DNA of 64,000 bases from Chitinophagaceae bacterium (GTDB lineage Bacteria > Bacteroidota > Bacteroidia > Chitinophagales > Chitinophagaceae). How positions within the stretch are numbered: position 1 is the stretch's first letter; each line of letters opens with the position of its first letter. The notes below the pieces were generated by a model. That model saw only the letters and a program-made list of their open reading frames with translations. It was not told the origin of the DNA and ran no database searches. Both the position numbers and the translations under genes were made by a program. The DNA is taken from contig JAHBTL010000037.1 in the NCBI GenBank assembly GCA_019638615.1, positions 1 through 64,000 of the forward strand. The letters are read 5' to 3'. Shown here one piece after another: positions 1 through 64,000 of this stretch.

Positions 1-824
1 GTGCTTTTGCCGAAGTAATACTGGAAGAGCTGGCCAAAAAACACGCTTTCGGTATTGTGACTACGCATTACCTGAACCTGAAAGTAATGGCCAACAAAAC
101 GCCTGGTATTGTTAACGGCGCTATGGCATTCGATGAAAAAACCTTACTTCCCCTGTACAAGCTGATCACCGGCAAGCCGGGAAGTTCCTATACGTTTTCA
201 ATTGCCGAGCGAACAGGGTTGGATAAAAGACTGGTACAAAGAGCAAGAACGCTGGTAGATGAAGGACATTTCAGGCTTGACAAGCTATTGAACCGGGCGG
301 AGCAGGATATCCGGAAACTGGAGGAAAAAGAAAGAGAGCTGCATAAGCTGATGAAAGAAAATGAACGGCTGAAAAAAGAGATGGAGCAGATCATCCACAA
401 AGAAAAACACCAGCAGCAGGTGGAATTACTAAAACACCAGAATAAAATAAGCGAAGAACGGCTGGCTTACCTGAAAGACATGGAACGGAAGCTGAAGCAG
501 ATCGTATTTGACTGGCGCAGGATGGAGAGCGAGGAAGACAAATCGGCGCTGATAAAGCAGATGCATGCCATGTTATTTAAACAAAAGGAAAAGCAGGTAA
601 AAGAAAAAGCAAGGAAAAGATTTGATGCCAGGTATGTTGAAACCGGGGAAGAAATAAAACCCGGTATAAGAGTGAAGATGCTGCAGAATAACCAGGTAGG
701 TATTGTAAAAGAGATGCGCGATAAAAAAGCGATTGTTCAACTCGGCGCGGTTCCCATAACAGTTGATATTAAAAACCTGGTGGCAGTGCAGGACAGAATA
801 CCGGAAAGCGCCGGAGAAAATTAG
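1..824 (+). CDS. mutS2: MutS2-type DNA mismatch/recombination ATPase, C-terminal part
   Basis: The frame is open at the left edge, so the gene begins upstream of the window. The visible 274 residues start just after the Walker B area of the ATPase. The first part reads AFAEVILEEL and then VTTHYLNLK, the helix and TTHY switch typical of MutS2, followed by the PGSSYTFSIAERTGL signature. A long charged coiled coil (roughly window residues 95-215) follows, then a small KOW-like beta domain (about 225-265). There is no C-terminal Smr nuclease domain, so this would be an Smr-less MutS2 variant. MutS2 family proteins bind branched DNA or collided ribosomes and act in the cytoplasm; the exact role here is not shown. 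A response-regulator gene follows on the same strand after about 150 nt. Confidence 0.82.
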   Translation, partial: AFAEVILEELAKKHAFGIVTTHYLNLKVMANKTPGIVNGAMAFDEKTLLPLYKLITGKPGSSYTFSIAERTGLDKRLVQRARTLVDEGHFRLDKLLNRAEQDIRKLEEKERELHKLMKENERLKKEMEQIIHKEKHQQQVELLKHQNKISEERLAYLKDMERKLKQIVFDWRRMESEEDKSALIKQMHAMLFKQKEKQVKEKARKRFDARYVETGEEIKPGIRVKMLQNNQVGIVKEMRDKKAIVQLGAVPITVDIKNLVAVQDRIPESAGEN

Positions 825-975
825 CGCGGCTTTATATTGCGGATCACAGGCCGGTGGCCTTAGTGAAAAACGAATCTTACATCTCATTCGTAACTTTTTT
901 GTATACCACTATTTGAATTCACCCTGCAGGGGGACAAAGGGCAAAGCGCTAAAAATTGTTATTTTGCAATACTGC

Positions 976-1620
976 GTGGGTACTAAAGTCGCCATATTTG
1001 AAGATAACAAGCTTTTACGCGATGGCTTTGAGGCTATTTGTAATGGCACACCGGGTCTTTCCTGTTGCGGAGCTTATGCGGACAGCAATAGCCTGATACA
1101 TAAGATCGAACGCAGTAACCCGGATGTGGTTTTGATGGATATAGAAATGCCCGGCATTGACGGTATAACTGCAACCCGAATCATTACAGCCCGTTGGCCG
1201 GATATTAAAATTCTTATACAGACTGTTTTTGAGGATGATGATAAAATTTTTAATGCTATTTGCGCAGGAGCATCAGGATATATCCTCAAATCCACACCAC
1301 CTGCAAAAATGGTGGAAGCCATTTATGAAGTGCAAAACGGCGGCTCTCCAATGACGCCCAATATTGCAAACAGGGTATTGAGATTATTTCAGCAGTTTGC
1401 GCCTGCTGTTTCAACAGATAACGAAAACTATATTCTCAGCAGCCGTGAAAAAGAGGTCCTTGCATTGATGGTTGAAGGAAACAGCTTCCACAATATCGCT
1501 TCAACGTTGTTTTTGAGTTATGAAACCATTCGCACTCATGTAAAGCGCATCTACAAAAAACTCCATGTAGCCTCAGCTTCCGAGGCGGTTGCCAAAGCCA
1601 TACGGCAACGGCTGGTGTAA
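976..1620 (+). CDS. NarL/FixJ-type response regulator (REC + LuxR HTH)
   Basis: This two-domain response regulator is about 214 residues from the chosen GTG start. The receiver domain has the acidic pair E9/D10, phospho-acceptor D55 in LMDIEMPG and the conserved lysine in GYILKS. A LuxR-type HTH follows at about 148-205, with the SSREKEVLALM and ETIRTHVKRIYKKL motifs. The frame continues upstream without a stop, but the receiver fold begins at TKVAIFEDN. GTG 976 therefore gives the usual family length, and TTG 964 is possible. The likely partner is the HisKA_3 sensor kinase at 4120-6402, about 2.5 kb downstream on the same strand. Phosphorylation would promote DNA binding at unknown targets. 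The family call is secure; the pairing is inference. Confidence 0.9.
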   Translation: MGTKVAIFEDNKLLRDGFEAICNGTPGLSCCGAYADSNSLIHKIERSNPDVVLMDIEMPGIDGITATRIITARWPDIKILIQTVFEDDDKIFNAICAGASGYILKSTPPAKMVEAIYEVQNGGSPMTPNIANRVLRLFQQFAPAVSTDNENYILSSREKEVLALMVEGNSFHNIASTLFLSYETIRTHVKRIYKKLHVASASEAVAKAIRQRLV

Positions 1621-1840
1621 AAATATTTTTTCGGCACCTCCTGTTTTCACTTCAAATTTTCACCCTGGCGGGGTATTGAAATCCACATCAGCAAATTACA
1701 ATTTTACATCTGGCTGCTACTTAGTGCTTTCCACTATTGCTCTCACCAAAACTCCAGTGAAAGTAATGGAAGGAATTGTAGGGCTGTCGGCGGCTGAAAT
1801 CATAAATAAAACATCGTGTAAGGTTTTAAAAATGTATCAG

Positions 1841-3598
1841 ATGAAAGCAATAATATCAGCCTGTATTTTCCTTTTTATTTCGGTTAATGCAAAAACGCAA
1901 TCGCCGGTTATTGAATGGCAAAATGCATTCGGTGGCAGCGGCGCGGATGTAGCCAATTCCGTACAACAAGCCAATGACGGAGGATATATTGTAGCCGGGC
2001 ACACCAGTTCAGAGAACGGCGATGTTTCGGGCAGCCACGGTGGCGATGATTTTTGGGTGATAAAGCTCAATTCCTCCGGCGCTTTACAATGGCAGAAAAC
2101 CTACGGTGGCTCCGATCTTGATTATGGAAAGGCTATACAGCAAACGGCAGACGGGGGGTATATTGTTGCAGGGTCAACGCTTTCTACAGACGGCGATGTG
2201 AGCGGTAACCAGGGTGCAGAAGATTTTTGGGTAGTAAAGCTGGATGGCAATGGCGGGTTGCAATGGCAAAAATCACTGGGTGGTTCAGGTACAGATGTAG
2301 CCACATCAATACAACAAGCCAATGACGGGGGATATGTAGTTGCGGGGTACACAAGTTCAAACAACGGCGATGTTTCGGGCAATCATGGAGGCAGTGATTT
2401 CTGGGTGGTAAAGCTGGATGGCGACGGGGCTTTGCAATGGCAGAAGACGCTGGGCGGCTCTACGTCAGACCGGGGAAATGCGGTACAGCAGACAACCGAT
2501 GGTGGCTATATCGTTGCAGGGCAAGCCGGCTCCAACAACGGAGATGTTACAGGTAATCATGGCGTTTTTGATTTTTGGGTAGTAAAGTTGGATGCTGATG
2601 GCATTTTGCAATGGCAGAAAGCCTTAGGCGGCTCTGGAGGGGATGTAGCCTATGCGGTGCGACAAAGTGCTGACGGAGGCTATATTGTTGCGGGTTATGC
2701 CGGTTCAACAGATGGGGACGTAACAGGCTATCACGGCGGCGTTGATGTATGGGTAGCAAAATTAGATGCCAATGGCGTGCTGCAGTGGCAAAAAGCGCTG
2801 GGCAGCACACAAAGAGATGAAGCATACGCCATACAGCAAACCATTGAGGGCGGCTATATTGTTGCAGGCGTAACCGGCTCAGTTGATGATGGCGATGTAA
2901 GCGGAACGCATGGCGGCAGCGACTACTGGGTGGTAAAGCTGGCGGCAGATGGCGCAATGCAATGGCAAAAAGCGCTGGGCGGCACGGTGCTCGACAGGGC
3001 CTATTCCATACGGCAAACCACCGGCAATGGTTTTATTGTTGCAGGCGTGGCCATCTCCAACAACGGCGATGTGAGCGGTAACCACGGCCTTAGCGATTTC
3101 TGGGTGGTAAAGCTGGCGCAGGATATAACGCTTCCTGTACAGTTTGGAAAAATTTCAGTAGTTCCCGGTGGTCATCAGTTACAGGTACGCTGGGAAACAG
3201 TCAGTGAGCAAAACTGTTCTCACTTTAATATTGAGATCTCAACGGATGGCGCTTCATTTAAAAAGGCAGGAACGGTTGCCAGCAAAGCGTTTAACGGCAA
3301 CAGCAGCGCGCTGATAAGCTATGAATTTATAGTGCCTGTAGACAGTCTGCCGCTTACAGCCTCAGTTTTGCTGCCCTCATTATTATTGTCGTTGCTTATC
3401 GGCCGAAAGCGTTTCCCGGTATGGTGCTTAGGGGTTCTTCTTTGCCTGCTGATGACGACTGCGGCCTGCCGCAAAAATAACAACGGCGTGAGGCCGGATG
3501 CTTCATCCAGGAAAATATTTGTACGCATTGCCCAGGTGGATAAAGATGCAAGGATTCAATACTCAAAAGTAGTAAGGGTTATTCTGCGGACGAAATGA
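1841..3598 (+). CDS. Secreted seven-repeat beta-propeller protein with an interrupted C-terminal FnIII-like domain
   Basis: The start at 1841 gives a signal peptide MKAIISACIFLFISVNA; an ATG three codons earlier (1832) is equally possible. Seven tandem units of about 58 residues follow. Each has the pattern D..xxIQQTxDGGYIVAG, then GDVSGxHG, then DFWVVKL and LQWQKxLGG, which suggests a seven-bladed propeller (fold is inference). Next comes a segment beginning LPVQFGKIS with WETVSEQNCSHFNIE, the start of an FnIII-like domain common before Bacteroidota T9SS sorting tails. Its last strands (FVRIAQVDKDARIQYSKV) appear only after an inserted stretch of two hydrophobic segments and a lipobox-like TTAACRK. 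No canonical T9SS tail is visible. The gene sits between the response regulator and the sensor kinase. Its function is unknown; surface adhesion or sensing is a guess. Confidence 0.75.
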   Translation: MKAIISACIFLFISVNAKTQSPVIEWQNAFGGSGADVANSVQQANDGGYIVAGHTSSENGDVSGSHGGDDFWVIKLNSSGALQWQKTYGGSDLDYGKAIQQTADGGYIVAGSTLSTDGDVSGNQGAEDFWVVKLDGNGGLQWQKSLGGSGTDVATSIQQANDGGYVVAGYTSSNNGDVSGNHGGSDFWVVKLDGDGALQWQKTLGGSTSDRGNAVQQTTDGGYIVAGQAGSNNGDVTGNHGVFDFWVVKLDADGILQWQKALGGSGGDVAYAVRQSADGGYIVAGYAGSTDGDVTGYHGGVDVWVAKLDANGVLQWQKALGSTQRDEAYAIQQTIEGGYIVAGVTGSVDDGDVSGTHGGSDYWVVKLAADGAMQWQKALGGTVLDRAYSIRQTTGNGFIVAGVAISNNGDVSGNHGLSDFWVVKLAQDITLPVQFGKISVVPGGHQLQVRWETVSEQNCSHFNIEISTDGASFKKAGTVASKAFNGNSSALISYEFIVPVDSLPLTASVLLPSLLLSLLIGRKRFPVWCLGVLLCLLMTTAACRKNNNGVRPDASSRKIFVRIAQVDKDARIQYSKVVRVILRTK

Positions 3599-3709
3599 GT
3601 ATGAACGGCCCCTTATCTCTTATGAATGCTCACTTGCAGTCAGCAGGGAAAATTAAAATGCGGATGACAATTCATTTCAAAAAAAATTATTCGGCTAAAA
3701 CACATCAAG

Positions 3710-4015
3710 ATGAAAAAAATCAAAACAGTAGCACCAATCGCTCTTGTCGTTTTTTCCGCATGCAATAGCAATACGAGCTGGAATCAACAGCAGCGTGACC
3801 AATTAGTAAAAGAATGCGAGGAGAAAGCTATTGTTGCTATGACGGCTGACGGCCAAACGCCCGATGAGGCAACAAAAAAGAAATTAGCCAGCTATTGTTC
3901 CTGTTACCAGCAAAATTTAGAAAAACAATTTCCTTCAGCCGGCGCCATGGAAAAAGCCAATGCCGGCGATGTGGCCAATGCTGCAAAAGATTGCCTGCAA
4001 CTGATGGCGCAATGA
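3710..4015 (+). CDS. Small hypothetical lipoprotein
   Basis: This 101-residue protein has a basic N-terminus, a short hydrophobic run and a lipobox (VFSAC, Cys18), so it should be lipid-anchored. The mature part is polar and helical and contains three further cysteines (Cys36, then YCSCY at about 63-67), which could form disulphides or bind a ligand. I do not recognise a named family. It lies on the same strand between the propeller gene (stop 112 nt upstream) and the TPR sensor kinase (104 nt downstream), so co-transcription is possible but not shown. The ATG at 3710 is preceded by AT-rich sequence and no other start fits the lipobox. Confidence 0.7.
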   Translation: MKKIKTVAPIALVVFSACNSNTSWNQQQRDQLVKECEEKAIVAMTADGQTPDEATKKKLASYCSCYQQNLEKQFPSAGAMEKANAGDVANAAKDCLQLMAQ

Positions 4016-4119
4016 AATCGAAGAGACGATCTTATAAAATTGTAATCTATAACCCGAATTAAAAACGTTAAATTAGTAGTGTTATAAACAAGTTTACGCA
4101 GGGCCATAAAATTACCTTA

Positions 4120-6402
4120 ATGAAGCGCTCTTTATATCCTGCTTTTTGCCTGGCATGCCTGCTGTTTTTTTGCGGGCTTCTGACAAAAGTACAAGGTCAG
4201 AACCTTGATAGCCTGCGCCGGGTGATTGTTACTGCAACCGATCTCAGGCACAAGGTAAGAGCCCTGTGCGACTATGCCGGTAAGATCTGGGGCGAAAAAA
4301 ATGACTCTGCCCTTTTAATAGCCAGGGAGGCATTGAACATCAGCCAAAAAACTAGTTACAACCATGGCATTGGAATAGCCAATAATACACTTGGCATGTG
4401 TTGGAATATAAAGGACAAAGACAGTTCGTTATTTTATTTCAGGCAGGCCGTATTTTATTGCACCTATGCTAATGAAAGTCCGCAGTGGATTATGCGGTGC
4501 CATAGCAACCTGATACATGCTTACCTGGAGTTTGCCCTGTATGATTCTGCACTACACACAGGAAGAAAGGCTGTTTCGGTTGCTAATACCTGGGCCGATA
4601 CCGTAGAAGAAAGAGAAGAGCAACTGATGAACCTGTATGCAGCAATAGGGAGGACACACTATTATGTCAGCAATTATGATAGCAGCGCTGATTATTATTT
4701 AAAAGCAATAACAATTGCCGAGAAACAACAGAATTACTACATGCTTAGCTCTTACTACCAGGCAATGGGCATGATTAATTCCGCCAATAAAGAATTTAAA
4801 AGAGCAATTGACTGGGGCAGGAAATCGGTTGTATCATGTAAACAGAATGGAGATTCAGCTTTCCTGATATTGACCTATTCCAGCATCGGCAGCTTTTATG
4901 AAAAACTGAATAATTATCATCAGGCCAAAATATATGTTGATAGCAGTATCGCCCTTGCCTATGCATTTGACAGCACGCGGTTGAGAAGCATAAGCTATAT
5001 GGTGCTGGGCAATATTGAAACCCATAATAAAAACTACAATAAGGCGCTGGAATATTATCAACAAGGGCTTGCTATAGAGAACCGCAAGAGTGGCAATGCA
5101 TCTTCCCGCTTATCCTTTCAAAGAAAATTTGCAGGCCTTTATTTACTGCTCGATAACCTGCCACAAGCAGAACAAGAATATAAACAATTGATTAAATATG
5201 CGGGGGGCGACAATGAACTCAAGGCAGATGCCTACATGGGTCTGTCGGAAGTATATAAGAAGCAAAACGATTATTTACAAGCTTACAATGCCCTGTCGGA
5301 AGCAAAACAGCTTTTGGAAGAAATTTTTAATGCGGAAAAAAATAAAACGCTGCAAGACCTGAACATTAAGTACGAAACGGAGAACAGGGAAAAAAAGTTG
5401 CTGTTGCTCGAAAACGAGAAATTATTACAACAACAGAAAATAGACCGGCAGAATGCGGCCCTGTTAACCGGTTCCCTGCTATTGAAGGAAAGAGAACGGA
5501 TCATTGAGATAACGCGCCTGGAAGCTGATAAGCAGGAGCAGCAAATGATGATACAGGATCTCATGCTCTCCAGGAGCAAAAATGAATTGCAACGGCAGCA
5601 ATTAGCCTTGTCCGGAGCTAACCAGCAATTGCAGGTGGAGCAGCAGGAAAAAAAACTGCAGCAGGCGCAGTATGAACGCCAGCAAGGTAGGTATTTGCTG
5701 ACCATTGTAGCAGCATTGGCTTTAGCCGTTATCCTTGCTTTATATTATAACCGAAGACAACTGAAGGTTAAAGCGGCCAACCAGCAGGCATTGTTACAGG
5801 AGCGTTTGCGCATTAGTCGTGAATTGCATGATGAAGTAGGCGCTACGCTGAGCGGTGTAGTGATGTACAGTCATTTTGCAAGAGACCAGGCCAGAGCTTC
5901 CAATATTGCCGGCGTGGAAAACTCCCTGGATATTATCCGGCAATCATCAGAAGAAATGGTGCAAAAGCTCAATGAAATTGTATGGCTGGTAAACCCCGAG
6001 AGAGATACATTACAAAAGCTGATACAGCGGCTTGAAGAGTATGCCCTCAAAATAGCTGTCATTAAGGGTATAAAAGTAGAATTTCAAATTCCGGATACCC
6101 TGTACGACACAGGAATCTCATTGGAACGCCGCAGGAACATCTACCTTATATGCAAAGAAGCCATTAACAATGCTGTAAAATATAGCAATTGTACCAGGCT
6201 TACTTTTGACATAAAAATAAAAGGAGACCAGCTACAAATAACCATTACTGATAATGGCACGGGTTTCGATGCCCGGAAAGAATACCCGGGAAACGGATTT
6301 GTAAATATGCGAAGGAGGGCCGAAGAGATACAGGGTGGCTTTTCGGTACACTCATCCCGACAAGCGGGCTCCAGCATTTCATTTGGATGCAGGATTAAAT
6401 AG
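4120..6402 (+). CDS. TPR-containing sensor histidine kinase (HisKA_3 / HATPase_c)
   Basis: This 760-residue kinase begins with a signal peptide ending near VQGQN. A periplasmic array of TPR-like repeats spans about 30-410, followed by a long coiled coil (about 410-525) and one transmembrane helix (YLLTIVAALALAVILALYY, about 526-545). A HisKA_3 dimerisation domain carries the phospho-acceptor H570 in SRELHDEVGA. The ATPase domain shows the N box (KEAINNAVKYS), DNGTGFD and NGFVNMRRRAEE. This architecture is typical of Bacteroidota NarL-partner kinases; the signal sensed by the TPR region is unknown. The NarL-type regulator at 976-1620 is the obvious partner. A convergent terminator hairpin follows at 6490. 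Confidence 0.93.
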   Translation: MKRSLYPAFCLACLLFFCGLLTKVQGQNLDSLRRVIVTATDLRHKVRALCDYAGKIWGEKNDSALLIAREALNISQKTSYNHGIGIANNTLGMCWNIKDKDSSLFYFRQAVFYCTYANESPQWIMRCHSNLIHAYLEFALYDSALHTGRKAVSVANTWADTVEEREEQLMNLYAAIGRTHYYVSNYDSSADYYLKAITIAEKQQNYYMLSSYYQAMGMINSANKEFKRAIDWGRKSVVSCKQNGDSAFLILTYSSIGSFYEKLNNYHQAKIYVDSSIALAYAFDSTRLRSISYMVLGNIETHNKNYNKALEYYQQGLAIENRKSGNASSRLSFQRKFAGLYLLLDNLPQAEQEYKQLIKYAGGDNELKADAYMGLSEVYKKQNDYLQAYNALSEAKQLLEEIFNAEKNKTLQDLNIKYETENREKKLLLLENEKLLQQQKIDRQNAALLTGSLLLKERERIIEITRLEADKQEQQMMIQDLMLSRSKNELQRQQLALSGANQQLQVEQQEKKLQQAQYERQQGRYLLTIVAALALAVILALYYNRRQLKVKAANQQALLQERLRISRELHDEVGATLSGVVMYSHFARDQARASNIAGVENSLDIIRQSSEEMVQKLNEIVWLVNPERDTLQKLIQRLEEYALKIAVIKGIKVEFQIPDTLYDTGISLERRRNIYLICKEAINNAVKYSNCTRLTFDIKIKGDQLQITITDNGTGFDARKEYPGNGFVNMRRRAEEIQGGFSVHSSRQAGSSISFGCRIK

Positions 6403-6489
6403 GCACAAAACTTATCATATCAGCAGAGACCCGATGCCCTAATTGCAAGCTTAAAGAAGTTCCCTCAAAACTGACCATTGACTGAAAAG

Positions 6490-6524
6490 AAAAAGGCTAT
6501 AAATCAATGACTTATAACCTTTTT
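6490..6524. terminator. Bidirectional terminator hairpin
   Basis: A 13-bp inverted repeat (AAAAAGGCTATAA at 6490-6502 against TTATAACCTTTTT at 6512-6524, one C-A mismatch) surrounds a 9-nt loop. It lies between the sensor kinase (+) and the tRNA-Leu gene (-), which converge here. A-rich and T-rich flanks on both sides would let it stop transcription in either direction. Confidence 0.65.
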
Positions 6525-6536
6525 ATACTTGCTTTG

Positions 6537-6620
6537 TGCCCGAGACTGGATTCGAACCAGCACGCCGTTGCCAGCGCTACCACCTCAAAGTAGTGCGTCT
6601 ACCAATTTCGCCACCCGGGC
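6537..6620 (-). tRNA. tRNA-Leu (anticodon GAG)
   Basis: On the minus strand the sequence folds as a class II tRNA of 84 nt. The acceptor strands are GCCCGGG (from 6620) and CTCGGGC, with discriminator A at 6537. The D arm contains the GG of ATTGGTAGAC. The anticodon stem is CTACT/GGTAG with loop TTGAGGT, placing anticodon GAG at 6584-6586. A long variable arm typical of Leu follows, then a T arm with GGTTCGAATCC. GAG reads CUC/CUU leucine codons. The 3' CCA is not encoded: CA follows the discriminator directly. All class II Leu features are visible. Confidence 0.95.
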
Positions 6621-6703
6621 ATGCACTTTTTTGAAGCGCAGCAAATGTAGTACTTTTCCCGAAACGGGCAGTAGGGACATTGTAAATTTTAGCACCTTCC
6701 AAC

Positions 6704-7408
6704 CTATTCAAACAAGATCGGCCGGTATCTCTCAAATTCATGAAACGACTTTTGTATCGGAGACCATGACCATTTGACCATTTTACCGCTGTCGTAATCA
6801 AGCCTGCAAAAATTGGCATTCCATACAGTACCGCTTTTGGGAGGAGTATGATCAAACAGGTTCAATAAAGCGTAGGGAAAAAATACTTCTGCGATCCAGT
6901 ATTGAACAGGCGCATTGTTTTGCATTGCTCCCTCGGTAAAAACTGCTTTCCTGGTTTTGTTTTGTCCCTCGTAATGCCAGGGCCTCCAGTTGCTCATTCC
7001 TTCTTTTTTATTGGAGATCAGCAGCACCAGCTCTTTGTTCAGCGGACTGATTTCATATTCAAAATACAGGGCAGACGCGGGATTGGAATGAAAAAATACC
7101 TCGAATACATCAGCCCTGAACAATGTTTCAAAATCGTTCTGATAGGGAGATGTTATTTTTTCATCATCGCCGTATAGCAGCACATAAATGCCTTTGGCAG
7201 AATACATGATCTTAAACCTGCTTTGGTACTTGCTCCCCTCATCTATCCGGGTTAAAGATACCCAGCCTGTTTTTTCCCATTCTTTATTATCGCCTTTGCC
7301 GTTTACTTCAAAATCAATGCATTTTTTTACAGGCAGGGGAGAAGTTGACTGTGAAAAAAGTAAAAAGGAAAATAGCAGCCCGGCAAGCGTAGAAAATGCT
7401 TTTATCAT
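6704..7408 (-). CDS. Secreted CBM9-like (carbohydrate-binding family 9-like) protein
   Basis: This protein of about 234 residues has a signal peptide (MIKAFSTLAGLLFSFLLFSQ); an ATG seven codons upstream (7429) is less natural. The mature part has the layout of CBM9-like domains found alone in Bacteroidota. An early E.NGKGDNKEWEKTGW segment is followed by a central FRADVFEVFFHSN acidic strand pair, EYEISPLNKEL, and a late W.AEVFFPYALL motif with GTVWNANFCRLD. CBM9-like domains bind sugars or are parts of larger enzymes; no catalytic domain is present. It lies directly downstream of the solute-binding lipoprotein (stop 7433 to start 7408), so the two are probably co-transcribed. Substrate unknown. 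Confidence 0.8.
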   Translation of the reverse strand: MIKAFSTLAGLLFSFLLFSQSTSPLPVKKCIDFEVNGKGDNKEWEKTGWVSLTRIDEGSKYQSRFKIMYSAKGIYVLLYGDDEKITSPYQNDFETLFRADVFEVFFHSNPASALYFEYEISPLNKELVLLISNKKEGMSNWRPWHYEGQNKTRKAVFTEGAMQNNAPVQYWIAEVFFPYALLNLFDHTPPKSGTVWNANFCRLDYDSGKMVKWSWSPIQKSFHEFERYRPILFE

Positions 7409-7432
7409 ACCATTAAAATTTACAATCAAAGT

Positions 7433-9073
7433 TTATTTGTCAATAGTAACCTTTCGCAAATCCAGCAGGTTAAGCCCATTGGGAACAAAATTTTTTACCC
7501 AGGGGTGAATTAACCGGATAACCATGTCGTACCAGAGTGGCACAACGGGAGCGTCCGCAATGATTATTTTATCCATTTGCCTGTATATTTCAAAGCGAAG
7601 CGAGTCGTCCTGTTCCACCATTGCTTTTTCGTACAACAGGTTAAACGCAGGGTTATTGTAGCGCGTGTAGTTAGGGGGGGCAGGATTTTTCCCATAGAAT
7701 ACGCTTAAATAATTTTCTGCATCCGGATAATCTGCCATCCAGCTTCCCCTGAAAAACAAAGCCTGAGACTTGGCTGTTTGCTCCAGCAGTAAACTTTTTT
7801 GCACCACTTCTACCTGTATTTTTATACCGATATCTTCCAGTTGCCGCGCAATAAAGCTTCCTAATTCGGCATACACAGGAATAGTGAGCAATTTTATTAC
7901 AGGAAGATTTTTCCCTTCGGCGAACCCCGCTTCGCTGAGCAACTGCCCGGCTTTTGCAGGATCATAATAATAGCCTTTCACCAGTGTGCTGTCGTACGAT
8001 GGCAATCCTGCCGGAATAAAACCGTTCTCTGCCGGAGTGCCCAATGAGTTGCGGAGGTACATGATCATTTTTCTCCGGTCGAATCCATAATTGATAGCCT
8101 GGCGCACCGCTTTCAACCGCAAAGGGTTTTGTTTTAACAAGGCATTATTGGTGTCAACCAGTATGCCCAGGTATTCTGTATTTAAAAAAGGATGTTTGCT
8201 GAGCGTTACCGTTCTCTGCCAGTCTTTTCTTAACGTTCCGCTTTTAGTAAGCACCTCATCCTTAAACGACGCATCGATATCATTGATAAAGTCAAGCCGC
8301 CCCTGCCGGAACTCCAGGAATTCGGTGGCTTTGCTGTCAAGAAAACTGACCTGGATGCCATCAAGATAAGGCAGGCGGTTATCCGCACTGTCCTTTTCAA
8401 AATAATGTTCATTTTTAGCCAGTAACAAAATCTGCCCTTCTTCCCATAAGGTAAACCTGAAAGGGCCTGTTCCGCATGGATGCCTCCTGAACTCCTTGCC
8501 GTATTTTTCCACCACTTCGTGCGGCACTATGGCACAGTACTGCATGCTCAAAATTTCAAGGATAGGATTGAATGGTTTTGCCAGCTTTAACCTGAAGGTG
8601 GTATCGTTGATCGCTTTGAATCCATCTGTACCGTCAATCCGCCCGTTAAATATCCAGGCGCCGGGCGAAGCTGTGTTTTTATCTATGATCCGTTGGAGGC
8701 TGTATTCCACGTCCCGGGCGATCATCCTGCGTCCTTCGCCGTTGCTGAACGCCTCGTTGTCATGAAAAAAGACGTCGTTCCGCAATATGAAAGTATATGT
8801 TAGCCTGTCGTCAGATACCATCCAGCTTTTTGCCAGTGAAGGTTTCAACTGAAGGTTTTCGTCTGTTTCTATCAGTGTATTATATAACTGGTGCACTGCC
8901 CATATGATAGACTGGTTTTTTGCAAAAGCCGGGTCGAGCGATGCAATGCCCTCTGATTGGTTGTAGTGAAATATTTTCTTCTCGGTTTGCTTTTTAGCAG
9001 AACAGCCTGTTAAAAAGAAACCAATTAAAAGCAAAGCGCCTAACTGTAGCCCTGTTGTAATATTACGCCTCAT
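7433..9073 (-). CDS. ABC transporter substrate-binding lipoprotein (SBP_bac_5, peptide/nickel type)
   Basis: This 546-residue family 5 extracellular solute-binding protein has a lipobox (FFLTGC, Cys24). Family landmarks in order are the N-terminal YNTLIETDENLQLKPSLAKSW, the FILRNDVFFHDNEAF signature, DVEYSLQRI, CGTGPFRFTLWEEGQ and the VRQAINYGFDRRKM region. The late segment ends VVPLWYDMVIRLIHPWVKNFVPNGL. Related proteins deliver oligopeptides, nickel or heme to DppBCDF-type permeases. No permease or ATPase genes are near, so its partner is elsewhere or it works in another way. It is divergent from the M1 peptidase (start codons about 40 nt apart) and precedes the CBM9-like gene. A role in peptide capture alongside the peptidase is inference. 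Confidence 0.9.
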   Translation of the reverse strand: MRRNITTGLQLGALLLIGFFLTGCSAKKQTEKKIFHYNQSEGIASLDPAFAKNQSIIWAVHQLYNTLIETDENLQLKPSLAKSWMVSDDRLTYTFILRNDVFFHDNEAFSNGEGRRMIARDVEYSLQRIIDKNTASPGAWIFNGRIDGTDGFKAINDTTFRLKLAKPFNPILEILSMQYCAIVPHEVVEKYGKEFRRHPCGTGPFRFTLWEEGQILLLAKNEHYFEKDSADNRLPYLDGIQVSFLDSKATEFLEFRQGRLDFINDIDASFKDEVLTKSGTLRKDWQRTVTLSKHPFLNTEYLGILVDTNNALLKQNPLRLKAVRQAINYGFDRRKMIMYLRNSLGTPAENGFIPAGLPSYDSTLVKGYYYDPAKAGQLLSEAGFAEGKNLPVIKLLTIPVYAELGSFIARQLEDIGIKIQVEVVQKSLLLEQTAKSQALFFRGSWMADYPDAENYLSVFYGKNPAPPNYTRYNNPAFNLLYEKAMVEQDDSLRFEIYRQMDKIIIADAPVVPLWYDMVIRLIHPWVKNFVPNGLNLLDLRKVTIDK

Positions 9074-9115
9074 AATGAGTAAATCGTGTTAAATTTAGCC
9101 CTTAAATATTGCATC

Positions 9116-10771
9116 GTGCAAAAAACAATTGATAGTTTTCTTGTCCTGTTGATTGTAATGCCTGTCGGTTTGTTCAGCCAGCCATTGCATCAAAGCCATG
9201 AGTTTACACTCGCAGACACTTTAAGAGGTACGGTTACACCTGAGCGTGCCTGGTGGAACGTTACTAAATATGACCTGGAAGTGCAGTTTGATTTTAATAA
9301 GAAAAGCTTAGCGGGGCGGAATATTATTTCTTACGAGGTATTATCGGCGCCTGCAAAGGAAATGCAAATTGATCTGCAGGTGGGGTTGGATATAGACAGC
9401 GCGGTCATCGGCAACCAATTGCTTGATTTTAGAAGAGAGGGCAATGTTTATTTTATAAAGATGCCGGCAGCTCAACCGGCTGGTATAACAAAACAAATAG
9501 CTCTTTATTATCATGGTATTCCGCGTCCTGCCTTTCGCCCGCCCTGGGACGGGGGTGTAATATGGAGCAAAGACAAAAATGGCAACCCCTGGATCAGTGT
9601 TGCCTGCCAGGGACTGGGAGCGAGCGTTTGGTATCCCTGTAAAGATCACCAGTATGATGAGCCCGACAGTGCTTCTGTAACAGTAATCGTTCCCGATACC
9701 CTGACGGCTGTTGCCAATGGCAGGCTAAGAAGTAAAATACAAAACAATAATGGTACAACTTCTTATACGTGGACGGTGGTAAATCCTATCAACAATTACA
9801 ACATCATTCCCTATATAGGCAAATACGCGCACTGGCATGAAGATTACAGTGGAGAGAAGGGGAAGCTTGATTGCGATTACTGGGTGCTGGACTATCATCT
9901 TGATAAAGCCAAAGTACAGTTTAAGCAGGCTGCTCAAATGCTGCATTGTTTTGAATACTGGTTTGGTCCCTATCCTTTTTATGAAGATGGATACAAGCTG
10001 GTTGAGTCTCCTCATCTGGGTATGGAGCATCAGAGCGCGGTAGCCTATGGCAATGGGTTCGAAAATGGTTACAGGGGAACAGATTTATCCGAAACCGGCT
10101 GGGGGCTGAAATGGGATTTCATTCTTGTACATGAAAGCGGGCATGAGTGGTTCGGTAATAATATCACTACCAAAGATGTTGCGGATATGTGGGTACATGA
10201 GGGATTTACAAATTATTCGGAAACCATCTTTACTACCTGTGAATACGGGAATGAAGCGGGGAATGATTATGTGATAGGAACCCGGAAACGTATACAGAAC
10301 GATATACCCATTGAAGGGCCTTATGGCGTGAACCAGGAAGGGTCGGGCGATATGTATTATAAAGGTGGCAACCTGGTGCATATGATACGGCAGATAATGA
10401 ATAACGACTCGCTGTTCAGGCAATTACTGCGGGGTATGAATAAAACTTTTTATCATCAAACCGTTACGGGCAAACAAATAGAAGCATACATTAATGCTGC
10501 TGCCGGTTTTGATTTTACAAAGCTGTTCGATCAATACCTGCGAACAACGCAGATACCTACCCTGGAGTACAAAATAAAAGGCGGCAAATTGCAGTACAGG
10601 TGGGCAGATTGTGTAAAAGGATTTAATATGCCGGTTAAAATAAAGTACGGTGATGAATATTGGTTACAGCCTGTTACTCAATGGAAGACCTTGAAGGTTA
10701 GACAGAAAATGAAGGCAGGCGCTTTTAGCGTGGACAGAAATTTTTATGTAAACAGTAAGCAGGGCAAATAA
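9116..10771 (+). CDS. M1-family zinc metallopeptidase (aminopeptidase N-like)
   Basis: The zinc site is clear: HESGH at about 339-343 and the third ligand glutamate in WVHEGFTNYSE (about E362), counted from the GTG at 9116. The exopeptidase loop reads GMEHQSAVAYGN rather than GAMEN, a variation seen in Bacteroidota M1 proteins. The N-terminal beta-saddle domain (about 40-235) is present. At about 550 residues it lacks the long C-terminal helical domain of E. coli PepN. GTG 9116 gives a signal peptide (SFLVLLIVMPVGLFSQ); GTG 9086 is an alternative but nearly touches the divergent gene. The protein should be periplasmic or exported and remove N-terminal residues from peptides. The next gene starts 3 nt after its stop. 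Confidence 0.92.
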   Translation: MQKTIDSFLVLLIVMPVGLFSQPLHQSHEFTLADTLRGTVTPERAWWNVTKYDLEVQFDFNKKSLAGRNIISYEVLSAPAKEMQIDLQVGLDIDSAVIGNQLLDFRREGNVYFIKMPAAQPAGITKQIALYYHGIPRPAFRPPWDGGVIWSKDKNGNPWISVACQGLGASVWYPCKDHQYDEPDSASVTVIVPDTLTAVANGRLRSKIQNNNGTTSYTWTVVNPINNYNIIPYIGKYAHWHEDYSGEKGKLDCDYWVLDYHLDKAKVQFKQAAQMLHCFEYWFGPYPFYEDGYKLVESPHLGMEHQSAVAYGNGFENGYRGTDLSETGWGLKWDFILVHESGHEWFGNNITTKDVADMWVHEGFTNYSETIFTTCEYGNEAGNDYVIGTRKRIQNDIPIEGPYGVNQEGSGDMYYKGGNLVHMIRQIMNNDSLFRQLLRGMNKTFYHQTVTGKQIEAYINAAAGFDFTKLFDQYLRTTQIPTLEYKIKGGKLQYRWADCVKGFNMPVKIKYGDEYWLQPVTQWKTLKVRQKMKAGAFSVDRNFYVNSKQGK

Positions 10772-10774
10772 GGT

Positions 10775-12061
10775 ATGCTGGTTAAATTATGGAGTATTGC
10801 CGGTATAATAATATGTTTGGCCGGCTTATGCTATACTATATACAGAGATGCCGGTCTGCAGAAAGATTCATCGATCGGGGACTTACGCAACCGGGTAGCA
10901 GGTGCAAGGCTGCAGAAAGATGGTCTTATACCCTATATGTATAAATGGAAGAAAGGAGATGAATTAAAATATTTTGATGTTTATGGAGATTATTCAGATG
11001 AAATAGGCGCCATTACAGGCACGCCTTTTTTTCACAGCTTGCTGTATCCCATCACCGGCTTTAAAGAGACAACCATTTCCAAAATATGGACGGCGATTCA
11101 GTATTTAATGCTGATTGTCATAGTTTGGGTTGCGCGTAATTTTGGAGCTACTGCACTTCAAAAGAGAATGGTAGTTATAGGAGGTATGCTTTTTCTTTTT
11201 ACTGAGGCATGGGTGTATTCTATTGCTTCAGGTCAAATATATTTAGTCATACCTTTTCTTTTTAGTATCTGTATGTTTTGCCTTCGTCAAAAAAAAGAAT
11301 TTTACTTTTTTTTAGCGGGCTTATTGGCTGTTTCTTTGATATTGGTTCGCCCTAACACCGCATTTATATTTTTACCCTTCTTGTTGCTTTTAAAAAAAAT
11401 AACTTTCAGGCAGGGAATTGGTTTTGTGATTGCTCCCTTGTTGTTTTTGATATATATATCAGGCAGTCCGCATCAGAGGAGTTTATGGACAAAGTACAAA
11501 GTCGTCGTTTCTGAGCATATAAAAATGCATCAAAATGCCCGGCACGAACCGGCGCAGAGCGGAATTCATAAGGGAATCGTTTCTTCGACCGGGCGTATTT
11601 TTTATTCGGAAAATGGTAACTTTTTTGTTTTGGTAAAGAAAATAACCGGACTCGGGGTTTCCGTTTCTTTTCTTATTGCAGCCAGTCTTGTAATTATAAT
11701 GACGTTGTGTGCGTTGTTTATAAAAATTAATCTCAAACAAAATAGTTCATTATACATTTGTAGCATTTTTGGAGCATGTTTATATATGATCAGCGATCTT
11801 TTCTCTCCCATACATCGTCACCAGTGCTATACTGTTCAATGGTTTTTTCCGGTACTGCTTGCGGCGGCGGGATATCAAAGAAGGTACCTGGGTATTTATA
11901 TAATGATTGGAGTTGGCTTATTGCTCAATATAATCAATACACCTTTCATGAAAATGGAACATACCATTGGTGAATATATATGGTTGATTGCATTGCTGAT
12001 GCTGACATTTGTATACAGACCTGCTCGTACCGATTCTCTGAACCAATCCGTTGTGAAGTGA
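10775..12061 (+). CDS. GT87-like (DUF2029) polytopic membrane glycosyltransferase
   Basis: This 428-residue integral membrane protein has around ten hydrophobic helices. An early extracytoplasmic loop carries [19 protein letters not shown] and later [12 protein letters not shown], followed by [11 protein letters not shown] and the [18 protein letters not shown] helix. These features match GT87/DUF2029 polyprenyl-phosphate-mannose-dependent transferases, in which the acidic residue of the first loop takes part in catalysis; here the D/R cluster is visible. It would add a sugar to a lipid-linked or surface glycan at the outer face of the inner membrane. It starts 3 nt after the M1 peptidase stop. 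Its own TGA overlaps the GTG start of the FAD oxidoreductase, implying translational coupling. Acceptor and donor are unknown. Confidence 0.75.
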
Positions 12062-13626
12062 AAAAAGCCATTATTATAGGAGCCGGTCCAGCCGGGCTCA
12101 CCGCAGCATATGAACTACTTACCAAAACAGATATTATACCTGTTGTGATTGAGCAGGACAGGCAGGTAGGCGGGCTTTCAAAAACAATCGATTATAAGGG
12201 CAATAAAATTGACATCGGAGGGCATCGTTTTTTCTCAAAATCAGAAGCGATAATAGACTGGTGGCTGAATTTTTTACCACTCCGGTCTCCGGCTGGTTCA
12301 GCTAATATTGATCTTAAATACCATAATAAAACCATTCAATATATCTCATCCCGGAGCCCGGGTGCAGATAGTGAAAAAGTAATGCTGGTACGTCCTCGCA
12401 AATCAAGTATCTATTATAATAAGAAATTCTTCGACTACCCGTTGCAGTTAAACATGCGCACCATCCGCAACCTGGGATTGTTGAAGATGTTACGTATTGC
12501 ACTGTCGTATACACAATTCAGGCTTTTTCCGCGGAAGTCGGAAGCTACCCTGGAACAATTTTTTAAAAACCGGTTCGGCAATGTTTTATACGAAACTTTT
12601 TTTAAAGATTACACCGAAAAGGTTTGGGGTGTTCCATGCAGCCGGTTACCTGCCACATGGGGGCAGCAAAGAGTGAAAGACCTGAGCGTGGCTAAAGTTT
12701 TAAAACATGCCGTAAAATCCATTTTCGGCTCTTCAAAAGGAATACGGCAGGAAGGCACCAGCACCAGCCTGATTGAACAGTTTCTTTATCCGATGTTTGG
12801 CCCGGGGCAAATGTGGGAAACCGTTGCCGGTGAGATCATACGCCGTGGCGGTTCAATACAACTCAACACCAGCCTGCAATCCATACATGGTAACAATGCT
12901 GATAACATTACATATATAACTGTGAAAAATGAGATTACCGGCGACACTGCAATACTGCAGGGCGATTATTTTTTTTCGTCGATGCCTGTTAAAGAATTAA
13001 TAGAGAAGACAAGTGATTTGTCTGTACCGGATGACGTATTGTGCGCGGCACGAAGCCTCGAATATCGTGATTTCTTAATTGTTGGAATTCTTACTTCCCG
13101 CTCCGGCCATTCACAAAGCCAGGGAATTCCTGACAACTGGATATACCTGCAGGACAAAAATGTAAAAGCAGGCAGGGTACAGTTTTTTCACAACTGGAGC
13201 CCGGGAATGGTAAAAAACAGCAACGACAGGTGGATCGGCGTTGAATATTTCTGTAACGAAGCCGACGCTTTCTGGCAGCAGCAGGATCATTCAATCTCAG
13301 CATTTGCCATACAGGAAATGGCAGACGCAGGATTACTGAGCAAAGCCGATGTAAAGGATACATTGGTGGTAAAGGTAAAAAAAGCGTATCCTTCTTATTT
13401 TGGAGGGTATGATAATTTCCATATTGTACAGGAGTATCTTGATTCTGTCACCAATTTATTTCCGATAGGCCGCAATGGCATGCACCGGTATAACAATACG
13501 GATCATAGTATGCTGACGGCCATGGCGGCTGTAGATAATATTATCACGAACAGGAAAAACAAATCGAATATATGGGAAATTAATACGGAGGATGAGTATC
13601 ATGAAGAGACAACCGGTACTGATTAG
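12058..13626 (+). CDS. FAD-dependent oxidoreductase, UDP-galactopyranose-mutase/amine-oxidase superfamily
   Basis: From the GTG at 12058, which shares GTGA with the previous stop, the protein opens directly with the Rossmann motif [25 protein letters not shown] and GGHRFFSK follow, the arrangement of COG1232/UGM-like flavoproteins. The middle contains [17 protein letters not shown] and [22 protein letters not shown]. The C-terminus has the FAD-closing [22 protein letters not shown]. The size (522 residues) exceeds true UDP-galactopyranose mutases (about 370-400), so the exact reaction is open. Related enzymes near glycosyltransferases act on UDP-sugars or polyprenyl-linked intermediates. Coupling to the GT87-like gene supports a joint role in surface glycan assembly (inference). 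Confidence 0.82.
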
Positions 13627-13676
13627 CTAAGATACCCAACCGTATCAGTGACAACTGAATACCAGGCGATCGCATG

Positions 13677-16226
13677 TTACTGCATTCCCTGCATCCCGTT
13701 TTGCATTCCTTCTCCCTGTCCTTTTAAATTCTGGCGTTTGAAAAGCGACATGTCTACCTTTCCAAAGCGATAGGTAAGCGTAAGCCTTACCATTTGGGGA
13801 TTGTTGAGACGGTAATAATACTGTTCAAAACCCGTGCCCCTTGAATATTGATCGGATTTCCGGCTACGGAAAATATCATTGAAGCTTAAAGTGGCGGAGG
13901 CGGCATTGTCTTTAAGAAATGTTTTTTTGATCGCGAGGTCTACCCCGTAAAAAGCTTTGATGTATCCCTGCGAAGCGCTTTGCGCGGAAGACATAGGCGG
14001 ACCAAACTGCTGTGCTGTAGTAATGGGAAGGTTGGTTTTGCTTTGGTAATCGGCCGAAAGCTGCATGGTAAACGTTTTAGACAATTTAAAGTTGTTGTTC
14101 AATTTGCCAAACATGCTCCACATAGGATCCTGCGAAGTACCGGCAATATTATCTGTATTGATCCTGGAATTATACAGGTTGATATTGGTAGTGATATCCC
14201 ACCATTTTGAAAGCGTATTCACTGAAGTGAGCTCCATCCCGAAAGACCGGGCAGAGTTCGCATTGACAAAAGTGCTGATGTAATCGCGTTTGCCCGATAT
14301 TTCGTTGATGGCGGTATCGTAGTACCTGGTGATCAGATGATCGGTATACTTATAATATACAGACGCAAGAAAGGTATTGTTACCGGTAAAAGTTTTGCTG
14401 TAAGAAAATTCAGCAGTATAGGTAAACTCAGGTACCAGGTCTGCATTACCGCGGGTAATGTTCAGGCTGTCTGTATAATCCGTATAAGGAATTAACTGGA
14501 AAAAATTGGGGCGATTGATGCGTCTTGTTACACTGAACTGTAGTTCTTGCTTTTTATTCAGCTTCTGACTTAAAAACAAAGAAGGAAACAGGCTGACAGG
14601 ATAACTGTTTTTGAATTTTTCACCTGAATTGATCAGGCGTCCGGTATATATAGAGCTTTCCGCACGAAGCCCTATTTTATACCCAAATTTTTCTCCGATA
14701 TTACTTGCCAAAGACGCGTATGCCGCATATACATTGTTCGTATTCTTATAATTGGTTGTGGCAGCCATTATTTTAATGTAATCATCGGCACCGGGGTAGC
14801 GGATCAGGTTTTCGTTGTTGCTTTCCGTATTGGTGATCTGAGCGCGCAGACCGGTCTCTAACTTTGTTGAACCTTTCAATGGCTTTACATAATCCGTTTG
14901 TATGGTCATGAAGCGGTTTTTACCACTGCTGACATTTTTTTGCAATTGCGTTCCTGTCACTTCCTTATTGTCTGTATAATGGTTCATGGTGTAAAGGGCA
15001 TCGCTTTCCATTTTTCCGTTAAACATATTAAAATCGGCTGTCCATTCTTCACCGGTGGTTTTAAAATTATGCTTCATGCCTGCCTGGAAACCCAGTGCGT
15101 TGAATTCACGTGTTGATTGAGAAAGCCTGTCGGATAATTTGCTGTATGTGTTGCCATCGTATAAGCTGTCGGTTTGTATATCAATTGTTTCATTGGGTAT
15201 AAACTTACCATGCACCCTGATGATGCCGGCAGACAGCGTGGTACGGTTGGTAACAAAATAATCCAATCCCAGCTTGCCAAATAAAAAGCCTCCTTTCGTT
15301 TTGCTGAGATTGTCCTGGAAAATATTAACGGCAGTATCTCCCTGATTATAACGGTCTACCGTACCTGTAGTTTTGTTCCGCATCTGGTTGCTCATAACAG
15401 ATGCAGAAAAATTAAATTTATCCTGACGCAGGTTGAAATTACTCCCGGCATTCCAGCCGCCCCGCCTGTCTATACCGGCCATTATATTTCCATTGTACCC
15501 CGATTTCCTGTTCTTCTTTAATACGATGTTCAGGATGCCTGCATCCCCGCCGGAAGCATCGTATTTGGCAGAAGGATTTGTAATGACTTCCACGCTTTCT
15601 ATGGCATCGGCAGGTATCTGGTCGAGGGTTAAAGTAGTAGGTCTTCCGTCTACATATAGCTGCGGGCTTGCATTCCTCAGCTTTACATTGCCGTCAATAT
15701 CTACCTGCAACGAGGGAACATTGCGCATTACATCCACTGCCGTACCGCCTGCTGTTACAATGTTTTTGTCAACGTTAAAGGTCTTTTTATCAATATCCAT
15801 TTTAACCAGCGGTTTTTCGGCTGTAATAACCACTGTTTCCAGTTGTTTTACATCTTTTTCCAGTTGAATATTTCCCAGGTCTTTGTCAAAGTTGCCTCCC
15901 AGCGGCGGAAATTCCTTTTCATAAGCCGCATACCCTACTGCAGATATTTTTAATTTCAAGGTTGAAGCAACAGGCAACTCTTCCACGCTGAACTCGCCGT
16001 TATTTCGCGTTGAAACTCCTTTGAGCAATATTTCTTTGGCTTTTTGGGTTTCAGGGTTCATCTTATTTTCCAGTATTAATACCGAAGCTTCGGCAATTCC
16101 CTTACCCGAACCGTCCACTACTTTGCCATACAAATGACCAATGGAAGGCGGCATTTTTCCGGGAGGTTGCGCCATGCCGTTTAAAACCATCATCACTGCA
16201 ACCCCAAAAAGAGAGATATATTTCAT
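13677..16226 (-). CDS. TonB-dependent receptor-like outer membrane beta-barrel protein
   Basis: This 849-residue protein has a signal peptide and a carboxypeptidase-regulatory-like domain (about 30-120: YGKVVDGSGKGIAEASVLI and the NGEFSVEELP turn). A plug domain follows, with VVITAEKPLVKMDIDKKTFNVDK, DVMRNVPSLQVD and SVEVITNPSAKYDASGGDAGILNIVLKK. A barrel of the OMP_b-brl_3 type fills the rest. These Bacteroidota receptors differ from SusC and have no SusD partner; ligands include siderophores, peptides or metals. The C-terminus ends in a Gly/Met/Gln-rich tail (GEGMQNGMQGMQ) after the last strand, which is unusual. It is convergent with the FAD oxidoreductase (50 nt apart). A TACTTTTG -7 box lies about 20 nt upstream of its ATG. 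Ligand unknown. Confidence 0.9.
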   Translation of the reverse strand: MKYISLFGVAVMMVLNGMAQPPGKMPPSIGHLYGKVVDGSGKGIAEASVLILENKMNPETQKAKEILLKGVSTRNNGEFSVEELPVASTLKLKISAVGYAAYEKEFPPLGGNFDKDLGNIQLEKDVKQLETVVITAEKPLVKMDIDKKTFNVDKNIVTAGGTAVDVMRNVPSLQVDIDGNVKLRNASPQLYVDGRPTTLTLDQIPADAIESVEVITNPSAKYDASGGDAGILNIVLKKNRKSGYNGNIMAGIDRRGGWNAGSNFNLRQDKFNFSASVMSNQMRNKTTGTVDRYNQGDTAVNIFQDNLSKTKGGFLFGKLGLDYFVTNRTTLSAGIIRVHGKFIPNETIDIQTDSLYDGNTYSKLSDRLSQSTREFNALGFQAGMKHNFKTTGEEWTADFNMFNGKMESDALYTMNHYTDNKEVTGTQLQKNVSSGKNRFMTIQTDYVKPLKGSTKLETGLRAQITNTESNNENLIRYPGADDYIKIMAATTNYKNTNNVYAAYASLASNIGEKFGYKIGLRAESSIYTGRLINSGEKFKNSYPVSLFPSLFLSQKLNKKQELQFSVTRRINRPNFFQLIPYTDYTDSLNITRGNADLVPEFTYTAEFSYSKTFTGNNTFLASVYYKYTDHLITRYYDTAINEISGKRDYISTFVNANSARSFGMELTSVNTLSKWWDITTNINLYNSRINTDNIAGTSQDPMWSMFGKLNNNFKLSKTFTMQLSADYQSKTNLPITTAQQFGPPMSSAQSASQGYIKAFYGVDLAIKKTFLKDNAASATLSFNDIFRSRKSDQYSRGTGFEQYYYRLNNPQMVRLTLTYRFGKVDMSLFKRQNLKGQGEGMQNGMQGMQ

Positions 16227-16556
16227 ATATGTTTATTAACGGATGCAAAAGTAGGTATCTGGTGATATTTGCACCAGGAATTGAGATGAGCATGTAAAAA
16301 ACAGCGACGAACTCAGATATAGGATGGTTGACCGGTAATAGTCCCGGCAATACTTCCTGTAAGCAGCTTGTAAAATATAGCATGGCTGGTAACTCCTTCT
16401 GGCCACAGGAAGGGTAAGCAGGCAGAGAGGTGCAAAAGAAGAAAGACCAGCCCGTTTTTCTATAAGCCGGTTGTGCCGAGGGACAAAATAAATGGTTGGA
16501 TCAGCTAATGAAAAACAGGAATGCCAATAGACAACCGGGCAGGCATCGTATTTGCA
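16227..16556. other. Intergenic region upstream of the TonB receptor
   Basis: These 330 nt between the TIM-barrel isomerase stop and the receptor start hold no supported gene. Two items are visible: a probable minus-strand promoter box at 16246-16253 and a small inverted repeat (CTGGTG at 16259-16264, CACCAG at 16272-16277) just upstream of it, which could be an operator. I see nothing else. Confidence 0.5.
16246..16253 (-). promoter_or_regulatory. Bacteroidota -7 box (TACTTTTG)
   Basis: On the minus strand TACTTTTG matches the TAnnTTTG consensus. Transcription would start about 14 nt before the receptor ATG (16226), leaving a very short leader. No good -33 element is seen, and the short CTGGTG/CACCAG inverted repeat lies immediately upstream, where a regulator could act. 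Confidence 0.5.
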
Positions 16557-17450
16557 TTAATTAAAAATTTTATTCATCCTGTCAATAATCACCTTCAGCC
16601 TCTCCCTGTCTCCACCATTCACCTCAGCGGAAGCCCAGCCGCTATAACCTATTTTTTGCAAGGCATCTATAATAACCGGCCAATTATTATCACCCTCCAT
16701 TAATTCCACATCAAACCCTTTCCAAAGCCCTTCATCGTTTTGCTTTTTGCGACTGTATTCCTTTACATCCAGCTTCATGATGCGTTTGCCAAGCGTTTCG
16801 ATCCACTGTTCGGGCCAGCCATAGCGCAATATATTGCCTATATCGAAGTACCAGCCTACCATCGGGTGGTTGATCTCATCTACATACCTTGCCGCTTCCA
16901 CAGGGCTGATCAGGAAATTGTTCCAAACATTTTCGATAGCGATCTTTATCCCGGTTTTTTCTGCGTAGGGGATCAGTTTCTTTATTTCAGCCTGCGTGCG
17001 TTTGTAAGCATCGGCATAGCTGATCTGGTCGTTCACCACGCCAGCCACCAGCAATACGGTGGTGCCTCCGTATAGTTTACAATCCTCCATGGATGTTATC
17101 ACCGTTTTGGAACATTTTTCACGCACTGCAGGATCAGGGTGGGAAAGGGGGGATTTCCAGTGTTCGGAATTAACAACGCCCGGGATTTCCAGGCCTGTTT
17201 TGTCTTTAGCTGCCAGTATCTCTTTGTTATCGTATTGGTGTGGCGAGCTGAATTCTACTCCATCATAACCCAGTTCTTTCAGCATTTTAAACTTGTCCAG
17301 CAGGGGCATTTCACCCTTCACCATTTCAATCTTAAGGCTTTTTTTGATTTTGGGCTTGGCCTTTTGAGCGGCGGCGGCAAGGGTTGGAATTCCCATAGCA
17401 GTGGCAGTAGCGGCTATGGCGCTGTTTTTAATAAATGTTCTTCTTTGCAT
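16557..17450 (-). CDS. Tat-exported sugar phosphate isomerase/epimerase-like TIM-barrel protein
   Basis: This 297-residue xylose-isomerase-like TIM barrel (AP endonuclease 2 superfamily) has a twin-arginine leader (QRRTFIKNSA). The barrel shows ELGYDGVEFSSPHQY early, IENVWNNFL (strand-4 glutamate), GWYFDIGNI (Asp and Ile region) and the final WASAEVNGGDRERL glutamate. These are the places where metal ligands lie in this superfamily. The Tat signal puts it in the periplasm, fully folded with its metal. It follows the Gfo/Idh oxidoreductase by only 6 nt, so the two form an operon. Such Tat-tagged pairs in Bacteroidota are thought to act on keto-sugar or inositol-like substrates; the specific reaction is unknown. 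Confidence 0.87.
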   Translation of the reverse strand: MQRRTFIKNSAIAATATAMGIPTLAAAAQKAKPKIKKSLKIEMVKGEMPLLDKFKMLKELGYDGVEFSSPHQYDNKEILAAKDKTGLEIPGVVNSEHWKSPLSHPDPAVREKCSKTVITSMEDCKLYGGTTVLLVAGVVNDQISYADAYKRTQAEIKKLIPYAEKTGIKIAIENVWNNFLISPVEAARYVDEINHPMVGWYFDIGNILRYGWPEQWIETLGKRIMKLDVKEYSRKKQNDEGLWKGFDVELMEGDNNWPVIIDALQKIGYSGWASAEVNGGDRERLKVIIDRMNKIFN

Positions 17451-17456
17451 GAATGA

Positions 17457-18758
17457 TTATTTGAATGAGGTTACACCGGGTTTCGCAACTTCTGTAACAG
17501 GTATGGTTAAGTCAAAATGATAAGTGGCAGGGTCCGGACCCAGTATTTCCTGCGAGCTCATCGCTTCTTCCCAGGTGATTTTTTTACCGGTATAGGCTGC
17601 CATCCGCCCTAAAATAGCCAGCATTGAGCTGTGTGCAACCTCGTCGCCCTGGCTGAGTATCTTACCCTTTCGTATCGCCGCGAACAATTCATTGTGTTCG
17701 GTTTGATACATGTCGTTTTGCTCACCCTTGTACGTCCATAATTTACCATTGGTATTGATCTGGTGTATGTTTTTAGAGCAATCGATCAGCGCGTTCCCTT
17801 TGCTGCCCCATGCTTCCACCGAATAGCTGTTTTCGCAGCCGGGTTGTTGTCTTGAAATATGAAAGCCCTTGGCTCCGTTGGGGTATTCGTAAGTAATGGC
17901 AAAATGATCGTAAATGTTCCCGGCTTTGGGATCTGTTCTCACCTGTCTTCCACCTGTTGCTACGGCACTTACCGGGTTGATATCGCCAAAAGCCCAACTC
18001 ATCATATCCACGCTGTGTACCGCCTGTTCTACCAGGTGATCGCCGGACAGCCAGTTGAAAAAAGGCCAATTCCTCAGTTGCCATTCTGCAGATTCCAGCC
18101 TCGGGTTTTCCGGCTGCCAGGTGCGATAGGTGGCACCTGTGTTATAAGTATTGTACACGGTAGAAACTTTCCCGATAGCGCCGGCATTGATCTTTCCGAA
18201 AGCAGCGCGTTTGGGTTCGTGAAATCGCCAGCAGAAGCCGGAAACGATGCTCACATTTTTTGCCCTGGCTTTTTTGGATGCTTCCAGCACTTTACGGATG
18301 CCGGCAGCATCTACGGCTACAGGTTTCTCGCAGAAAATATGTTTGCCTGCCTCTACGGCGGCTTCTATATGCAGGGGTCTGAAACTGGGAGTGGTCGCCA
18401 GTATCACCACGTCCACACCAGATGCCAGTACTTTTTTATAAGCATCAAAACCCACATACTGATGTTCGGGACTAACATTGGCTTTATCGCCGTGAATTTC
18501 TTTCAGGTTGGTTAAAGATTTCTGCAACTGGTCATCGAACAAATCGCCCATGGCATGCAATACTACATTAGGATCGGCATTTAAAGCCTGGCTGGCGGCA
18601 CCGCTTCCCCTGCCGCCGCAACCAATTAATCCTACTTTTAAAGTATCCGCATTCAGTGTTTTATTGAACGGCTTCGCATGAATAATGTTAAATGGCAAAG
18701 CACCGGCAGTAACCGCCATGCCCGAAAGCTTAAGGAAGGTTCTTCTTTTCTGCTGCAT
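17457..18758 (-). CDS. Tat-exported Gfo/Idh/MocA-family oxidoreductase
   Basis: This 433-residue NAD(P)-dependent oxidoreductase has a twin-arginine leader (KRRTFLKLSG). The Rossmann motif VGLIGCGGRGSG follows, then the family EKP signature (FCEKPVA) and the substrate-side GDHLVEQAVHSVDMM segment with histidines. The length with a long C-terminal beta domain matches glycosyl-hydrolase-like or dehydrogenase members of the family, some of which keep NAD bound. The Tat system would export it with cofactor already in place. It is the first gene of a two-gene minus-strand operon with the TIM-barrel isomerase. The divergent GH29 fucosidase nearby suggests joint glycan processing, but this is inference. 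Confidence 0.9.
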   Translation of the reverse strand: MQQKRRTFLKLSGMAVTAGALPFNIIHAKPFNKTLNADTLKVGLIGCGGRGSGAASQALNADPNVVLHAMGDLFDDQLQKSLTNLKEIHGDKANVSPEHQYVGFDAYKKVLASGVDVVILATTPSFRPLHIEAAVEAGKHIFCEKPVAVDAAGIRKVLEASKKARAKNVSIVSGFCWRFHEPKRAAFGKINAGAIGKVSTVYNTYNTGATYRTWQPENPRLESAEWQLRNWPFFNWLSGDHLVEQAVHSVDMMSWAFGDINPVSAVATGGRQVRTDPKAGNIYDHFAITYEYPNGAKGFHISRQQPGCENSYSVEAWGSKGNALIDCSKNIHQINTNGKLWTYKGEQNDMYQTEHNELFAAIRKGKILSQGDEVAHSSMLAILGRMAAYTGKKITWEEAMSSQEILGPDPATYHFDLTIPVTEVAKPGVTSFK

Positions 18759-18792
18759 GAAATAAGTATACTTTTTATGTTAGAAAAATGTT

Positions 18793-18892
18793 TGGCTGTG
18801 AGCTATCAGCTTTCAGCCGTCAGCTTTATCTCAAATTTCAAATCCGCAATCCCAAAACTACAAACCATAAACCTCAAACTCCAAGCCATCGC
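18793..18892. repeat. Simple-sequence-like intergenic repeat (GCTATCAGCTTTCAGC / CTCAAATTTCAAATC type)
   Basis: The stretch holds AGCTATCAGCTTTCAGCC, CGTCAGCTTTATCTCAAATTT and AAACCATAAACC modules. The same modules recur around 20480-20840, 34540-34640, 52570-52700, 60790-60820 and 62600-62745. It lies upstream of the Gfo/Idh gene start. No reading frame with family resemblance is present. Confidence 0.7.
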
Positions 18893-18997
18893 AATTTAAA
18901 AATTTATTTCTGGTTATCCGTGCTGCCCCGTCATTAACGGTCAATAAAAAACCAGATAATTTGTTGTTGCAAATAAATCCTGCCACCTTTTTACCAT

Positions 18998-19005
18998 TAT
19001 CTTTG
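18998..19005 (+). promoter_or_regulatory. Bacteroidota -7 box (TATCTTTG) for the fucosidase gene
   Basis: TATCTTTG fits TAnnTTTG exactly and lies 43 nt before the chosen ATG (19048). It would give a leader of about 36 nt. It also argues against a start at the far-upstream in-frame TTG (18961), which lies before the promoter. Confidence 0.6.
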
Positions 19006-19047
19006 AACATCCGTGCTCATTTCAATTATTTGTTAAAACTACGCCAA

Positions 19048-20475
19048 ATGAGATTCCGCTTTTTGCTGCCGGCGCTGCTGTGCTGCTCCATACCTGCTTT
19101 TTCGCAATACAAAAAATATGTAAAACCAACTGATGCCGCCGTATTGAACAAGCTTGCTCAATGGCAGGATATGAAATTCGGCTTGTTTATGCATTGGGGA
19201 ACTTACAGCCAGTGGGGCATTGTGGAAAGCTGGAGCATTTGTCCGGAAGACGAAGGCTGGACACAAAGGAAGGGGCCTTATTCACAGAATTATTTTGAAT
19301 ATGTGAAAGCGTATGAAAATCTTCAAACTACTTTTAACCCGGTAAAATTTGCTCCCGAAAAATGGGTAAAGGCCGCGAAAGAGGCCGGGATGAAATACAT
19401 GATCTTTACTACCAAGCACCACGATGGATTTTCGATGTTTGATACCAAGGAAACGGATTATAAAATTACCGACAGTAAAACGCCGTTTTCGTCTAATCCC
19501 CGCAGTAATGTTACCAAAGAAATATTCAATGCTTTCAGGAAGGATGGTTTTGCGATCGGTGCTTATTTTTCAAAGCCCGACTGGCATAGCAAAGATTACT
19601 GGTGGCCGTATTTTCCTCCTAAAGACAGGAATGTGAATTACGATCCTAAAAAATATCCGCAGCATTGGGAGGCATATAAAAATTTTACTTATAACCAGAT
19701 CAAAGAGCTGATGAGCGAATATGGCAGCGTGGATATATTATGGCTGGATGGCGGCTGGGTGCGCCCATTGTCTACCGTGGATACAACGGTTGAATGGCAA
19801 AGAACCATCAAAACAGACCAGGATATTGATATGAAGCGGATTGCTGAAATGGCAAGAGGCTATCAGCCGGGGTTATTGATCGTAGACAGAACCATTACCG
19901 GCGAATATGAGAACTATACCACGCCCGAACAGGAAGTTCCTCATGAGCTGTTGCCTTATCCATGGGAAAGCTGTATCACTATGGGCGATTCCTGGAGCTA
20001 TGTGCCCAACGATCATTACAAATCGGCGCAAAAGATCGTGCAGATGCTGATCAGTATAGTATCGCGTGGCGGTAACCTTTTGCTGAATATTGGCCCGGGA
20101 CCGGATGGAGACTGGGATCCTAATGCTTATACGCGCCTGCAGCAGATAGGAGCGTGGATGAAGATCAACGGGGAGGCTATTCACGGCTCCCAGCCGCTGG
20201 CGCCGTATGAATCGGGCAATATACACTATACACAGTCTAAGGACGGTAAAAAACAATACGCTTTTTTATTATCAGAAAAAGAGGAATTCGCCCTGCCCTC
20301 GCAGGTTACTTTGAAAGGCGTGGCTGCTCCCGCCACAAGCAAGATCAGCATCCTGGGTTCAGGCGCCGCTTTGAAGTGGAAGGTTGAGAATGGCAATACT
20401 GTTGTAGAAATACCCTTGCTTGTAAAAAACAAATGGAAGGGTAAGTATGCTGTGGTGTTTAGGATTGAAGGGTAG
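19048..20475 (+). CDS. Alpha-L-fucosidase, glycoside hydrolase family 29
   Basis: This 475-residue secreted enzyme has a signal peptide ending AFSQ. GH29 landmarks are FGLFMHWGTYSQWG (about 44-57), FTTKHHDGFSMFDT (H124/H125), YFSKPDWH and the catalytic nucleophile region VDILWLDGGW (D234). The ending LLLNIGPGPDGD is characteristic of the family barrel. A short C-terminal beta domain follows. It removes alpha-L-fucose from glycans in the periplasm or at the cell surface by a retaining mechanism. The start is set by the promoter box at 18998 and by the signal peptide. It is divergent from the Tat-exported oxidoreductase/isomerase operon, so these may cooperate on a fucosylated or related glycan. 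Confidence 0.94.
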   Translation: MRFRFLLPALLCCSIPAFSQYKKYVKPTDAAVLNKLAQWQDMKFGLFMHWGTYSQWGIVESWSICPEDEGWTQRKGPYSQNYFEYVKAYENLQTTFNPVKFAPEKWVKAAKEAGMKYMIFTTKHHDGFSMFDTKETDYKITDSKTPFSSNPRSNVTKEIFNAFRKDGFAIGAYFSKPDWHSKDYWWPYFPPKDRNVNYDPKKYPQHWEAYKNFTYNQIKELMSEYGSVDILWLDGGWVRPLSTVDTTVEWQRTIKTDQDIDMKRIAEMARGYQPGLLIVDRTITGEYENYTTPEQEVPHELLPYPWESCITMGDSWSYVPNDHYKSAQKIVQMLISIVSRGGNLLLNIGPGPDGDWDPNAYTRLQQIGAWMKINGEAIHGSQPLAPYESGNIHYTQSKDGKKQYAFLLSEKEEFALPSQVTLKGVAAPATSKISILGSGAALKWKVENGNTVVEIPLLVKNKWKGKYAVVFRIEG

Positions 20476-20880
20476 GGTTTATAGTTTGGGGTTCATTGTT
20501 TGAGGTTTGTAGTTGCAGGTTACAAGTTGCAGGTTGCAGGTTTCGGGTTTGTAGTTTATGGTTAGTTTCTCAACTATAAACAAAAAACCATAAACTATAA
20601 ACAAATGGCCGATAGCCCACAGCCATCCACACAGATTCTTCGCTCACAAAAAAGACTTACTTATTTTTTAGCAGTATTTGTTCGCTCTGAATGACAAGAA
20701 AAAACAATTGACAGTTGATAATGGACGATTGACAATGATGGGCAAACATTTTCACACCGTCAACTATCCACTGTCCATTACTGAAAGCTGATAACCCACA
20801 GCTCACAGCCCATAGCTGATAGCTGACAGCAACCCACACAGATTGTTCGTTCATAAATCAAACCACATATATATAAGAGG
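20476..20880. repeat. Composite intergenic repeat region with hairpin; inverted copy at 52.6 kb
   Basis: These 405 nt between convergent genes contain no supported gene. They consist of modules such as GTTACAAGTTGCAGGTTGC, GTTTGTAGTTTATGGTTAG, AACCATAAACTATAAAC and AGCTGATAGCTGACAGC. The segment 20551-20602 can fold back (TAGTTTATGGTT against AACCATAAACTA). The 34 nt at 20569-20602 occur as an exact reverse complement at 52605-52638, and similarity continues outward on the GCAGGTT..CGGGTTTG side. Two near-identical AACAATTGACAG and ACTGTCCATTACTGAAAGC modules follow. A mobile or recombinogenic repeat family is likely; it may also act as a transcription stop between the two genes. Confidence 0.75.
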
Positions 20881-21885
20881 CTAATGATCGGTTTTGTAAT
20901 GTTGCAGCAACATGTCCCCGCCAAAATCGTTTTTCAAATCCCTGACAACCGTGTGGATGTGGTTGGCGTTATTCTGTGAATTATCGTACTCAACAATAAT
21001 AGTAGGGCCCTGTATTCGATAATAACAGGCTTTTCCTTTACCTGCCTGTGTAAAGCCTGCCCATGCAAAACGGAGATCATCCAGCCCGGCTTTTTTGATA
21101 TCATCCAGCATTTCATCTGCAAACAGCTTGGTATACCGGTGTATATACAGCTCAAGCAACTGCATCAGCAATTGCTTATTGCCGACAGATAGCTCGCTAT
21201 AGCGGACACCTTCCGGCTTGTCAATCATGGCTTTCCGGCTGGCACCGGTAATAATTTCAGATGGTGCTGTCTCGTCTATGATGGCTTTGGCAAGCTCTTG
21301 TTTTGAGAGTGCATGCAGCAATGCAAATCCTTTTTCGGTTTCTTCCCGGAGTACCTGCTTTCCTTTTTGTGGGCCTTCGTGTACAATAGCCGGGTTGGAA
21401 CCCAGGAAAGAAGGCGTGCCGGACAACAGTTTTTTATCGGATGCTGAAAAGTTGAAAGAAATATGATGTCCTTCAAAACGCCAGCCCCATACTGCGCCTG
21501 TCCGGGGTGTTCCAAATAGGGTTAGAAAGTATTTTCCGGGGTCACGGTAATCGCTACCTGCGGGTTGATTTTCAAGCACCTTCAGCACGTTTTCCAGTTG
21601 AATGATGGCATTCACTTTGTCTACTGTTTTATCCGACAGGCAACTCTTCAGCATGTCGAAAGCGGCCGACTGCTGTTGCTCATTCATTTCTTTTAAAGCA
21701 ATTCCCTTCCTGTTGTCTTTGGGGATATAATGAAAATTATATCGTTCTTCTGTATTGAAATCCAATATGGCTTTGTTTCGCTGGTCATTGTCAAGCAGCT
21801 TAATGAAGGCCCGGGCTTTTGTAACGATATCCTGCGAACAAACAGATACAGGAAAAACAAGCAGCAACAGGATGGAACGTATCAT
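20881..21885 (-). CDS. DUF3500 domain-containing secreted protein
   Basis: This 334-residue protein has a signal peptide (LLLLVFPVSVCSQ). The DUF3500 layout is clear: WGWRFEGHHISFNFS near the middle (about 149-163), GSNPA and GPQKGKQVLREE, then the C-terminal YYRIQGPTIIVEYDNSQNNANHIHTVVRDLKNDFGGD. The histidines of EGHHIS and NHIHT are conserved in the family and could form an active or binding site, but no activity has been firmly assigned. The mature protein should be periplasmic. No operon partners: the fucosidase converges on it and the hairpin-rich element lies upstream. Confidence 0.88.
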   Translation of the reverse strand: MIRSILLLLVFPVSVCSQDIVTKARAFIKLLDNDQRNKAILDFNTEERYNFHYIPKDNRKGIALKEMNEQQQSAAFDMLKSCLSDKTVDKVNAIIQLENVLKVLENQPAGSDYRDPGKYFLTLFGTPRTGAVWGWRFEGHHISFNFSASDKKLLSGTPSFLGSNPAIVHEGPQKGKQVLREETEKGFALLHALSKQELAKAIIDETAPSEIITGASRKAMIDKPEGVRYSELSVGNKQLLMQLLELYIHRYTKLFADEMLDDIKKAGLDDLRFAWAGFTQAGKGKACYYRIQGPTIIVEYDNSQNNANHIHTVVRDLKNDFGGDMLLQHYKTDH

Positions 21886-21940
21886 GGCGGTTGTTTACCC
21901 TATAAAGATATTGTAATTGAATTGCAAATATGGCAAAAAC

Positions 21941-22293
21941 GGGCACATTTAAAATGGTTGCTGGTTGGTGGAGACACCATAGCTGTGAACTTAAGCCCGG
22001 AGGGTCCATCCGTACCGGCACGGGCGGACTTGAATTTGAATAGCCCCCAACAAAGTTGGGGGACAAAATGTAGAAGTTTTTGTTGAACTCCGTACGGGGT
22101 TCAACGTAAAATTGCGCCAATATACCACCGGTGCGACCGGTGGTTATTCAAACTTGCCTGCCGTAGGCACGGTTAAACCCCATTCGGGGTAGGTTTCTTA
22201 AATTGACGACTATGGTGTCTCCACCGACCGGGGCAGCGCTTCGTGGATGGTATCCCACCGTCCTCTTTCAGCACGACAATTTTAAATGTACCC
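21941..22293. repeat. 353-bp nested inverted-repeat element with six internal hairpins
   Basis: The ends are inverted copies: GGGCACATTTAAAATGG (21941-21957) pairs with the arm 22274-22293, and GGTGGAGACACCATAG (21968-21983) pairs perfectly with CTATGGTGTCTCCACC (22210-22225), extending to about 33 nt at 21963-21995 / 22197-22229. Inside lie hairpins with stems CCCCCAAC/GTTGGGGG (22044-22062), GTTGAACTCCG/CGGGGTTCAAC (22082-22105), ACCACCGGT/ACCGGTGGT (22124-22144), TGCCT/AGGCA (22155-22169), ACCCC/GGGGT (22177-22190) and GCCCG/CGGGC (21995-22025). No coding frame is supported. It could be a MITE-like repeat, a structured RNA gene, or both. Confidence 0.8.
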
Positions 22294-22386
22294 TTAAGGC
22301 TATTGTTACCTCCATACAGGAACTGATACAGCAGGTTACATAAAAGTAATCTGTACATTCAGCAGGAAATATTTAATTTTACCGGT

Positions 22387-22722
22387 ATGAAATGGCAAAT
22401 ACTGACCACCGAAGCTCAATGGAATGTCTTGCTGGAAGCATCTTACACCCGCCCGCAGCTTGTGTACAAGCATTCAACCCGTTGTTCTATCAGTTCGGTT
22501 GTTAAAAGGAGGCTGGAGCGTACCGGGGCGCCCGACGATATGGATTTTCATTACCTGGATCTTATTGCTTATCGCTCTGTGTCAAATAAAATAGCCGATG
22601 ATACAGGCGTGGTTCATGAATCTCCACAGGTATTGTTAGTGACGAAAGGAAAATGTGTTTACAATGAAAGCCATTCTGCCATTATGATGGACGATATTAT
22701 AGCCGAAAGCAGGATGGTATAA
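22387..22722 (+). CDS. ytxJ: Bacillithiol-system redox protein, YtxJ family
   Basis: This 111-residue monothiol thioredoxin-fold protein has the active-site segment YKHSTRCSIS (single Cys33). It also has DLIAYRSVSNKIADDTGVVHESPQVLLV, which contains the cis-proline SPQV and the helix typical of YtxJ (bacilliredoxin-like). The family is associated with bacillithiol metabolism and de-bacillithiolation, found in Firmicutes and many Bacteroidota. It is cytoplasmic. It stands alone after the hairpin-rich element; the next gene is an ECF sigma factor about 130 nt downstream. ATG 22387 gives the full family length. Confidence 0.9.
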   Translation: MKWQILTTEAQWNVLLEASYTRPQLVYKHSTRCSISSVVKRRLERTGAPDDMDFHYLDLIAYRSVSNKIADDTGVVHESPQVLLVTKGKCVYNESHSAIMMDDIIAESRMV

Positions 22723-22779
22723 TGACGAATTAAGCATGTTTGTAATTTTTTATTAGATTTACCTGCTGATAAAATATAA

Positions 22780-22798
22780 AAGTCTTAAGTACAGACTT
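22780..22798. promoter_or_regulatory. Short inverted repeat upstream of the sigma factor gene
   Basis: AAGTCT and AGACTT are separated by 7 nt (TAAGTAC, itself nearly palindromic) about 55 nt before the sigma gene start. It could be an operator. A weak -7-like CAACTTTG follows at 22841. Low confidence. Confidence 0.25.
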
Positions 22799-22853
22799 AA
22801 TCTTAGTTGAGTGGTATTAATCTGAGACCTTGTCCTAATCCAACTTTGTATTC

Positions 22854-23420
22854 TTGAAAAAATATCAAAAATACCACGATAAAGAGCTGCTCTGTTTCCT
22901 GGCTGCCGGTGACGATCAGGCCTTTACTGAAATTTATCACAGGTATTGGAAATTACTTTTTGGAATAGCGTTTACTCATCTCAAAAAAACACAGTTAGCC
23001 GAGGATATAGTGCACGACGTTCTTGCCTGCTTATGGAAGAACAGACATTGTCTTGAAATTCTTTCCTTAAAAAATTACCTGGCTTCTGCCACGAAATATA
23101 TGGTGCTTCATGCTATAAGAAAGAACATGCGGATAGAAAACCATGCGGTAATAATGAACGAACCGGTAAGCGGTTTTGATATAGAGAATGCCTTTCATCA
23201 TAAGCAACTGATTGAGTTTGTAAATAAAGAAATCGAGTTTTTACCTGAAAGGTGCAGGGTGATCTTTCAGTATAGTCGCGATAAAGGCATGACAACCAGG
23301 GAGATAGCCAATGAACTGAAAATTGCGACAAAAACGGTTGAAAATCAAATGAACAAAGCGCTCCACCATCTTCGGTTTTCCATGCGAAAAATGCTTCAGT
23401 CTCTTTTTAATTTTTTTTAG
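22854..23420 (+). CDS. ECF RNA polymerase sigma-70 factor, Bacteroidota FecI-like type
   Basis: This 188-residue sigma factor has region 2 (DDQAFTEIYHRYWKLLFGIAFTHL, then AEDIVHDVLACLWKNR) and region 4 (LPERCRVIFQYSRDKGMTTREIANELKIATKTVENQMNKAL, a clear HTH). This is the Bacteroides-expansion ECF subgroup used in cell-surface signalling. It is followed directly by a FecR anti-sigma gene and an STN-bearing SusC, so the chain SusC - FecR - sigma is expected to switch on this uptake operon when ligand binds. The start is taken as TTG 22854 because no ATG lies near the beginning of the conserved region. Cytoplasmic. Confidence 0.93.
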   Translation: MKKYQKYHDKELLCFLAAGDDQAFTEIYHRYWKLLFGIAFTHLKKTQLAEDIVHDVLACLWKNRHCLEILSLKNYLASATKYMVLHAIRKNMRIENHAVIMNEPVSGFDIENAFHHKQLIEFVNKEIEFLPERCRVIFQYSRDKGMTTREIANELKIATKTVENQMNKALHHLRFSMRKMLQSLFNFF

Positions 23421-23465
23421 TAAAAGCATGGGTGCTGTAAGTGTTTCTATACACTTATGGTATGA

Positions 23466-24638
23466 ATGAATCATATTCCGGATCACATAAAAGCACTGAT
23501 TCAAAAATACCTGGATGGAACGGCAAGCCAGCAGGAAAAGGATACTTTAAACGAATGGTACCGCTCGTATCCCGCGGATGAAATAATTGTATTTACTGAA
23601 AGCACAGAGCATAGAACCTCTTTGCACATAAAACAAAGGCTTGATAAGCTTATAAAAAAAGAAACAAGCGTTTCTGTCAATAACAGCAAAAAATATATTG
23701 GGTGGGCTGCTGCTTTTGTAGGAGTGTCTTTAATATTAAGTATATATTATCTGTTCCCTTTCAATGCACAAAATTCAAAACAGCAGCCGGCTTCCCTTGT
23801 AAAAAATGCAGAAGAGATAATACCCGGCAGCAATAAGGCAACGCTTACACTGAGCGATGGTACCATCATTACTTTAGATAGTGCAAATATCGGATTGCTT
23901 GGAGAGCAGGGGAATACAAAAATTGTAAAATTAGCGGGTGGGAAATTACTTTACCAGGCAGGAGAGGGTACTGCTGAACTGGCTCAACTATTCAATACGA
24001 TCTCTACTCCCAGGGGGGGGCAGTATATGATTGATTTACCCGACGGGACAAAAGTGTGGTTAAATGCATCTTCATCCATCAGGTTTCCCGCAGTATTTAA
24101 GGATAGTGCCAGGGAAGTTTCAATAACGGGAGAAGCTTATTTTGAGGTGGTGCATAAGAGCGATCAGCCTTTTATAGTAAGCGTTAATCATAATAAAATA
24201 GTGGTATTGGGAACTCAGTTTAATGTGATGGCTTATGCTAATGAAGCAAGTGTTAATACAACGCTGCTGGAGGGTGCTTTGTTGGTTCAGGGCAGCCGCT
24301 CGTCTCAAAGGCTCAGGCCGGGCAACCAGGTAAAGTTAAATGCAGCCGGAGATATGTTGTTGATAGAACATGCCAATACAGAAGAAGCCATTGCCTGGAA
24401 AAATGGAAGATTTCTATTCACAGGCGCAGATATGCAAAGTATCATGCGGCAGGTAGAAAGATGGTATGACGTGGATGTAAAGTTTGAAGGAGAAGTTCAG
24501 TTGCATTTTTCGGGACAGCTAACCCGGTATGCCAGTGTTTGGGAACTGTTGAGGAAGCTTGAGTTAACCAATGAAGTCCATTTTAGGATTGAAAACCGGC
24601 TCATTACCGTAATACCCGGCATGAAGCCTCAAAGCTAG
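23466..24638 (+). CDS. FecR-family anti-sigma factor
   Basis: This 390-residue single-pass membrane protein has a cytoplasmic anti-sigma domain (1-75, including TASQQEKDTLNEWY) and one transmembrane helix at about 77-98 (GWAAAFVGVSLILSIYYLF). The periplasmic FecR domain follows (about 125-290: ISTPRGGQYMIDLPDGTKVWLNASSSIRFPAVF, then SITGEAYFEVVHKSDQPFIV and VLGTQFNVMAY). A DUF4974 domain at the C-terminus (about 315-385) probably contacts the STN domain of the SusC receptor. It binds and regulates the ECF sigma factor encoded 45 nt upstream. The SusC gene starts 39 nt downstream, completing a standard trans-envelope signalling set. Confidence 0.95.
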   Translation: MNHIPDHIKALIQKYLDGTASQQEKDTLNEWYRSYPADEIIVFTESTEHRTSLHIKQRLDKLIKKETSVSVNNSKKYIGWAAAFVGVSLILSIYYLFPFNAQNSKQQPASLVKNAEEIIPGSNKATLTLSDGTIITLDSANIGLLGEQGNTKIVKLAGGKLLYQAGEGTAELAQLFNTISTPRGGQYMIDLPDGTKVWLNASSSIRFPAVFKDSAREVSITGEAYFEVVHKSDQPFIVSVNHNKIVVLGTQFNVMAYANEASVNTTLLEGALLVQGSRSSQRLRPGNQVKLNAAGDMLLIEHANTEEAIAWKNGRFLFTGADMQSIMRQVERWYDVDVKFEGEVQLHFSGQLTRYASVWELLRKLELTNEVHFRIENRLITVIPGMKPQS

Positions 24639-24677
24639 TCATTCGTAATTCAATTTTATAAACAAAACTAACAAACC

Positions 24678-27600
24678 ATGAAGTTGCTTGTACTGCGTAC
24701 TACTATACGCACAAGGCTTGATAAACTTTCCCGGCCCATAAGGGCATTAAAGTTCATTATTGTTTTATTGATTTTTGTATCGATGAAAGTAAACGGGAAA
24801 GCATATGCCCAGGGGATTACTATTTCTTTAAAAAATGCACCCCTGGTTAAAGTTTTTGATCAGATTCAGAAACAAACCAAATATCATTTTTTATACCCGG
24901 ATGAACTGCTGTCTTCAAAGCAAAAAATATCTGTTAACGTCAATGGAGCAACCGTAAAAGAAATACTGGATAAATACCTGTCGCAGGAAATGCTGGAATA
25001 TGTTATTGATGATAATACCATCATTATCCGCAGGAAGCAATCTGCTGCTCCTGCGCCGGTAAAAACACAGGTAGCAGATATATCCGGAAGAATAGTGAAT
25101 GATAAAGGGGAACCGGTATCGGGTGCATCTGTTGTTATAAAAGGTACCAATACCGGTACCAGTTCAGATGCTTCGGGAAATTTCAAACTACAGACTTCCC
25201 AAACCAGGGTGGTGCTGGTTGTTTCATCGGTAGGCTTTGAAACAAAAGAAGTAACGGTAACAGGAACAGAGCCGGTAAATATAGTGCTTACTCCAAAAGA
25301 TAATACCGCGGAAGAGATTGTTGTAATTGGTTATGGCACTCAGAAAAAGGTAGATGTTACAGGATCTATATCAACCATAAAAGCCGCTGATGTAAACCAG
25401 GGGATCAATCAATCCGTATCGCATGCGCTGCAGGGGCGTGCGGCTGGCGTAACCGTTATGCAAAATTCCGGCGCACCGGGCGAAGGGGTTGAAATAAGAG
25501 TAAGAGGCTCTGGTTCTACCAACGATAATAGCCCACTGTATGTGGTAGATGGTATTATCTCCGGTGGCATCAGCGGTTTAAATTCTGCCGATATAGAAAG
25601 CATTTCCATATTGAAAGATGCTGCATCCGCGGCAATATATGGATCAAGAGGCGCTAACGGAGTGGTAATTGTAACCACTAAAAAAGGAAAACGAGACCAG
25701 AAAACAACCATTTCATACAATACAAGCCACGGTATACAGCAGGCCTGGAGAATGCCCAAAGCCTTAAATGCGGAACAAAGGAATATGATCCACAAAGAAG
25801 CATTGACAAATGACGGCACACCTTCCACAGATGCGATCTGGGATTATTATAATGACCCCGGGAACGCCGTTACCAGGACTGACTGGTTTAAAGAAGTATT
25901 AAAGCCTGCTTATGTAGCCAGTCACGATCTGGCTATCAGGGGTGGCAGCAGCCGTTCTAATTATTCCTTCAGTTTGGGCTATCTCGATAACAATGGTATT
26001 GTAACGGGCACTAATTTTAAACGCTACAATATCAGGTTCAACAGCCAGCACGAGCTATTCAAAAACCTTACGCTTGGTGAAAATATTTCCGCTGTAATAA
26101 CCGACCAAAAGTCCCAGGAGTTTCGCGGCGCTTATGACGGTGTATTGAGTTCTGCGCTTTTCAACTTTAGAAATATACCTGTATATACAGATGAAGCCAA
26201 CGGTATATATGGTACACCTTCCGGTGATTTCCCCAACCCGGTAGCATCGCTCAACAGCAGGGACTACAGGAATAAAGGAATAGGATTCGGAGGAAATGTT
26301 TACTTGGAATATAAGTTCCTCGGTATGTTCACTGCCAAAACAGATTTTGCTTATAATCTTGGATATGGTAAAAACAAAAACTTTGTTGCTATTGCGCCGG
26401 GTGGTGGCAGAGGACTTAACCAAAAAAATTCATTGTCGGAATACTTTGCCACTAATAATACCTGGATATGGAACAATACCCTGACTTTTGATGAGAGCTT
26501 TGGCGACCACCATGTTTCTGCGCTTATCGGGATGTCATCGGAAGCAGGGTACAACGACTGGACTTCAAGCGGAACAGCTAACGACTTCAGTAACCAGGAA
26601 GCTGCTTTGCGTTATTTCAACAATGCCGGCACATTTCCCGATCATGTAACCGGCAGCGCTGATGATTATTCGCTGGTGGGTTATTTTGGAAGGATAAGCT
26701 ATGCCTTCCAGGATAAATATCTGCTCGCGGCCAATATCCGCAGGGACGGATCTTCAAAGTTTGCACCTGAATACCGTTGGGGCACCTTTCCTTCAATATC
26801 CGGAGGGTGGAGAATTTCAAAAGAAAACTTTTTTGAACCTGCTACCAATGTAGTGTCCGACCTCAAGATCAGGGCAAGTTGGGGACAGTTGGGGAACGAT
26901 AAAATACCCAACTATCAATTCTACAGCACAGTAAGCAGTGTGGAATCTCCTACTTTAGATGGTGCGATCTATACCTCCGTAGCACAGAACCGCATGGCTA
27001 ATACAACCATTAAATGGGAGGTGACCACACAAACAGATATAGGGATTGATGTGGGTTTCATGAGCAACAGGTTGCTGGTAAGCGCAGATTATTACAATAA
27101 AAAAACAACCGATATCCTGGTAAGGGTACCACTGGTATCATCCTACGGTGTGAACACAGCCCCTTTCCAGAACGCAGGGGTGGTATCTAATAAAGGGCTT
27201 GAGCTCAGCGCTACCTTCAGGGATGCGGGTACAAACAAACTTGGCTATGAAATTACAGCCAATGTAGCCACTGTTAAAAACAAGCTGGAGACGCTGGGAG
27301 TAACCGGGGCTAAACAAATATTCACTTCCGATTATAAAAATACCCAGGTAGGCAGGATGGCAGAGGGCGAAGCGCTGGGACATTTTTATGTATTGAAATC
27401 ATTAGGTATTTTTCAATCACAGAGTGAAGTGGATAATTACAAAGGCAAAAACGGAAATATCATCCAGCCCAATGCGGTAGCAGGCGATCTGAAATTCCAG
27501 GATACCAACGAGGATGGGGTGATAAGCGCTGATGACCGTATTAATGCCGGCAACAGCTTCCCGCAGTTCACGTATTCGCTCAATGCATCCTTTACCTATG

Positions 27601-28064
27601 GTAATTTCGATGCAAATATGATGTGGAGCGGCAGCCAGGGCAATAAAATATTTAATGGCTTAACGCTTGGCGGTAAATTGATGCAGGGCTCAGGCTATAA
27701 TAATAGTGTGGATATATTAGACAGATGGACGCCGGATCATACCAATACAGATATACCCAGGGTGTCTATTAAAGATCTCAATAGTAACCATACTTATAAT
27801 ACTTTTTATATTGAAGACGGAAGCTTTCTGCGTATGAAGTATTTATCCTTTGGGTATACTTTTAATAATAAGCTGCTGGGCTCCAATATTTCGAAGCTGA
27901 GGGTATTCCTTACTTTCCAAAACCTGATCACCTTTACCAAATATTCCGGGTATGATCCTGAAATTGGTTCCGATGCCGGATACAGTGCCAATATGTATGG
28001 CGTTGACAGAGGTACTTATCCGCAGGCTAAGGCATATATCTTAGGCATAAACTTTAATTTTTAA
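24678..28064 (+). CDS. SusC/RagA-family TonB-linked outer membrane receptor with STN domain
   Basis: This 1128-residue protein has a long N-terminal signal region ending AYAQG. An STN (secretin/TonB short N-terminal) domain at about 50-118 couples it to FecR. A carboxypeptidase-regulatory-like domain follows at about 134-215 (GEPVSGASVVIKGTNTGTSSD), then the TonB box and plug (EIVVIGYGTQKKVDVTGS; YVVDGIISGG; SIEILKD-like SISILKDAASAAIYGSRG). The TonB-dependent barrel ends in a terminal aromatic (GINFNF). It imports a large ligand, probably an oligosaccharide or peptide, with the SusD lipoprotein encoded 10 nt downstream. The STN domain implies ligand-induced signalling to the FecR/sigma pair upstream. 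Ligand unknown; the fucosidase gene a few kb upstream is only a weak hint. Confidence 0.95.
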   Translation: MKLLVLRTTIRTRLDKLSRPIRALKFIIVLLIFVSMKVNGKAYAQGITISLKNAPLVKVFDQIQKQTKYHFLYPDELLSSKQKISVNVNGATVKEILDKYLSQEMLEYVIDDNTIIIRRKQSAAPAPVKTQVADISGRIVNDKGEPVSGASVVIKGTNTGTSSDASGNFKLQTSQTRVVLVVSSVGFETKEVTVTGTEPVNIVLTPKDNTAEEIVVIGYGTQKKVDVTGSISTIKAADVNQGINQSVSHALQGRAAGVTVMQNSGAPGEGVEIRVRGSGSTNDNSPLYVVDGIISGGISGLNSADIESISILKDAASAAIYGSRGANGVVIVTTKKGKRDQKTTISYNTSHGIQQAWRMPKALNAEQRNMIHKEALTNDGTPSTDAIWDYYNDPGNAVTRTDWFKEVLKPAYVASHDLAIRGGSSRSNYSFSLGYLDNNGIVTGTNFKRYNIRFNSQHELFKNLTLGENISAVITDQKSQEFRGAYDGVLSSALFNFRNIPVYTDEANGIYGTPSGDFPNPVASLNSRDYRNKGIGFGGNVYLEYKFLGMFTAKTDFAYNLGYGKNKNFVAIAPGGGRGLNQKNSLSEYFATNNTWIWNNTLTFDESFGDHHVSALIGMSSEAGYNDWTSSGTANDFSNQEAALRYFNNAGTFPDHVTGSADDYSLVGYFGRISYAFQDKYLLAANIRRDGSSKFAPEYRWGTFPSISGGWRISKENFFEPATNVVSDLKIRASWGQLGNDKIPNYQFYSTVSSVESPTLDGAIYTSVAQNRMANTTIKWEVTTQTDIGIDVGFMSNRLLVSADYYNKKTTDILVRVPLVSSYGVNTAPFQNAGVVSNKGLELSATFRDAGTNKLGYEITANVATVKNKLETLGVTGAKQIFTSDYKNTQVGRMAEGEALGHFYVLKSLGIFQSQSEVDNYKGKNGNIIQPNAVAGDLKFQDTNEDGVISADDRINAGNSFPQFTYSLNASFTYGNFDANMMWSGSQGNKIFNGLTLGGKLMQGSGYNNSVDILDRWTPDHTNTDIPRVSIKDLNSNHTYNTFYIEDGSFLRMKYLSFGYTFNNKLLGSNISKLRVFLTFQNLITFTKYSGYDPEIGSDAGYSANMYGVDRGTYPQAKAYILGINFNF

Positions 28065-28074
28065 TTTTCCAGCC

Positions 28075-29556
28075 ATGAAAAAATATATTATATATATAAT
28101 TATGGCAAGTCTTTTAACGGCTTGCTCAAAAGATTTTCTCAATAAGGAACCCCATGAGTTTACCGATGCTGTTTTCTGGAAAACAGCGGATCAGGCAGAA
28201 TCTGCGCTGGGCGGTGTTTATTCCCCGCTGCAGGGTGAAGAAGCGCTGGGTGGTGAAGAATGGTGCGGTATGGAAGCTTTCAGCGATATCGGTTATATGA
28301 ATGATAACTATTCTGATTTCATTGCCATGACAGAATTCAGGGCGGTACAGAATACGGAGAACGATCTCAGTCTTAATAGCTACAAATCTTATTACCAGGT
28401 TATTAAACGGGCGAATGATGTATTGTATAATGTGCCCGGTATTGACATGGACCAGACGCAGAAAAACCGGATATTGGGAGAGGCAAACTTCCTGCTGGCT
28501 TTCGCATATTTTCAGGAGGTCATCAGGTATGGCGGTGTGCCTGTTTATGATCCCTCCAATACAGAGTCGGCGCTTACCCGCGCTACCGGAGAACAGGTAT
28601 GGGGTGCTATTGAAACAAGCCTGAAAGACGCTACGACCCAATTGCCGTTTGACCATGAAGAAGGGCGTCCCGGCCAGGGAGCTGCGTGGGGGTTGCTGGC
28701 AAAAGCATATGCGTATCAAAAAAAGTGGCAGGATTGTAAAGATGCCGCTGAAAAAGTGATCAGCTCCGGAAAACACAGCTTATACCCTGTATACTCCGAT
28801 TTGTTTACACTCGATCATGATAATGAAAGTGAGCTGTTGTGGGTGCTTGGAGCCAGGTATGATTCCTATCCTATTACCCCTGTACTGTATTTGCCCAATA
28901 ATGTATGGGGAGGAGCACATGCTGAGCCCGTGGGGGAAGGCTGGCGCCTGGTAAGCGCTACCAACGCTTTTTATGATACCTATCAACCAGGAGACAAAAG
29001 AAAAAAAGCCACTGTAGCTAAACGGAACGTAGACGTAATTACTTACAATGGCTCAACAGATATACTTAAAGCGCCTAACAATCAGTCCGAAGTGGTTTGT
29101 GTAAAATTTATGCAGCCGTATGCAGCCGACTATACAGGCTGGGCTCCGGGGTTAAATGTTCCTGCATTAAGGTATGCTGATATACTGCTTTTGCATGCTG
29201 AAGCAATGATGAATCTGAACGGAGGCGGGCCTGAAAACAGGACGACCGGCGTTACCGTGGCGGCTCAGTCGTTTAATCTTGTAAGAGAAAGAGCAGGATT
29301 AGATGCAATTGCCGCGCCTACTTTCAACGATTTGATGTACGAAAGAAAAATGGAACTGGCATTTGAAGGAGGCGACAGGCATTTTGATTTGGTAAGATGG
29401 GGACTAGCGGCTGAAGTATACAATAGCCTGACGGCTGAAGGGACTTATAAACCTAAGCGGACTTTTCTTCCTGCCACTCATAACCTGCTGCCTTATCCCC
29501 AGCAGGAAATTGATAACAGCAACGGGTCGATAGAACAGAATCCCGGCTATAATTAA
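28075..29556 (+). CDS. RagB/SusD-family nutrient-binding outer membrane lipoprotein
   Basis: This 493-residue lipoprotein has lipobox LLTACS (Cys17) followed by the usual SusD opening KDFLNKEPHEFTDAVFWKTADQAESALGGVY. TPR-like helices carry EANFLLAFAYFQEVIRYGGVPVY, and the C-terminal signature reads YERKMELAFEGGDRHFDLVRWG. The ending IEQNPGY is standard. SusD caps the SusC barrel and captures ligand at the cell surface. It is the last gene of the sigma/FecR/SusC/SusD cassette, with a strong hairpin terminator 45 nt after its stop. Confidence 0.95.
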   Translation: MKKYIIYIIMASLLTACSKDFLNKEPHEFTDAVFWKTADQAESALGGVYSPLQGEEALGGEEWCGMEAFSDIGYMNDNYSDFIAMTEFRAVQNTENDLSLNSYKSYYQVIKRANDVLYNVPGIDMDQTQKNRILGEANFLLAFAYFQEVIRYGGVPVYDPSNTESALTRATGEQVWGAIETSLKDATTQLPFDHEEGRPGQGAAWGLLAKAYAYQKKWQDCKDAAEKVISSGKHSLYPVYSDLFTLDHDNESELLWVLGARYDSYPITPVLYLPNNVWGGAHAEPVGEGWRLVSATNAFYDTYQPGDKRKKATVAKRNVDVITYNGSTDILKAPNNQSEVVCVKFMQPYAADYTGWAPGLNVPALRYADILLLHAEAMMNLNGGGPENRTTGVTVAAQSFNLVRERAGLDAIAAPTFNDLMYERKMELAFEGGDRHFDLVRWGLAAEVYNSLTAEGTYKPKRTFLPATHNLLPYPQQEIDNSNGSIEQNPGYN

Positions 29557-29601
29557 TTGTTTCCGGTTTAGCATAGCTTTATTTTAAAACACATGGGTAG
29601 A

Positions 29602-29633
29602 GGCTGCCTCAAAGTATGGGGCAGCCTTTTTTT
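29602..29633 (+). terminator. Rho-independent terminator after the SusD gene
   Basis: The stem GGCTGCC/GGCAGCC (29602-29608 and 29620-29626) has an 11-nt loop and is followed by seven T. It separates the first SusC/SusD cassette from the RidA operon. Confidence 0.9.
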
Positions 29634-29654
29634 GCCTGAAAAATAATACTATAA

Positions 29655-29701
29655 ATGTAAATAAAAGTAACAGCAATATGTTTTTGGTGAAATTACATTT
29701 G
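29655..29701 (+). promoter_or_regulatory. Promoter with shared upstream box (ATGTAAATAAAAGTA) and TACATTTG
   Basis: ATGTAAATAAAAGTA at 29655-29669 starts exactly 39 nt upstream of a TAnnTTTG box (TACATTTG, 29694-29701). The same 15-mer at the same distance precedes the SusC gene at 41434. No convincing -33 element is present, which would fit an activator-dependent promoter with the 15-mer as activator site. The predicted transcript start (about 29707) lies after the in-frame ATG at 29703, so RidA must start at 29742. Confidence 0.65.
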
Positions 29702-29741
29702 AATGCATAAATTACAATTATCCCAGCAATACGATAATACA

Positions 29742-30140
29742 ATGAAATCAAAGCAAAAAATTAAACACCCGCACCGGGATCCTTCATTCGTAACCGGTGC
29801 GTATTCCGATGCCGTAGTCATTAACGGCTTTGCATTTGTAAGCGGCCAGGCATCTGTTGATTTTACAACATCAGAATTTGTTTTAGGAAGTATTGAAGAA
29901 GAAACCCGCCGTACGCTTGATAATATACAGCTTATTTTGCAGGAAGCAGGAACTTCTATGGAACATGTAGTAAAATGTACGGTACACCTGGCTGATATTA
30001 ATGAGTTTGACAGGTACAATGCGGTATATTCGGAATATTTTCCGGGTATTAAGCCTGCCAGAACCACGGTTCAGTCTGTTTTGGCCGAAGGGATTAAAGT
30101 AGAAATTGATTGCATCGCATTTATTCCCGATCAACGGTAA
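29742..30140 (+). CDS. RidA-family (YjgF/UK114) enamine/imine deaminase
   Basis: From ATG 29742 the protein is 132 residues, the usual RidA length. It shows AYSDAVVINGFAFVSGQASVD near the start, EEETRRTLDNIQLILQEAG, and the C-terminal PARTTVQSVLAEGIKVEIDCIAFIP with the conserved R...P..G..IE.(D/E) arrangement. RidA proteins hydrolyse reactive enamine/imine products released by PLP enzymes, so it fits beside the class III aminotransferase two genes downstream. It is the first gene of a seven-gene plus-strand set; the next start is 5 nt after its stop. Transcription likely starts from the box at 29694. Cytoplasmic. Confidence 0.9.
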   Translation: MKSKQKIKHPHRDPSFVTGAYSDAVVINGFAFVSGQASVDFTTSEFVLGSIEEETRRTLDNIQLILQEAGTSMEHVVKCTVHLADINEFDRYNAVYSEYFPGIKPARTTVQSVLAEGIKVEIDCIAFIPDQR

Positions 30141-30145
30141 TCACA

Positions 30146-31135
30146 ATGAATGGAAAGATCAGCACACAAAATACCACAATAGGGATTGTTGGATTGGGGT
30201 TAATGGGTAGCAGCATTATCGCTTCTTTGCTGGCTTTGGGCCATCCTGTAAAAGCGATAGCGCCTATTCACGGTGAAAAGGAAGTAGGGTATAAACGTAT
30301 TCTCGAACAGTTGCATTTGTGCGAAAAATTTGATATTCTCCAGGCTCCGGTAGAGGAATACCTGTCGTTGCTAACGGTATCATCTGAGTATAGTGACCTG
30401 GGGGACTGCCACCTGGTAGTGGAATGTATCGTGGAGAATCTTGCGATTAAAGAAACTGTTTTTAAGAAGATCGCTGAAGTAACTTCAAAGCAAACAATAC
30501 TGGCAAGCAATACTTCGGCTATTCCTATCAGCATATTGCAAAAAACTGTTCCTGATCCGCAGCGGTTCATCGGCATTCACTGGGCGGAACCCGCGTTTGC
30601 TACCCGTTTCCTGGAGATCATATGTGGCAAAGAAACAGACGAAGAAACAACGGCCGCTGTATGTAAGCTTGCGTTAAGCTGGGGAAAGGAGCCTACGGTG
30701 CTGAGAAAGGATATACGGGGATTTATTACCAACCGGTTGATGTATGCAGTGTACCGGGAAATACTGCACCTGGTAGAAAAAGGCGACACCAGTTTTGCGG
30801 ATGCGGATAAGTGTTTTCGCTATGATGCCGGTTCATGGATGACGCTGATGGGTATTTTCAGACGTATGGATTATGAGGGATTGAAAGATTATCATACTGC
30901 ATACAAAAACATCTTTCCATTGCTTTCAAACAGCGATGGCATATCGCTGCAAATGCAGAAAATAGTGGATGCGCATTCAAGAGGTATACAAAATGGAAAA
31001 GGGTTTTATTCTTACACCCGGCAGGAAGCGCTGCAATGGTCGCAGGCTTTTTCAGCGTTTAATAAAGATATCTTTCATCTTGCGGCCAATTATCCCGAAC
31101 GGATAAACGAAACTTTGAATGGAACAAAACAATGA
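30146..31135 (+). CDS. 3-hydroxyacyl-CoA dehydrogenase-family NAD-dependent enzyme
   Basis: This protein of about 329 residues has an N-terminal Rossmann fold with GLGLMG (16-21), VVECIVENLAIK and the catalytic SNTSA loop (S124). The catalytic histidine (H145 in GIHWAEPA), E157 and N196 (RGFITNRL) are all present, as in active 3HCDH enzymes. The motif WAEPAFATRFLEII replaces the usual HFFNPV..M.LVE, pointing to a non-CoA substrate, as in L-gulonate dehydrogenase or lambda-crystallin relatives. It would oxidise a 3-hydroxy group using NAD. It is followed by a class III aminotransferase and then by a second, degenerate paralogue. ATG 30146 opens just before the Rossmann strand; earlier starts lie in RidA. 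Cytoplasmic. Confidence 0.88.
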   Translation: MNGKISTQNTTIGIVGLGLMGSSIIASLLALGHPVKAIAPIHGEKEVGYKRILEQLHLCEKFDILQAPVEEYLSLLTVSSEYSDLGDCHLVVECIVENLAIKETVFKKIAEVTSKQTILASNTSAIPISILQKTVPDPQRFIGIHWAEPAFATRFLEIICGKETDEETTAAVCKLALSWGKEPTVLRKDIRGFITNRLMYAVYREILHLVEKGDTSFADADKCFRYDAGSWMTLMGIFRRMDYEGLKDYHTAYKNIFPLLSNSDGISLQMQKIVDAHSRGIQNGKGFYSYTRQEALQWSQAFSAFNKDIFHLAANYPERINETLNGTKQ

Positions 31136-31145
31136 GAATAATGCC

Positions 31146-32450
31146 ATGAGTGAAATTCACTATACGGAATCCGCCAGACTGCTGGAAAGAGCAAAAAAAG
31201 TCCTGGCAGGCGGCGTTTCATCAGAATTCAGAAAATACAATCATCCGCATGCGCTTTTTTATACACATGGAAAAGGTAGCAGTATATACGATGCGGATGG
31301 AAATGAATACCTGGACTTTACATTGAGCCAGGGACCTTTGATCCTCGGGCACTCTCATCCCGAAGTAGTGAAAGCCATTGCGGATTATTCAAAAGACAGT
31401 CAGTTATATGCAGGCCAGCATATTAAGGAAGTTGAGCTGGCTGAAAAAATGAACGGTATTATCCCTTCTGCGGAATTAATGCGTTTTTGCCTGGATGGCT
31501 CTACGGCAGTACAAACAGCCTTCAGAATAGCACGGGCAAAAACCGGCAGGCAAAAGTTTGTGCGGTTTGAAGGGCATTACCACGGCTGGCTTGATAATGT
31601 GTGCTGGGGGAATGCGGCATCTTCCTTATCGGCTATGGGTGATCGTGAGCAGCCTGTAGCAAACCCCTGGTCTGCAGGCTTGTTTGCCGGTTCGGCTGAT
31701 GAGAGTATTGTATTGCCCTGGAATGATATGGCTCTGGTAGAAAAAACTGTCGTGCAGCGTCACTCCGAAATTGCGGCGATCATAACGGAGCCGGTAATGT
31801 GCAACAGCAATTGCATTTTACCTGAGCCAGGTTTTTTGCAGGGATTGAGGAATATCTGCGATCAATACAATATAGCGCTCATATTCGATGAGGTAATTAC
31901 CGGCTTCCGGTTAAGCCTTGGGGGCGCTCAAAAATATTTCGGTGTTACACCCGATATGTCTGTGTTTGCCAAAGCTATGGCAAGCGGCTATCCGATAAGC
32001 GCGGTGGTGGGCAAGCGTGAGTGGATGCGGTTGATGGAAGATGGTACCGTGATACATGCCGGAACAATGAATTCCGGCAATGCTACGGTAGCCGCCGCTT
32101 TGTCGACCATAGAAGTGCTGGAGCGGGAAAATCCTTACCAGCTCATGTTTGAACTGGGAAAATATTTTATGGAAGGATTAAAAAAAGCTGCTGCTGAAGC
32201 CGGACAAAACTTGCTGGTGCAGGGACCGGGCCCTATGTTTTGCATTGCTTTTACAGACGCAGGTAAAATAAAGGATTATCGCGATACCTTTAGTGCGGAT
32301 AAAGCTAAGCTGTCAAAATTTATAGCAGCTATGCATAACCGTAAGATAAGGATCATCGGAAGAGGGTTGATATATATCAGTGCTGTACATACCAAACCGG
32401 AAATAGACAGAGCTGTTGCTGTTGCCGGCGAGGTTTTAAGAGAATTATAA
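31146..32450 (+). CDS. Class III PLP aminotransferase, glutamate-1-semialdehyde-aminomutase-like
   Basis: About 434 residues from ATG 31146; an ATG at 31119 overlaps the previous stop by 17 nt and adds nine residues. The fold type I aminotransferase is complete: GGVSSEFRKY early, DGSTAVQTAFRIARAKTGR, GHYHGWLDN, LIFDEVITGFRL (PLP-ring aspartate) and the Schiff-base lysine in FAKAMASGYPISAVV (about K276). The HYHGWLDN and GGVSS segments place it near GSA aminomutase-like members rather than ornithine transaminases. There is no hemA or hem gene nearby, so a catabolic role is more likely than heme synthesis. It sits between two 3HCDH-family genes and downstream of RidA, which would clear enamine by-products. 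Confidence 0.9.
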   Translation: MSEIHYTESARLLERAKKVLAGGVSSEFRKYNHPHALFYTHGKGSSIYDADGNEYLDFTLSQGPLILGHSHPEVVKAIADYSKDSQLYAGQHIKEVELAEKMNGIIPSAELMRFCLDGSTAVQTAFRIARAKTGRQKFVRFEGHYHGWLDNVCWGNAASSLSAMGDREQPVANPWSAGLFAGSADESIVLPWNDMALVEKTVVQRHSEIAAIITEPVMCNSNCILPEPGFLQGLRNICDQYNIALIFDEVITGFRLSLGGAQKYFGVTPDMSVFAKAMASGYPISAVVGKREWMRLMEDGTVIHAGTMNSGNATVAAALSTIEVLERENPYQLMFELGKYFMEGLKKAAAEAGQNLLVQGPGPMFCIAFTDAGKIKDYRDTFSADKAKLSKFIAAMHNRKIRIIGRGLIYISAVHTKPEIDRAVAVAGEVLREL

Positions 32451-32462
32451 ATATCCAGTTGG

Positions 32463-33440
32463 ATGGAACATGTAATGTTTAAAAATATATTGATTACAGG
32501 GGGGGGGAGAATGGCCGCCGGTGTCGCGGTAAATTTTCTCCGATCGGGGGCTGTAGTGTATTTTGTTCCTGGTAATGCATCCCGGGATGAGGGCTTTATT
32601 AATAATATCATTGCTGATTGCCAATCCTGTGCGGATATGAGGATCAGCGCTACACATCTAAAATATATATCGTCTATAGCAGAAGCCGGGGAGGCAGATA
32701 TTGCTGTATGTATTACAGAAGAAGATATTGCATTAAAGCAGCAGTGGATTCAACAGCTTTGCAGCACGCTTGCCCCCGAGACTATAATAGGCGTCAATAC
32801 AGAAAGTTTTTCATTACAGGATATGCAGGCAAAAGCAAAAAATCCGGAAAGGGTAATTGGACTGAACTGGTGCGAGCCTGCCTATACCACTTATTTTTTG
32901 GAGGTCATTGCTAATGATATCACTCCGTCTTTTATAGTAGAGAACGTTGAGGTGGCCGCCTGCAATTGCTGGCACAAAGACCCTTATATTGCACATTGCG
33001 GCTATAGCGTAAAAGCGCGCCTGATGGCTGCGCTGGCACGTGAAGCATTTTATCTTGTAGAGCATGGCTATGCATCTGTTGAAGATATAGACAGGGCATG
33101 CAGGAACGATGCGGGATACTATTTACCTTTTGCCGGCAATTGCAGGTATATGGATCTGATGGGCACTTATGCGTATGGATTGGTAATGAAAGACCTGAAC
33201 CGGGAACTATCGAAAGCGGAGAAGCTGCCTTTGTTTTTTAATGAGCTGATCGCAGCCGGAAAAACAGGCATGGATAACCGGGAAGGCTTTTATACCTATG
33301 CGAAAGATGAAGTAAAGAACTGGGAGGAAAAATTCCGTGAATTCAGTTTTGAAATACGATCTGTTATTGATAAATACCCGTTTGAATATTTAAAAGAAAG
33401 AGCAGCTACCGTCAATTCAAAAATACCCCTGAATGAATAG
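32463..33440 (+). CDS. Degenerate 3-hydroxyacyl-CoA dehydrogenase paralogue lacking catalytic residues
   Basis: This 325-residue protein is clearly a paralogue of the dehydrogenase at 30146. Shared landmarks are PERVIGLNWCEPAYTTYFLEVIAND versus PQRFIGIHWAEPAFATRFLEIICGK, and the C-terminal GKTGMDNREGFYTYAKDE. The catalytic His is Asn135, the catalytic Ser position is Glu114 (VNTES), and the active-site Asn position is Ala185 (KARLM). Only the glutamate (E147) remains. The NAD motif is also changed (ITGGGRMAAG). It may be a pseudo-enzyme subunit of a heteromeric complex with the active paralogue, or it may catalyse a different reaction. Its stop overlaps the M19 start (ATGAATAG), so translation is coupled. 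The gene is otherwise intact, with no frameshift or stop. Confidence 0.8.
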   Translation: MEHVMFKNILITGGGRMAAGVAVNFLRSGAVVYFVPGNASRDEGFINNIIADCQSCADMRISATHLKYISSIAEAGEADIAVCITEEDIALKQQWIQQLCSTLAPETIIGVNTESFSLQDMQAKAKNPERVIGLNWCEPAYTTYFLEVIANDITPSFIVENVEVAACNCWHKDPYIAHCGYSVKARLMAALAREAFYLVEHGYASVEDIDRACRNDAGYYLPFAGNCRYMDLMGTYAYGLVMKDLNRELSKAEKLPLFFNELIAAGKTGMDNREGFYTYAKDEVKNWEEKFREFSFEIRSVIDKYPFEYLKERAATVNSKIPLNE

Positions 33441-34533
33441 GCATTTTATAGTGGATGCACATCTCGATCTGTCCATGAATGCAATTGAGTGGAACAGGGA
33501 TCTTACACGTCCGTTGAACGAGATACGGCAAAAAGAAATGCATTTAAAGGATAAAAACGACAGGGGAAAAGGAACGGTTTGCCTGCCTGAATTGCGTAAG
33601 GGCAGGATAGGGTTGGTGGTTGCCACACAATTGTCGAGGGTAAATCCTTTTGGCGCCGCGTTACCCGGCGCAAGCTGGAACTCGCCGCAGCAGGCATGGG
33701 CAATGACGCAGGCGCAGTTGGCATGGTATCGTGAAATGGAAGCATTGGGCGAAATGGTGCAGATCATCAGCCTGCAGCAATTGGATGTGCACCTCCGGTT
33801 GTGGAACGATGGATCTGTTCCGGATGATAAAAAGCCGGTAGGTTATATACTTAGTCTTGAAGGGGCTGATTCGCTGGTGGATATCTCTTACCTGCATAAA
33901 GCGTACGCGTATGGATTAAGAGCGGTTGGGCCGGCGCACTTCAGCAGCGGGCGGTATGCACCGGGAACAAAAATGGAAGGACCCCTTACACCCCTGGGAG
34001 TTGAACTGATAAAAGAAATGAGTAAGCTGAAGCTCATACTGGATGTTACGCACCTCACGGATGAAGGATTTATGCAGGTGATGGATCTGTATGACGGGCC
34101 TGTATGGGCAAGTCACCATAATGTAAGAAAAATAGTGCCTACCCAACGGCAACTAACAGATGAACAAATAAAATTGTTGATTGAAAGAGGTGCGGTAATA
34201 GGCGGTATGCTCGATTGCTGGGCGATGGACAACCGTTTTATTGATATGGTATCTGACCCCTGGCAATTGAATATACGCCTCGAAAACCTGGTAGATCATT
34301 GGGATCATATTTGCCAGATAGCAGGCAACAGTGAGCATATAGCGTTCGGCACCGACCTCGACGGTAACTTTGGCACAGAGCAATCACCCTGGGATATGAA
34401 TTCCATTGCTGATCTGCAGAAGTATCATGAAATACTGTTAAGAAGAGGATATAAAGAGGAAGATGTGGAAAATATTTTTTACAAAAACTGGATAAGGTTT
34501 TTGAGGAAAGCGTGGGGAAAGAGTGGTAAGTGA
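33433..34533 (+). CDS. Membrane dipeptidase-like zinc hydrolase (peptidase M19)
   Basis: This 366-residue TIM-barrel metallohydrolase has the M19 signature set: DAHLDLSM at the N-terminus (H10 and D12), LSLEGADSL (bridging glutamate), DVTHLTD and ASHHN (histidine ligands), and FGTDLDGNFG near the end. M19 enzymes hydrolyse dipeptides, often those with a C-terminal D-residue, and some act on other small amides. No signal peptide or lipobox is present, so it is cytoplasmic, unlike classical renal dipeptidase. It overlaps the preceding gene by 8 nt and belongs to the RidA operon, suggesting that an amide or peptide bond is broken in this pathway (inference). Confidence 0.93.
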   Translation: MNRHFIVDAHLDLSMNAIEWNRDLTRPLNEIRQKEMHLKDKNDRGKGTVCLPELRKGRIGLVVATQLSRVNPFGAALPGASWNSPQQAWAMTQAQLAWYREMEALGEMVQIISLQQLDVHLRLWNDGSVPDDKKPVGYILSLEGADSLVDISYLHKAYAYGLRAVGPAHFSSGRYAPGTKMEGPLTPLGVELIKEMSKLKLILDVTHLTDEGFMQVMDLYDGPVWASHHNVRKIVPTQRQLTDEQIKLLIERGAVIGGMLDCWAMDNRFIDMVSDPWQLNIRLENLVDHWDHICQIAGNSEHIAFGTDLDGNFGTEQSPWDMNSIADLQKYHEILLRRGYKEEDVENIFYKNWIRFLRKAWGKSGK

Positions 34534-34537
34534 TAAG

Positions 34538-34643
34538 GGGTTACAGGTTGCAGGACGCAGGACTCTTATAACTTGTGCGGACCCTACGCCTTCTACCCTA
34601 AACCCTACACCTTACTTTACGGTTTTCAAATCTCAAATTTCAA
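34538..34643. repeat. Intergenic repeat block ending in TTCAAATCTCAAATTTCAA before a start codon
   Basis: This 106-nt spacer contains GTTACAGGTTGCAGGACGC, then CTACGCCTTCTACCC and related triplets, and finally TTCAAATCTCAAATTTCAA directly joined to the ATG of the ceramidase-like gene. The last 23 nt (34625-34647) are identical to 62725-62747, where they also run into a start codon. It interrupts an otherwise gap-free operon. Confidence 0.75.
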
Positions 34644-36002
34644 ATGAATAATTTTTCCGCGGGCGCTGCCCAAACAGATATTACTCCGCCGCTGGGTACC
34701 ATCGTTAACGGTGAGTTTGTGGCTTTTTATGCGCATACCATTCACGATCTATTGTATTCAAAAGCATTGGTGCTGCAAAATGGCGGAACAACACTTGCCA
34801 TTGTGATTGTTGATATCTGTGCAATGGATAAAGAGTTTATTTCGGAAGTAAAAAAAGAAATAACGAAGCTTACCGGCATCCCTGCTGAAAATACATTAAT
34901 AGCTGCGACACATACTCACTATGCCGGTTCAATACTTGATCTTTTAGGTGGCCCCTGCGATTTACCCTACAGGAAAAGTCTTGGTAAGAAGATCGTACAA
35001 TCTGTAACAGAAGCTGTAAAAAAATTACAACCCGCAAAGATCGGCTTTGCCGCTGTGGACGTGCCGGAGCATGTGGTATGCAGGCGGTATTATATGAAGC
35101 CGGGTTATAAAGCTGTTAATCCTGTAACCGGTGAGTTGGATATTATTAAAACCAATCCTGCCGGTGGGGAAGCGTATATTGACAGGCGGGCGTCGGAAAT
35201 TGATCCTGAGCTTAGCGCTATTGCCATTCAATCCATATCGGGAGAATGGATCAGCCTGCTGGCAAATTATTCCATGCATTACGTGGGTGATTGTGCTAAC
35301 GGTACCATAACTGCAGATTATTTTGCAGTATTTGCAAGGCATATCACAGCTAATTTAAAAGCCGGTGAAAATTTTATTGCTATGCTCAGCAACGGCACCA
35401 GCGGAGAAGCGAACATCTGGGACTTTCTTCAGCCCGATCGTTATCCCAAAGAAGAGCATCAAAAGAAAGAATTGATAGGCAGGGATCTTGCAGAGAAATT
35501 ATATGAAGCTTTGAAGAACATTGAATGGCAAACAGATCCGTCCTTATCTGCATCATTCAAATATGTTACCCTTGGGGTGCGTAAACCTTCCGCTGCTGAA
35601 GTGGAAGCCGCCAAAAAGATCGTTACACAAACAGATTACCGTCTCATCCATCCCGATGCGGAGGCTATGCCGAAAATATATGCCAGGGAACAGGTATTTT
35701 TGAATGAATATCCTGATACGATTGAATTCCCGGTGCAGGCATTGAAAATAGGGGATATAATCATAGGCGCTTTGGGTGGAGAATTTTTTGCGGAAACGGG
35801 ACTGGCTTTAAAAGAAAAGATCGGTACAGGTAAGTATTTCACCATCACCATGGCAAACGGTTATATCGGTTACATACCTCCTGCACATGAAATTGAAAAG
35901 GGCGGATATGAAACCTGGCGGTGCAGGACCAGTCATGTTAAGGAGGATGGAGAGCACATTGTAAGAAATGAATTGTATGAAATGGCAGGAAGAAGACCGT
36001 AA
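34644..36002 (+). CDS. Neutral/alkaline ceramidase N-terminal-domain protein
   Basis: This 452-residue protein has the N-terminal catalytic domain of neutral/alkaline non-lysosomal ceramidases. It opens SAGAAQTDITPPLG, then gives IVIVDICAMDKEF, the metal-binding ATHTHYAGS, NYSMHYVGD and MLSNGTSGEANIWD, and ends with LGGEFFAETGLALKEK and ANGYIGYIPPAHEIEKGGYE. Full ceramidases have about 200 more residues including a C-terminal immunoglobulin-like domain, absent here. There is no signal peptide, so it is probably cytoplasmic. Its substrate is then unlikely to be membrane ceramide, and a small N-acyl amide is more plausible (inference). Its ATG is formed by the end of the intergenic repeat upstream. 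Confidence 0.88.
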   Translation: MNNFSAGAAQTDITPPLGTIVNGEFVAFYAHTIHDLLYSKALVLQNGGTTLAIVIVDICAMDKEFISEVKKEITKLTGIPAENTLIAATHTHYAGSILDLLGGPCDLPYRKSLGKKIVQSVTEAVKKLQPAKIGFAAVDVPEHVVCRRYYMKPGYKAVNPVTGELDIIKTNPAGGEAYIDRRASEIDPELSAIAIQSISGEWISLLANYSMHYVGDCANGTITADYFAVFARHITANLKAGENFIAMLSNGTSGEANIWDFLQPDRYPKEEHQKKELIGRDLAEKLYEALKNIEWQTDPSLSASFKYVTLGVRKPSAAEVEAAKKIVTQTDYRLIHPDAEAMPKIYAREQVFLNEYPDTIEFPVQALKIGDIIIGALGGEFFAETGLALKEKIGTGKYFTITMANGYIGYIPPAHEIEKGGYETWRCRTSHVKEDGEHIVRNELYEMAGRRP

Positions 36003-36147
36003 GAGCGGAAGACCTGTAAGACTATAAGACCGTAAGACTGTATAAGACTGTAAGAACTTCTATTTTATCTTACCATCTTACTATCTTGCCATCTTACATG
36101 TCTTACCTTTTTACTCTCTTGCTCTCTTACGATCTTAAAATAATATT
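36003..36147. repeat. Spacer of TAAGAC repeats followed by inverted CTTAC repeats
   Basis: The first half holds about five copies of a (T/C)(G/A)TAAGAC-type unit. The second half holds about six units of (C)ATCTTAC/TCTTAC, the reverse complement of the first. The whole spacer can therefore fold into a long imperfect hairpin between two same-strand genes. No gene is present. Confidence 0.7.
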
Positions 36148-37776
36148 ATGATGAAGCTGTTATATAGTATTGCATTTTGCTGGCTGGTTACTTTGTCTGC
36201 TTGTAAAAGCCCTGTTGATCCGGTAACTGTAAAGCATCGCTTGATCCATAATAATGATGGTACCGAAATTTTGGGTAATAACTGGTTTGGTAAAAGACCA
36301 TTAACACTGGAGGACGTTAACCGCTATGTGGATATGATCGCGAATTCGCAGGTTACTACATTCATGATCTGCTCCGGAAGCGACTTTTTTTACTATCGCT
36401 CCAAATACGGCAGTATAATGGGAGATGATAAAAACGGTAAACTGGATTGTGGAAAAAACACAGCATTATATAATACGCTTCGCCGGTTTTATGAGAACGC
36501 CATAGTGCTGGATAAGCAGGGAACAGACATCATAGAAGCCACATTGAAAAGAGCCAAAGAAAAAAAACTGGAAGCTTTTATTACTTATCGCATGAATGAC
36601 CTGCATTTTGCAGATACCAGTGTGGGTTGCCCGCTACAGTACGGGGAATTTTGGAAAGAACATCCTCAGTACTGGACAAACGATACTACACTGAGTGGCT
36701 GGAATGCAAGGAGTGCGCTTGATTTTGCTCACCCGGAAGTACGGGAATATAAATTGAATATCATAAGAGAACAGCTTGAAAAGTATGGAACATTAACAGA
36801 TGGATATGAACTGGATTTCATGCGCTTTATCGTATACTTCAAAAAAGACAAAGCTGAAAAAAATGCACCGTTGATAACAGAACTGGTGCAGGCTGTAAAA
36901 AATATTGCAGATTCTGTTGGTAAGCTTCATAATAAAAAAATATTGCTGACAGCCAGGATCCCTGCAACCATGAGCGACTGCAAAAAGAAAGGATTGGATG
37001 TGCAGGAGTGGGTAAAGAGGGGCTTGCTTGATTTTGTTACTTTGGGTGTACACTGGCGTGGCGAACCGGCTATGCCGGTAGCGGAGTTTAAAAAACAATC
37101 GGGCTTCGAAATTCCGATATATGCGTCAATGGATGATGGTACGTATAACCCCCGCGAAATTTATTCGCACGGAATGTACAGAGGGATGGCATCTCATGCC
37201 ATGGCGCAGGGTGCCGGCGGAGCCTACCTTTTCAATTATTTTTTAACTGCCTATAACGAAGCCGGTCAAAAATTGCAGCCGGAAGAAGGTACTCTGGTGT
37301 GCCGTACGATTGCGCCGGAATTATTACTGGAACTTGGATCCCTGGAAACACTCAGGAAAAGGAACAAAGTTCATATGCTTTCTGACGGCGCTTCATCTTA
37401 TGATTTAACTCCCAATAGTCCACTGCCATTACCGGTACAGCAAAATACAGAGGCCGGTATCTTTGTAGGTGATGATGTGGGCAAGGAGCCACCACAGGAA
37501 GTGATCCTGTTTATACGGACCAACACAAAAGATTCCTTTTCAGTATCCATGAATGGTCACTCTTTGCAGCACACCAATGCTGATTATCCCGGGCTGTATG
37601 ATAAGTTGCGTGGTATAAACGATCAGCAAAAAGTTACCGCGTTCATTGTACCTGCAAATGTTATCATGCAGGGAAATAATAGAATTGTATTTTCTTCGCC
37701 GGCAAACAGGCTGATTGTACAACGGATCGAGCTTGCATTAAAATACGGTTCCGTGGAAGAGTGCGGGTATTTCTAA
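36148..37776 (+). CDS. Lipoprotein with glycoside-hydrolase-like TIM barrel, function unknown
   Basis: This 542-residue lipoprotein has lipobox TLSAC (Cys19). A barrel-like domain spans about 45-420. It includes DVNRYVDMIANSQVTTFMIC, ATLKRAKEKKLEAFITYRMNDLHF, HPEVREYKLNIIREQLEKYG, the acidic YELDFMRFI (candidate catalytic region), ILLTARIPATMSDC and GGAYLFNYFLTAYNEAG. The layout resembles the GHL10/DUF4015-type hydrolase-like barrels. A C-terminal beta-rich domain (about 440-535, VILFIRTNTKDSFSVSMNGHSL) looks like a carbohydrate-binding module. The reaction is unknown. It is the last gene of the RidA operon, separated by the TAAGAC spacer, and would face the periplasm or cell surface, probably feeding the cytoplasmic enzymes. 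Confidence 0.65.
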   Translation: MMKLLYSIAFCWLVTLSACKSPVDPVTVKHRLIHNNDGTEILGNNWFGKRPLTLEDVNRYVDMIANSQVTTFMICSGSDFFYYRSKYGSIMGDDKNGKLDCGKNTALYNTLRRFYENAIVLDKQGTDIIEATLKRAKEKKLEAFITYRMNDLHFADTSVGCPLQYGEFWKEHPQYWTNDTTLSGWNARSALDFAHPEVREYKLNIIREQLEKYGTLTDGYELDFMRFIVYFKKDKAEKNAPLITELVQAVKNIADSVGKLHNKKILLTARIPATMSDCKKKGLDVQEWVKRGLLDFVTLGVHWRGEPAMPVAEFKKQSGFEIPIYASMDDGTYNPREIYSHGMYRGMASHAMAQGAGGAYLFNYFLTAYNEAGQKLQPEEGTLVCRTIAPELLLELGSLETLRKRNKVHMLSDGASSYDLTPNSPLPLPVQQNTEAGIFVGDDVGKEPPQEVILFIRTNTKDSFSVSMNGHSLQHTNADYPGLYDKLRGINDQQKVTAFIVPANVIMQGNNRIVFSSPANRLIVQRIELALKYGSVEECGYF

Positions 37777-37990
37777 AATCAGAAAGAAGGAAAGTTGCCG
37801 CTCACATAACAATCGCAACGAAACTATTACCTCCCTTTGAATCCAGCACAATACGAGTAACCCATTAGAGCGCTCAATCATTGAGCCGTGACATGTAAAC
37901 GTATCAGGGTTCTGTTGCTGAGTTCACAGTAGTACAAAAGCTAAATCGATCCCGCTTTTTGCGGGACCCGAAATCGGCCGTAGTCCCTGC

Positions 37991-38318
37991 CCGTCCGGCA
38001 GCTACCCTGTATACATATCTTATTTATTCAAACTGCGCAGTACTTGTATTGTCTGTCCCTCACCCCCAACCCCTCTCCGCTGCGCGGAGAGGGGTGCCCA
38101 AATTCAAATCAGGTTGACGAATTGCATGAGGGGGAGGTTCAAAGTCTAAAAGTGCGACGAATATTTAAACGCCTTGCGTGGTTTTGCTTTGTAGCTGATG
38201 TGGTAGTTAATATAGTTTGGAGTTATTCATAAGAGGGTGAGGGACTTAGCTGAGTTTCAAACACCTATTCAGGACAATAGTGATTATATACTTGTGTATA
38301 TAGGGTAGCCGTCCGGCA
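37991..38318. repeat. Outer inverted repeat enclosing a smaller element
   Basis: GCTACCCTGTATACATA at 38001-38017 matches the reverse complement of 38293-38309 at 15 of 17 positions. On the outer side of each arm lies the same CCGTCCGGCA (37991-38000 and 38309-38318). This pair encloses the 191-bp element at 38055-38245, giving a nested structure. Confidence 0.65.
38055..38245. repeat. 191-bp MITE-like element with perfect 11-bp terminal inverted repeats
   Basis: The ends are GTCCCTCACCC (38055-38065) and GGGTGAGGGAC (38235-38245), a perfect match. Just inside the left end is a 12-bp hairpin, ACCCCTCTCCGC/GCGGAGAGGGGT (38069-38095). The CCCTCACCCCCAACCCC motif is a widespread bacterial intergenic repeat. 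The only open frame across it translates this repeat (LTPNPSPLRGEG) and is not a gene. Confidence 0.7.
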
Positions 38319-38343
38319 GGCGGGGATTTCGGGCGGCTTTTTG

Positions 38344-38369
38344 GTTACTTTTTTCCGCAAAAAAGTAAC
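38344..38369. terminator. Perfect hairpin GTTACTTTTTT/AAAAAAGTAAC
   Basis: An 11-bp perfect stem with a CCGC loop. The T-rich and A-rich arms would allow termination in either direction, so it may end the RidA operon transcript, though it lies 570 nt after the last stop. A repeat origin is also possible. Confidence 0.5.
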
Positions 38370-38491
38370 AGAAAAAAGCAGAAGGTATATCATTGAAAGG
38401 AAGACAGAATTTATACATCAACAAATTGAATTTATAACCAATTGATAAACATCAAGCTGGATAACATGTCATTGGCATCCCAACCGAAGGT

Positions 38492-38583
38492 CGGGAGAGA
38501 ACTTTTCTCACCGAAGGTAAATCTGCCGGGCCGGGGTACTAATACTCAACATTTTCACTACTGCCCAACGGATTTCTCTCCCG
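38492..38583. repeat. 10-bp inverted repeat CGGGAGAGAA/TTCTCTCCCG
   Basis: Perfect 10-bp arms at 38492-38501 and 38574-38583 enclose 72 nt that include a GAGAA/TTCTC mini-hairpin right after the left arm. No gene inside. Likely another small repeat element. Confidence 0.5.
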
Positions 38584-38729
38584 CCGCAAGACACTTTAAT
38601 TAAATGCAACGTACAGGCGGGGATCGAAATGACGAGGAAGAGTATTTGTATTTTACTACCAGCACTAAGGCAAAGTGTATAACTATTCAACTTAAAAGCG
38701 AAATTCCTGGTTTTGTAAGCAGACTGGAA

Positions 38730-38790
38730 GGGTTCCGAACCTTTTTTATAACTTATCATTCAGGAAGATCGTTAGTAAGGTTCGGAACCC
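38730..38790. repeat. 14-bp perfect inverted repeat GGGTTCCGAACCTT/AAGGTTCGGAACCC
   Basis: Arms at 38730-38743 and 38777-38790 are perfectly complementary with a 33-nt spacer, and each arm is itself nearly palindromic (GGTTCCGAACC). It lies 56 nt upstream of the secreted barrel protein, so it might act as an operator or terminator, or be a repeat-element remnant. Confidence 0.6.
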
Positions 38791-38845
38791 TATGTATAAA
38801 ATTTCTGTAAGGCATTTTGTTTAGTATGTAATTGTATATTCGATA

Positions 38846-41143
38846 ATGGACAATATGAAACGGATTTACTTTTGCTGTTTGCTTTTTTTGTCAGGATTAT
38901 TGCCGTCGAAAATTTTTTGCCAAACAGACAGCCTGCCTGTTGGCGCATATCCCGATGCAATACCGGTAACCCATTTTCCCGACAGGTTACACGCTTTTGT
39001 GTGGCGTAACTGGAATCTTGTAAGTCCGGCTGCTATGAGCAGAACAATAGGATGTAAAGAGTCAGATATATCCGGTATAGCGGCATCCATGGGGTTGCCT
39101 CCTTATATAGCAGTGGATGAATCCTTCAAAAATCGCATATACATTACAGTTATAAGAAGGAACTGGCACTTGTTGCCGTATGACCAGTTGCTGAAACTGT
39201 TGGGTATGAGCAGCCATGAATTGGCAGTTGCGCTTAAGGAAGATGATTTTCTTTTCATTAAGCTGGGGAGCTTAAAACCAAAGGTAGGGGAGCTCCGGTA
39301 TGTTGCACCGGGCCCGGAAACCGTCGCCAGGGTTGCAGCGATCAAAAAGATCGCCGAAAAGTATTTTCATCAGCAAACTGCTGTACCGCGTTTTAAATTC
39401 ATAGAGGAGCTTAGCCAGGTTTCTCCCAACGGCGATATTAGTAAGCCGGCCGCCAGTGATATGAATAGCCGACCCCGGATCGTATATTCTTATTTTGGCA
39501 TCTTCGGCGATCCCCTTTCTGATACTGTTCAAAATCCTTACCCCGATGGATTGCTTGAAAAATTATCACGAAATGGGGTGAATGGTATTTGGATGCACAC
39601 GGTGCTTAACCAACTGGCGCCCGGCGATAAATATTTCCCGGAATTCGGCGCAGGTCACGAAGTGCGGATACATAATTTGAAAAAGATCGTTGAGCGGGCC
39701 GGTAAATATGGTATCGGTATTTACCTGTATATGAATGAACCGAGGGCGATGCCTGCTTCTTTTTTTACGGATCGTGCCGGTATGCGGGGAACAAAGGAGG
39801 GAAACTTTTATGCCATGTGCACCAGTAACGACACGGTTGTTAGCTGGATGAAAGGAGCGCTCGCCTTTGTTTTTAAAAATGTGCCCGGGCTCGCGGGCGT
39901 GCTCACTATTACAGCATCAGAGAATTTTACCAATTGCGCCTCTCACGGTCATCCGGAACTTTGTTCCCGCTGCAGCCGGCGTGAGTATGCGGATATTATC
40001 GCCGGAGTTAACCGTACCATCGAAGAAGGCGTACATGCAGGAAATCCAAATGCCAGGGTAATTGTATGGGACTGGGGCTGGCATAACCATGGGCTGGCGC
40101 GGGATGTGATCATCGCATTACCTAAGTCGGTATACCTGATGTCGGTGAGCGAATGGGCCAAGCCCATCAGCAGGGGCGGAGTTGAATCAACCGTAGGGGA
40201 ATATTCCATATCGGCTGTTGGGCCGGGGCCGCGTGCTACCCAACACTGGGCATGGGCAAAGCAGGCTGGGCTCAGGACTTTTGCTAAAGTGCAGGTAAAT
40301 AATTCATGGGAACTTTCTGCCGTACCCTGGTTACCCGTTTTTGACCTGGTGCGGCAACATATATCGGCTCTTTCAAATTACGATATGGATGGGCTGATGC
40401 TGAGCTGGTCGCTGGGCGGTTATCCTTCTCCGAATATGACTATTGCAGACCTCTGTTTAAATGAGGACAGATCAGCGGAAACTGATCTGCTGGATGCTGT
40501 GGCTGCAGACAGATACGGCGCTGCCGCGGTACATGCAGCCCGTAAAGCGTGGACCGCTTTCAGTAAAGCATTTGAAGCATATCCGTACAGTGGTAGTACA
40601 TTATACACAGCGCCGCAGCAATATGGCCCTGCAAACCTGCTTTACGAAAAAGCAACCGGTTACAGGGCAACTATGGTGGGATTTCCCTACGATGATCTTA
40701 AAAGCTGGAGAGGCATATACCCGGATGCTGGTTTTATAAACCAGTTCCAAAGCGTAGCTGCCGGGTGGCACAAAGGACTTGAATATTTTCAACAGGTAAA
40801 GAGTGTTTCGGATGGCTTGCACCGGCAAACCGTTTTGTCGGATGAACGCATTGCGGGCGCTGCATACCTTCATTTCGCGTCGGTAGTAAACCAGGCACGG
40901 TTTATCGTTTTCAGGGACAGTTTAATAAGCAGACAGCTTCCCGATGCTGTCCGTAAAACTATCAAACAAAATATCCGCACTATTCTGAAAAATGAAATAA
41001 GTCTTGCGGAAGAGCTGTACCGTATTTGCAGGGAAGATTCGAGAATAGGATATGAAGCCTCCAACCAGTATTATTACGTGGGGCAGGATCTTATAGAAAA
41101 GATACTGAATTGCCAATTCCTGCTGAATACTTTTAAAGACTGA
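38846..41143 (+). CDS. Secreted protein: duplicated HTH-like motif plus glycoside-hydrolase-like barrel, function unknown
   Basis: This 765-residue protein has a signal peptide (KRIYFCCLLFLSGLLPSKIFCQ); starts at 38846 or 38855 are equivalent. Residues about 50-140 contain two similar units, each with RNW.L and a helix-turn-helix-like pattern: RNWNLVSPAAMSRTIG..DISGIAASMGL and RNWHLLPYDQLLKLLG..HELAVALKED. A large barrel-like domain (about 200-560) follows, with GVNGIWMHTVLNQLAP, GIGIYLYMNEPRAMP, ITASENFTNCASHG, a CSRCSR pair and VIVWDWGWHNHG. The helical C-terminus (about 570-765) has EYFQQVKS and RFIVFRDSL. Barrel and aromatic motifs suggest a glycan hydrolase, but I cannot assign a family. 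It precedes the second SusC/SusD pair by about 290 nt. Confidence 0.6.
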   Translation: MDNMKRIYFCCLLFLSGLLPSKIFCQTDSLPVGAYPDAIPVTHFPDRLHAFVWRNWNLVSPAAMSRTIGCKESDISGIAASMGLPPYIAVDESFKNRIYITVIRRNWHLLPYDQLLKLLGMSSHELAVALKEDDFLFIKLGSLKPKVGELRYVAPGPETVARVAAIKKIAEKYFHQQTAVPRFKFIEELSQVSPNGDISKPAASDMNSRPRIVYSYFGIFGDPLSDTVQNPYPDGLLEKLSRNGVNGIWMHTVLNQLAPGDKYFPEFGAGHEVRIHNLKKIVERAGKYGIGIYLYMNEPRAMPASFFTDRAGMRGTKEGNFYAMCTSNDTVVSWMKGALAFVFKNVPGLAGVLTITASENFTNCASHGHPELCSRCSRREYADIIAGVNRTIEEGVHAGNPNARVIVWDWGWHNHGLARDVIIALPKSVYLMSVSEWAKPISRGGVESTVGEYSISAVGPGPRATQHWAWAKQAGLRTFAKVQVNNSWELSAVPWLPVFDLVRQHISALSNYDMDGLMLSWSLGGYPSPNMTIADLCLNEDRSAETDLLDAVAADRYGAAAVHAARKAWTAFSKAFEAYPYSGSTLYTAPQQYGPANLLYEKATGYRATMVGFPYDDLKSWRGIYPDAGFINQFQSVAAGWHKGLEYFQQVKSVSDGLHRQTVLSDERIAGAAYLHFASVVNQARFIVFRDSLISRQLPDAVRKTIKQNIRTILKNEISLAEELYRICREDSRIGYEASNQYYYVGQDLIEKILNCQFLLNTFKD

Positions 41144-41351
41144 TTTTTCCCTGAACATACCTCCTCATACAATGACATTTCCCTGCTTCGGAGTGCCATG
41201 TATTCATTTATTACAACTTTTTGCTCAACGGCTGTGATCAGCGCAACGCGGCAGTTGTAAATTTTTGCTACGCCAGGTTAACAGAATCATGCCCGGCGCT
41301 TGTTTTGCGGGATCGTAAAAGAAAAATCCTTTTTGAAAAATAGTATTAAGA

Positions 41352-41398
41352 ATGTAAATAAAAGTAGCAGATTTTGATAGGTAGTAAAATTAGATTTG
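41352..41398 (+). promoter_or_regulatory. Promoter with shared upstream box (ATGTAAATAAAAGTA) and TAGATTTG
   Basis: This is the same 15-mer as at 29655, again starting 39 nt before a TAnnTTTG box (TAGATTTG, 41391-41398). Start of transcription is expected near 41404, 30 nt before the SusC ATG. The remainder of the 290-nt gap from 41144 holds nothing else I can support. Confidence 0.65.
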
Positions 41399-41433
41399 AA
41401 AAATAAATTATTATTAACGATTCAGCCTGCATT

Positions 41434-44400
41434 ATGAGCGAAAAATATTTTAATGATCAACCTTTTTCTAAAAAATTACCAAAAACTGCGATTATGATAC
41501 GAGCATTTCTAAAACGCTGTGGCAGCATTTTTTCATCTGCCTGTTTATTGGGTAAAACCTCCGCTTTGTTGTTGCTTTTAATATGCAATACTGCGTTGGC
41601 ACAGTCTCAAACCAGGGTTACGGGAAAAGTAACGAATGAAGATGGCGAAGGTTTGCCCGGCGCCACTGTGAGCGTAAAGGGAACTACCGCTACCACGTTG
41701 ACACAGGACGATGGCAGCTTTACGATTACAGTCAATAATCTCAATGCTGTGCTGGAAATAAGCTTTGTGGGGCTTGAAAAAAAGGAGGTATCATTGGCCG
41801 GAAAAAGCACAGTAAGTATTGTATTGTCCAGCACGAAAGGAAATGCGCTTTCTGAGGTAGTGGTGGTTGGTTATGGAACGCAGTCACGGGAGGCTCTGAC
41901 AACTTCGATTACGAAATTAGATACAAAGGTATTAGAGAACGTGCCTTTTGCGAATTTAGCTTCTGCCATGCAAGGTACATTATCCGGGGTGCGGGTGCAG
42001 AGTACTTCCGGGCAGCCGGGGGCGGCGCCCAGGGTAATTGTAAGAGGAGGAACTTCGATTAATAATCCGAATGGTGCAGCTCCTTTATACATAGTAGACG
42101 GTATTATCAGGAGCGATCTTAGTAATATTCCTTCTCAGGAAATAGAAAGCCTACAGGTATTGAAAGACGCAGCTTCCACCGCTATTTACGGAGCGCGGGG
42201 ATCTAATGGGGTAGTGATCGTAACGACTAAATCCGGAAAACCCGGAAAGATCCAGGTTGCCTATTCATTCAATCATATCACTTCTAAAGTAGGTAAGATG
42301 TATGATCTGGTAAATGCCAGGGAATACCTCGAACTCAACAGAGGTAGCGCTGTTAAGGAGCCTGATAAAACCAGGGACGGAGCAGTTCAGCGCCTTACCC
42401 TTCCGATGGGGTATGGAACAGGAAATAATTTAACAAACAATACAGCGTTCACTACTCAGTACCTCACCGCGGATAATGAGCATAAATTGCAGGAGGGATG
42501 GCTAAGCATGCCAGATCCGGCTGATCCTACCAAAACAATCATTTTCCAGGATAATGATTTCCAGGCGCTCAATTATCAAACAGGCATATCGCAGAATCAT
42601 CATCTTTCAGTATCTGGTGGTACAGACAGGGCCACTTTCCATGCAGGTGTCGGCTATCTGGACAATGTGGGAACTGTAATTACCACTGGTTATAAACGTT
42701 TGAGCTTCGCCCTGAACGGTGAATTTAAAGTAAGGGATAATCTTAAAGTTTTCGGAAAGGTGCTGTACTCTAATTCAAGTCAGCGCAACTCTCCTTTTGC
42801 AACAGCAGTTACATTTTATCGTTCAGCAGGGTTAGGACCAACGGGGAAAGTTTATTTCGAAGATGGTACATTGGCTCCTGGTACTAATAATGGTATTGGT
42901 AACCCGTTGTACCAGATGAATACAATGATCAACAGGAATTCACTGGACAACCTGACCCTTATATTGGGCAGTAGTTGGAATATCTTACCGGGGCTGAGCT
43001 TCGATCCCCAGATTTCTTTATTCAATACTTCAAATGACGGCTATTCCTTTCAAAAAGCATTTTGGAATGGCCCTGCATCATATGTAACTACCCGTAATGC
43101 CGGTGGCAGCAATTCAAGGTGGCGGCAATACCAGGCAGACGCGGTTTTTTCGTATGTAAAATCAGTCGCCTCGGCTCACAATTTTGAAGCAAAAGCAGGT
43201 TTTTCTTTTTATTCCAGACAACAAACCAGCTTAAGCGCCAATGGAAGAGGAGCTTCTACCGATCTTATTCCCACTTTGAATGCTTCCAGTGAACCTACAT
43301 CGGTAAGCAGTTCAATCAGCGATCAGGTAATAGTTGGTTACTTTGGCAGGATCAACTATGATTACAAGCAAAAGTATTTATTATCTGTTAATGCAAGGTA
43401 CGATGGCGCTTCCAACCTCGGAGCCAACTACAGGTGGGGAGTTTTTCCTGGCGTTTCAGCCGGGTGGAACCTGCATAACGAAAATTTCTGGAACGCCATG
43501 CCTAAAGAGCTGAGCTCTCTCAAACTGAGGGCCAGCTATGGGGTGAATGGTAATATCAGCGGGCTTTCCGATTTCCAGGCGCAGGGCGCGTATGCTGTGG
43601 GGGCAAGGTATGCGGGGCAGGCGGCTATACAAAATACGGTATTGCCCAACCCCGATCTGAAATGGGAACAATCTAAAACTTTCGATATTGGATTAGACCT
43701 TGGTTTGTTGGATAACCGTATAAGCTTCTTGTTTGACTATTTTAAGCGCAGAACAGATAATTTGATCACAAGCTTATCACTTCCCCGCTCGACAGGTTTT
43801 ACAAGTATACTTACCAATTTCGGCAGCCTGCAGAATACAGGCGTGGAGTTTGAAGTTGCGGCCAGGGTATTACCTGCCGCATCTGCCTTTCAATGGCGAC
43901 TGGCTTTTAACGCTTCAAAGATCAAGAATCAAATATTGAAGCTGCCGGATAATGGAGTGCCGAATAATCGTGTGGGTGGCGATTTTGTTTGGGACGAAGG
44001 AGCAAAGGACTATGTATGGAAGGGTGGTTTACAGGAAGGAGGCAGGATGGGAGATATGTATACGTTGAAACAGGTATCCATATATGCAACAGATGCAGAG
44101 GCCGCAGCCGGCCCGACTTATACTTATATTGTGGGCAACGATAAAACACAGTATGGCGGTGATGTGAAATTTTATGATGCGGACGGTAATAATATTATTG
44201 ACAGCAGGGACCAGGTATATATGGGCAATGTATATCCCGTATGGACCGGCGGTATCAGTAATACTTTTTCTTATAAAGGATTAAGCCTGTACGTTAGAAT
44301 GGATTATACAACAGGACATACCATTTTTAATTATGGAAAACTGTTCCTGGATATGAACGGGTATTCCGACGGCAGCTTTACAAAAGAAAAATATGAAAAA

Positions 44401-44739
44401 TCATGGAAAGAGCCGGGCGATATAGCAGAACAATCCCGTTACTATTGGGGGGGAGAAAGGGTACAAAGGAATAATTTTTTTGGAGTAACAGACAGAGGTA
44501 ATTCTATCTTTTATCAGAAAGGAGATTTTTTATGCCTGCGGGAAGTAACACTTAGCTATTCGGTTCCTGAGCAGCTTTTGAAAAGAGTAAAAATAAATGG
44601 ATTGAGATTTAATATAACCGCTAATAATCTTTATTATTTCACTAAATACGATGGGTTGAACCCCGAAGAGGGAGACAAAGACGACGGGCGGTATCCAATG
44701 CCCAAAAACCTGATTTTTAGCGCAAGCATAACATTATAA
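41434..44739 (+). CDS. SusC/RagA-family TonB-linked outer membrane receptor (no STN domain)
   Basis: This 1101-residue protein has a signal region ending NTALAQ; ATG 41494 would also give a normal signal peptide. Unlike the receptor at 24678 it has no STN domain. It goes directly to the carboxypeptidase-regulatory-like domain (RVTGKVTNEDGEGLPGATV, about 60-135), then the TonB box and plug (EVVVVGYGTQSREALTTS; LYIVDGIIRSD; SLQVLKDAASTAIYGARG) and the barrel. It therefore should not signal through FecR, in agreement with the lack of a neighbouring sigma/anti-sigma pair and the presence of the 15-mer promoter box. SusD follows after 18 nt and a run of sialidase-fold genes comes next, so the imported ligand is probably their product or substrate. 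Confidence 0.95.
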   Translation: MSEKYFNDQPFSKKLPKTAIMIRAFLKRCGSIFSSACLLGKTSALLLLLICNTALAQSQTRVTGKVTNEDGEGLPGATVSVKGTTATTLTQDDGSFTITVNNLNAVLEISFVGLEKKEVSLAGKSTVSIVLSSTKGNALSEVVVVGYGTQSREALTTSITKLDTKVLENVPFANLASAMQGTLSGVRVQSTSGQPGAAPRVIVRGGTSINNPNGAAPLYIVDGIIRSDLSNIPSQEIESLQVLKDAASTAIYGARGSNGVVIVTTKSGKPGKIQVAYSFNHITSKVGKMYDLVNAREYLELNRGSAVKEPDKTRDGAVQRLTLPMGYGTGNNLTNNTAFTTQYLTADNEHKLQEGWLSMPDPADPTKTIIFQDNDFQALNYQTGISQNHHLSVSGGTDRATFHAGVGYLDNVGTVITTGYKRLSFALNGEFKVRDNLKVFGKVLYSNSSQRNSPFATAVTFYRSAGLGPTGKVYFEDGTLAPGTNNGIGNPLYQMNTMINRNSLDNLTLILGSSWNILPGLSFDPQISLFNTSNDGYSFQKAFWNGPASYVTTRNAGGSNSRWRQYQADAVFSYVKSVASAHNFEAKAGFSFYSRQQTSLSANGRGASTDLIPTLNASSEPTSVSSSISDQVIVGYFGRINYDYKQKYLLSVNARYDGASNLGANYRWGVFPGVSAGWNLHNENFWNAMPKELSSLKLRASYGVNGNISGLSDFQAQGAYAVGARYAGQAAIQNTVLPNPDLKWEQSKTFDIGLDLGLLDNRISFLFDYFKRRTDNLITSLSLPRSTGFTSILTNFGSLQNTGVEFEVAARVLPAASAFQWRLAFNASKIKNQILKLPDNGVPNNRVGGDFVWDEGAKDYVWKGGLQEGGRMGDMYTLKQVSIYATDAEAAAGPTYTYIVGNDKTQYGGDVKFYDADGNNIIDSRDQVYMGNVYPVWTGGISNTFSYKGLSLYVRMDYTTGHTIFNYGKLFLDMNGYSDGSFTKEKYEKSWKEPGDIAEQSRYYWGGERVQRNNFFGVTDRGNSIFYQKGDFLCLREVTLSYSVPEQLLKRVKINGLRFNITANNLYYFTKYDGLNPEEGDKDDGRYPMPKNLIFSASITL

Positions 44740-44757
44740 TCTTAAATCTGTAAGATC

Positions 44758-46233
44758 ATGAAACTCATTAATAAGATAAGTATATCGTTTGTTCTCATTC
44801 TATCGGCGATTTCCTGCTCTAAAACGCTGGATGTAGACCCAACCAGTGTAATAACTACCAATTCATTCTGGAAAACCGAAGACGATGCCAAAGGCGCGCT
44901 GGTAGGCATGTATATTGATTTCAGGAATATTGCGGAAGCATTATTTACTACCGGCGATGAAAGAAGTGAAATATACACGGGAGGTGTTTTTGGAGGCGGT
45001 ACCTATACTTTATTTAGTAATGCTATGACGCCCGACGCGCCCGGTCATGCTGATTGGTATGGCTATTACCGTGTAATTAACAGCGCCAACCTGTTGCTGA
45101 AAAATGTGCCCGGTATTGCTTTTAAAAATGAAGCAGCTAAGAACAACATGCTTGCGCAGGCATACGCGATGAGGGCGTATGTATATTTTGCTATGACAAA
45201 AACCTGGGGAGATCTTGTGATTCGTACGGAGCCTACTGAAAGCGCGGATCCGGAAGTAACTCAGAAAGAGAGATCGCCTCAAACAGAAGTGTTCACTCTT
45301 ATTAAAGATGATATTGAAAAATCCCTGCAGCTTTTTTCCGATAATAGCATACCCAGCTTACGCAGCATGTGGTCCAAACCTGCTGTTAACGCGCTTAAAG
45401 CAGATGTGCATTTGTGGACCGCAAGAATGATGAATGGAGGAGATGCGGATTTTACAAAAGCTTTAAATGCATGCACCGAAGTTCAATCGGCAGATGTGCA
45501 GTTGTTACCTGCCTTTAGCGATCTTTTCAAATATACCAACAAGGGAAATAAAGAAACCATCATGAACATTCATTTTGAGGAACTGGAAGGTGGTAACTAT
45601 TTCTGGCATATGTGGATCATCGGATCGGCGGTGCCTGCAAATATCAGCCAGCAGGCAAAAGATTTGTTACTGCCTGTGGGTGGTGGCCAGGGCTTAATGG
45701 TGATGTCGAACCTGGTACGGGAACAATTTACAAAAGAAGATCGCCGCAAAAATGGAACATACTTCGATGTATATACTTTTGACGCCGGCGGAGACAGCAC
45801 CTATTATACCAATGTGTGCTTAAAAGGTACAGGAATTGTTACCAGCGGTAACAGGGTGTTTGCAAGTGATATGATACTGTACCGGTTGGCAGATATATTA
45901 TTGATGAAAGCAGAAGCAAAAAATGGATTGAATATGGATCCATCAGATGAAATAAATGAAGTGCGCAAAAGAGCTTACGGAGATGATTACGGCGACCATG
46001 TATTTGTGAACGGCAGCCAGGAAGACAACTATGATGCTATATTAAAGGAGCGCTTATTTGAATTGGCATATGAAGGAAAAAGATGGTGGGACCTGCTGCG
46101 GTTCAACAAAGCTTTTGAACTGGTCCCCACGCTTCAAACACAAACAGATAAGCAGTATCTGAAGCTTTTCCCTATTGCCAATTCGGTATTAAGCCTTGAG
46201 CCGAAAGTAAAACAAAATCCGGGATATCAATAA
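44758..46233 (+). CDS. RagB/SusD-family nutrient-binding outer membrane lipoprotein
   Basis: This 491-residue lipoprotein has lipobox AISCS (Cys20) and SusD landmarks: DVDPTSVITTNSFWKTEDDAKGALVGMY, AQAYAMRAYVYFAMTKTWGDLVIRTEP, KERLFELAYEGKRWWDLLRFNKAF and the closing LEPKVKQNPGYQ. It forms the surface-exposed lid of the SusC transporter encoded just upstream and binds the incoming ligand. A new TAnnTTTG box (46287) lies between this gene and the first sialidase-like gene, so the downstream part may have extra transcription. Confidence 0.95.
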   Translation: MKLINKISISFVLILSAISCSKTLDVDPTSVITTNSFWKTEDDAKGALVGMYIDFRNIAEALFTTGDERSEIYTGGVFGGGTYTLFSNAMTPDAPGHADWYGYYRVINSANLLLKNVPGIAFKNEAAKNNMLAQAYAMRAYVYFAMTKTWGDLVIRTEPTESADPEVTQKERSPQTEVFTLIKDDIEKSLQLFSDNSIPSLRSMWSKPAVNALKADVHLWTARMMNGGDADFTKALNACTEVQSADVQLLPAFSDLFKYTNKGNKETIMNIHFEELEGGNYFWHMWIIGSAVPANISQQAKDLLLPVGGGQGLMVMSNLVREQFTKEDRRKNGTYFDVYTFDAGGDSTYYTNVCLKGTGIVTSGNRVFASDMILYRLADILLMKAEAKNGLNMDPSDEINEVRKRAYGDDYGDHVFVNGSQEDNYDAILKERLFELAYEGKRWWDLLRFNKAFELVPTLQTQTDKQYLKLFPIANSVLSLEPKVKQNPGYQ

Positions 46234-46286
46234 ATGCAAAATGAACGATCGGGATTGTTAACGGGATACTGCACAGGTATATAAGA

Positions 46287-46294
46287 TATCTTTG
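46287..46294 (+). promoter_or_regulatory. Bacteroidota -7 box (TATCTTTG)
   Basis: An exact TAnnTTTG match 28 nt before the ATG at 46322 and 54 nt after the SusD stop. It could serve an internal promoter for the sialidase-like genes. The 15-mer activator box is absent here. Confidence 0.5.
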
Positions 46295-46321
46295 ATCTAT
46301 CTTAATAACTCAATTGGCAAT

Positions 46322-47422
46322 ATGCGCTTTTATTTACTGGTAGTTGTAACGCTGTTCAGCATACATTCCGTATTGGCAAAGCAGGCTGACACTGTGGTAG
46401 TGCTTAAACGCTATGTTTCTATTGATAATGTTTGTGCATGGCCCAATCTTACAACTTTAAACGACGGGACACAGATCGTCAGTATTTTTAATAAACCCAG
46501 TCACGGCAGAATGCAGGGTGATGTGGAGTGCTGGGCAAGTACGGACGGGGGAAGATTCTGGACGAAAAGAGGAACACCGATGCCCCATAAACCCATGACC
46601 AATCGGATGAATGTTGCTGCAGGGCTCGCGGCAAACGGCGATATGGTTGTGATTGCATCGGGATGGTCGTTAAAAGAATCCGGGAAGAATGATGGTTTAT
46701 TTAACCTCACCGATATTATACCTGCATGGGTATCGCGGTCAAAAGATGGCGGTAAAACATGGGTGGTCAATGAAAATGCTTTTCCTGCAACAGAGCCCGG
46801 GTTTAGCAGTTACATACCTTTTGGAGATATACTGAAAGCCAATGACGGCAGTCTGCGTGTGCTGGCATATAACCAGTCCAATGATAAAGCGATCAACACG
46901 GTTTCGATGTTTCGGAGTACGGATGATGGTAAAACCTGGAAATGGTTTTCACGCATCAGTGATGCAAAAGATGCCACGGCTTTTTCCAAAGGTCATAATG
47001 AAACGGCTTTTTTTCATACAGGCAATGGGAAATGGATAGCGGCTGCAAGACGCTGGAAAGAAGGACAGGCAATGGATCTGTTCAGCAGCGAAGATGATGG
47101 TAAAACCTGGAAAATGGCGGGTCCGCTTACGGAAGGCAATCAGCACCCGGGGCACATCACACGTTTAAAGAACGGAGATTTGTTATTGACATTCGGGAAC
47201 AGGAAAACGGGTTTGAATGGCGTTGCAATAAAAACCAGTAAGGACAATGGCAAAATATGGAGCGATACGCAGCTTATTATAAGCGATTTGACATCCTTCG
47301 ATTGTGGATATCCGGCCAGTGTACAGTTGGAGGATGGAAGCATCATGACTGTTTATTATGCTAACGCGAATGCTGTTCATCAACGCTATCATATGGGGAC
47401 TGTGGTGTGGCGTTATAAATAA
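46322..47422 (+). CDS. Secreted sialidase-superfamily (BNR/Asp-box) hydrolase 1
   Basis: From ATG 46322 the protein has 366 residues and a signal peptide (FYLLVVVTLFSIHSVLA). Five Asp-box motifs are visible: STDGGRFW, SKDGGKTW, STDDGKTW, SEDDGKTW and SKDNGKIW, at spacings expected for a six-bladed sialidase propeller. The last blade reads CGYPASVQLEDGSIMTVYYANAN, with the acidic and tyrosine residues typical near the active site. The family includes exo-sialidases (GH33) but also other hydrolases with the same fold. The FRIP arginine motif is not obvious, so true sialidase activity is uncertain. It is periplasmic or surface-located and follows the SusC/SusD pair. Confidence 0.85.
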   Translation: MRFYLLVVVTLFSIHSVLAKQADTVVVLKRYVSIDNVCAWPNLTTLNDGTQIVSIFNKPSHGRMQGDVECWASTDGGRFWTKRGTPMPHKPMTNRMNVAAGLAANGDMVVIASGWSLKESGKNDGLFNLTDIIPAWVSRSKDGGKTWVVNENAFPATEPGFSSYIPFGDILKANDGSLRVLAYNQSNDKAINTVSMFRSTDDGKTWKWFSRISDAKDATAFSKGHNETAFFHTGNGKWIAAARRWKEGQAMDLFSSEDDGKTWKMAGPLTEGNQHPGHITRLKNGDLLLTFGNRKTGLNGVAIKTSKDNGKIWSDTQLIISDLTSFDCGYPASVQLEDGSIMTVYYANANAVHQRYHMGTVVWRYK

Positions 47423-47427
47423 TTGCT

Positions 47428-47479
47428 GTACGAAGTCTCTGACTTCGTACTCAATATGTTCTTACGGGACTTTGTCCCG
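47428..47479. repeat. Two adjacent perfect hairpins between sialidase-like genes
   Basis: Hairpin one pairs GTACGAAGTC (47428-47437) with GACTTCGTAC (47441-47450) around TCT. Hairpin two pairs CGGGAC with GTCCCG (47465-47479) around TTT and is followed by seven A. Together they fill the 71-nt gap. They may damp transcription into the next gene or stabilise the upstream mRNA end. Confidence 0.7.
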
Positions 47480-47493
47480 GAAAAAAATGCAAT

Positions 47494-48531
47494 ATGAAAA
47501 AAATATGCTTTTATTTTCTTTTTTTGCTGCTTGCTTTTTTACATGTCAACGCAAAGCATGATAGCAGAAAAGATTCAATTATCATAACCAAAGTATGGGA
47601 TAAGGCTCCTCACAACGCGTTCCCTGACCTGTTTCAGCATAAAAAATATTTTTATGCAACTTTCAGGGAAAGTACCAGTCACGTAGGCAATGAAAACGAT
47701 GGTAAGGTAAGGGTGGTACGATCTAAAGATCTGAAAAAGTGGGAAACCGTTACACAATTCCATCTTCCCGGAATTGATATAAGAGAAGCGCGTTTGTCTG
47801 CAATGCCGGACGGACGTATGCTGGTAACCGTTGCTGCCGGGGTATGGAAGGATAATCAATACCTGTCGCTTGAACCCTATGTTTCTTATTCCGATAGATC
47901 CGGCAATACATTTACAGCACTTGAAAAAGCGGAGATTGATCCCGTAATAAAAAGAGAGCTGGACTGGATATGGCGCGTTACCTGGCACAACGGTACAGGG
48001 TATGGAGTGATGTATCAAACCTACCCGGGGCACAGGGGCGGTGAGTGGAAGGCTCATCTCCTTAAAACTACCGACGGGAAAAAATATGAGCAGGTTGTAG
48101 AATTGCCTGTTGACGGTAATCCTAATGAATGCACGATCCGCTTCGACAAAGCCGGTAAAATGTATATATTGATCCGTCGCGAAAGCAAGGATAAGATGGG
48201 TGTAATGGCAACCGCTGATTATCCCTATAAGGGCTTTTCATTCCAACCTTTAAAATGGCGACTCGGAGGCCCTAATTTTATTTTCCTGAACGATCATGAG
48301 CTGATAATCGGCTCAAGATTTCATGAAGAAAAAACCTGCACTGCTTTATTTCTTACCGATTTACAAGGGAATGCAAAGAAGATCATTCGTTTGCCGAGCA
48401 ATGGAGATTCCAGCTACCCCGGCCTGGTGATTTATAAGAAAAAGCTTTGGGCATTGTACTATTCCAGCCACGAGGGAAAAACCTCTATATATATGGCCGA
48501 AGTTCCGTTGAGTGAATTTGGACATACTTAA
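47494..48531 (+). CDS. Secreted sialidase-like protein 2 (paralogue of 49779-50837)
   Basis: This 345-residue protein has a signal peptide (FYFLFLLLAFLHVNA). The fold is sialidase-like, with KVWDKAPHNAFPDLFQHKKYFYATFRES, a partial Asp-box SKDLKKW and DWIWRVTWHNGTGYGVMYQ. GGPNFIFLNDHELIIGSR and LYKKKLW..YYSSHEGKTSIYMAEVP-type blades follow. FRES in place of FRIP and the weak Asp boxes make classical sialidase activity doubtful. It is closely similar over its whole length to the gene two places downstream; the intervening gene is a different sialidase-like protein, so the order is A-B-A'. Located in the periplasm. Substrate unknown. Confidence 0.8.
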   Translation: MKKICFYFLFLLLAFLHVNAKHDSRKDSIIITKVWDKAPHNAFPDLFQHKKYFYATFRESTSHVGNENDGKVRVVRSKDLKKWETVTQFHLPGIDIREARLSAMPDGRMLVTVAAGVWKDNQYLSLEPYVSYSDRSGNTFTALEKAEIDPVIKRELDWIWRVTWHNGTGYGVMYQTYPGHRGGEWKAHLLKTTDGKKYEQVVELPVDGNPNECTIRFDKAGKMYILIRRESKDKMGVMATADYPYKGFSFQPLKWRLGGPNFIFLNDHELIIGSRFHEEKTCTALFLTDLQGNAKKIIRLPSNGDSSYPGLVIYKKKLWALYYSSHEGKTSIYMAEVPLSEFGHT

Positions 48532-48553
48532 GTAATTTCAGGAAACAGCAATT

Positions 48554-49750
48554 ATGTTAGAAATGAGTATGAAAATGAAAAAAAATAAACCAGTATTATT
48601 TTTTGCCGCCTCACTGTTACTGTCTTTTTTTATAACAGCCGGCTTTGCCGCGCAGGACAGTATTCCCGGTGTAAAAAAGATTAAGGATGTACTGATCTAT
48701 CACGATACTGCATTTTACAGTTCATTTCCGTCTGTAGTAAAAAAGCCGGATGGAGAACTGTTGGTGGCTTTCAGGAGAGCGCCCAACAGAATGATATTTG
48801 GTGAATCAGGAAACAACCATGTAGATCATAACAGTTACCTGGTTTCAGTGCGTTCTACAGACGGGGAAAGCTGGACAAAGTATCCCGAGCTGATCTACGC
48901 GCATACATTTGGCGGATCACAGGATCCGTGTATGCTGCAGTTGAAAGATGGTACATTGTTGTGCACCAGCTATGGCTGGCAACAAGTGAGGGAGAGCGGC
49001 GTTCCTAATTTGAAAAAACCATATTTTGAAGCAGGGGGAGGTTATATATTTTTAGGCGGTTACCTTGTAAGGTCGTTTGACGGAGGCAGGTCGTGGCAGG
49101 GGCCCTATTACCCGCCTCATATAAAACCTGAGATACATTACAACGCCTACGGGCAAAAAGTACCTGCTTATAACCGCGGCGCCTTATACGAGGCAAAAGA
49201 TGGCAGGATATTGTGGATCGTAGCGGCATTTGACAGCGTTAAAAAGTCATCCAATCATTTACTGACGTCTAAGGATAAGGGCTTAACCTGGGAATATACC
49301 GGTGAAGTGGCTAAGGATCCCAAAGTATTATTCAACGAAGCATCGGTATATGAAACGCCTAAAGGTGATATTATCGGGTTCCTGCGTACTGCTAATTTTG
49401 ATGATCAGGCAGTGATCGCACGTTCAAAAGATGGAGGTAAAACTTTTAAATGGCAATCAATGGGCTTCCAGGGGCATCCTTTAAACGCTTTGCGTTTGCC
49501 CGATAACCGTGTATTGCTTACCTATGGGTACAGGCATCAGCCATTTGGTATACGTGCCCGTATTTTAAATGCCGAATGTACCGATTTTAAGACAGCGCCC
49601 GAAATAGTATTAAGGACGGATGGAGGCAACGGTGATATCGGGTATACGTGGCCGGTACAACTGGATAACAGCAGGGTGCTGATAGTATATTATTTCAATA
49701 AGGAAAATGGTATAAGGCATATTGCCGGAACCATCATAGAAATTAAGTAA
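48554..49750 (+). CDS. Secreted sialidase-superfamily (Asp-box) hydrolase 3
   Basis: Up to 398 residues with a signal peptide (LLLSFFITAGFAAQ). Four in-frame ATG codons lie at 48554, 48563, 48569 and 48575, and any may be used. Asp boxes STDGESW, SFDGGRSW, SKDKGLTW and SKDGGKTF are present. An early FRRAPNR may be the active-site arginine region. The last blade NGDIGYTWPVQLDNSRVLIVYYFNKENGIRHIAGT is shared with the fragment at 57587. It is of a different subgroup from its two neighbours. Periplasmic; probably cleaves a terminal acidic sugar or related unit, but the specificity is open. Confidence 0.85.
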   Translation: MLEMSMKMKKNKPVLFFAASLLLSFFITAGFAAQDSIPGVKKIKDVLIYHDTAFYSSFPSVVKKPDGELLVAFRRAPNRMIFGESGNNHVDHNSYLVSVRSTDGESWTKYPELIYAHTFGGSQDPCMLQLKDGTLLCTSYGWQQVRESGVPNLKKPYFEAGGGYIFLGGYLVRSFDGGRSWQGPYYPPHIKPEIHYNAYGQKVPAYNRGALYEAKDGRILWIVAAFDSVKKSSNHLLTSKDKGLTWEYTGEVAKDPKVLFNEASVYETPKGDIIGFLRTANFDDQAVIARSKDGGKTFKWQSMGFQGHPLNALRLPDNRVLLTYGYRHQPFGIRARILNAECTDFKTAPEIVLRTDGGNGDIGYTWPVQLDNSRVLIVYYFNKENGIRHIAGTIIEIK

Positions 49751-49778
49751 AAGGAGCTGATTAACCCCTGGCATTATC

Positions 49779-50837
49779 ATGAAAAGGTATTGTATAGCTT
49801 TTATTATGCTTTTTGCTTGTGTGGCAGCTAAAGCAGAAACCGTTCAGGTCAAAGATTCTATACAAATAGCAAAGATTTGGGATGCCGGAGCGCACAATGC
49901 ATTTACTGATTTAATTCGTTTTAAAAACCGCTTTTATTGTTCTTTCAGGGAGGGGGCAGGGCACTCAGGCGGAAATGGCAAGAACGGGAAGGTGCGGATT
50001 CTCACTTCAAAGAATGGGAAGAAATGGGAGAGTATTGCTTTGCTTGAAACAGAGGGTGTTGATCTTCGTGATCCCAAGCTGTCTGTTACACCGGATAATA
50101 GAATGATGGTGATCATGGCCGGTGTTACTTTTGATAAAACTAATTTCCTGGAGCAATTGTATCCTATGGTATCTTTCTCCAATCAATCCGGTAAAGCGTT
50201 TTCATTACCGACAAAGTCAATTGTTGATCCGGCTATATCTCCCTCCAGGGATTGGATATGGCGGGTTGCCTGGCACAAGGGTATCGGTTATGGTATCAAT
50301 TACCAGCTTAAAGAGAATGCGCGGGATCGTTCATCCTTAAAAAGAGATGCCTGGCTGGTTTATTTGATGAGAACAACAGATGGTAAGCATTTTGAAAAAG
50401 TCTCTCAGTTGGATATACCTGATCTGCCAAATGAAGCTACAGTGCGGTTCGATGATAACGACAACGCGTATGTGCTGGTAAGAAAAGAAGCGGGGGATAA
50501 AATGGGTGTACTTGCTAAAAGCGGATTTCCATATAACAATTGGGAATATCACGATATAGATTTCAGGTTGGGTGGGCCTAACTTTATATTCTTTGGCAAC
50601 AATAAGCTGATCGTCGGAACGCGCCTGTATGAGGCGGTAACATCAACCGGCATTTTACTCACGGATCTTAACGGCAGGGTTTTAAAAACAATTAAGCTGA
50701 AGGGGAGTGGTGATACCAGTTACCCCGGCATGTTAATATACAAAAAGAAGCTATGGGTTTCTTATTATTCAAGCCATGAAGCAAAAACGAGTATTTACAT
50801 GGCGCAGATACCAATGAGCGAGTTAGAGACATTATAG
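49779..50837 (+). CDS. Secreted sialidase-like protein 4 (paralogue of 47494-48531)
   Basis: This 352-residue protein has a signal peptide (YCIAFIMLFACVAAKA). It aligns end to end with the protein at 47494: KIWDAGAHNAFTDLIRFKNRFYCSFREG, DWIWRVAWHKGIGYGINYQ, RLGGPNFIFFGNNKLIVGTR and SYYSSHEAKTSIYMAQIP. Catalytic assignment is uncertain for the same reasons (FREG for FRIP, incomplete Asp boxes). The pair probably arose by duplication and has since diverged, perhaps to handle two linkage types. The DapA-like lyase gene starts 22 nt downstream. Confidence 0.8.
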   Translation: MKRYCIAFIMLFACVAAKAETVQVKDSIQIAKIWDAGAHNAFTDLIRFKNRFYCSFREGAGHSGGNGKNGKVRILTSKNGKKWESIALLETEGVDLRDPKLSVTPDNRMMVIMAGVTFDKTNFLEQLYPMVSFSNQSGKAFSLPTKSIVDPAISPSRDWIWRVAWHKGIGYGINYQLKENARDRSSLKRDAWLVYLMRTTDGKHFEKVSQLDIPDLPNEATVRFDDNDNAYVLVRKEAGDKMGVLAKSGFPYNNWEYHDIDFRLGGPNFIFFGNNKLIVGTRLYEAVTSTGILLTDLNGRVLKTIKLKGSGDTSYPGMLIYKKKLWVSYYSSHEAKTSIYMAQIPMSELETL

Positions 50838-50859
50838 ATAACTTTAGTAAAGAGCGTTG

Positions 50860-51795
50860 ATGGAAGTATTATCTGTTGATAGTCTGAAAGGTACCTGGGG
50901 TACTATACTATTGTCGGTTAACGCTGATAACAGCATTGACTACGGATGTCTCGAACAACAGCTCGATTTTCTTTGTAGCTCCGGTATCAGCGGAATTTAT
51001 TCTAACGGAACTGCAGGAGAGTTTTTTAATCAGACAGAGCAGGAGTTTGACGGGATACAATTATTGATGGCTGAAAAATGCAGGGGAAACAATATTCCGT
51101 TCCAGGTAGGCGGTTGTCACATGAGCCCTGTTGTTTCCATGGAAAGGATCAAAAGAAGCAGGCCTCTGTATCCCGGGGCATTCCAGGTGATTTTTCCTGA
51201 CTGGTTACCCCTGACTTCCGAAGAGCAGATCGTATTTTTAAAAGAAGCATCGCAGGTAGCTGATCCTGTTCCCCTGGTATTATACAATCCCGGGCATTCC
51301 AAAACGGTATTGCAGCCTAAAGATTTTTCCGTATTGCAACGTGAAGTATCTTCATTAATAGGAATAAAAGTAGCAGCCAAAGGCGATGATTGGTTGGAGG
51401 CAATGAAAGTGCATGGCGAAGGCTTATCCGTATTTATACAGGGGCACAGGCTGGCGTCGGGAATGAAAGCAGGCATTGCAAAAGGGTCTTATTCAAATAT
51501 TGCTTGTTTTAACCCCGTTGGAGCCATGGCCTGGTACAGCCTGATGCTGGAGGATATAGAGGAAGCATTGTTGATAGAGAAAAAGATAGCGGCATTTTTC
51601 GAAACCTGTATATTCCCTTTTGCCAAAGCAGGATATTCAGACCCGGCGCTGGATAAATTACTGGCTTTTGCGGGCGGATGGAGCCAGGTAGGGACCCGCC
51701 TGCGGTTTCCTTATAAATGGGTGAGCGAAGCCGATGCGGTGAGCGTAAGGCGGCAGGCTAAAAAAATGCTTCCGGAATTGATAACACATTTTTAA
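50860..51795 (+). CDS. DHDPS/N-acetylneuraminate-lyase superfamily aldolase
   Basis: This 311-residue class I aldolase of the DapA/NanA superfamily has the modified GTTGE motif NGTAGEF, the conserved tyrosine in LYNPGH (about Y142) and the Schiff-base lysine in GIKVA (about K170). ATG 50860 is chosen over the adjacent TTG. Superfamily members cleave or form keto-acids to give pyruvate plus an aldehyde, or act as dehydratases. Near many sialidase-fold genes an N-acetylneuraminate-lyase-like role is tempting. However, NanA-specific motifs are not evident and no nanE or nanK gene is in the window. Cytoplasmic. The PhyH dioxygenase follows after 10 nt. Confidence 0.9.
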   Translation: MEVLSVDSLKGTWGTILLSVNADNSIDYGCLEQQLDFLCSSGISGIYSNGTAGEFFNQTEQEFDGIQLLMAEKCRGNNIPFQVGGCHMSPVVSMERIKRSRPLYPGAFQVIFPDWLPLTSEEQIVFLKEASQVADPVPLVLYNPGHSKTVLQPKDFSVLQREVSSLIGIKVAAKGDDWLEAMKVHGEGLSVFIQGHRLASGMKAGIAKGSYSNIACFNPVGAMAWYSLMLEDIEEALLIEKKIAAFFETCIFPFAKAGYSDPALDKLLAFAGGWSQVGTRLRFPYKWVSEADAVSVRRQAKKMLPELITHF

Positions 51796-51805
51796 AACAT
51801 AGTAT

Positions 51806-52561
51806 ATGGATAAGCAATATTTGAAATCCCTTAAATCCTCTTTTGATAAAGACGGGTATGTATTTCTGCCGGGCTTTCTTTCATATGAAGAAGTGAAAAC
51901 ACTGAATGAAAATGTGCGCCGGTTCATTACAGAAAAAATATCATCCATGCCGGCTAATCACTTCTTTTACGAAGATAAAAACGATATTGCTACCCTGAAG
52001 CAAATGCAGGATCTTGAAAAGTATGATCCGTATTTTAAAACGCTGGCGGTAGACAGTAAGTTCGAAACCATCGCTAAGGCCTTGCTGGATGAAGCTGTTG
52101 TTTGTAAAACAGTGGAGTATTTTAATAAGCCGCCAAAAATAGGTAAAGCAACACCGCCTCACCAGGATGGTTACTATTTTATGCTTAAACCCCAGCAGGC
52201 AGTAACAATGTGGATAGCGCTGGAAAAAGTAGACGAAGAAAACGGCTGTGTAAAATATGTAAAGGGCTCCCATCTCAAAGGTATGCGCAAGCATGGACGC
52301 ACTACCACACTCGGTTTTTCACAACAGATCGTTGATTTCGGAACGCTGGAAGATATGAGAGATGAAGTCGCTTTTCCTGCTAAGCCAGGTGACCTGCTGG
52401 TGCATCACTCACTCACTATTCACAGGGCGGGCGCTAATACAACAGCCGACAGAACAAGAAAAGCGATGGGATTGATTTATTGGGGAGAATCGGCAAAAGA
52501 AGATAAGGAGGCAAAGGAAAGATACATGGAGCAGTTGGCAAAGGAAAGGGAAAAAGTGTAA
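51806..52561 (+). CDS. Phytanoyl-CoA dioxygenase (PhyH)-family Fe(II)/2-oxoglutarate enzyme
   Basis: This 251-residue jelly-roll dioxygenase has the facial triad HQD (H119 and D121 in TPPHQDGYYF) and H206 (LTIHRAGAN), with the 2-oxoglutarate-binding arginine soon after (ADRTRKAM). It also has the family motif WIALEKVDEENGCVKYVKGSH. Members hydroxylate lipids, small metabolites or amino-sugar-like compounds using O2, iron and 2-oxoglutarate. No signal peptide, so cytoplasmic. It sits between the DapA-like aldolase and the HEAT-like lipoprotein, so it could oxidise the same intermediate. An intergenic repeat block follows its stop. Confidence 0.93.
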   Translation: MDKQYLKSLKSSFDKDGYVFLPGFLSYEEVKTLNENVRRFITEKISSMPANHFFYEDKNDIATLKQMQDLEKYDPYFKTLAVDSKFETIAKALLDEAVVCKTVEYFNKPPKIGKATPPHQDGYYFMLKPQQAVTMWIALEKVDEENGCVKYVKGSHLKGMRKHGRTTTLGFSQQIVDFGTLEDMRDEVAFPAKPGDLLVHHSLTIHRAGANTTADRTRKAMGLIYWGESAKEDKEAKERYMEQLAKEREKV

Positions 52562-52569
52562 TGCGATGA

Positions 52570-52738
52570 GCGGTGGGCTATCAGCTTTCAGCCATCATCG
52601 ATTCGTTTATAGTTTATGGTTTTTTGTTTATAGTTGAGAACCCCACTAACTATAAACCACAAACCCGAACCTGCAACAGCCATCAAATCTCAAATTTTAG
52701 ATCTCAAATCCCTCTTCTCCCTGCAACATATATATATA
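52570..52738. repeat. Intergenic repeat block, inverted partner of 20476-20880
   Basis: The modules GCTATCAGCTTTCAGCC, GTTTATAGTTTATGG, ACTATAAACCACAAACCCG and ATCAAATCTCAAATTTTAG lie between two same-strand genes. The 34 nt at 52605-52638 are the exact reverse complement of 20569-20602, with further similarity on the CCCGAACCTGCAAC side. It ends in an ATATATAT run just before the lipoprotein gene. Confidence 0.75.
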
Positions 52739-52742
52739 TGCT

Positions 52743-53720
52743 ATGAAATTTTTATTAAAAATATTTTTAACCGTGTTGCTGATGAGCGCGTGTCATTCAA
52801 TAGAAGATCAAACAAAAGATCAGTCAGTTGAGTTAAAGGAAGAAGCTGTTAATACCCTGAGAAAGGTTTTACATGAACAACAGGAATGGGTAAAAGTACA
52901 TGCTGCGGAGTTTTTAATTTGGACGGGGAATGATCAGGATGTTAAAAGTGTTTTTTTGAAAGAGCTTGAACAGTATGCAGGAAAACCCCAGTACCGTATT
53001 GGTATCTGGCGGGTATTAAGCCAGCTTGGCTTAGGCGATGAAGCTGCGCGGTATAAAACACAAATTGCAAACGCTTTTTTAGATACGGCAGGTAAAGACA
53101 GGATTCATGCAGCAGAAACATTGGGTAAGCTAAAGGTATCACCTTTTGCAATGGATGAGGGAAAAACAATAGCGGCACTAAACAGCGAAGTAGAGGCCTT
53201 ACAGGCGTATACAAATTGGGCAATTGCATATACCGATGACAATAGTATGGCTAAAGCGCGGTCATACTTTTTAAGCAATATTGCCAATCCCGGAGCAGAC
53301 ATAGTGTTGAGAAAAATATCTGCCTATGTGTTGCGCTATATCGGCGGCGTTGACGGAACAGCATGGAATACATTGGCTGATGACGCATTAAATATGAATG
53401 AAGACGCTGACGGAAGAATTAATTTTTTGACGACTGCTGTGATATTGGCGGGGGAACAGAATGTCAGAACGGGAAAATATCAGCAGTTGCGCAATGTGCT
53501 GCTTGCAAATGCAGAAACTAATTCAAAGGCCGTGAGAATAGAAATAGCCAATGCCCTGGTGATAAAAGGAACTGAAGCTGATCTGTCTTTGCTACAGCAA
53601 TGGCTAAGAAATGAATCGCCCATTGGAGTTGCTGCAGATGATGCGGATGTGCAGGCTTCTGCCGCCTACGCGATTTTAAAAATTTGTGAAAGAGCGCCTG
53701 TTAATAACCAACCGGAATGA
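52743..53720 (+). CDS. HEAT-like repeat lipoprotein
   Basis: This 325-residue lipoprotein has lipobox LLMSAC (Cys17). The mature part is almost all helical with HEAT-like units, for example QQEWVKVHAAEFLIWTG, YRIGIWRVLSQLG, DRIHAAETLGKL, DIVLRKISAYVLRYIGG and KAVRIEIANALVIKG. HEAT-like proteins are scaffolds; no catalytic motif is visible. It could organise periplasmic hydrolases on the membrane (inference). Its stop is 3 nt from the start of the amidohydrolase-aminotransferase fusion, so the two are co-transcribed and probably coupled, although one is exported and the other cytoplasmic. Confidence 0.75.
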   Translation: MKFLLKIFLTVLLMSACHSIEDQTKDQSVELKEEAVNTLRKVLHEQQEWVKVHAAEFLIWTGNDQDVKSVFLKELEQYAGKPQYRIGIWRVLSQLGLGDEAARYKTQIANAFLDTAGKDRIHAAETLGKLKVSPFAMDEGKTIAALNSEVEALQAYTNWAIAYTDDNSMAKARSYFLSNIANPGADIVLRKISAYVLRYIGGVDGTAWNTLADDALNMNEDADGRINFLTTAVILAGEQNVRTGKYQQLRNVLLANAETNSKAVRIEIANALVIKGTEADLSLLQQWLRNESPIGVAADDADVQASAAYAILKICERAPVNNQPE

Positions 53721-53723
53721 GCT

Positions 53724-56048
53724 ATGGTTTTTCAAAAGTCACTCAGTGATACAGATATCCTGCTTGCGAAAAGCTTGAAGGATTTTATTCCTGCCGAGGT
53801 TTTCGATATTCATGTGCATCCCTATAATGCATCCCACTTCCCTAAGAACGAGTGGGCTTTTTTAAGTGGTTTTGACCGGTTGGGATGTAAAGAGCATCGC
53901 GAACGACTGCAATGCTATATGCCGGTTAAGCAATTGCATGGGTTGTATTTTGGAATGCCACGATATTCAGCCGATCGGGATGCAATGAATAAATGGGTAG
54001 CACAGGAAGCCTGGCAAAACGGAACAACGATCAGCCGGTCGCTGATGGTCGTATCTCCCGATGATGATCCGGTTAAGGTGGCGGAACAATTGAGAAACGG
54101 CTTGTTTTGCGGGATAAAAGTGTATCACTGTTATGCTGGCAGGAAAGATACCATGAATGCAGCGTTGATCGAGTATGCCCCTGAATGGATGTGGGAGCTG
54201 CTAAACGAGGTGGAAGGCGTATTGATGTTGCACCTGGTGAAAAATGAGGCAATAGACGATGCCGGAAACCAGCGTGAAATAAAGCGCTTGTGCAAAGCCT
54301 ATCCGAAAATGAAATTGATCTTGGCGCATATCGCCCGCAGCTTTAATTACCGTAATGCCCGCAATGGATTGTATAGTGTTGCAGATGTAGAAAATGTGGT
54401 AGTGGATACCTCTGCCATTTGTGAAACAGAATCGTTTAAAGCCGCACTGAAAATTCTTGGTCCTCAAAGAGTATTGTGGGGATCGGATTTTGGTGTGAGT
54501 GAAATGCGGGGACGTTGTATAACAACGGGGGATCGTTTTTTCTGGCTGCATCCCGAACTTATAGATGCGAAGTATCAATCGTCCACTGAAAGCAATATGA
54601 CGTTGGTGGGTATAGAATCTCTGTTGGCTTTAAAAGAAAGTTGCGAAGATAGCGGGCTTGACAGTGCTGATATTGGGGATATATTCCTGAATAATGCGTT
54701 AAGGCTGCTGCAGCCTCATCTGCCTTTATCCGAACATGTATCTCTTATTGATAATAAGAGGTTGTGGGGCGCTGCCAGGGAGGTCATTAGCGGGGGAACC
54801 GGGCTGTTGTCAAAAAGAGCTGAACAATTTAGTGCAGATTGGCCTGTCTTTTTTTCAAGAAGTGCAGGTTGTGAAGTATGGGATTTGAATGGAAGAAAAT
54901 ATATTGATTGTGCCGGTGGTATCGGTGCCGTATTGCTGGGGTATGGCGATGAAGAGGTAACGAAGGCGGTTACACGAAGGCTGGCCTTGGGAACGTATTC
55001 CTCCCTGGTGAATCCACAGGAACTGGAACTCGCTGACAAGCTGCTTGAGTTACATCCATGGGCGGGTAAAGTACGCTATGCCAGAACGGGAGGGGAGGCG
55101 ATGTCTGTTGCAGTTCGTATAGCCAGGGCTGCTTCAGGTAAAAGCGGGGTTGCTTTTTGTGGTTATCATGGCTGGCACGACTGGTACCTGGCTGCTAACC
55201 TTGGTGAAACCAATGCGTTAGATGGTCACTTATTACCGGGATTGCAACCCAAAGGCGTACCACGGGAACTGGCGGGCACTGCCGTTCCGTTCAGGTATAA
55301 TGACTGGACATCTTTTCAAGCTGCAATAGACAAGCTGGGTGATAATTGTGGAGTAGTAGTAATGGAACCGATGCGCTCGCAGTTCCCGGAAAATGATTTT
55401 CTTCAAAGCATTAGAAATTTTTGCTCCGGCAGAAATATAGTTATGGTGGTTGATGAAATAACAAGTGGATTAAGATACGGTTATCCGGGAGCGTTATCCC
55501 GTTATAATATTATTCCCGATGTAGTGGTATATGCCAAGGCGATGGGCAATGGGATCCCGTTCGCAGCAATAGTGGGAAAGAATGATGTTATGATGGCCGC
55601 GGACGATAGTTTTATTTCCTCCAGTTACTGGACCGATGGAATAGGTACAGCCGCCGCATTAGCCGTACTGGAAAAAATGGAAAAAGAAAATGTTTTTGAA
55701 TCTGTTTGGAAAAAAGGAATTGATCTGCAGAATAAGCTGAAAGAAATTGCCGGTAAATATCCTTTATGCAAACTTACTATTGGAGGAATGCCTTCTTCTC
55801 CAACATTTACTTTTACTTCCTCCCATGCAGTAGCAGCTAAACAATTATTTAATAGCAAAATGCAGGAAGAAGGGATTTTAGTGTCAGGGATTTTTTACCT
55901 GATGCATAAGCATGAACCGCAGCACCTGCAATTGTTTATAGAAAGGTTTGAAAAAACACTTCAGTATATAGAAAAATCTATTCAGGCAGGGCTTATTCAG
56001 GAAGACAATGAAAAAGGTTTTCAACACGGATTTACCCGCCTGGCATAA
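53724..56048 (+). CDS. Fusion protein: amidohydrolase domain + class III PLP aminotransferase domain
   Basis: This single 774-residue frame has two complete enzymes. Residues about 1-340 form an amidohydrolase-2-type TIM barrel with DIHVHP (H30, H32), LHLVKNE (H170), LAHIARSF (H202) and LWGSDFG (D255). Residues about 350-760 form a GSA-aminomutase-like class III aminotransferase with SRSAGCEVWDLNGRKYIDC, GYHGWHDW, VVDEITSGLR (D577) and the Schiff-base lysine K605 in YAKAMGNGIPF. All key residues of both are present, so both should be active. The fusion links hydrolysis (or decarboxylation) to amino transfer on one substrate. There is no sign of frameshift or merged genes. It overlaps functionally with the separate aminotransferase at 31146. 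No signal peptide, so cytoplasmic. Confidence 0.88.
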   Translation: MVFQKSLSDTDILLAKSLKDFIPAEVFDIHVHPYNASHFPKNEWAFLSGFDRLGCKEHRERLQCYMPVKQLHGLYFGMPRYSADRDAMNKWVAQEAWQNGTTISRSLMVVSPDDDPVKVAEQLRNGLFCGIKVYHCYAGRKDTMNAALIEYAPEWMWELLNEVEGVLMLHLVKNEAIDDAGNQREIKRLCKAYPKMKLILAHIARSFNYRNARNGLYSVADVENVVVDTSAICETESFKAALKILGPQRVLWGSDFGVSEMRGRCITTGDRFFWLHPELIDAKYQSSTESNMTLVGIESLLALKESCEDSGLDSADIGDIFLNNALRLLQPHLPLSEHVSLIDNKRLWGAAREVISGGTGLLSKRAEQFSADWPVFFSRSAGCEVWDLNGRKYIDCAGGIGAVLLGYGDEEVTKAVTRRLALGTYSSLVNPQELELADKLLELHPWAGKVRYARTGGEAMSVAVRIARAASGKSGVAFCGYHGWHDWYLAANLGETNALDGHLLPGLQPKGVPRELAGTAVPFRYNDWTSFQAAIDKLGDNCGVVVMEPMRSQFPENDFLQSIRNFCSGRNIVMVVDEITSGLRYGYPGALSRYNIIPDVVVYAKAMGNGIPFAAIVGKNDVMMAADDSFISSSYWTDGIGTAAALAVLEKMEKENVFESVWKKGIDLQNKLKEIAGKYPLCKLTIGGMPSSPTFTFTSSHAVAAKQLFNSKMQEEGILVSGIFYLMHKHEPQHLQLFIERFEKTLQYIEKSIQAGLIQEDNEKGFQHGFTRLA

Positions 56049-56098
56049 TAGCAGGTAAAAAATGTTTGAAAAAAAATAATACAAAAAATAGTCGTGTT

Positions 56099-57478
56099 TT
56101 AAAGCTTACGGATTGTCACCGGCCGGCCGTAAGTATAACGTCCTTCCTTGTATCCCCACCAGCCCCAGTCGTATACCACAAATATTTTATTGTCTTCCTT
56201 CGTTTCTTCCACTGCCATATAGTGCGTGGTGGGAATGCCGGATGTTAGTTGTTGTACATTGCTCCATGTATCGCCTCCATCGCTGCTTACGGCAATATAA
56301 TTTCCGTTCCAGGGATGATCCGGTTTTTGCCAGCAGGCTTTCGCAGGTATACGTATACCAAAGGCTGCTACCAGCAACCCGCTGCGTAATACACAAAGGT
56401 CCGGATTTACCACAGCCCCGATGATTTCAATGGAGCTTTCTGCAACGGGGATCCCTCTTCGTTTTACATCCAGAAACATATCTCTCCATTTTTCAGCAGC
56501 ATATACATCCCGGTCTGCAAACTGGACGGGTTCCGGTTTGCTCCAGGTTTTTCCTTCGTTGTCGGAAAAGGCTTTAAACAACTCCCGGCCGGTACGCATA
56601 AAACAAATAAGCCTTCCGGCGTGTTTGCCTTTGCTTACACGATTCAGCACCGGTTCGCCAAAGCCCTCGGTTTGCGCCTGGGGCATAGCGGTAATACAGG
56701 ATACATATTTCCAGTGACGTCCTTTATTAGAAGAGCGAAATACCATTACCCTTGTTTTCATCATCCTCACTTCATAATCCGACGGGCTTTTATCTCCTTT
56801 CTGCCAACCGTAGATCGTGGTCATCAGATCGCCGTTTGGCAGTTCAATAATGCGGCGATGCAAACGCATGGCGATGTGCGGGCGGCCGCCATCATCGGAT
56901 GACGCATAAAAGTTTGCATTGGGTATGTCAAACGTAACCGTAACCGGGCCTTTAATAGTTTTCATATCGTCTGTAGAGTAAAATATGATTGTTTCACCGG
57001 TATCCGGTTTACTACCCGGTGTTACATAGGTTTCCATCCCCAGGATGGTTCCGTCTTTCAACTGCACGGCGCCACCCTCGATATTGATATCATTTTTACC
57101 GGGAAGGACGGAGATCTTTTTCCAGGTATCTCCCTTATCCCGGGATATCACCGTGTCCAATGCAGCCGGGTAATAAATACGCTCCTGTGGCAGCGGCTTA
57201 TTATGGTTTTGCATCTGTACCACAATGGTATCATTGCGGGTGATCAGCATGAAAGGCTGCAATCCGTCATCCATCACCATCCGCTCTTCTCCATACTCGA
57301 ACGCCAGCAGGTGATCGCTGAGCACGGTAAGAGGTGTATTGCGTGCTATTTGCCAGTGTTCCCTTTCCTGGTTTTGTTTACCCCTGAATAATGTTGAATT
57401 AACAAAGGGAATCCCGGCCATTACCATGCCGGTTTGCCGTAAAAACTTTCTTCGCGAGGGATGCTGATCCATTTTCAT
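56099..57478 (-). CDS. Tat-exported sialidase-superfamily hydrolase 5
   Basis: From ATG 57478 (or 57472) the protein has a twin-arginine leader (SRRKFLRQTG); the frame continues 16 codons upstream to 57526. The mature part has Asp boxes SRDKGDTW, SSNKGRHW, SDNEGKTW and SSDGGDTW and the closing blade KIFVVYDWGWWGYKEGRYTYG. The long middle section between boxes is larger than in the other four. The Tat leader is unusual for this family, where Sec export is normal, and suggests folding in the cytoplasm, perhaps with a metal. It lies on the opposite strand to the main operon and is convergent with the fusion gene. A fragment of a related gene lies just upstream. Confidence 0.85.
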   Translation of the reverse strand: MKMDQHPSRRKFLRQTGMVMAGIPFVNSTLFRGKQNQEREHWQIARNTPLTVLSDHLLAFEYGEERMVMDDGLQPFMLITRNDTIVVQMQNHNKPLPQERIYYPAALDTVISRDKGDTWKKISVLPGKNDINIEGGAVQLKDGTILGMETYVTPGSKPDTGETIIFYSTDDMKTIKGPVTVTFDIPNANFYASSDDGGRPHIAMRLHRRIIELPNGDLMTTIYGWQKGDKSPSDYEVRMMKTRVMVFRSSNKGRHWKYVSCITAMPQAQTEGFGEPVLNRVSKGKHAGRLICFMRTGRELFKAFSDNEGKTWSKPEPVQFADRDVYAAEKWRDMFLDVKRRGIPVAESSIEIIGAVVNPDLCVLRSGLLVAAFGIRIPAKACWQKPDHPWNGNYIAVSSDGGDTWSNVQQLTSGIPTTHYMAVEETKEDNKIFVVYDWGWWGYKEGRYTYGRPVTIRKL

Positions 57479-57586
57479 TGATTTTGTTCGTGTAAAAAGA
57501 TTTTTATAGCTGATATGCTCTGCCATACCCTGTTTTCCTATTCCCGCTTTATGCCGCTTTATTTGTCTCCGAGCTCTGTAAGCACA

Positions 57587-57910
57587 TCAGGGTTTCCAGT
57601 AGGTGGTCCCGATATAATATTTTCCTAAAAGATTATAATAGTATACGGTCATAATCCTGCCGTCCTGCATTTCTATAGATTCGGGGTAGCCGATATCCCA
57701 GTTGATAAAGTCGCTGCGTAGCACCACTTCATTGTCAACATCCCATGTTTGTCCGTTATCATGACTGAAACAGGCCCTTATACCACCGGGCTCTCCGTGT
57801 CTTCCGGCACCCTCACGTATACCATAAGAAGCTAAAATGCTGCCGGTTTTCAACTGGATCGGGTCAACAGGGTGGCCGATCATCTTTGTTTTAACGTCCG
57901 TTATTCTCAT
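57587..57910 (-). pseudogene. C-terminal fragment of a sialidase-family gene
   Basis: This 107-residue frame matches only the last two blades of the sialidase-like fold: GHPVDPIQLKTGSILASYGIREG, GIRACFSHDNGQTWDVDNE (one Asp box) and DIGYPESIEMQDGRIMTVYYYN, then YYIGTTYW. The same parts are found at the end of the protein at 48554. The upstream 438 nt carry no further coding sequence in any frame that I can match, so most of the gene has been lost. It is in the same orientation as and 60 nt before the Tat-exported hydrolase. It could still be translated from ATG 57910 as a small protein, but function is doubtful. Confidence 0.65.
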
Positions 57911-58348
57911 CCTTTCATTTTTAAAATAGCAAAAGCCTGAGATAACCTGCTTACATAAAGAAAAATATTTGCACTGTCGTTAGGAAAATTCATAAATAGA
58001 CAGGAATGGAAACCAATCATGATCGGTTTACTTCCGTAACTAAGTTACTTCTTACATATACTGTAGAATGATACTATTCTCCTTTATTGTTGTACTTTTT
58101 TTGAAATGACAGGCAGTAAATTAATGATCGTTCTTTCCTAATGTATTCCGGTTTTTTCTGCATTTTTATCTGGAGCAAAGATTCTTTGGTGAACACCGGA
58201 GGCGTATTCGAAGATAAAATAAGGGTATATGTAGAATAATGGAAGGAAAAGGGGCAAAGATAATAATGGTTAACAGAGAGCTTCGACTTTGACCTTGGAA
58301 TGTAGCTTATGAGCTTACCTATAATCCACTTGCTTTGCAGGCGGCAAT
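57911..58348. other. 438-nt AT-rich gap, no feature recognised
   Basis: I found no supported gene, RNA or large inverted repeat here. It corresponds to where the missing N-terminal part of the truncated sialidase gene would have been and may be an insertion or a deletion scar. Confidence 0.5.
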
Positions 58349-59293
58349 TTATTTACGTCTTTTTTTGACATTACGTACAAAACTTTCACTAACACCTGCA
58401 AAACCGGCTATTTCCGAAATAGTGAATTTGCCTGCTGACAGCATCTTTCTCACAACTTCATGACTTTTTTGTTCTGCGCCTTTTTCTATTGCTTTTTCAA
58501 GCTTTTTTTCTGTCGTTTTAATCTTTTCTTCTGCTGTTTTAAGTTTATACTGCGCTGTTTTTTTTACAGCATACGCATCCCATTTATCCATAAGTGCTCG
58601 TTCGTACAACATATAATCCTCCTTTTTTAGATTGGCTACTTCAGAGATGTGGAATAGTTTCTTAAATATCTTCTTGTTCAAAATTACCGGAATTTTTTGA
58701 AATTTGCTCATGTTACGCAATACATGCAGCCAACGCTCCAGGTCGGTTTTTATTTCCCCTTCTTCCAGGTTGAAATTGGGCAACTCCAAAAATATAAATC
58801 CCAGCTTGTTGTAAAAGGTTTTACCGGTTTCTTCTTCTGCCAGTCTTACCCGGTGCAGGTATTTTTCGGGCGATGTACCGCTAAAATTAAAGTCCATCAG
58901 CGCTATAAGGTATACCTCCTTCAACCGGTAATCCCAATCCTTTTTGCCCTTGGGTCCTTGCTCATATAGCTTACTGGCAGTATAAAAAACAGCCCTGTCA
59001 ATAAAAAAGAGCTGTTCTGCTCGTTGCATTTCAATAATAAATATCTCGCCATCGGAACCTATGCAGATAAGGTCAAAAATGGTTTTGCGATAATGCTTTG
59101 CCGGGCCGCTGTTTTCCTGCGGGTTGTATATAATGTCTTTTATTACTTTACGACCCTTGAACAGTTCATTGAGGAAAGCGATCAGCAGATCTTTATTGAG
59201 AGCGGAGCCAAAGATCCTTTTGAAGCCGAAATCGGTCAGTGGGTCAATAAACCTTCCTATAGGTGAAGGAATCTTCTTTGAGGTGTTTTTCAT
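58349..59293 (-). CDS. Rpn/PDDEXK_2-family nuclease (PD-(D/E)XK, transposase-like)
   Basis: This protein of about 314 residues opens with the family signature FIDPLTDFGFKRIFG at about 13-27. The PD-(D/E)XK core follows: DLICIGSDGEIFIIEMQRAEQ (D, then E-x-Q). A predicted coiled coil covers about 245-280 (KLKTAEEKIKTTEKKLEKAIEK). A C-terminal HTH (ISEIAGFAGVSESFVRNVKKR) is seen in many Bacteroidota members. Family members promote RecA-independent recombination or act like orphan transposases. No terminal repeats or target duplications are visible around it. ATG 59293 is chosen from the consensus start MKNTSKK. A TATCTTTG box ends 6 nt before the ATG, implying a leaderless or very short-leader mRNA. 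Confidence 0.9.
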   Translation of the reverse strand: MKNTSKKIPSPIGRFIDPLTDFGFKRIFGSALNKDLLIAFLNELFKGRKVIKDIIYNPQENSGPAKHYRKTIFDLICIGSDGEIFIIEMQRAEQLFFIDRAVFYTASKLYEQGPKGKKDWDYRLKEVYLIALMDFNFSGTSPEKYLHRVRLAEEETGKTFYNKLGFIFLELPNFNLEEGEIKTDLERWLHVLRNMSKFQKIPVILNKKIFKKLFHISEVANLKKEDYMLYERALMDKWDAYAVKKTAQYKLKTAEEKIKTTEKKLEKAIEKGAEQKSHEVVRKMLSAGKFTISEIAGFAGVSESFVRNVKKRRK

Positions 59294-59298
59294 GTAAT

Positions 59299-59306
59299 CA
59301 AAGATA
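59299..59306 (-). promoter_or_regulatory. Bacteroidota -7 box (TATCTTTG) for the Rpn gene
   Basis: An exact TAnnTTTG match on the minus strand whose last base lies 6 nt before the ATG at 59293. The transcript would start at or very close to the start codon. Confidence 0.5.
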
Positions 59307-59421
59307 AAAAATAACAATCACTTTTTTCTTTTCGTCAATTATCTCTGCAATAATCGCCAACCACGGAAAAAAAGTATCATATTTATGCATTAAAGTAACA
59401 ATCCCTTTTACAGTATACCGG

Positions 59422-59429
59422 TAAATTTG
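59422..59429 (+). promoter_or_regulatory. Bacteroidota -7 box (TAAATTTG) for the MFS operon
   Basis: TAAATTTG matches TAnnTTTG and lies 39 nt before the GTG at 59468. It could drive the MFS-aldolase-reductase operon. No -33 element or ATGTAAATAAAAGTA box is present, so this operon seems to be controlled differently from those at 29.7 and 41.4 kb. Confidence 0.45.
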
Positions 59430-59467
59430 AAAGATCGGTACAATAACCAACACATACATTATAATTT

Positions 59468-60733
59468 GTGAACCAGCAATCTGAACCGTCCATACGTAAA
59501 TCTTCCTTTTATCCATGGCTGGTGGTAGCTATGCTATGCGTTGTGGGTTGTTTGAATTATCTCGACAGGATGATGATCACTACTATGCGCAGCTCCATCC
59601 TGGAAGAAATACCAATGACAGATGCACAGTTCGGATTACTTACTTCTGTTTTTTTATGGGTGTATGGCTTTTTAAGTCCTGTTGCCGGTTTTATTGCCGA
59701 TAAGTTCAATAAAAGCAGGATCATTATTATCAGCTTATTGGTTTGGTCGGCGGTAACCTTTCTTACTGCATATGCCAGCAATTTCGAATATCTTCTTGTA
59801 ACAAGGGCTTTGATGGGGATCAGCGAAGCATTTTATATACCCACGGCGCTGGCGCTGATCATGGATTATCACAGGGGCAATACCAGGTCTTTTGCCAACA
59901 GTGTGCATATTATGGGTATTATGGTGGGACAAAGTCTTGGTTTTATAGGTGGCTGGCTGGCAGAAGCTCATTCATGGAACTTTGCCTTTAATGTATTAGG
60001 AGGTATTGGAATAATATATGCCGTTGTACTGATATTCGGTTTAAGAGATAACAAAGAACCCGCTCAAACAGAAACTTTAGTTGAAAAGACAGACCTGGGA
60101 GATAAGCCGAAATTTTTTACAGTGATCAGGTATTTGATGACCAACAAAAATTATCTGAAGACACTGTTTACCTGGAGCATGATCGGTATTGTAGGTTGGG
60201 TGATCGGCGGCTGGCTGCCAACCTTCTACAAAGAAAAGTTCAACCTGTCGCAAACCATGGCAGGCGTGTATGCCACAGGTTATTTTCATATAGCCTCTAT
60301 CATCGGGGTATTGGTTGGTGGTTTTTTAGCAGACAGGTGGAGCCGGACCAACAGCTATGCGAGGATATTGTTGCCGATGATCGGCTTGTGCATTGCTTCT
60401 CCTGCTATTTTTATTGCCGGGTATTCTTCTGTGCTGGTGGTAGCGGTGGCTTGTTTTATGCTGTACGCCTTTACCCGGATATTTTCAGATGGCAATATGA
60501 TGCCGATACTCTGCATGGTAGTGGATCAGAAATACAGGGCAACCGCTTACGGACTGCTGAACCTTTTTGCTACTGTAATTGGAGGGGTAGGCATATATGC
60601 AGGCGGATACCTCAGGGATATCAATATAGATCTTGGGTTGTTGTTCAGGATTGCCGCGTTCCTGCTGGCAACAGGCGCGCTGTCATTGTATTTGTTGAAA
60701 CGGTCGGTGAGTAAACAAAGCCTGGAAAAATGA
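59468..60733 (+). CDS. MFS transporter (organic-anion/sugar-acid type)
   Basis: This 421-residue transporter has 12 predicted transmembrane helices. The loop 2-3 MFS motif (GFIADKFNKSRIIIIS) and the mirrored loop 8-9 motif (GGFLADRWSRTNSYARI) are present. The first helix contains GCLNYLDRMMITTMRSSI, the NYLDR motif typical of the anion:cation symporter branch that moves hexuronates, galactonate and sialic-acid-like anions. The start is GTG 59468. It would import the small acidic product made in the periplasm. Downstream, in order, are an aldolase, an aldo/keto reductase, a Gfo/Idh oxidoreductase and an SDR, consistent with uptake and breakdown of a sugar acid. Confidence 0.92.
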   Translation: MNQQSEPSIRKSSFYPWLVVAMLCVVGCLNYLDRMMITTMRSSILEEIPMTDAQFGLLTSVFLWVYGFLSPVAGFIADKFNKSRIIIISLLVWSAVTFLTAYASNFEYLLVTRALMGISEAFYIPTALALIMDYHRGNTRSFANSVHIMGIMVGQSLGFIGGWLAEAHSWNFAFNVLGGIGIIYAVVLIFGLRDNKEPAQTETLVEKTDLGDKPKFFTVIRYLMTNKNYLKTLFTWSMIGIVGWVIGGWLPTFYKEKFNLSQTMAGVYATGYFHIASIIGVLVGGFLADRWSRTNSYARILLPMIGLCIASPAIFIAGYSSVLVVAVACFMLYAFTRIFSDGNMMPILCMVVDQKYRATAYGLLNLFATVIGGVGIYAGGYLRDINIDLGLLFRIAAFLLATGALSLYLLKRSVSKQSLEK

Positions 60734-60783
60734 TCATGACAGAGGCTTCAGGATATATTAATTTTGGAAGCAGTAGTTAGAAG

Positions 60784-60826
60784 CAAAAGCATATCAAATC
60801 TCAAATCAGAAATTTCAAATTTTTCT
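60784..60826. repeat. Short copy of the TCAAATCTCAAAT repeat before the aldolase gene
   Basis: ATCAAATCTCAAATCAG and AAATTTCAAATTTTTC lie between the MFS stop and the aldolase start. An in-frame start at 60764 would translate this repeat as an N-terminal extension, which is why I place the start at 60827. Confidence 0.6.
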
Positions 60827-61636
60827 ATGGAAATGCGTAAAAGCAGGGTACTAAAAAAACTTCGTGCTGGCGAGAACGTGAGTTGTATAAAAATTAACCT
60901 GGCAGATCCCCGGGTATGCGAAATGGCCGCGCTGGCGGGTTTTGATTGTGTATGGGCAGACCAGGAACATATCAGCCAGGATTGGTCGGCGCTTGAGGCT
61001 TCTGTTTGGGCAACAAAAGCGCATGATGCGGATCTGCTGGTAAGAGTTCCGAGAGGAGCCTATAATAATTATATCAAACCATTGGAACTGGATGCAACGG
61101 GTATTATGGTGCCGCATATACTCAGCCTTGCTGATGCTAAGGAAATAATATATCATACAAGATTTCATCCCGTAGGAAGAAGAGCGATAGACGGCGGAAA
61201 TGCTGATGGCGCATATACAGGCGTAGATTTTAATCAATATTTAAAGGAAGCCAACGAACAACGTTTTGTGGTGTTGCAGATCGAAGATCCGGAACCGCTG
61301 GATGAACTGGAAGCTATTGCCGCGTTACCCGGGTATGATATGTTGTTTTTTGGACCGGGCGATTTCAGCCAGGGAATAGGCGCTCCGGGAGTATGGGACC
61401 ACCCGCTATTGATTGAAACAAGAAAAAGAATTGCAGTGCTGGCAAAGCAATATGGGAAGTTTGCCGGAACGGTGGGAAGTCCTGCCAATTTGAAAGAACT
61501 GAATGCAATGGGTTACCAGTTTGTAAGCATAGGCGCCGATGTGGTGGGGTTGAAAAACTATTACGCTTCACTGCTGCAGGCGTTTGAAAATACCTCTCCG
61601 GCGACAGACAGCAGTTCCTATATTGAAAAGCAATAG
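60827..61636 (+). CDS. HpcH/HpaI-family class II aldolase
   Basis: This protein of about 269 residues starts from ATG 60827 (or 60833). The TIM barrel has AALAGFDCVWADQEH (H48, where IDxEH is usual), VRVPRGAYN (R73), QIEDPEPLDE (metal-binding E153) and FFGPGDFSQGIG (metal-binding D179). These are the divalent-metal and keto-acid sites of HpaI/GarL-type enzymes, which split 2-keto-3-deoxy or 4-hydroxy-2-keto acids to pyruvate and an aldehyde. Position directly after an MFS sugar-acid-type transporter supports a catabolic retro-aldol step. The aldo/keto reductase starts 3 nt after its stop, so the two are strongly linked. Cytoplasmic. Confidence 0.93.
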   Translation: MEMRKSRVLKKLRAGENVSCIKINLADPRVCEMAALAGFDCVWADQEHISQDWSALEASVWATKAHDADLLVRVPRGAYNNYIKPLELDATGIMVPHILSLADAKEIIYHTRFHPVGRRAIDGGNADGAYTGVDFNQYLKEANEQRFVVLQIEDPEPLDELEAIAALPGYDMLFFGPGDFSQGIGAPGVWDHPLLIETRKRIAVLAKQYGKFAGTVGSPANLKELNAMGYQFVSIGADVVGLKNYYASLLQAFENTSPATDSSSYIEKQ

Positions 61637-61639
61637 TGT

Positions 61640-62593
61640 ATGCAAAAAAGATTTTTAGGAAATACGGGCATACAAGTTTCAGAAATTGCATTTGGGGGAG
61701 TGGAAATTGGATTGCCCTATGGTATAGGGGTGAATGGAAAAGAAGATATGATCGCTGAGGAAGATGCCATTGCGCTATTGCAGTTAGCCGTAGCAAAAGG
61801 GTTTAATTTTTTTGATACAGCCCGTATGTATGGTGTGAGTGAAAATATAATGGGGAAGGCGTTTAGGCATTGCCGTCAGGATCTCGTGCTCGCAACAAAA
61901 TGTCGCCATTTCAGGGATGCGGCAGGATTGCTTCCTTCTGATACAGAGATACGGAACCTGATCCATTTGTCGCTGAGAGAAAGCCTGCAGGCATTGCAAA
62001 CGGATTATATTGATGTGTATATGCTTCACCAGGCTGATATGGAGATACTGGACCGGCAGGTTATTGCTGATGAAATGTTGAGGTTTAAAAAATCCGGTGT
62101 GGTAAGAGCCATTGGGGTATCTACCTATACTATAGAAGAAACCCGGAAAGCCATTGAATCCGATACCTGGAACGTGATACAGCTCCCTTTTAACTTAATG
62201 GACCAGCGCCAGCAAACATTGTTTGAGCTTGCTGCAAAGAGCGGAGTGGGTATAGTAGTGCGGTCTGTTTTGCTGAAGGGCTTATTAAGTACCAGGGGAA
62301 CAGGCTTGCATCCGACACTTCAGCAGGTAGAGGAGCATATAAAAAAGTACAGCAGCCTGTTGCAAAATGGAGCATCTCTTCCTGAAACGGCAGTGAAGTT
62401 CGCGCTGTCTTTTCCGCAGGTTTCTTCCGTGCTGGTGGGCATAGATAAGGAGTCATACCTGCTGGAATCATTAAAAGCGGCGGATGGACATTATATGGAT
62501 AAAGATCGTTTACGGCAGGCGCGTTCGCTTGCCTATCCCGATCCGGCTTTTCTGAATTTGCCGCATTGGGATAAGATGGGGTGGCTGAGATGA
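61640..62593 (+). CDS. Aldo/keto reductase
   Basis: This 317-residue AKR has the catalytic tetrad D59 and Y64 (FFDTARMYG), K87 (LATKC) and H130 (MLHQAD), and the AKR ending SFPQVSSVLVGIDKESYL that positions NAD(P). It opens MQKRFLGNTGIQVSEIAFGG, a typical AKR first strand. It would reduce, or in catabolism oxidise, the aldehyde or hydroxyl product of the aldolase encoded 3 nt upstream. The repeat block 62594-62743 follows. Cytoplasmic. Confidence 0.94.
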   Translation: MQKRFLGNTGIQVSEIAFGGVEIGLPYGIGVNGKEDMIAEEDAIALLQLAVAKGFNFFDTARMYGVSENIMGKAFRHCRQDLVLATKCRHFRDAAGLLPSDTEIRNLIHLSLRESLQALQTDYIDVYMLHQADMEILDRQVIADEMLRFKKSGVVRAIGVSTYTIEETRKAIESDTWNVIQLPFNLMDQRQQTLFELAAKSGVGIVVRSVLLKGLLSTRGTGLHPTLQQVEEHIKKYSSLLQNGASLPETAVKFALSFPQVSSVLVGIDKESYLLESLKAADGHYMDKDRLRQARSLAYPDPAFLNLPHWDKMGWLR

Positions 62594-62743
62594 GACGATT
62601 TGAAATTACTATCGGCTATCAGCAGATCAAAACTATTAACTGCAAACAAGAAACTATAAACAGTAAACAACAAACCATAAAAGCAAACCACCTTGTGCAC
62701 CTTTGTGTTTCTGTGTCTTCGTGGTTCAAATCTCAAATTTCAA
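62594..62743. repeat. Intergenic repeat block joined to a start codon
   Basis: The block contains ACTATCGGCTATCAGC, AAACTATAAACAGTAAACAAC, CCTTTGTGTTTCTGTG and finally TTCAAATCTCAAATTTCAA fused to the ATG of the next gene. The last 23 nt through ATGA (62725-62747) are identical to 34625-34647. It breaks up an otherwise compact operon. Confidence 0.75.
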
Positions 62744-63664
62744 ATGATAAAAATTGGTATCATCGGAATGAGCGCGGGAAATGCGCATCCTTATTCATGG
62801 TCATCTATTATAAATGGTAAGTATAATGGGGCAGAGATTGCGTCTATAGGTTATCCGGGGGTAACCGCCTATCTTAATGCCAATAAAGATACGCTCGGTT
62901 TACCTGAAGCAAAAGTGACATATGTGTGGACACAGGACATCACTGTTTCCAAAAGCATTGCTGCTTCTTCGGGTATTGAAAATATAGCGGAAAGAGCGGA
63001 AGATATGATCGGTAACATAGATGCGGTTATACTTGCCCGTGATGATGCGGAATTTCATGTTGAAATGGCTAAACCGTTTATAGAAGCGGGTATACCCGTT
63101 TTTATTGATAAGCCTTTAGCCATTAAACAGGAAGACCTGGATTGGTTTGAAGACCAGCATGCCGCGGGAAATTTTATTATGTCATGCTCATCTATGCGTT
63201 ATGCCAATGAATGCCGGGTGGTTAAGCAGGATATTGCATCGCTTGGTAAACTGGAACTGGTAACCGCGGTGGGTAAAAAAGACTGGCTGAAGTATGGAGT
63301 TCACATGATCGAGGCGATGTTCGCGACGCTGGATGATCCAAAAGTAGCAACGGTACAGCATGTTGGCGAAAAGGGAAAGGATGTGGTTCACCTGACTTTT
63401 GAAAATGGCTTGCCTGCTACTATTCACCTGTTTATGGATATATCCGGTACCTTTCAAATAACTTTCTTCGGGCAGCAGGCCTGGAGGACGGCGGATATAA
63501 AAAATTCGTATTCCATGTTCCGCGATAATATTATAGAGTTTTTGCGGAGTGTGAAAGAAGGGAAATCCCGGTTGGATTTCAGCCTGACAAAAAATATCAT
63601 CAATACCGTGATCGCTGCAGAAACAAGCAGGCTTTCGGGTGGAAAGATCATTCATCTAAAATAG
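62744..63664 (+). CDS. Gfo/Idh/MocA-family oxidoreductase (cytoplasmic)
   Basis: From ATG 62744 the protein is 306 residues with an N-terminal Rossmann fold (IKIGIIGMSAGNAHPYSW, a modified glycine motif). The family EKP is replaced by DKP (FIDKPLA). A shortened C-terminal domain follows, with VGKKDWLKYGVHMIEAMFA. No Tat signal, unlike the homologue at 17457, so it is cytoplasmic. It would oxidise or reduce a sugar-like intermediate with NAD(P). Its start codon is contributed by the intergenic repeat. The SDR gene starts 6 nt downstream, so the two are probably consecutive pathway steps. Confidence 0.87.
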   Translation: MIKIGIIGMSAGNAHPYSWSSIINGKYNGAEIASIGYPGVTAYLNANKDTLGLPEAKVTYVWTQDITVSKSIAASSGIENIAERAEDMIGNIDAVILARDDAEFHVEMAKPFIEAGIPVFIDKPLAIKQEDLDWFEDQHAAGNFIMSCSSMRYANECRVVKQDIASLGKLELVTAVGKKDWLKYGVHMIEAMFATLDDPKVATVQHVGEKGKDVVHLTFENGLPATIHLFMDISGTFQITFFGQQAWRTADIKNSYSMFRDNIIEFLRSVKEGKSRLDFSLTKNIINTVIAAETSRLSGGKIIHLK

Positions 63665-63670
63665 TTACGC

Positions 63671-64000
63671 ATGAACGTAATGCAATTGTTTAGCTTAAAG
63701 AATAAAGTAGTGCTGGTTACAGGAGGCGCAGGCAATTATGGTCGTTCTATAACGGAAGGTTTGGGTGAAGCGGGTGCTACAGTGGTCATCGCTTCCCGTA
63801 AGATGGAGGCCATAGAAAAGACTGTGGCGGATTTCCGCGCAACGGGATTGGATGTGCACGGTATGCAGGTGGACCAGGCGGATACCGGATCGGTAGTATC
63901 CCTGAAAGAACATATTCAGAAAAAATTCGGAAAGCTCGATGTCTTTATTAACAATGCTGTATCGCGACCCATGAAGGGATACAACGCACCTATAGAGCAG
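63671..64000 (+). CDS. Short-chain dehydrogenase/reductase, N-terminal part
   Basis: Only the first 110 residues are present; the frame runs off the right edge. It begins MNVMQLFSLKNKVVLVTGG with the SDR cofactor motif TGGAGNYGRS, IASRK (cofactor-specifying loop), VDQAD and the INNAV strand. Position 6 nt after the Gfo/Idh gene places it in the MFS-aldolase-reductase operon. Together these encode oxidation and reduction steps on one substrate. The catalytic YxxxK lies outside the window, so activity cannot be checked. Confidence 0.9.
   Translation, partial: MNVMQLFSLKNKVVLVTGGAGNYGRSITEGLGEAGATVVIASRKMEAIEKTVADFRATGLDVHGMQVDQADTGSVVSLKEHIQKKFGKLDVFINNAVSRPMKGYNAPIEQ

Follow-up and report, generated by a model that had tools for sequence, protein, structure and literature searches.

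A conserved two-operon locus of Chitinophagaceae that probably serves the catabolism of an unusual sialic-acid-like sugar

What substrate is served by a locus in which SusC/SusD import stands beside sialidase-fold proteins, class III aminotransferases and two types of aldolase? The locus lies in a window (the whole stretch of DNA that was analysed) of 64,000 nucleotides from a Chitinophagaceae bacterium, and a preliminary description had called it an undescribed uptake and catabolic system. The name is a fair one, since no description was found in the literature among the matches listed; nor, among those matches, was any catabolic pathway for pseudaminic, legionaminic and related acids. Many bacteria carry these acids on their flagella, capsules and O-antigens. 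The system examined here probably takes up and degrades an unusual nitrogen-rich, sialic-acid-like sugar, and does so without the usual sialic acid enzymes.

Make-up and extent of the locus

Open reading frame calls combined with Pfam and NCBIfam searches confirmed the gene set of both operons, coordinates included. Pfam matches bore out the RidA protein, the M19 dipeptidase, the GSAM-like aminotransferase, the ceramidase-domain protein, the two HCDH-like enzymes, SusC/SusD, the MFS transporter, the PhyH protein and the AKR and GFO oxidoreductases, and the second class III aminotransferase is indeed fused to an amidohydrolase (53724-56048). Adjacent SusC and SusD genes in the company of degradative enzymes mark a SusC/SusD-type utilisation locus. 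Its end had been placed at 64000; the cluster is longer, extending on the same contig to about 67904 with SDR, c0 propeller, Zn-ADH and SDR genes. In the list that follows, genus clusters refer to a comparison of seven resolvable clusters from the window's genus, and all secretion calls were made by eye.

29703-30140, + strand: RidA-type enamine/imine deaminase, opening operon 1 (Pfam PF01042, E 1.9e-30); present in genus clusters
30110-31135, + strand: HCDH1, 3-hydroxyacyl-dehydrogenase-like NAD enzyme (PF02737/PF00725)
31119-32450, + strand: GSAM1, GSAM-like class III PLP enzyme (PF00202)
32463-33440, + strand: HCDH2, second, more divergent 3-hydroxyacyl-dehydrogenase-like enzyme (PF02737/PF00725; synteny)
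33433-34533, + strand: M19 metallo-dipeptidase family protein (PF01244, E 6.4e-49)
34644-36002, + strand: CerAlk, single-domain ceramidase-N-type hydrolase (PF04734)
36148-37776, + strand: secreted protein (by eye) with a weak GHL10 match below cut-off; family c20, five genus clusters
38846-41143, + strand: 765-aa secreted protein (by eye), possible glycosidase; three genus clusters
41434-44739, + strand: SusC-type TonB-dependent transporter; 6/7 genus clusters
44758-46233, + strand: SusD-type binding lipoprotein; 6/7 genus clusters
46292-47422, + strand: BNR1, accessory propeller (PF13088, BNR_2); 3/7 genus clusters, also locus L105
47494-48531, + strand: BNR2, accessory, paralogue of BNR4; without Pfam match
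48554-49750, + strand: BNR3, core sialidase-fold protein (BNR_2); 7/7 resolvable genus clusters
49779-50837, + strand: BNR4, accessory, paralogue of BNR2; without relevant Pfam match
50857-51795, + strand: DapA/NanA-superfamily aldolase, accessory (PF00701); 3/7 genus clusters
51806-52561, + strand: PhyH-type dioxygenase (PF05721); 7/7 genus clusters
52743-53720, + strand: HEAT-repeat lipoprotein (PF13646)
53724-56048, + strand: fusion of Amidohydrolase_2 and class III aminotransferase, the latter domain kin to pseudaminic-type operons
56099-57526, - strand: BNR5, Tat-type propeller (BNR_2); among the genus clusters compared, only in this genome
59468-60733, + strand: MFS transporter (PF07690)
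60764-61636, + strand: HpcH/HpaI class II pyruvate aldolase (PF03328); 7/7 genus clusters
61640-62593, + strand: aldo/keto reductase, AKR (PF00248); genus clusters
62693-63664, + strand: GFO/IDH/MocA oxidoreductase (PF01408); genus clusters
63671-64000, + strand: SDR (63671-64450) starting inside the window; the cluster runs on beyond it

Conservation and linkage of the two operons

That the two operons form one system had been proposed together with a test, conserved co-occurrence in related genomes, and the proposal came through it. One gene block is common to the regions of seven genus relatives (split or cut by a contig end in two), and the genes of operons 1 and 2 are found as one same-strand run in Dyadobacter (e.g., L094) and in Runella (L082, L083), where the order is BNR3-PhyH-SDR19-HEAT-HpcH-AKR-GFO-SDR13-RidA-HCDH1-GSAM1-HCDH2-M19-CerAlk-DTA. 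The two operons belong to one conserved system, here split in two blocks. Two unrelated neighbours, with operon 1 devoted to an amino acid-like compound and operon 2 to a glycan, would suit the 1069-bp gap upstream of 38846 and the transposase-like gene at 58349, which break the block, as well as several loci where operon 1 has no labelled operon-2 tail gene within 10 kb; set against contiguity across the genus and the single BNR3-to-DTA run of Runella, such an arrangement is quite improbable, and it is disfavoured by synteny.

Farther afield, we compared 80 named loci (the best 80 of 584 relatives), all of them selected by GSAM1, whose presence there therefore counts for nothing. Operon 1's five-gene core, HCDH1 with four partners, is found in 21 of the 80; named relatives that carry the cluster include Chitinophaga alhagiae, Runella zeae and Dyadobacter. 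Of the 21 core loci, 10 also have operon 2's HpcH aldolase or GFO gene, as opposed to 1 of the 59 others, a count in which a locus lacking operon-2 genes need not come from a genome lacking them, because the loci reach at most 10 kb to either side. Eight of the 21 core loci also hold a D-serine-dehydratase/D-threonine-aldolase-type enzyme. One core locus, L074, whose GSAM1, M19 and CerAlk proteins are 82-89% identical to those of the window, may come from the window's own genus.

The phylum was sampled with 395 genomes, a figure taken from several searches treated as one sample (their counts and handles agree), with at most four candidates per genome scored after a loose first look. Within it, CerAlk at E <= 1e-60 was found only where the GSAM-like gene was; one genome, G070, has GSAM1 and no CerAlk at this threshold. 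The fusion is carried by 8 of 12 species of the window's genus and by only 6 of the 29 searched genomes with a GSAM1 cluster, so any clue to nonulosonates that it provides does not cover the whole cluster family. BNR3 is absent from 8 of the same 29 genomes (E <= 1e-80); both counts weigh against the nonulosonic-acid reading favoured below.

Propellers, transporters and enzymes

Five intact sialidase-fold proteins had been reported. Three of them stand by their BNR_2 matches (46292-47422, 48554-49750 and 56099-57526); BNR2 and BNR4 (47494-48531 and 49779-50837) match no Pfam model of relevance even with the threshold relaxed to E <= 1, on which ground the reading of all five as sialidases was rejected, and a FRIP-like motif at the N-terminal blade is present in none of the five. 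Four are accessory, three occurring in 3/7 genus clusters and the fourth only here, and BNR3, in 7/7, is the core propeller. BNR3 has the sialidase beta-propeller fold. Its catalytic Tyr364 and Glu262, invariant in 13/13 BNR3 sequences, align with the corresponding residues of four BNR_2 proteins that bear the FRIP motif, in a comparison for which 4 of 30 retrieved loci passed the motif filter and were joined by 8 of the 13 BNR3 rows. Two sialidase arginines, R278 and R354, are kept, and the first (FRIP) arginine is replaced by Ser, Ala or Thr in 13/13 sequences, leaving the triad incomplete; D91 is invariant, its alignment to the sialidase acid/base Asp being uncertain. BNR3 is not an ordinary sialidase. 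The other secreted proteins gave fewer leads: the 765-aa protein (38846-41143), with homologues in L074 (81% identical) and in L093 and L095 (41-42%), had no relevant Pfam match and a fruitless PDB profile search, and the same search with the c0 propeller yielded only weak matches (best E 0.029). A low-confidence predicted model of c0 (pLDDT 68.3) resembled in Foldseek, at low TM-scores, only five-bladed folds of the GH32/43/117/130 type.

The MFS transporter comes nearest, below cut-off, to the NCBIfam model for the D-galactonate transporter, and in relatives it is replaced or joined by SSF symporters; a homologue of the HEAT lipoprotein is fused to an SSF symporter in six Cyclobacteriaceae loci. 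Two aldolase types had been noted and both are present, the DapA/NanA type proving accessory (3/7 genus clusters) and the HpcH/HpaI type constant (7/7). The former has N-acetylneuraminate lyases as its nearest solved relatives and carries the Lys and Tyr motifs, and it scores far below the nanA cut-off (24.6 vs 382 bits).

Among the operon 1 enzymes, GSAM1 retains the PLP lysine in alignment. It has no special kinship with nonulosonate clusters by sequence comparison and tree; elsewhere it occurs with M81/MlrC (18 of the 80 named loci) and in some loci with UxuA- or RraA-like genes. Plasmid neighbourhoods in Aureimonas, Agrobacterium and Devosia yielded no clear pointer to a pathway. HCDH1 has 4om8 as its best solved relative, and the M19 protein is 79, 74 and 58% identical to homologues in three other genera. 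Only the N-terminal Pfam domain of ceramidase passes its cut-off in CerAlk, which falls below the full-length neutral ceramidase model NF041649 (21.2 vs 1200 bits), has neutral ceramidase 4wgk, weakly matched, as its sole plausible solved relative, and shows no signal peptide by eye.

The fusion's aminotransferase domain groups in a single clade with aminotransferases encoded in pseudaminic-type operons and is 43-46% identical to clade members from Pseudosulfitobacter pSMR1-1, Halorussus, G202 and G217. The tree holds 54 rows, some duplicated, with domain ends trimmed by BLAST ranges, and drew a long-branch warning from the tree tool; the fork joining the Pse-type aminotransferases with the Cyclobacteriaceae fusions has values of 94/82, below the tool's star threshold. 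In the phylum sample, the 12 relatives free of an amidohydrolase fusion all lie near pseudaminic-type genes, with 11 PseI-like matches (two only 34-35% identical) and, in the L186 neighbourhood, only a cytidylyltransferase and a distant PseB-like gene. A comparable arrangement appears in PMC3694923, where a GSAM-annotated gene of Legionella sg6 sits beside PseG and an acylneuraminate cytidylyltransferase. Such kinship does not fix the substrate.

A candidate route and its known counterparts

The locus had been set apart from the standard sialic acid route on the ground that no nanE, nanK or nagB was visible, and this holds: the Pfam models for NanE, NanK-type and NagB proteins reported nothing among the region's scanned proteins, and the single genome-wide match to NanE (PF04131) lies below cut-off (21.1 vs 27 bits). 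Canonical use of Neu5Ac by divergent enzymes could draw on SusCD, the sialidase-fold proteins and the NanA-superfamily aldolase; given the NanE result, an aldolase in only 3/7 genus clusters and the missing FRIP motif and arginine, it is scarcely credible, and the standard route was rejected on these points. A role in making or modifying surface sugars of the cell itself would accord with a clade that includes biosynthetic-operon enzymes, yet SusC/SusD, aldolases, importers and hydrolase-like proteins that are secreted speak against it, and NeuB/PseI (PF03102) is absent from this genome and from 7 of the 8 fusion-bearing genomes of the genus (the exception, G249, has one); a biosynthetic role is very improbable and was rejected for want of NeuB. 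A stronger contender keeps the single catabolic system and gives it a different N-acylated amino sugar acid, for instance a 2-amino-2-deoxy-aldonate, or a uronic acid joined to amino acids by amide bonds, with the Pse-type aminotransferase recruited for a look-alike substrate. The 23 of 29 searched cluster genomes that lack the fusion, the fit of M19, the D-serine-dehydratase/D-threonine-aldolase-type enzyme, the HCDH pair and RidA to beta-hydroxy-alpha-amino acids, and GSAM1's association elsewhere with UxuA, RraA and M81 genes make this a possibility of some weight, but it leaves unexplained why the core propeller keeps most sialidase catalytic residues and why the fusion aminotransferase groups with pse-operon enzymes.

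We tentatively regard non-phosphorylative catabolism of a nonulosonic-acid-type amino sugar acid as the best explanation, with a confidence that stops a little short of even; the most likely class of substrate is a nonulosonic acid, or a near relation of one, that bears additional amino groups. A sugar acid that is amino-substituted and N-acylated had been proposed before, and the link between the fused aminotransferase and pseudaminic-type operons lends it independent support. Gene content, synteny conserved across families of the Bacteroidota and the relationships of the enzymes are what the analysis shows; the substrate and the order of reactions are what we infer. On this nonulosonic-acid-type route, secreted propellers (core BNR3 and the c0 type) and other secreted proteins would free the sugar acid from a bacterial-type glycan, SusC2/SusD2 would import it across the outer membrane, and passage of the inner membrane would fall to the MFS transporter or an SSF symporter, together with the HEAT lipoprotein. 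N-acyl or amide groups could then be taken off by the ceramidase-like hydrolase, the M19 protein and the fusion's amidohydrolase half. The fusion's aminotransferase would exchange amino and keto groups, the GSAM-like enzyme with RidA would effect a second PLP-dependent deamination, and the two 3-hydroxyacid dehydrogenases, AKR, GFO, SDR and ADH would adjust the redox state, before the HpcH/HpaI aldolase (in some strains also the DapA/NanA type) splits a 3-deoxy-2-keto acid to give pyruvate. With the fusion, the system may also accept an amino variant, for example 8-amino forms; an 8-amino nonulosonic acid is part of the O-antigen of a Flexibacter (Tenacibaculum) maritimus strain. A bolder and rather unlikely proposition sees here the first route by which pseudaminic-type nonulosonic acids, N-acylated 8-amino forms included, are broken down; in it, release by a modified sialidase fold and SusCD import would precede handling of the extra amino group by the fusion, and a class II aldolase with oxidative deamination would replace NanA-NanK-NanE-NagB.

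A conserved Bacteroidota locus with candidate enzymes makes the question of nonulosonate catabolism testable. It would give a function to the orphan crystal structure 5hx0, offers a lead on what the class III aminotransferase found in pse-type operons does, and could yield enzymes for the removal or analysis of nonulosonic acid sugars. If the pseudaminic-type route is true, its spread across Bacteroidota would make it a general means of scavenging nonulosonates from bacterial surfaces.

Several known systems frame the proposal. GSAM1 best matches the structures of glutamate-1-semialdehyde aminomutase and differs from that enzyme in falling below the curated NCBIfam GSAM cut-offs (354.7 vs 398; 339.2 vs 527.3) and in its catabolic context. 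BNR3 has an orthologue, 70% identical, in Dfer_1899 of Dyadobacter fermentans, whose solved structure (5hx0) is titled as of unknown function and named in no paper found by literature search; with GH33 sialidases and the Pseudomonas aeruginosa pseudaminidase structure 2w38 it shares the propeller fold, the Tyr, the Glu and two Arg positions, and differs in its replaced first (FRIP) arginine. In pseudaminic-type operons, which are biosynthetic, the class III aminotransferase is often fused to or adjoins a cytidylyltransferase, whereas here its fusion partner is an amidohydrolase and the cluster, in a genome without NeuB, is of catabolic type. Sialic acid utilisation operons of Bacteroidota are exemplified by NanO/NanU of Tannerella (PMC3969230), and the likeness lies in SusC/SusD-type outer membrane import, sialidase-fold proteins and, in some strains, a NanA-superfamily aldolase. 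Unlike those operons, the present system has no NanE above cut-off, relies in every genus cluster on an HpcH/HpaI aldolase, and adds aminotransferases, RidA, an HCDH pair, M19 and ceramidase-like enzymes.

Gene content and layout

Nearly all the genes named in a preliminary description, which had proposed a two-operon uptake and catabolic system at 29655..64000, were borne out by ORF calling and Pfam/NCBIfam scans; they lie within those limits, but the window end is not the cluster end, as the cluster continues to 67904 on the same contig of this 7.18 Mb genome.

20881-21885, reverse strand: DUF3500 gene, upstream
22854-29556: ECF sigma/FecR/SusC1/SusD1 group, directly upstream, a separate group
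29703-36002: operon 1, in order RidA, HCDH1, GSAM1, HCDH2, M19, CerAlk
41434-56048: operon 2, SusC2, SusD2, BNR1-4, DapA/NanA-superfamily aldolase, PhyH, HEAT-repeat lipoprotein, amidohydrolase::class III aminotransferase fusion (53724-56048)
3′ of the fusion: reverse-strand propeller (BNR5), PDDEXK_2 transposase-like gene (58349-59317), then MFS, HpcH, AKR, GFO
past the window, to 67904: SDR, c0-family propeller, Zn-ADH, SDR

HCDH1 and HCDH2 are 3-hydroxyacyl-dehydrogenase-like, GSAM1 is a GSAM-like class III PLP enzyme, and CerAlk is a ceramidase-N-type hydrolase. Genes of operon 1 overlap or are separated by gaps of at most 110 bp; a GHL10-like protein follows, and beyond a gap of 1069 bp lies a protein of 765 aa for which a Pfam scan returned no relevant match. 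The transposase-like gene interrupts the block, and a relative occupies the same position in one congener (G246) and lies elsewhere within the cluster in another (G249).

Conservation within and beyond the genus

The fusion is present in 8 of 12 species of the genus, at 67–80% identity in the other seven (one copy is truncated by a contig end), whose regions were fetched and their gene orders set side by side. Counts rest on seven resolvable clusters, the window's included, the eighth species (G245) being represented by two contig fragments, one with RidA through M19 and the other with the fusion, SSF (a sodium:solute symporter) and a partial HpcH. All seven clusters contain HCDH1, HCDH2, M19, CerAlk, BNR3, PhyH, HEAT, the fusion, HpcH, AKR, GFO, the first SDR and a c0 propeller. 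SusC2/SusD2, GSAM1 and RidA are each found in six of seven; in G249 GSAM1 belongs to a cluster of another type on a separate contig, and the RidA copy of G028 was detected by tblastn only. The DapA/NanA-type aldolase and BNR1, BNR2 and BNR4 occur in three clusters (G000, the window's genome, G246 and G244), BNR5 was seen only in the window, and the gene-order comparison found the ECF sigma/FecR/SusC1/SusD1 group absent from the relatives' clusters.

In a phylum sample of 395 genomes, CerAlk (E ≤ 1e-60) was found in four and GSAM1 (E ≤ 1e-140) in five, and all four CerAlk genomes were among the five, an overlap with a chance of 4e-7 when the window's own genome is left out and genomes are taken as independent. 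HCDH1, GSAM1, M19 and CerAlk share one neighbourhood in each of the three CerAlk genomes besides the window's (G004, G406 and G611). When named genome contigs were scanned with GSAM1, the best 80 of 584 relatives defined 80 loci, of which 21 contain the complete five-gene core (HCDH1, GSAM1, HCDH2, M19, CerAlk), in hosts including Dyadobacter, Runella, Rhabdobacter, Spirosoma, Larkinella, Chitinophaga, Parapedobacter, Sphingobacterium and Membranihabitans; one of the 21, L074, may belong to the window's genus. An HpcH or GFO gene is present in 10 of the 21 core loci versus 1 of the 59 others (L136); these 11 loci all carry HCDH2, M19 and CerAlk, with HCDH1 in ten. In Runella (L083), the order BNR3-PhyH-SDR19-HEAT-HpcH-AKR-GFO-SDR13-RidA-HCDH1-GSAM1-HCDH2-M19-CerAlk-DTA forms a run on a single strand with no intervening ORF of at least 110 aa. 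Because HpcH/GFO track the core loci and because of this run, the two operons are best read as one system, as first proposed; with the genus-wide clusters added, there is good support for a single conserved system. DTA (PF14031), a D-serine-dehydratase/D-threonine-aldolase-type PLP enzyme, is an extra gene in 8 of the 21 core loci, and scanning the window's genes revealed no copy of it.

G406 has four copies of BNR3, the core propeller, in one genome (L234–L237). On two haloarchaeal plasmids (L160, L161), a ceramidase-N-type gene adjoins or lies near class III aminotransferase, DegT and GFO genes, L160 additionally having PIG-L and sulfatases; this set is possibly a related archaeal amino-sugar route.

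A proposed route

From the observed genes, their linkage, kinship and catalytic motifs, we infer the following reaction steps. BNR3 and its partners would release a sugar acid, to be imported by SusCD and then by MFS or SSF, which substitute for or accompany each other across the genus clusters. In at least six Cyclobacteriaceae loci (L105, L110, L113, L116, L118, L120) the HEAT lipoprotein is fused to an SSF symporter (SSF at 364–773 of 838 in L118), its HEAT part being 31–37% identical to the window's protein over 308–326 columns, so the HEAT protein is probably a partner of the inner membrane importer. N-deacylation could fall to CerAlk, M19 and the fused amidohydrolase, whose D28, H30, H32, H170, H202 and D255 are conserved without exception across 11 sequences and agree with the Amidohydro_2 family's metal site; its closest solved structures are unspecific. 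The fusion would transaminate, GSAM1 would perform a second PLP step with RidA clearing enamines, and HCDH1/2, AKR, GFO, the SDRs and ADH may supply redox steps. Retro-aldol cleavage to pyruvate is assigned provisionally to HpcH, a class II enzyme, with the NanA-superfamily protein as a second candidate in some strains; among solved structures, the latter is closest to N-acetylneuraminate lyases. By reasoning only, the C6 fragment, once oxidised, would give an N-acyl-alpha-amino-beta-hydroxy acid, suiting M19, D-threonine-aldolase-type and 3-hydroxyacid dehydrogenase chemistry.

The fused aminotransferase and the substrate

The aminotransferase half of the fusion is 43–46% identical to class III aminotransferases of Pseudosulfitobacter, where the gene sits in a pseudaminic-acid operon (pseB, pseC, AKR, GNAT, aminotransferase, pseG, pseI), of Halorussus, in a cluster that includes an N-acetylneuraminate-synthase-family gene, and of G202 and G217, where it adjoins PseB/PseC/PseI homologues. 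These four and eight fusion sequences form one 100/100 clade, with GSAM1 outside, in a 54-row tree that carries long-branch warnings. Close matches to the domain occur in 14 of the 395 phylum genomes: the window, one further fusion (G406) and 12 genes that are standalone or cytidylyltransferase-fused, often to an SpsF-type enzyme. Around these 12 (L177–L188) lie an SpsF-type cytidylyltransferase (12/12), AKR (11/12), PseI-like (11/12, two matches at 34–35% identity only), PseC (10/12) and PseB (9/12), so that pseudaminic-type operons of Bacteroidota regularly include the class III aminotransferase. A biosynthetic role for the fusion here is rejected, since the window's genome and seven of the eight fusion-bearing genomes of the genus lack NeuB.

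The substrate assignment is a lead with moderate support, because, of the 29 GSAM1-cluster genomes searched, only 6 have the fusion (inside the fetched GSAM1 locus in L105, L110, L118, L120 and L126, at its edge in L115) and because GSAM1 has no nonulosonate kinship and has other contexts: M81/MlrC accompanies it in 18 of the 80 loci, and it also occurs in clusters with UxuA-, RraA- and threonine-synthase-like genes. The other cluster types in which GSAM1 occurs (L084, L093, L104, L078, L130) include M81/MlrC, PALP, SMP-30 lactonase, DapA-type aldolase, UxuA-like and RraA-like genes. Among the literature matches listed, judged by titles and abstract starts and with subscription journals mostly outside coverage, we found no description of this gene set or of pseudaminic/legionaminic acid catabolism.

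We know of no assigned role for the class III aminotransferase of pseudaminic-type operons. A role as a candidate 8-aminotransferase is plausible, since the O-antigen of Flexibacter maritimus contains an 8-amino-3,5,7,8,9-pentadeoxynonulosonic acid with N-acyl groups (PMC3210612). Chemistry at C8 of pseudaminic acid itself, its epimerisation, is known to be carried out by a cytidylyltransferase-AKR protein together with an oxidoreductase (EpaA/EpaB, PMC12053666).
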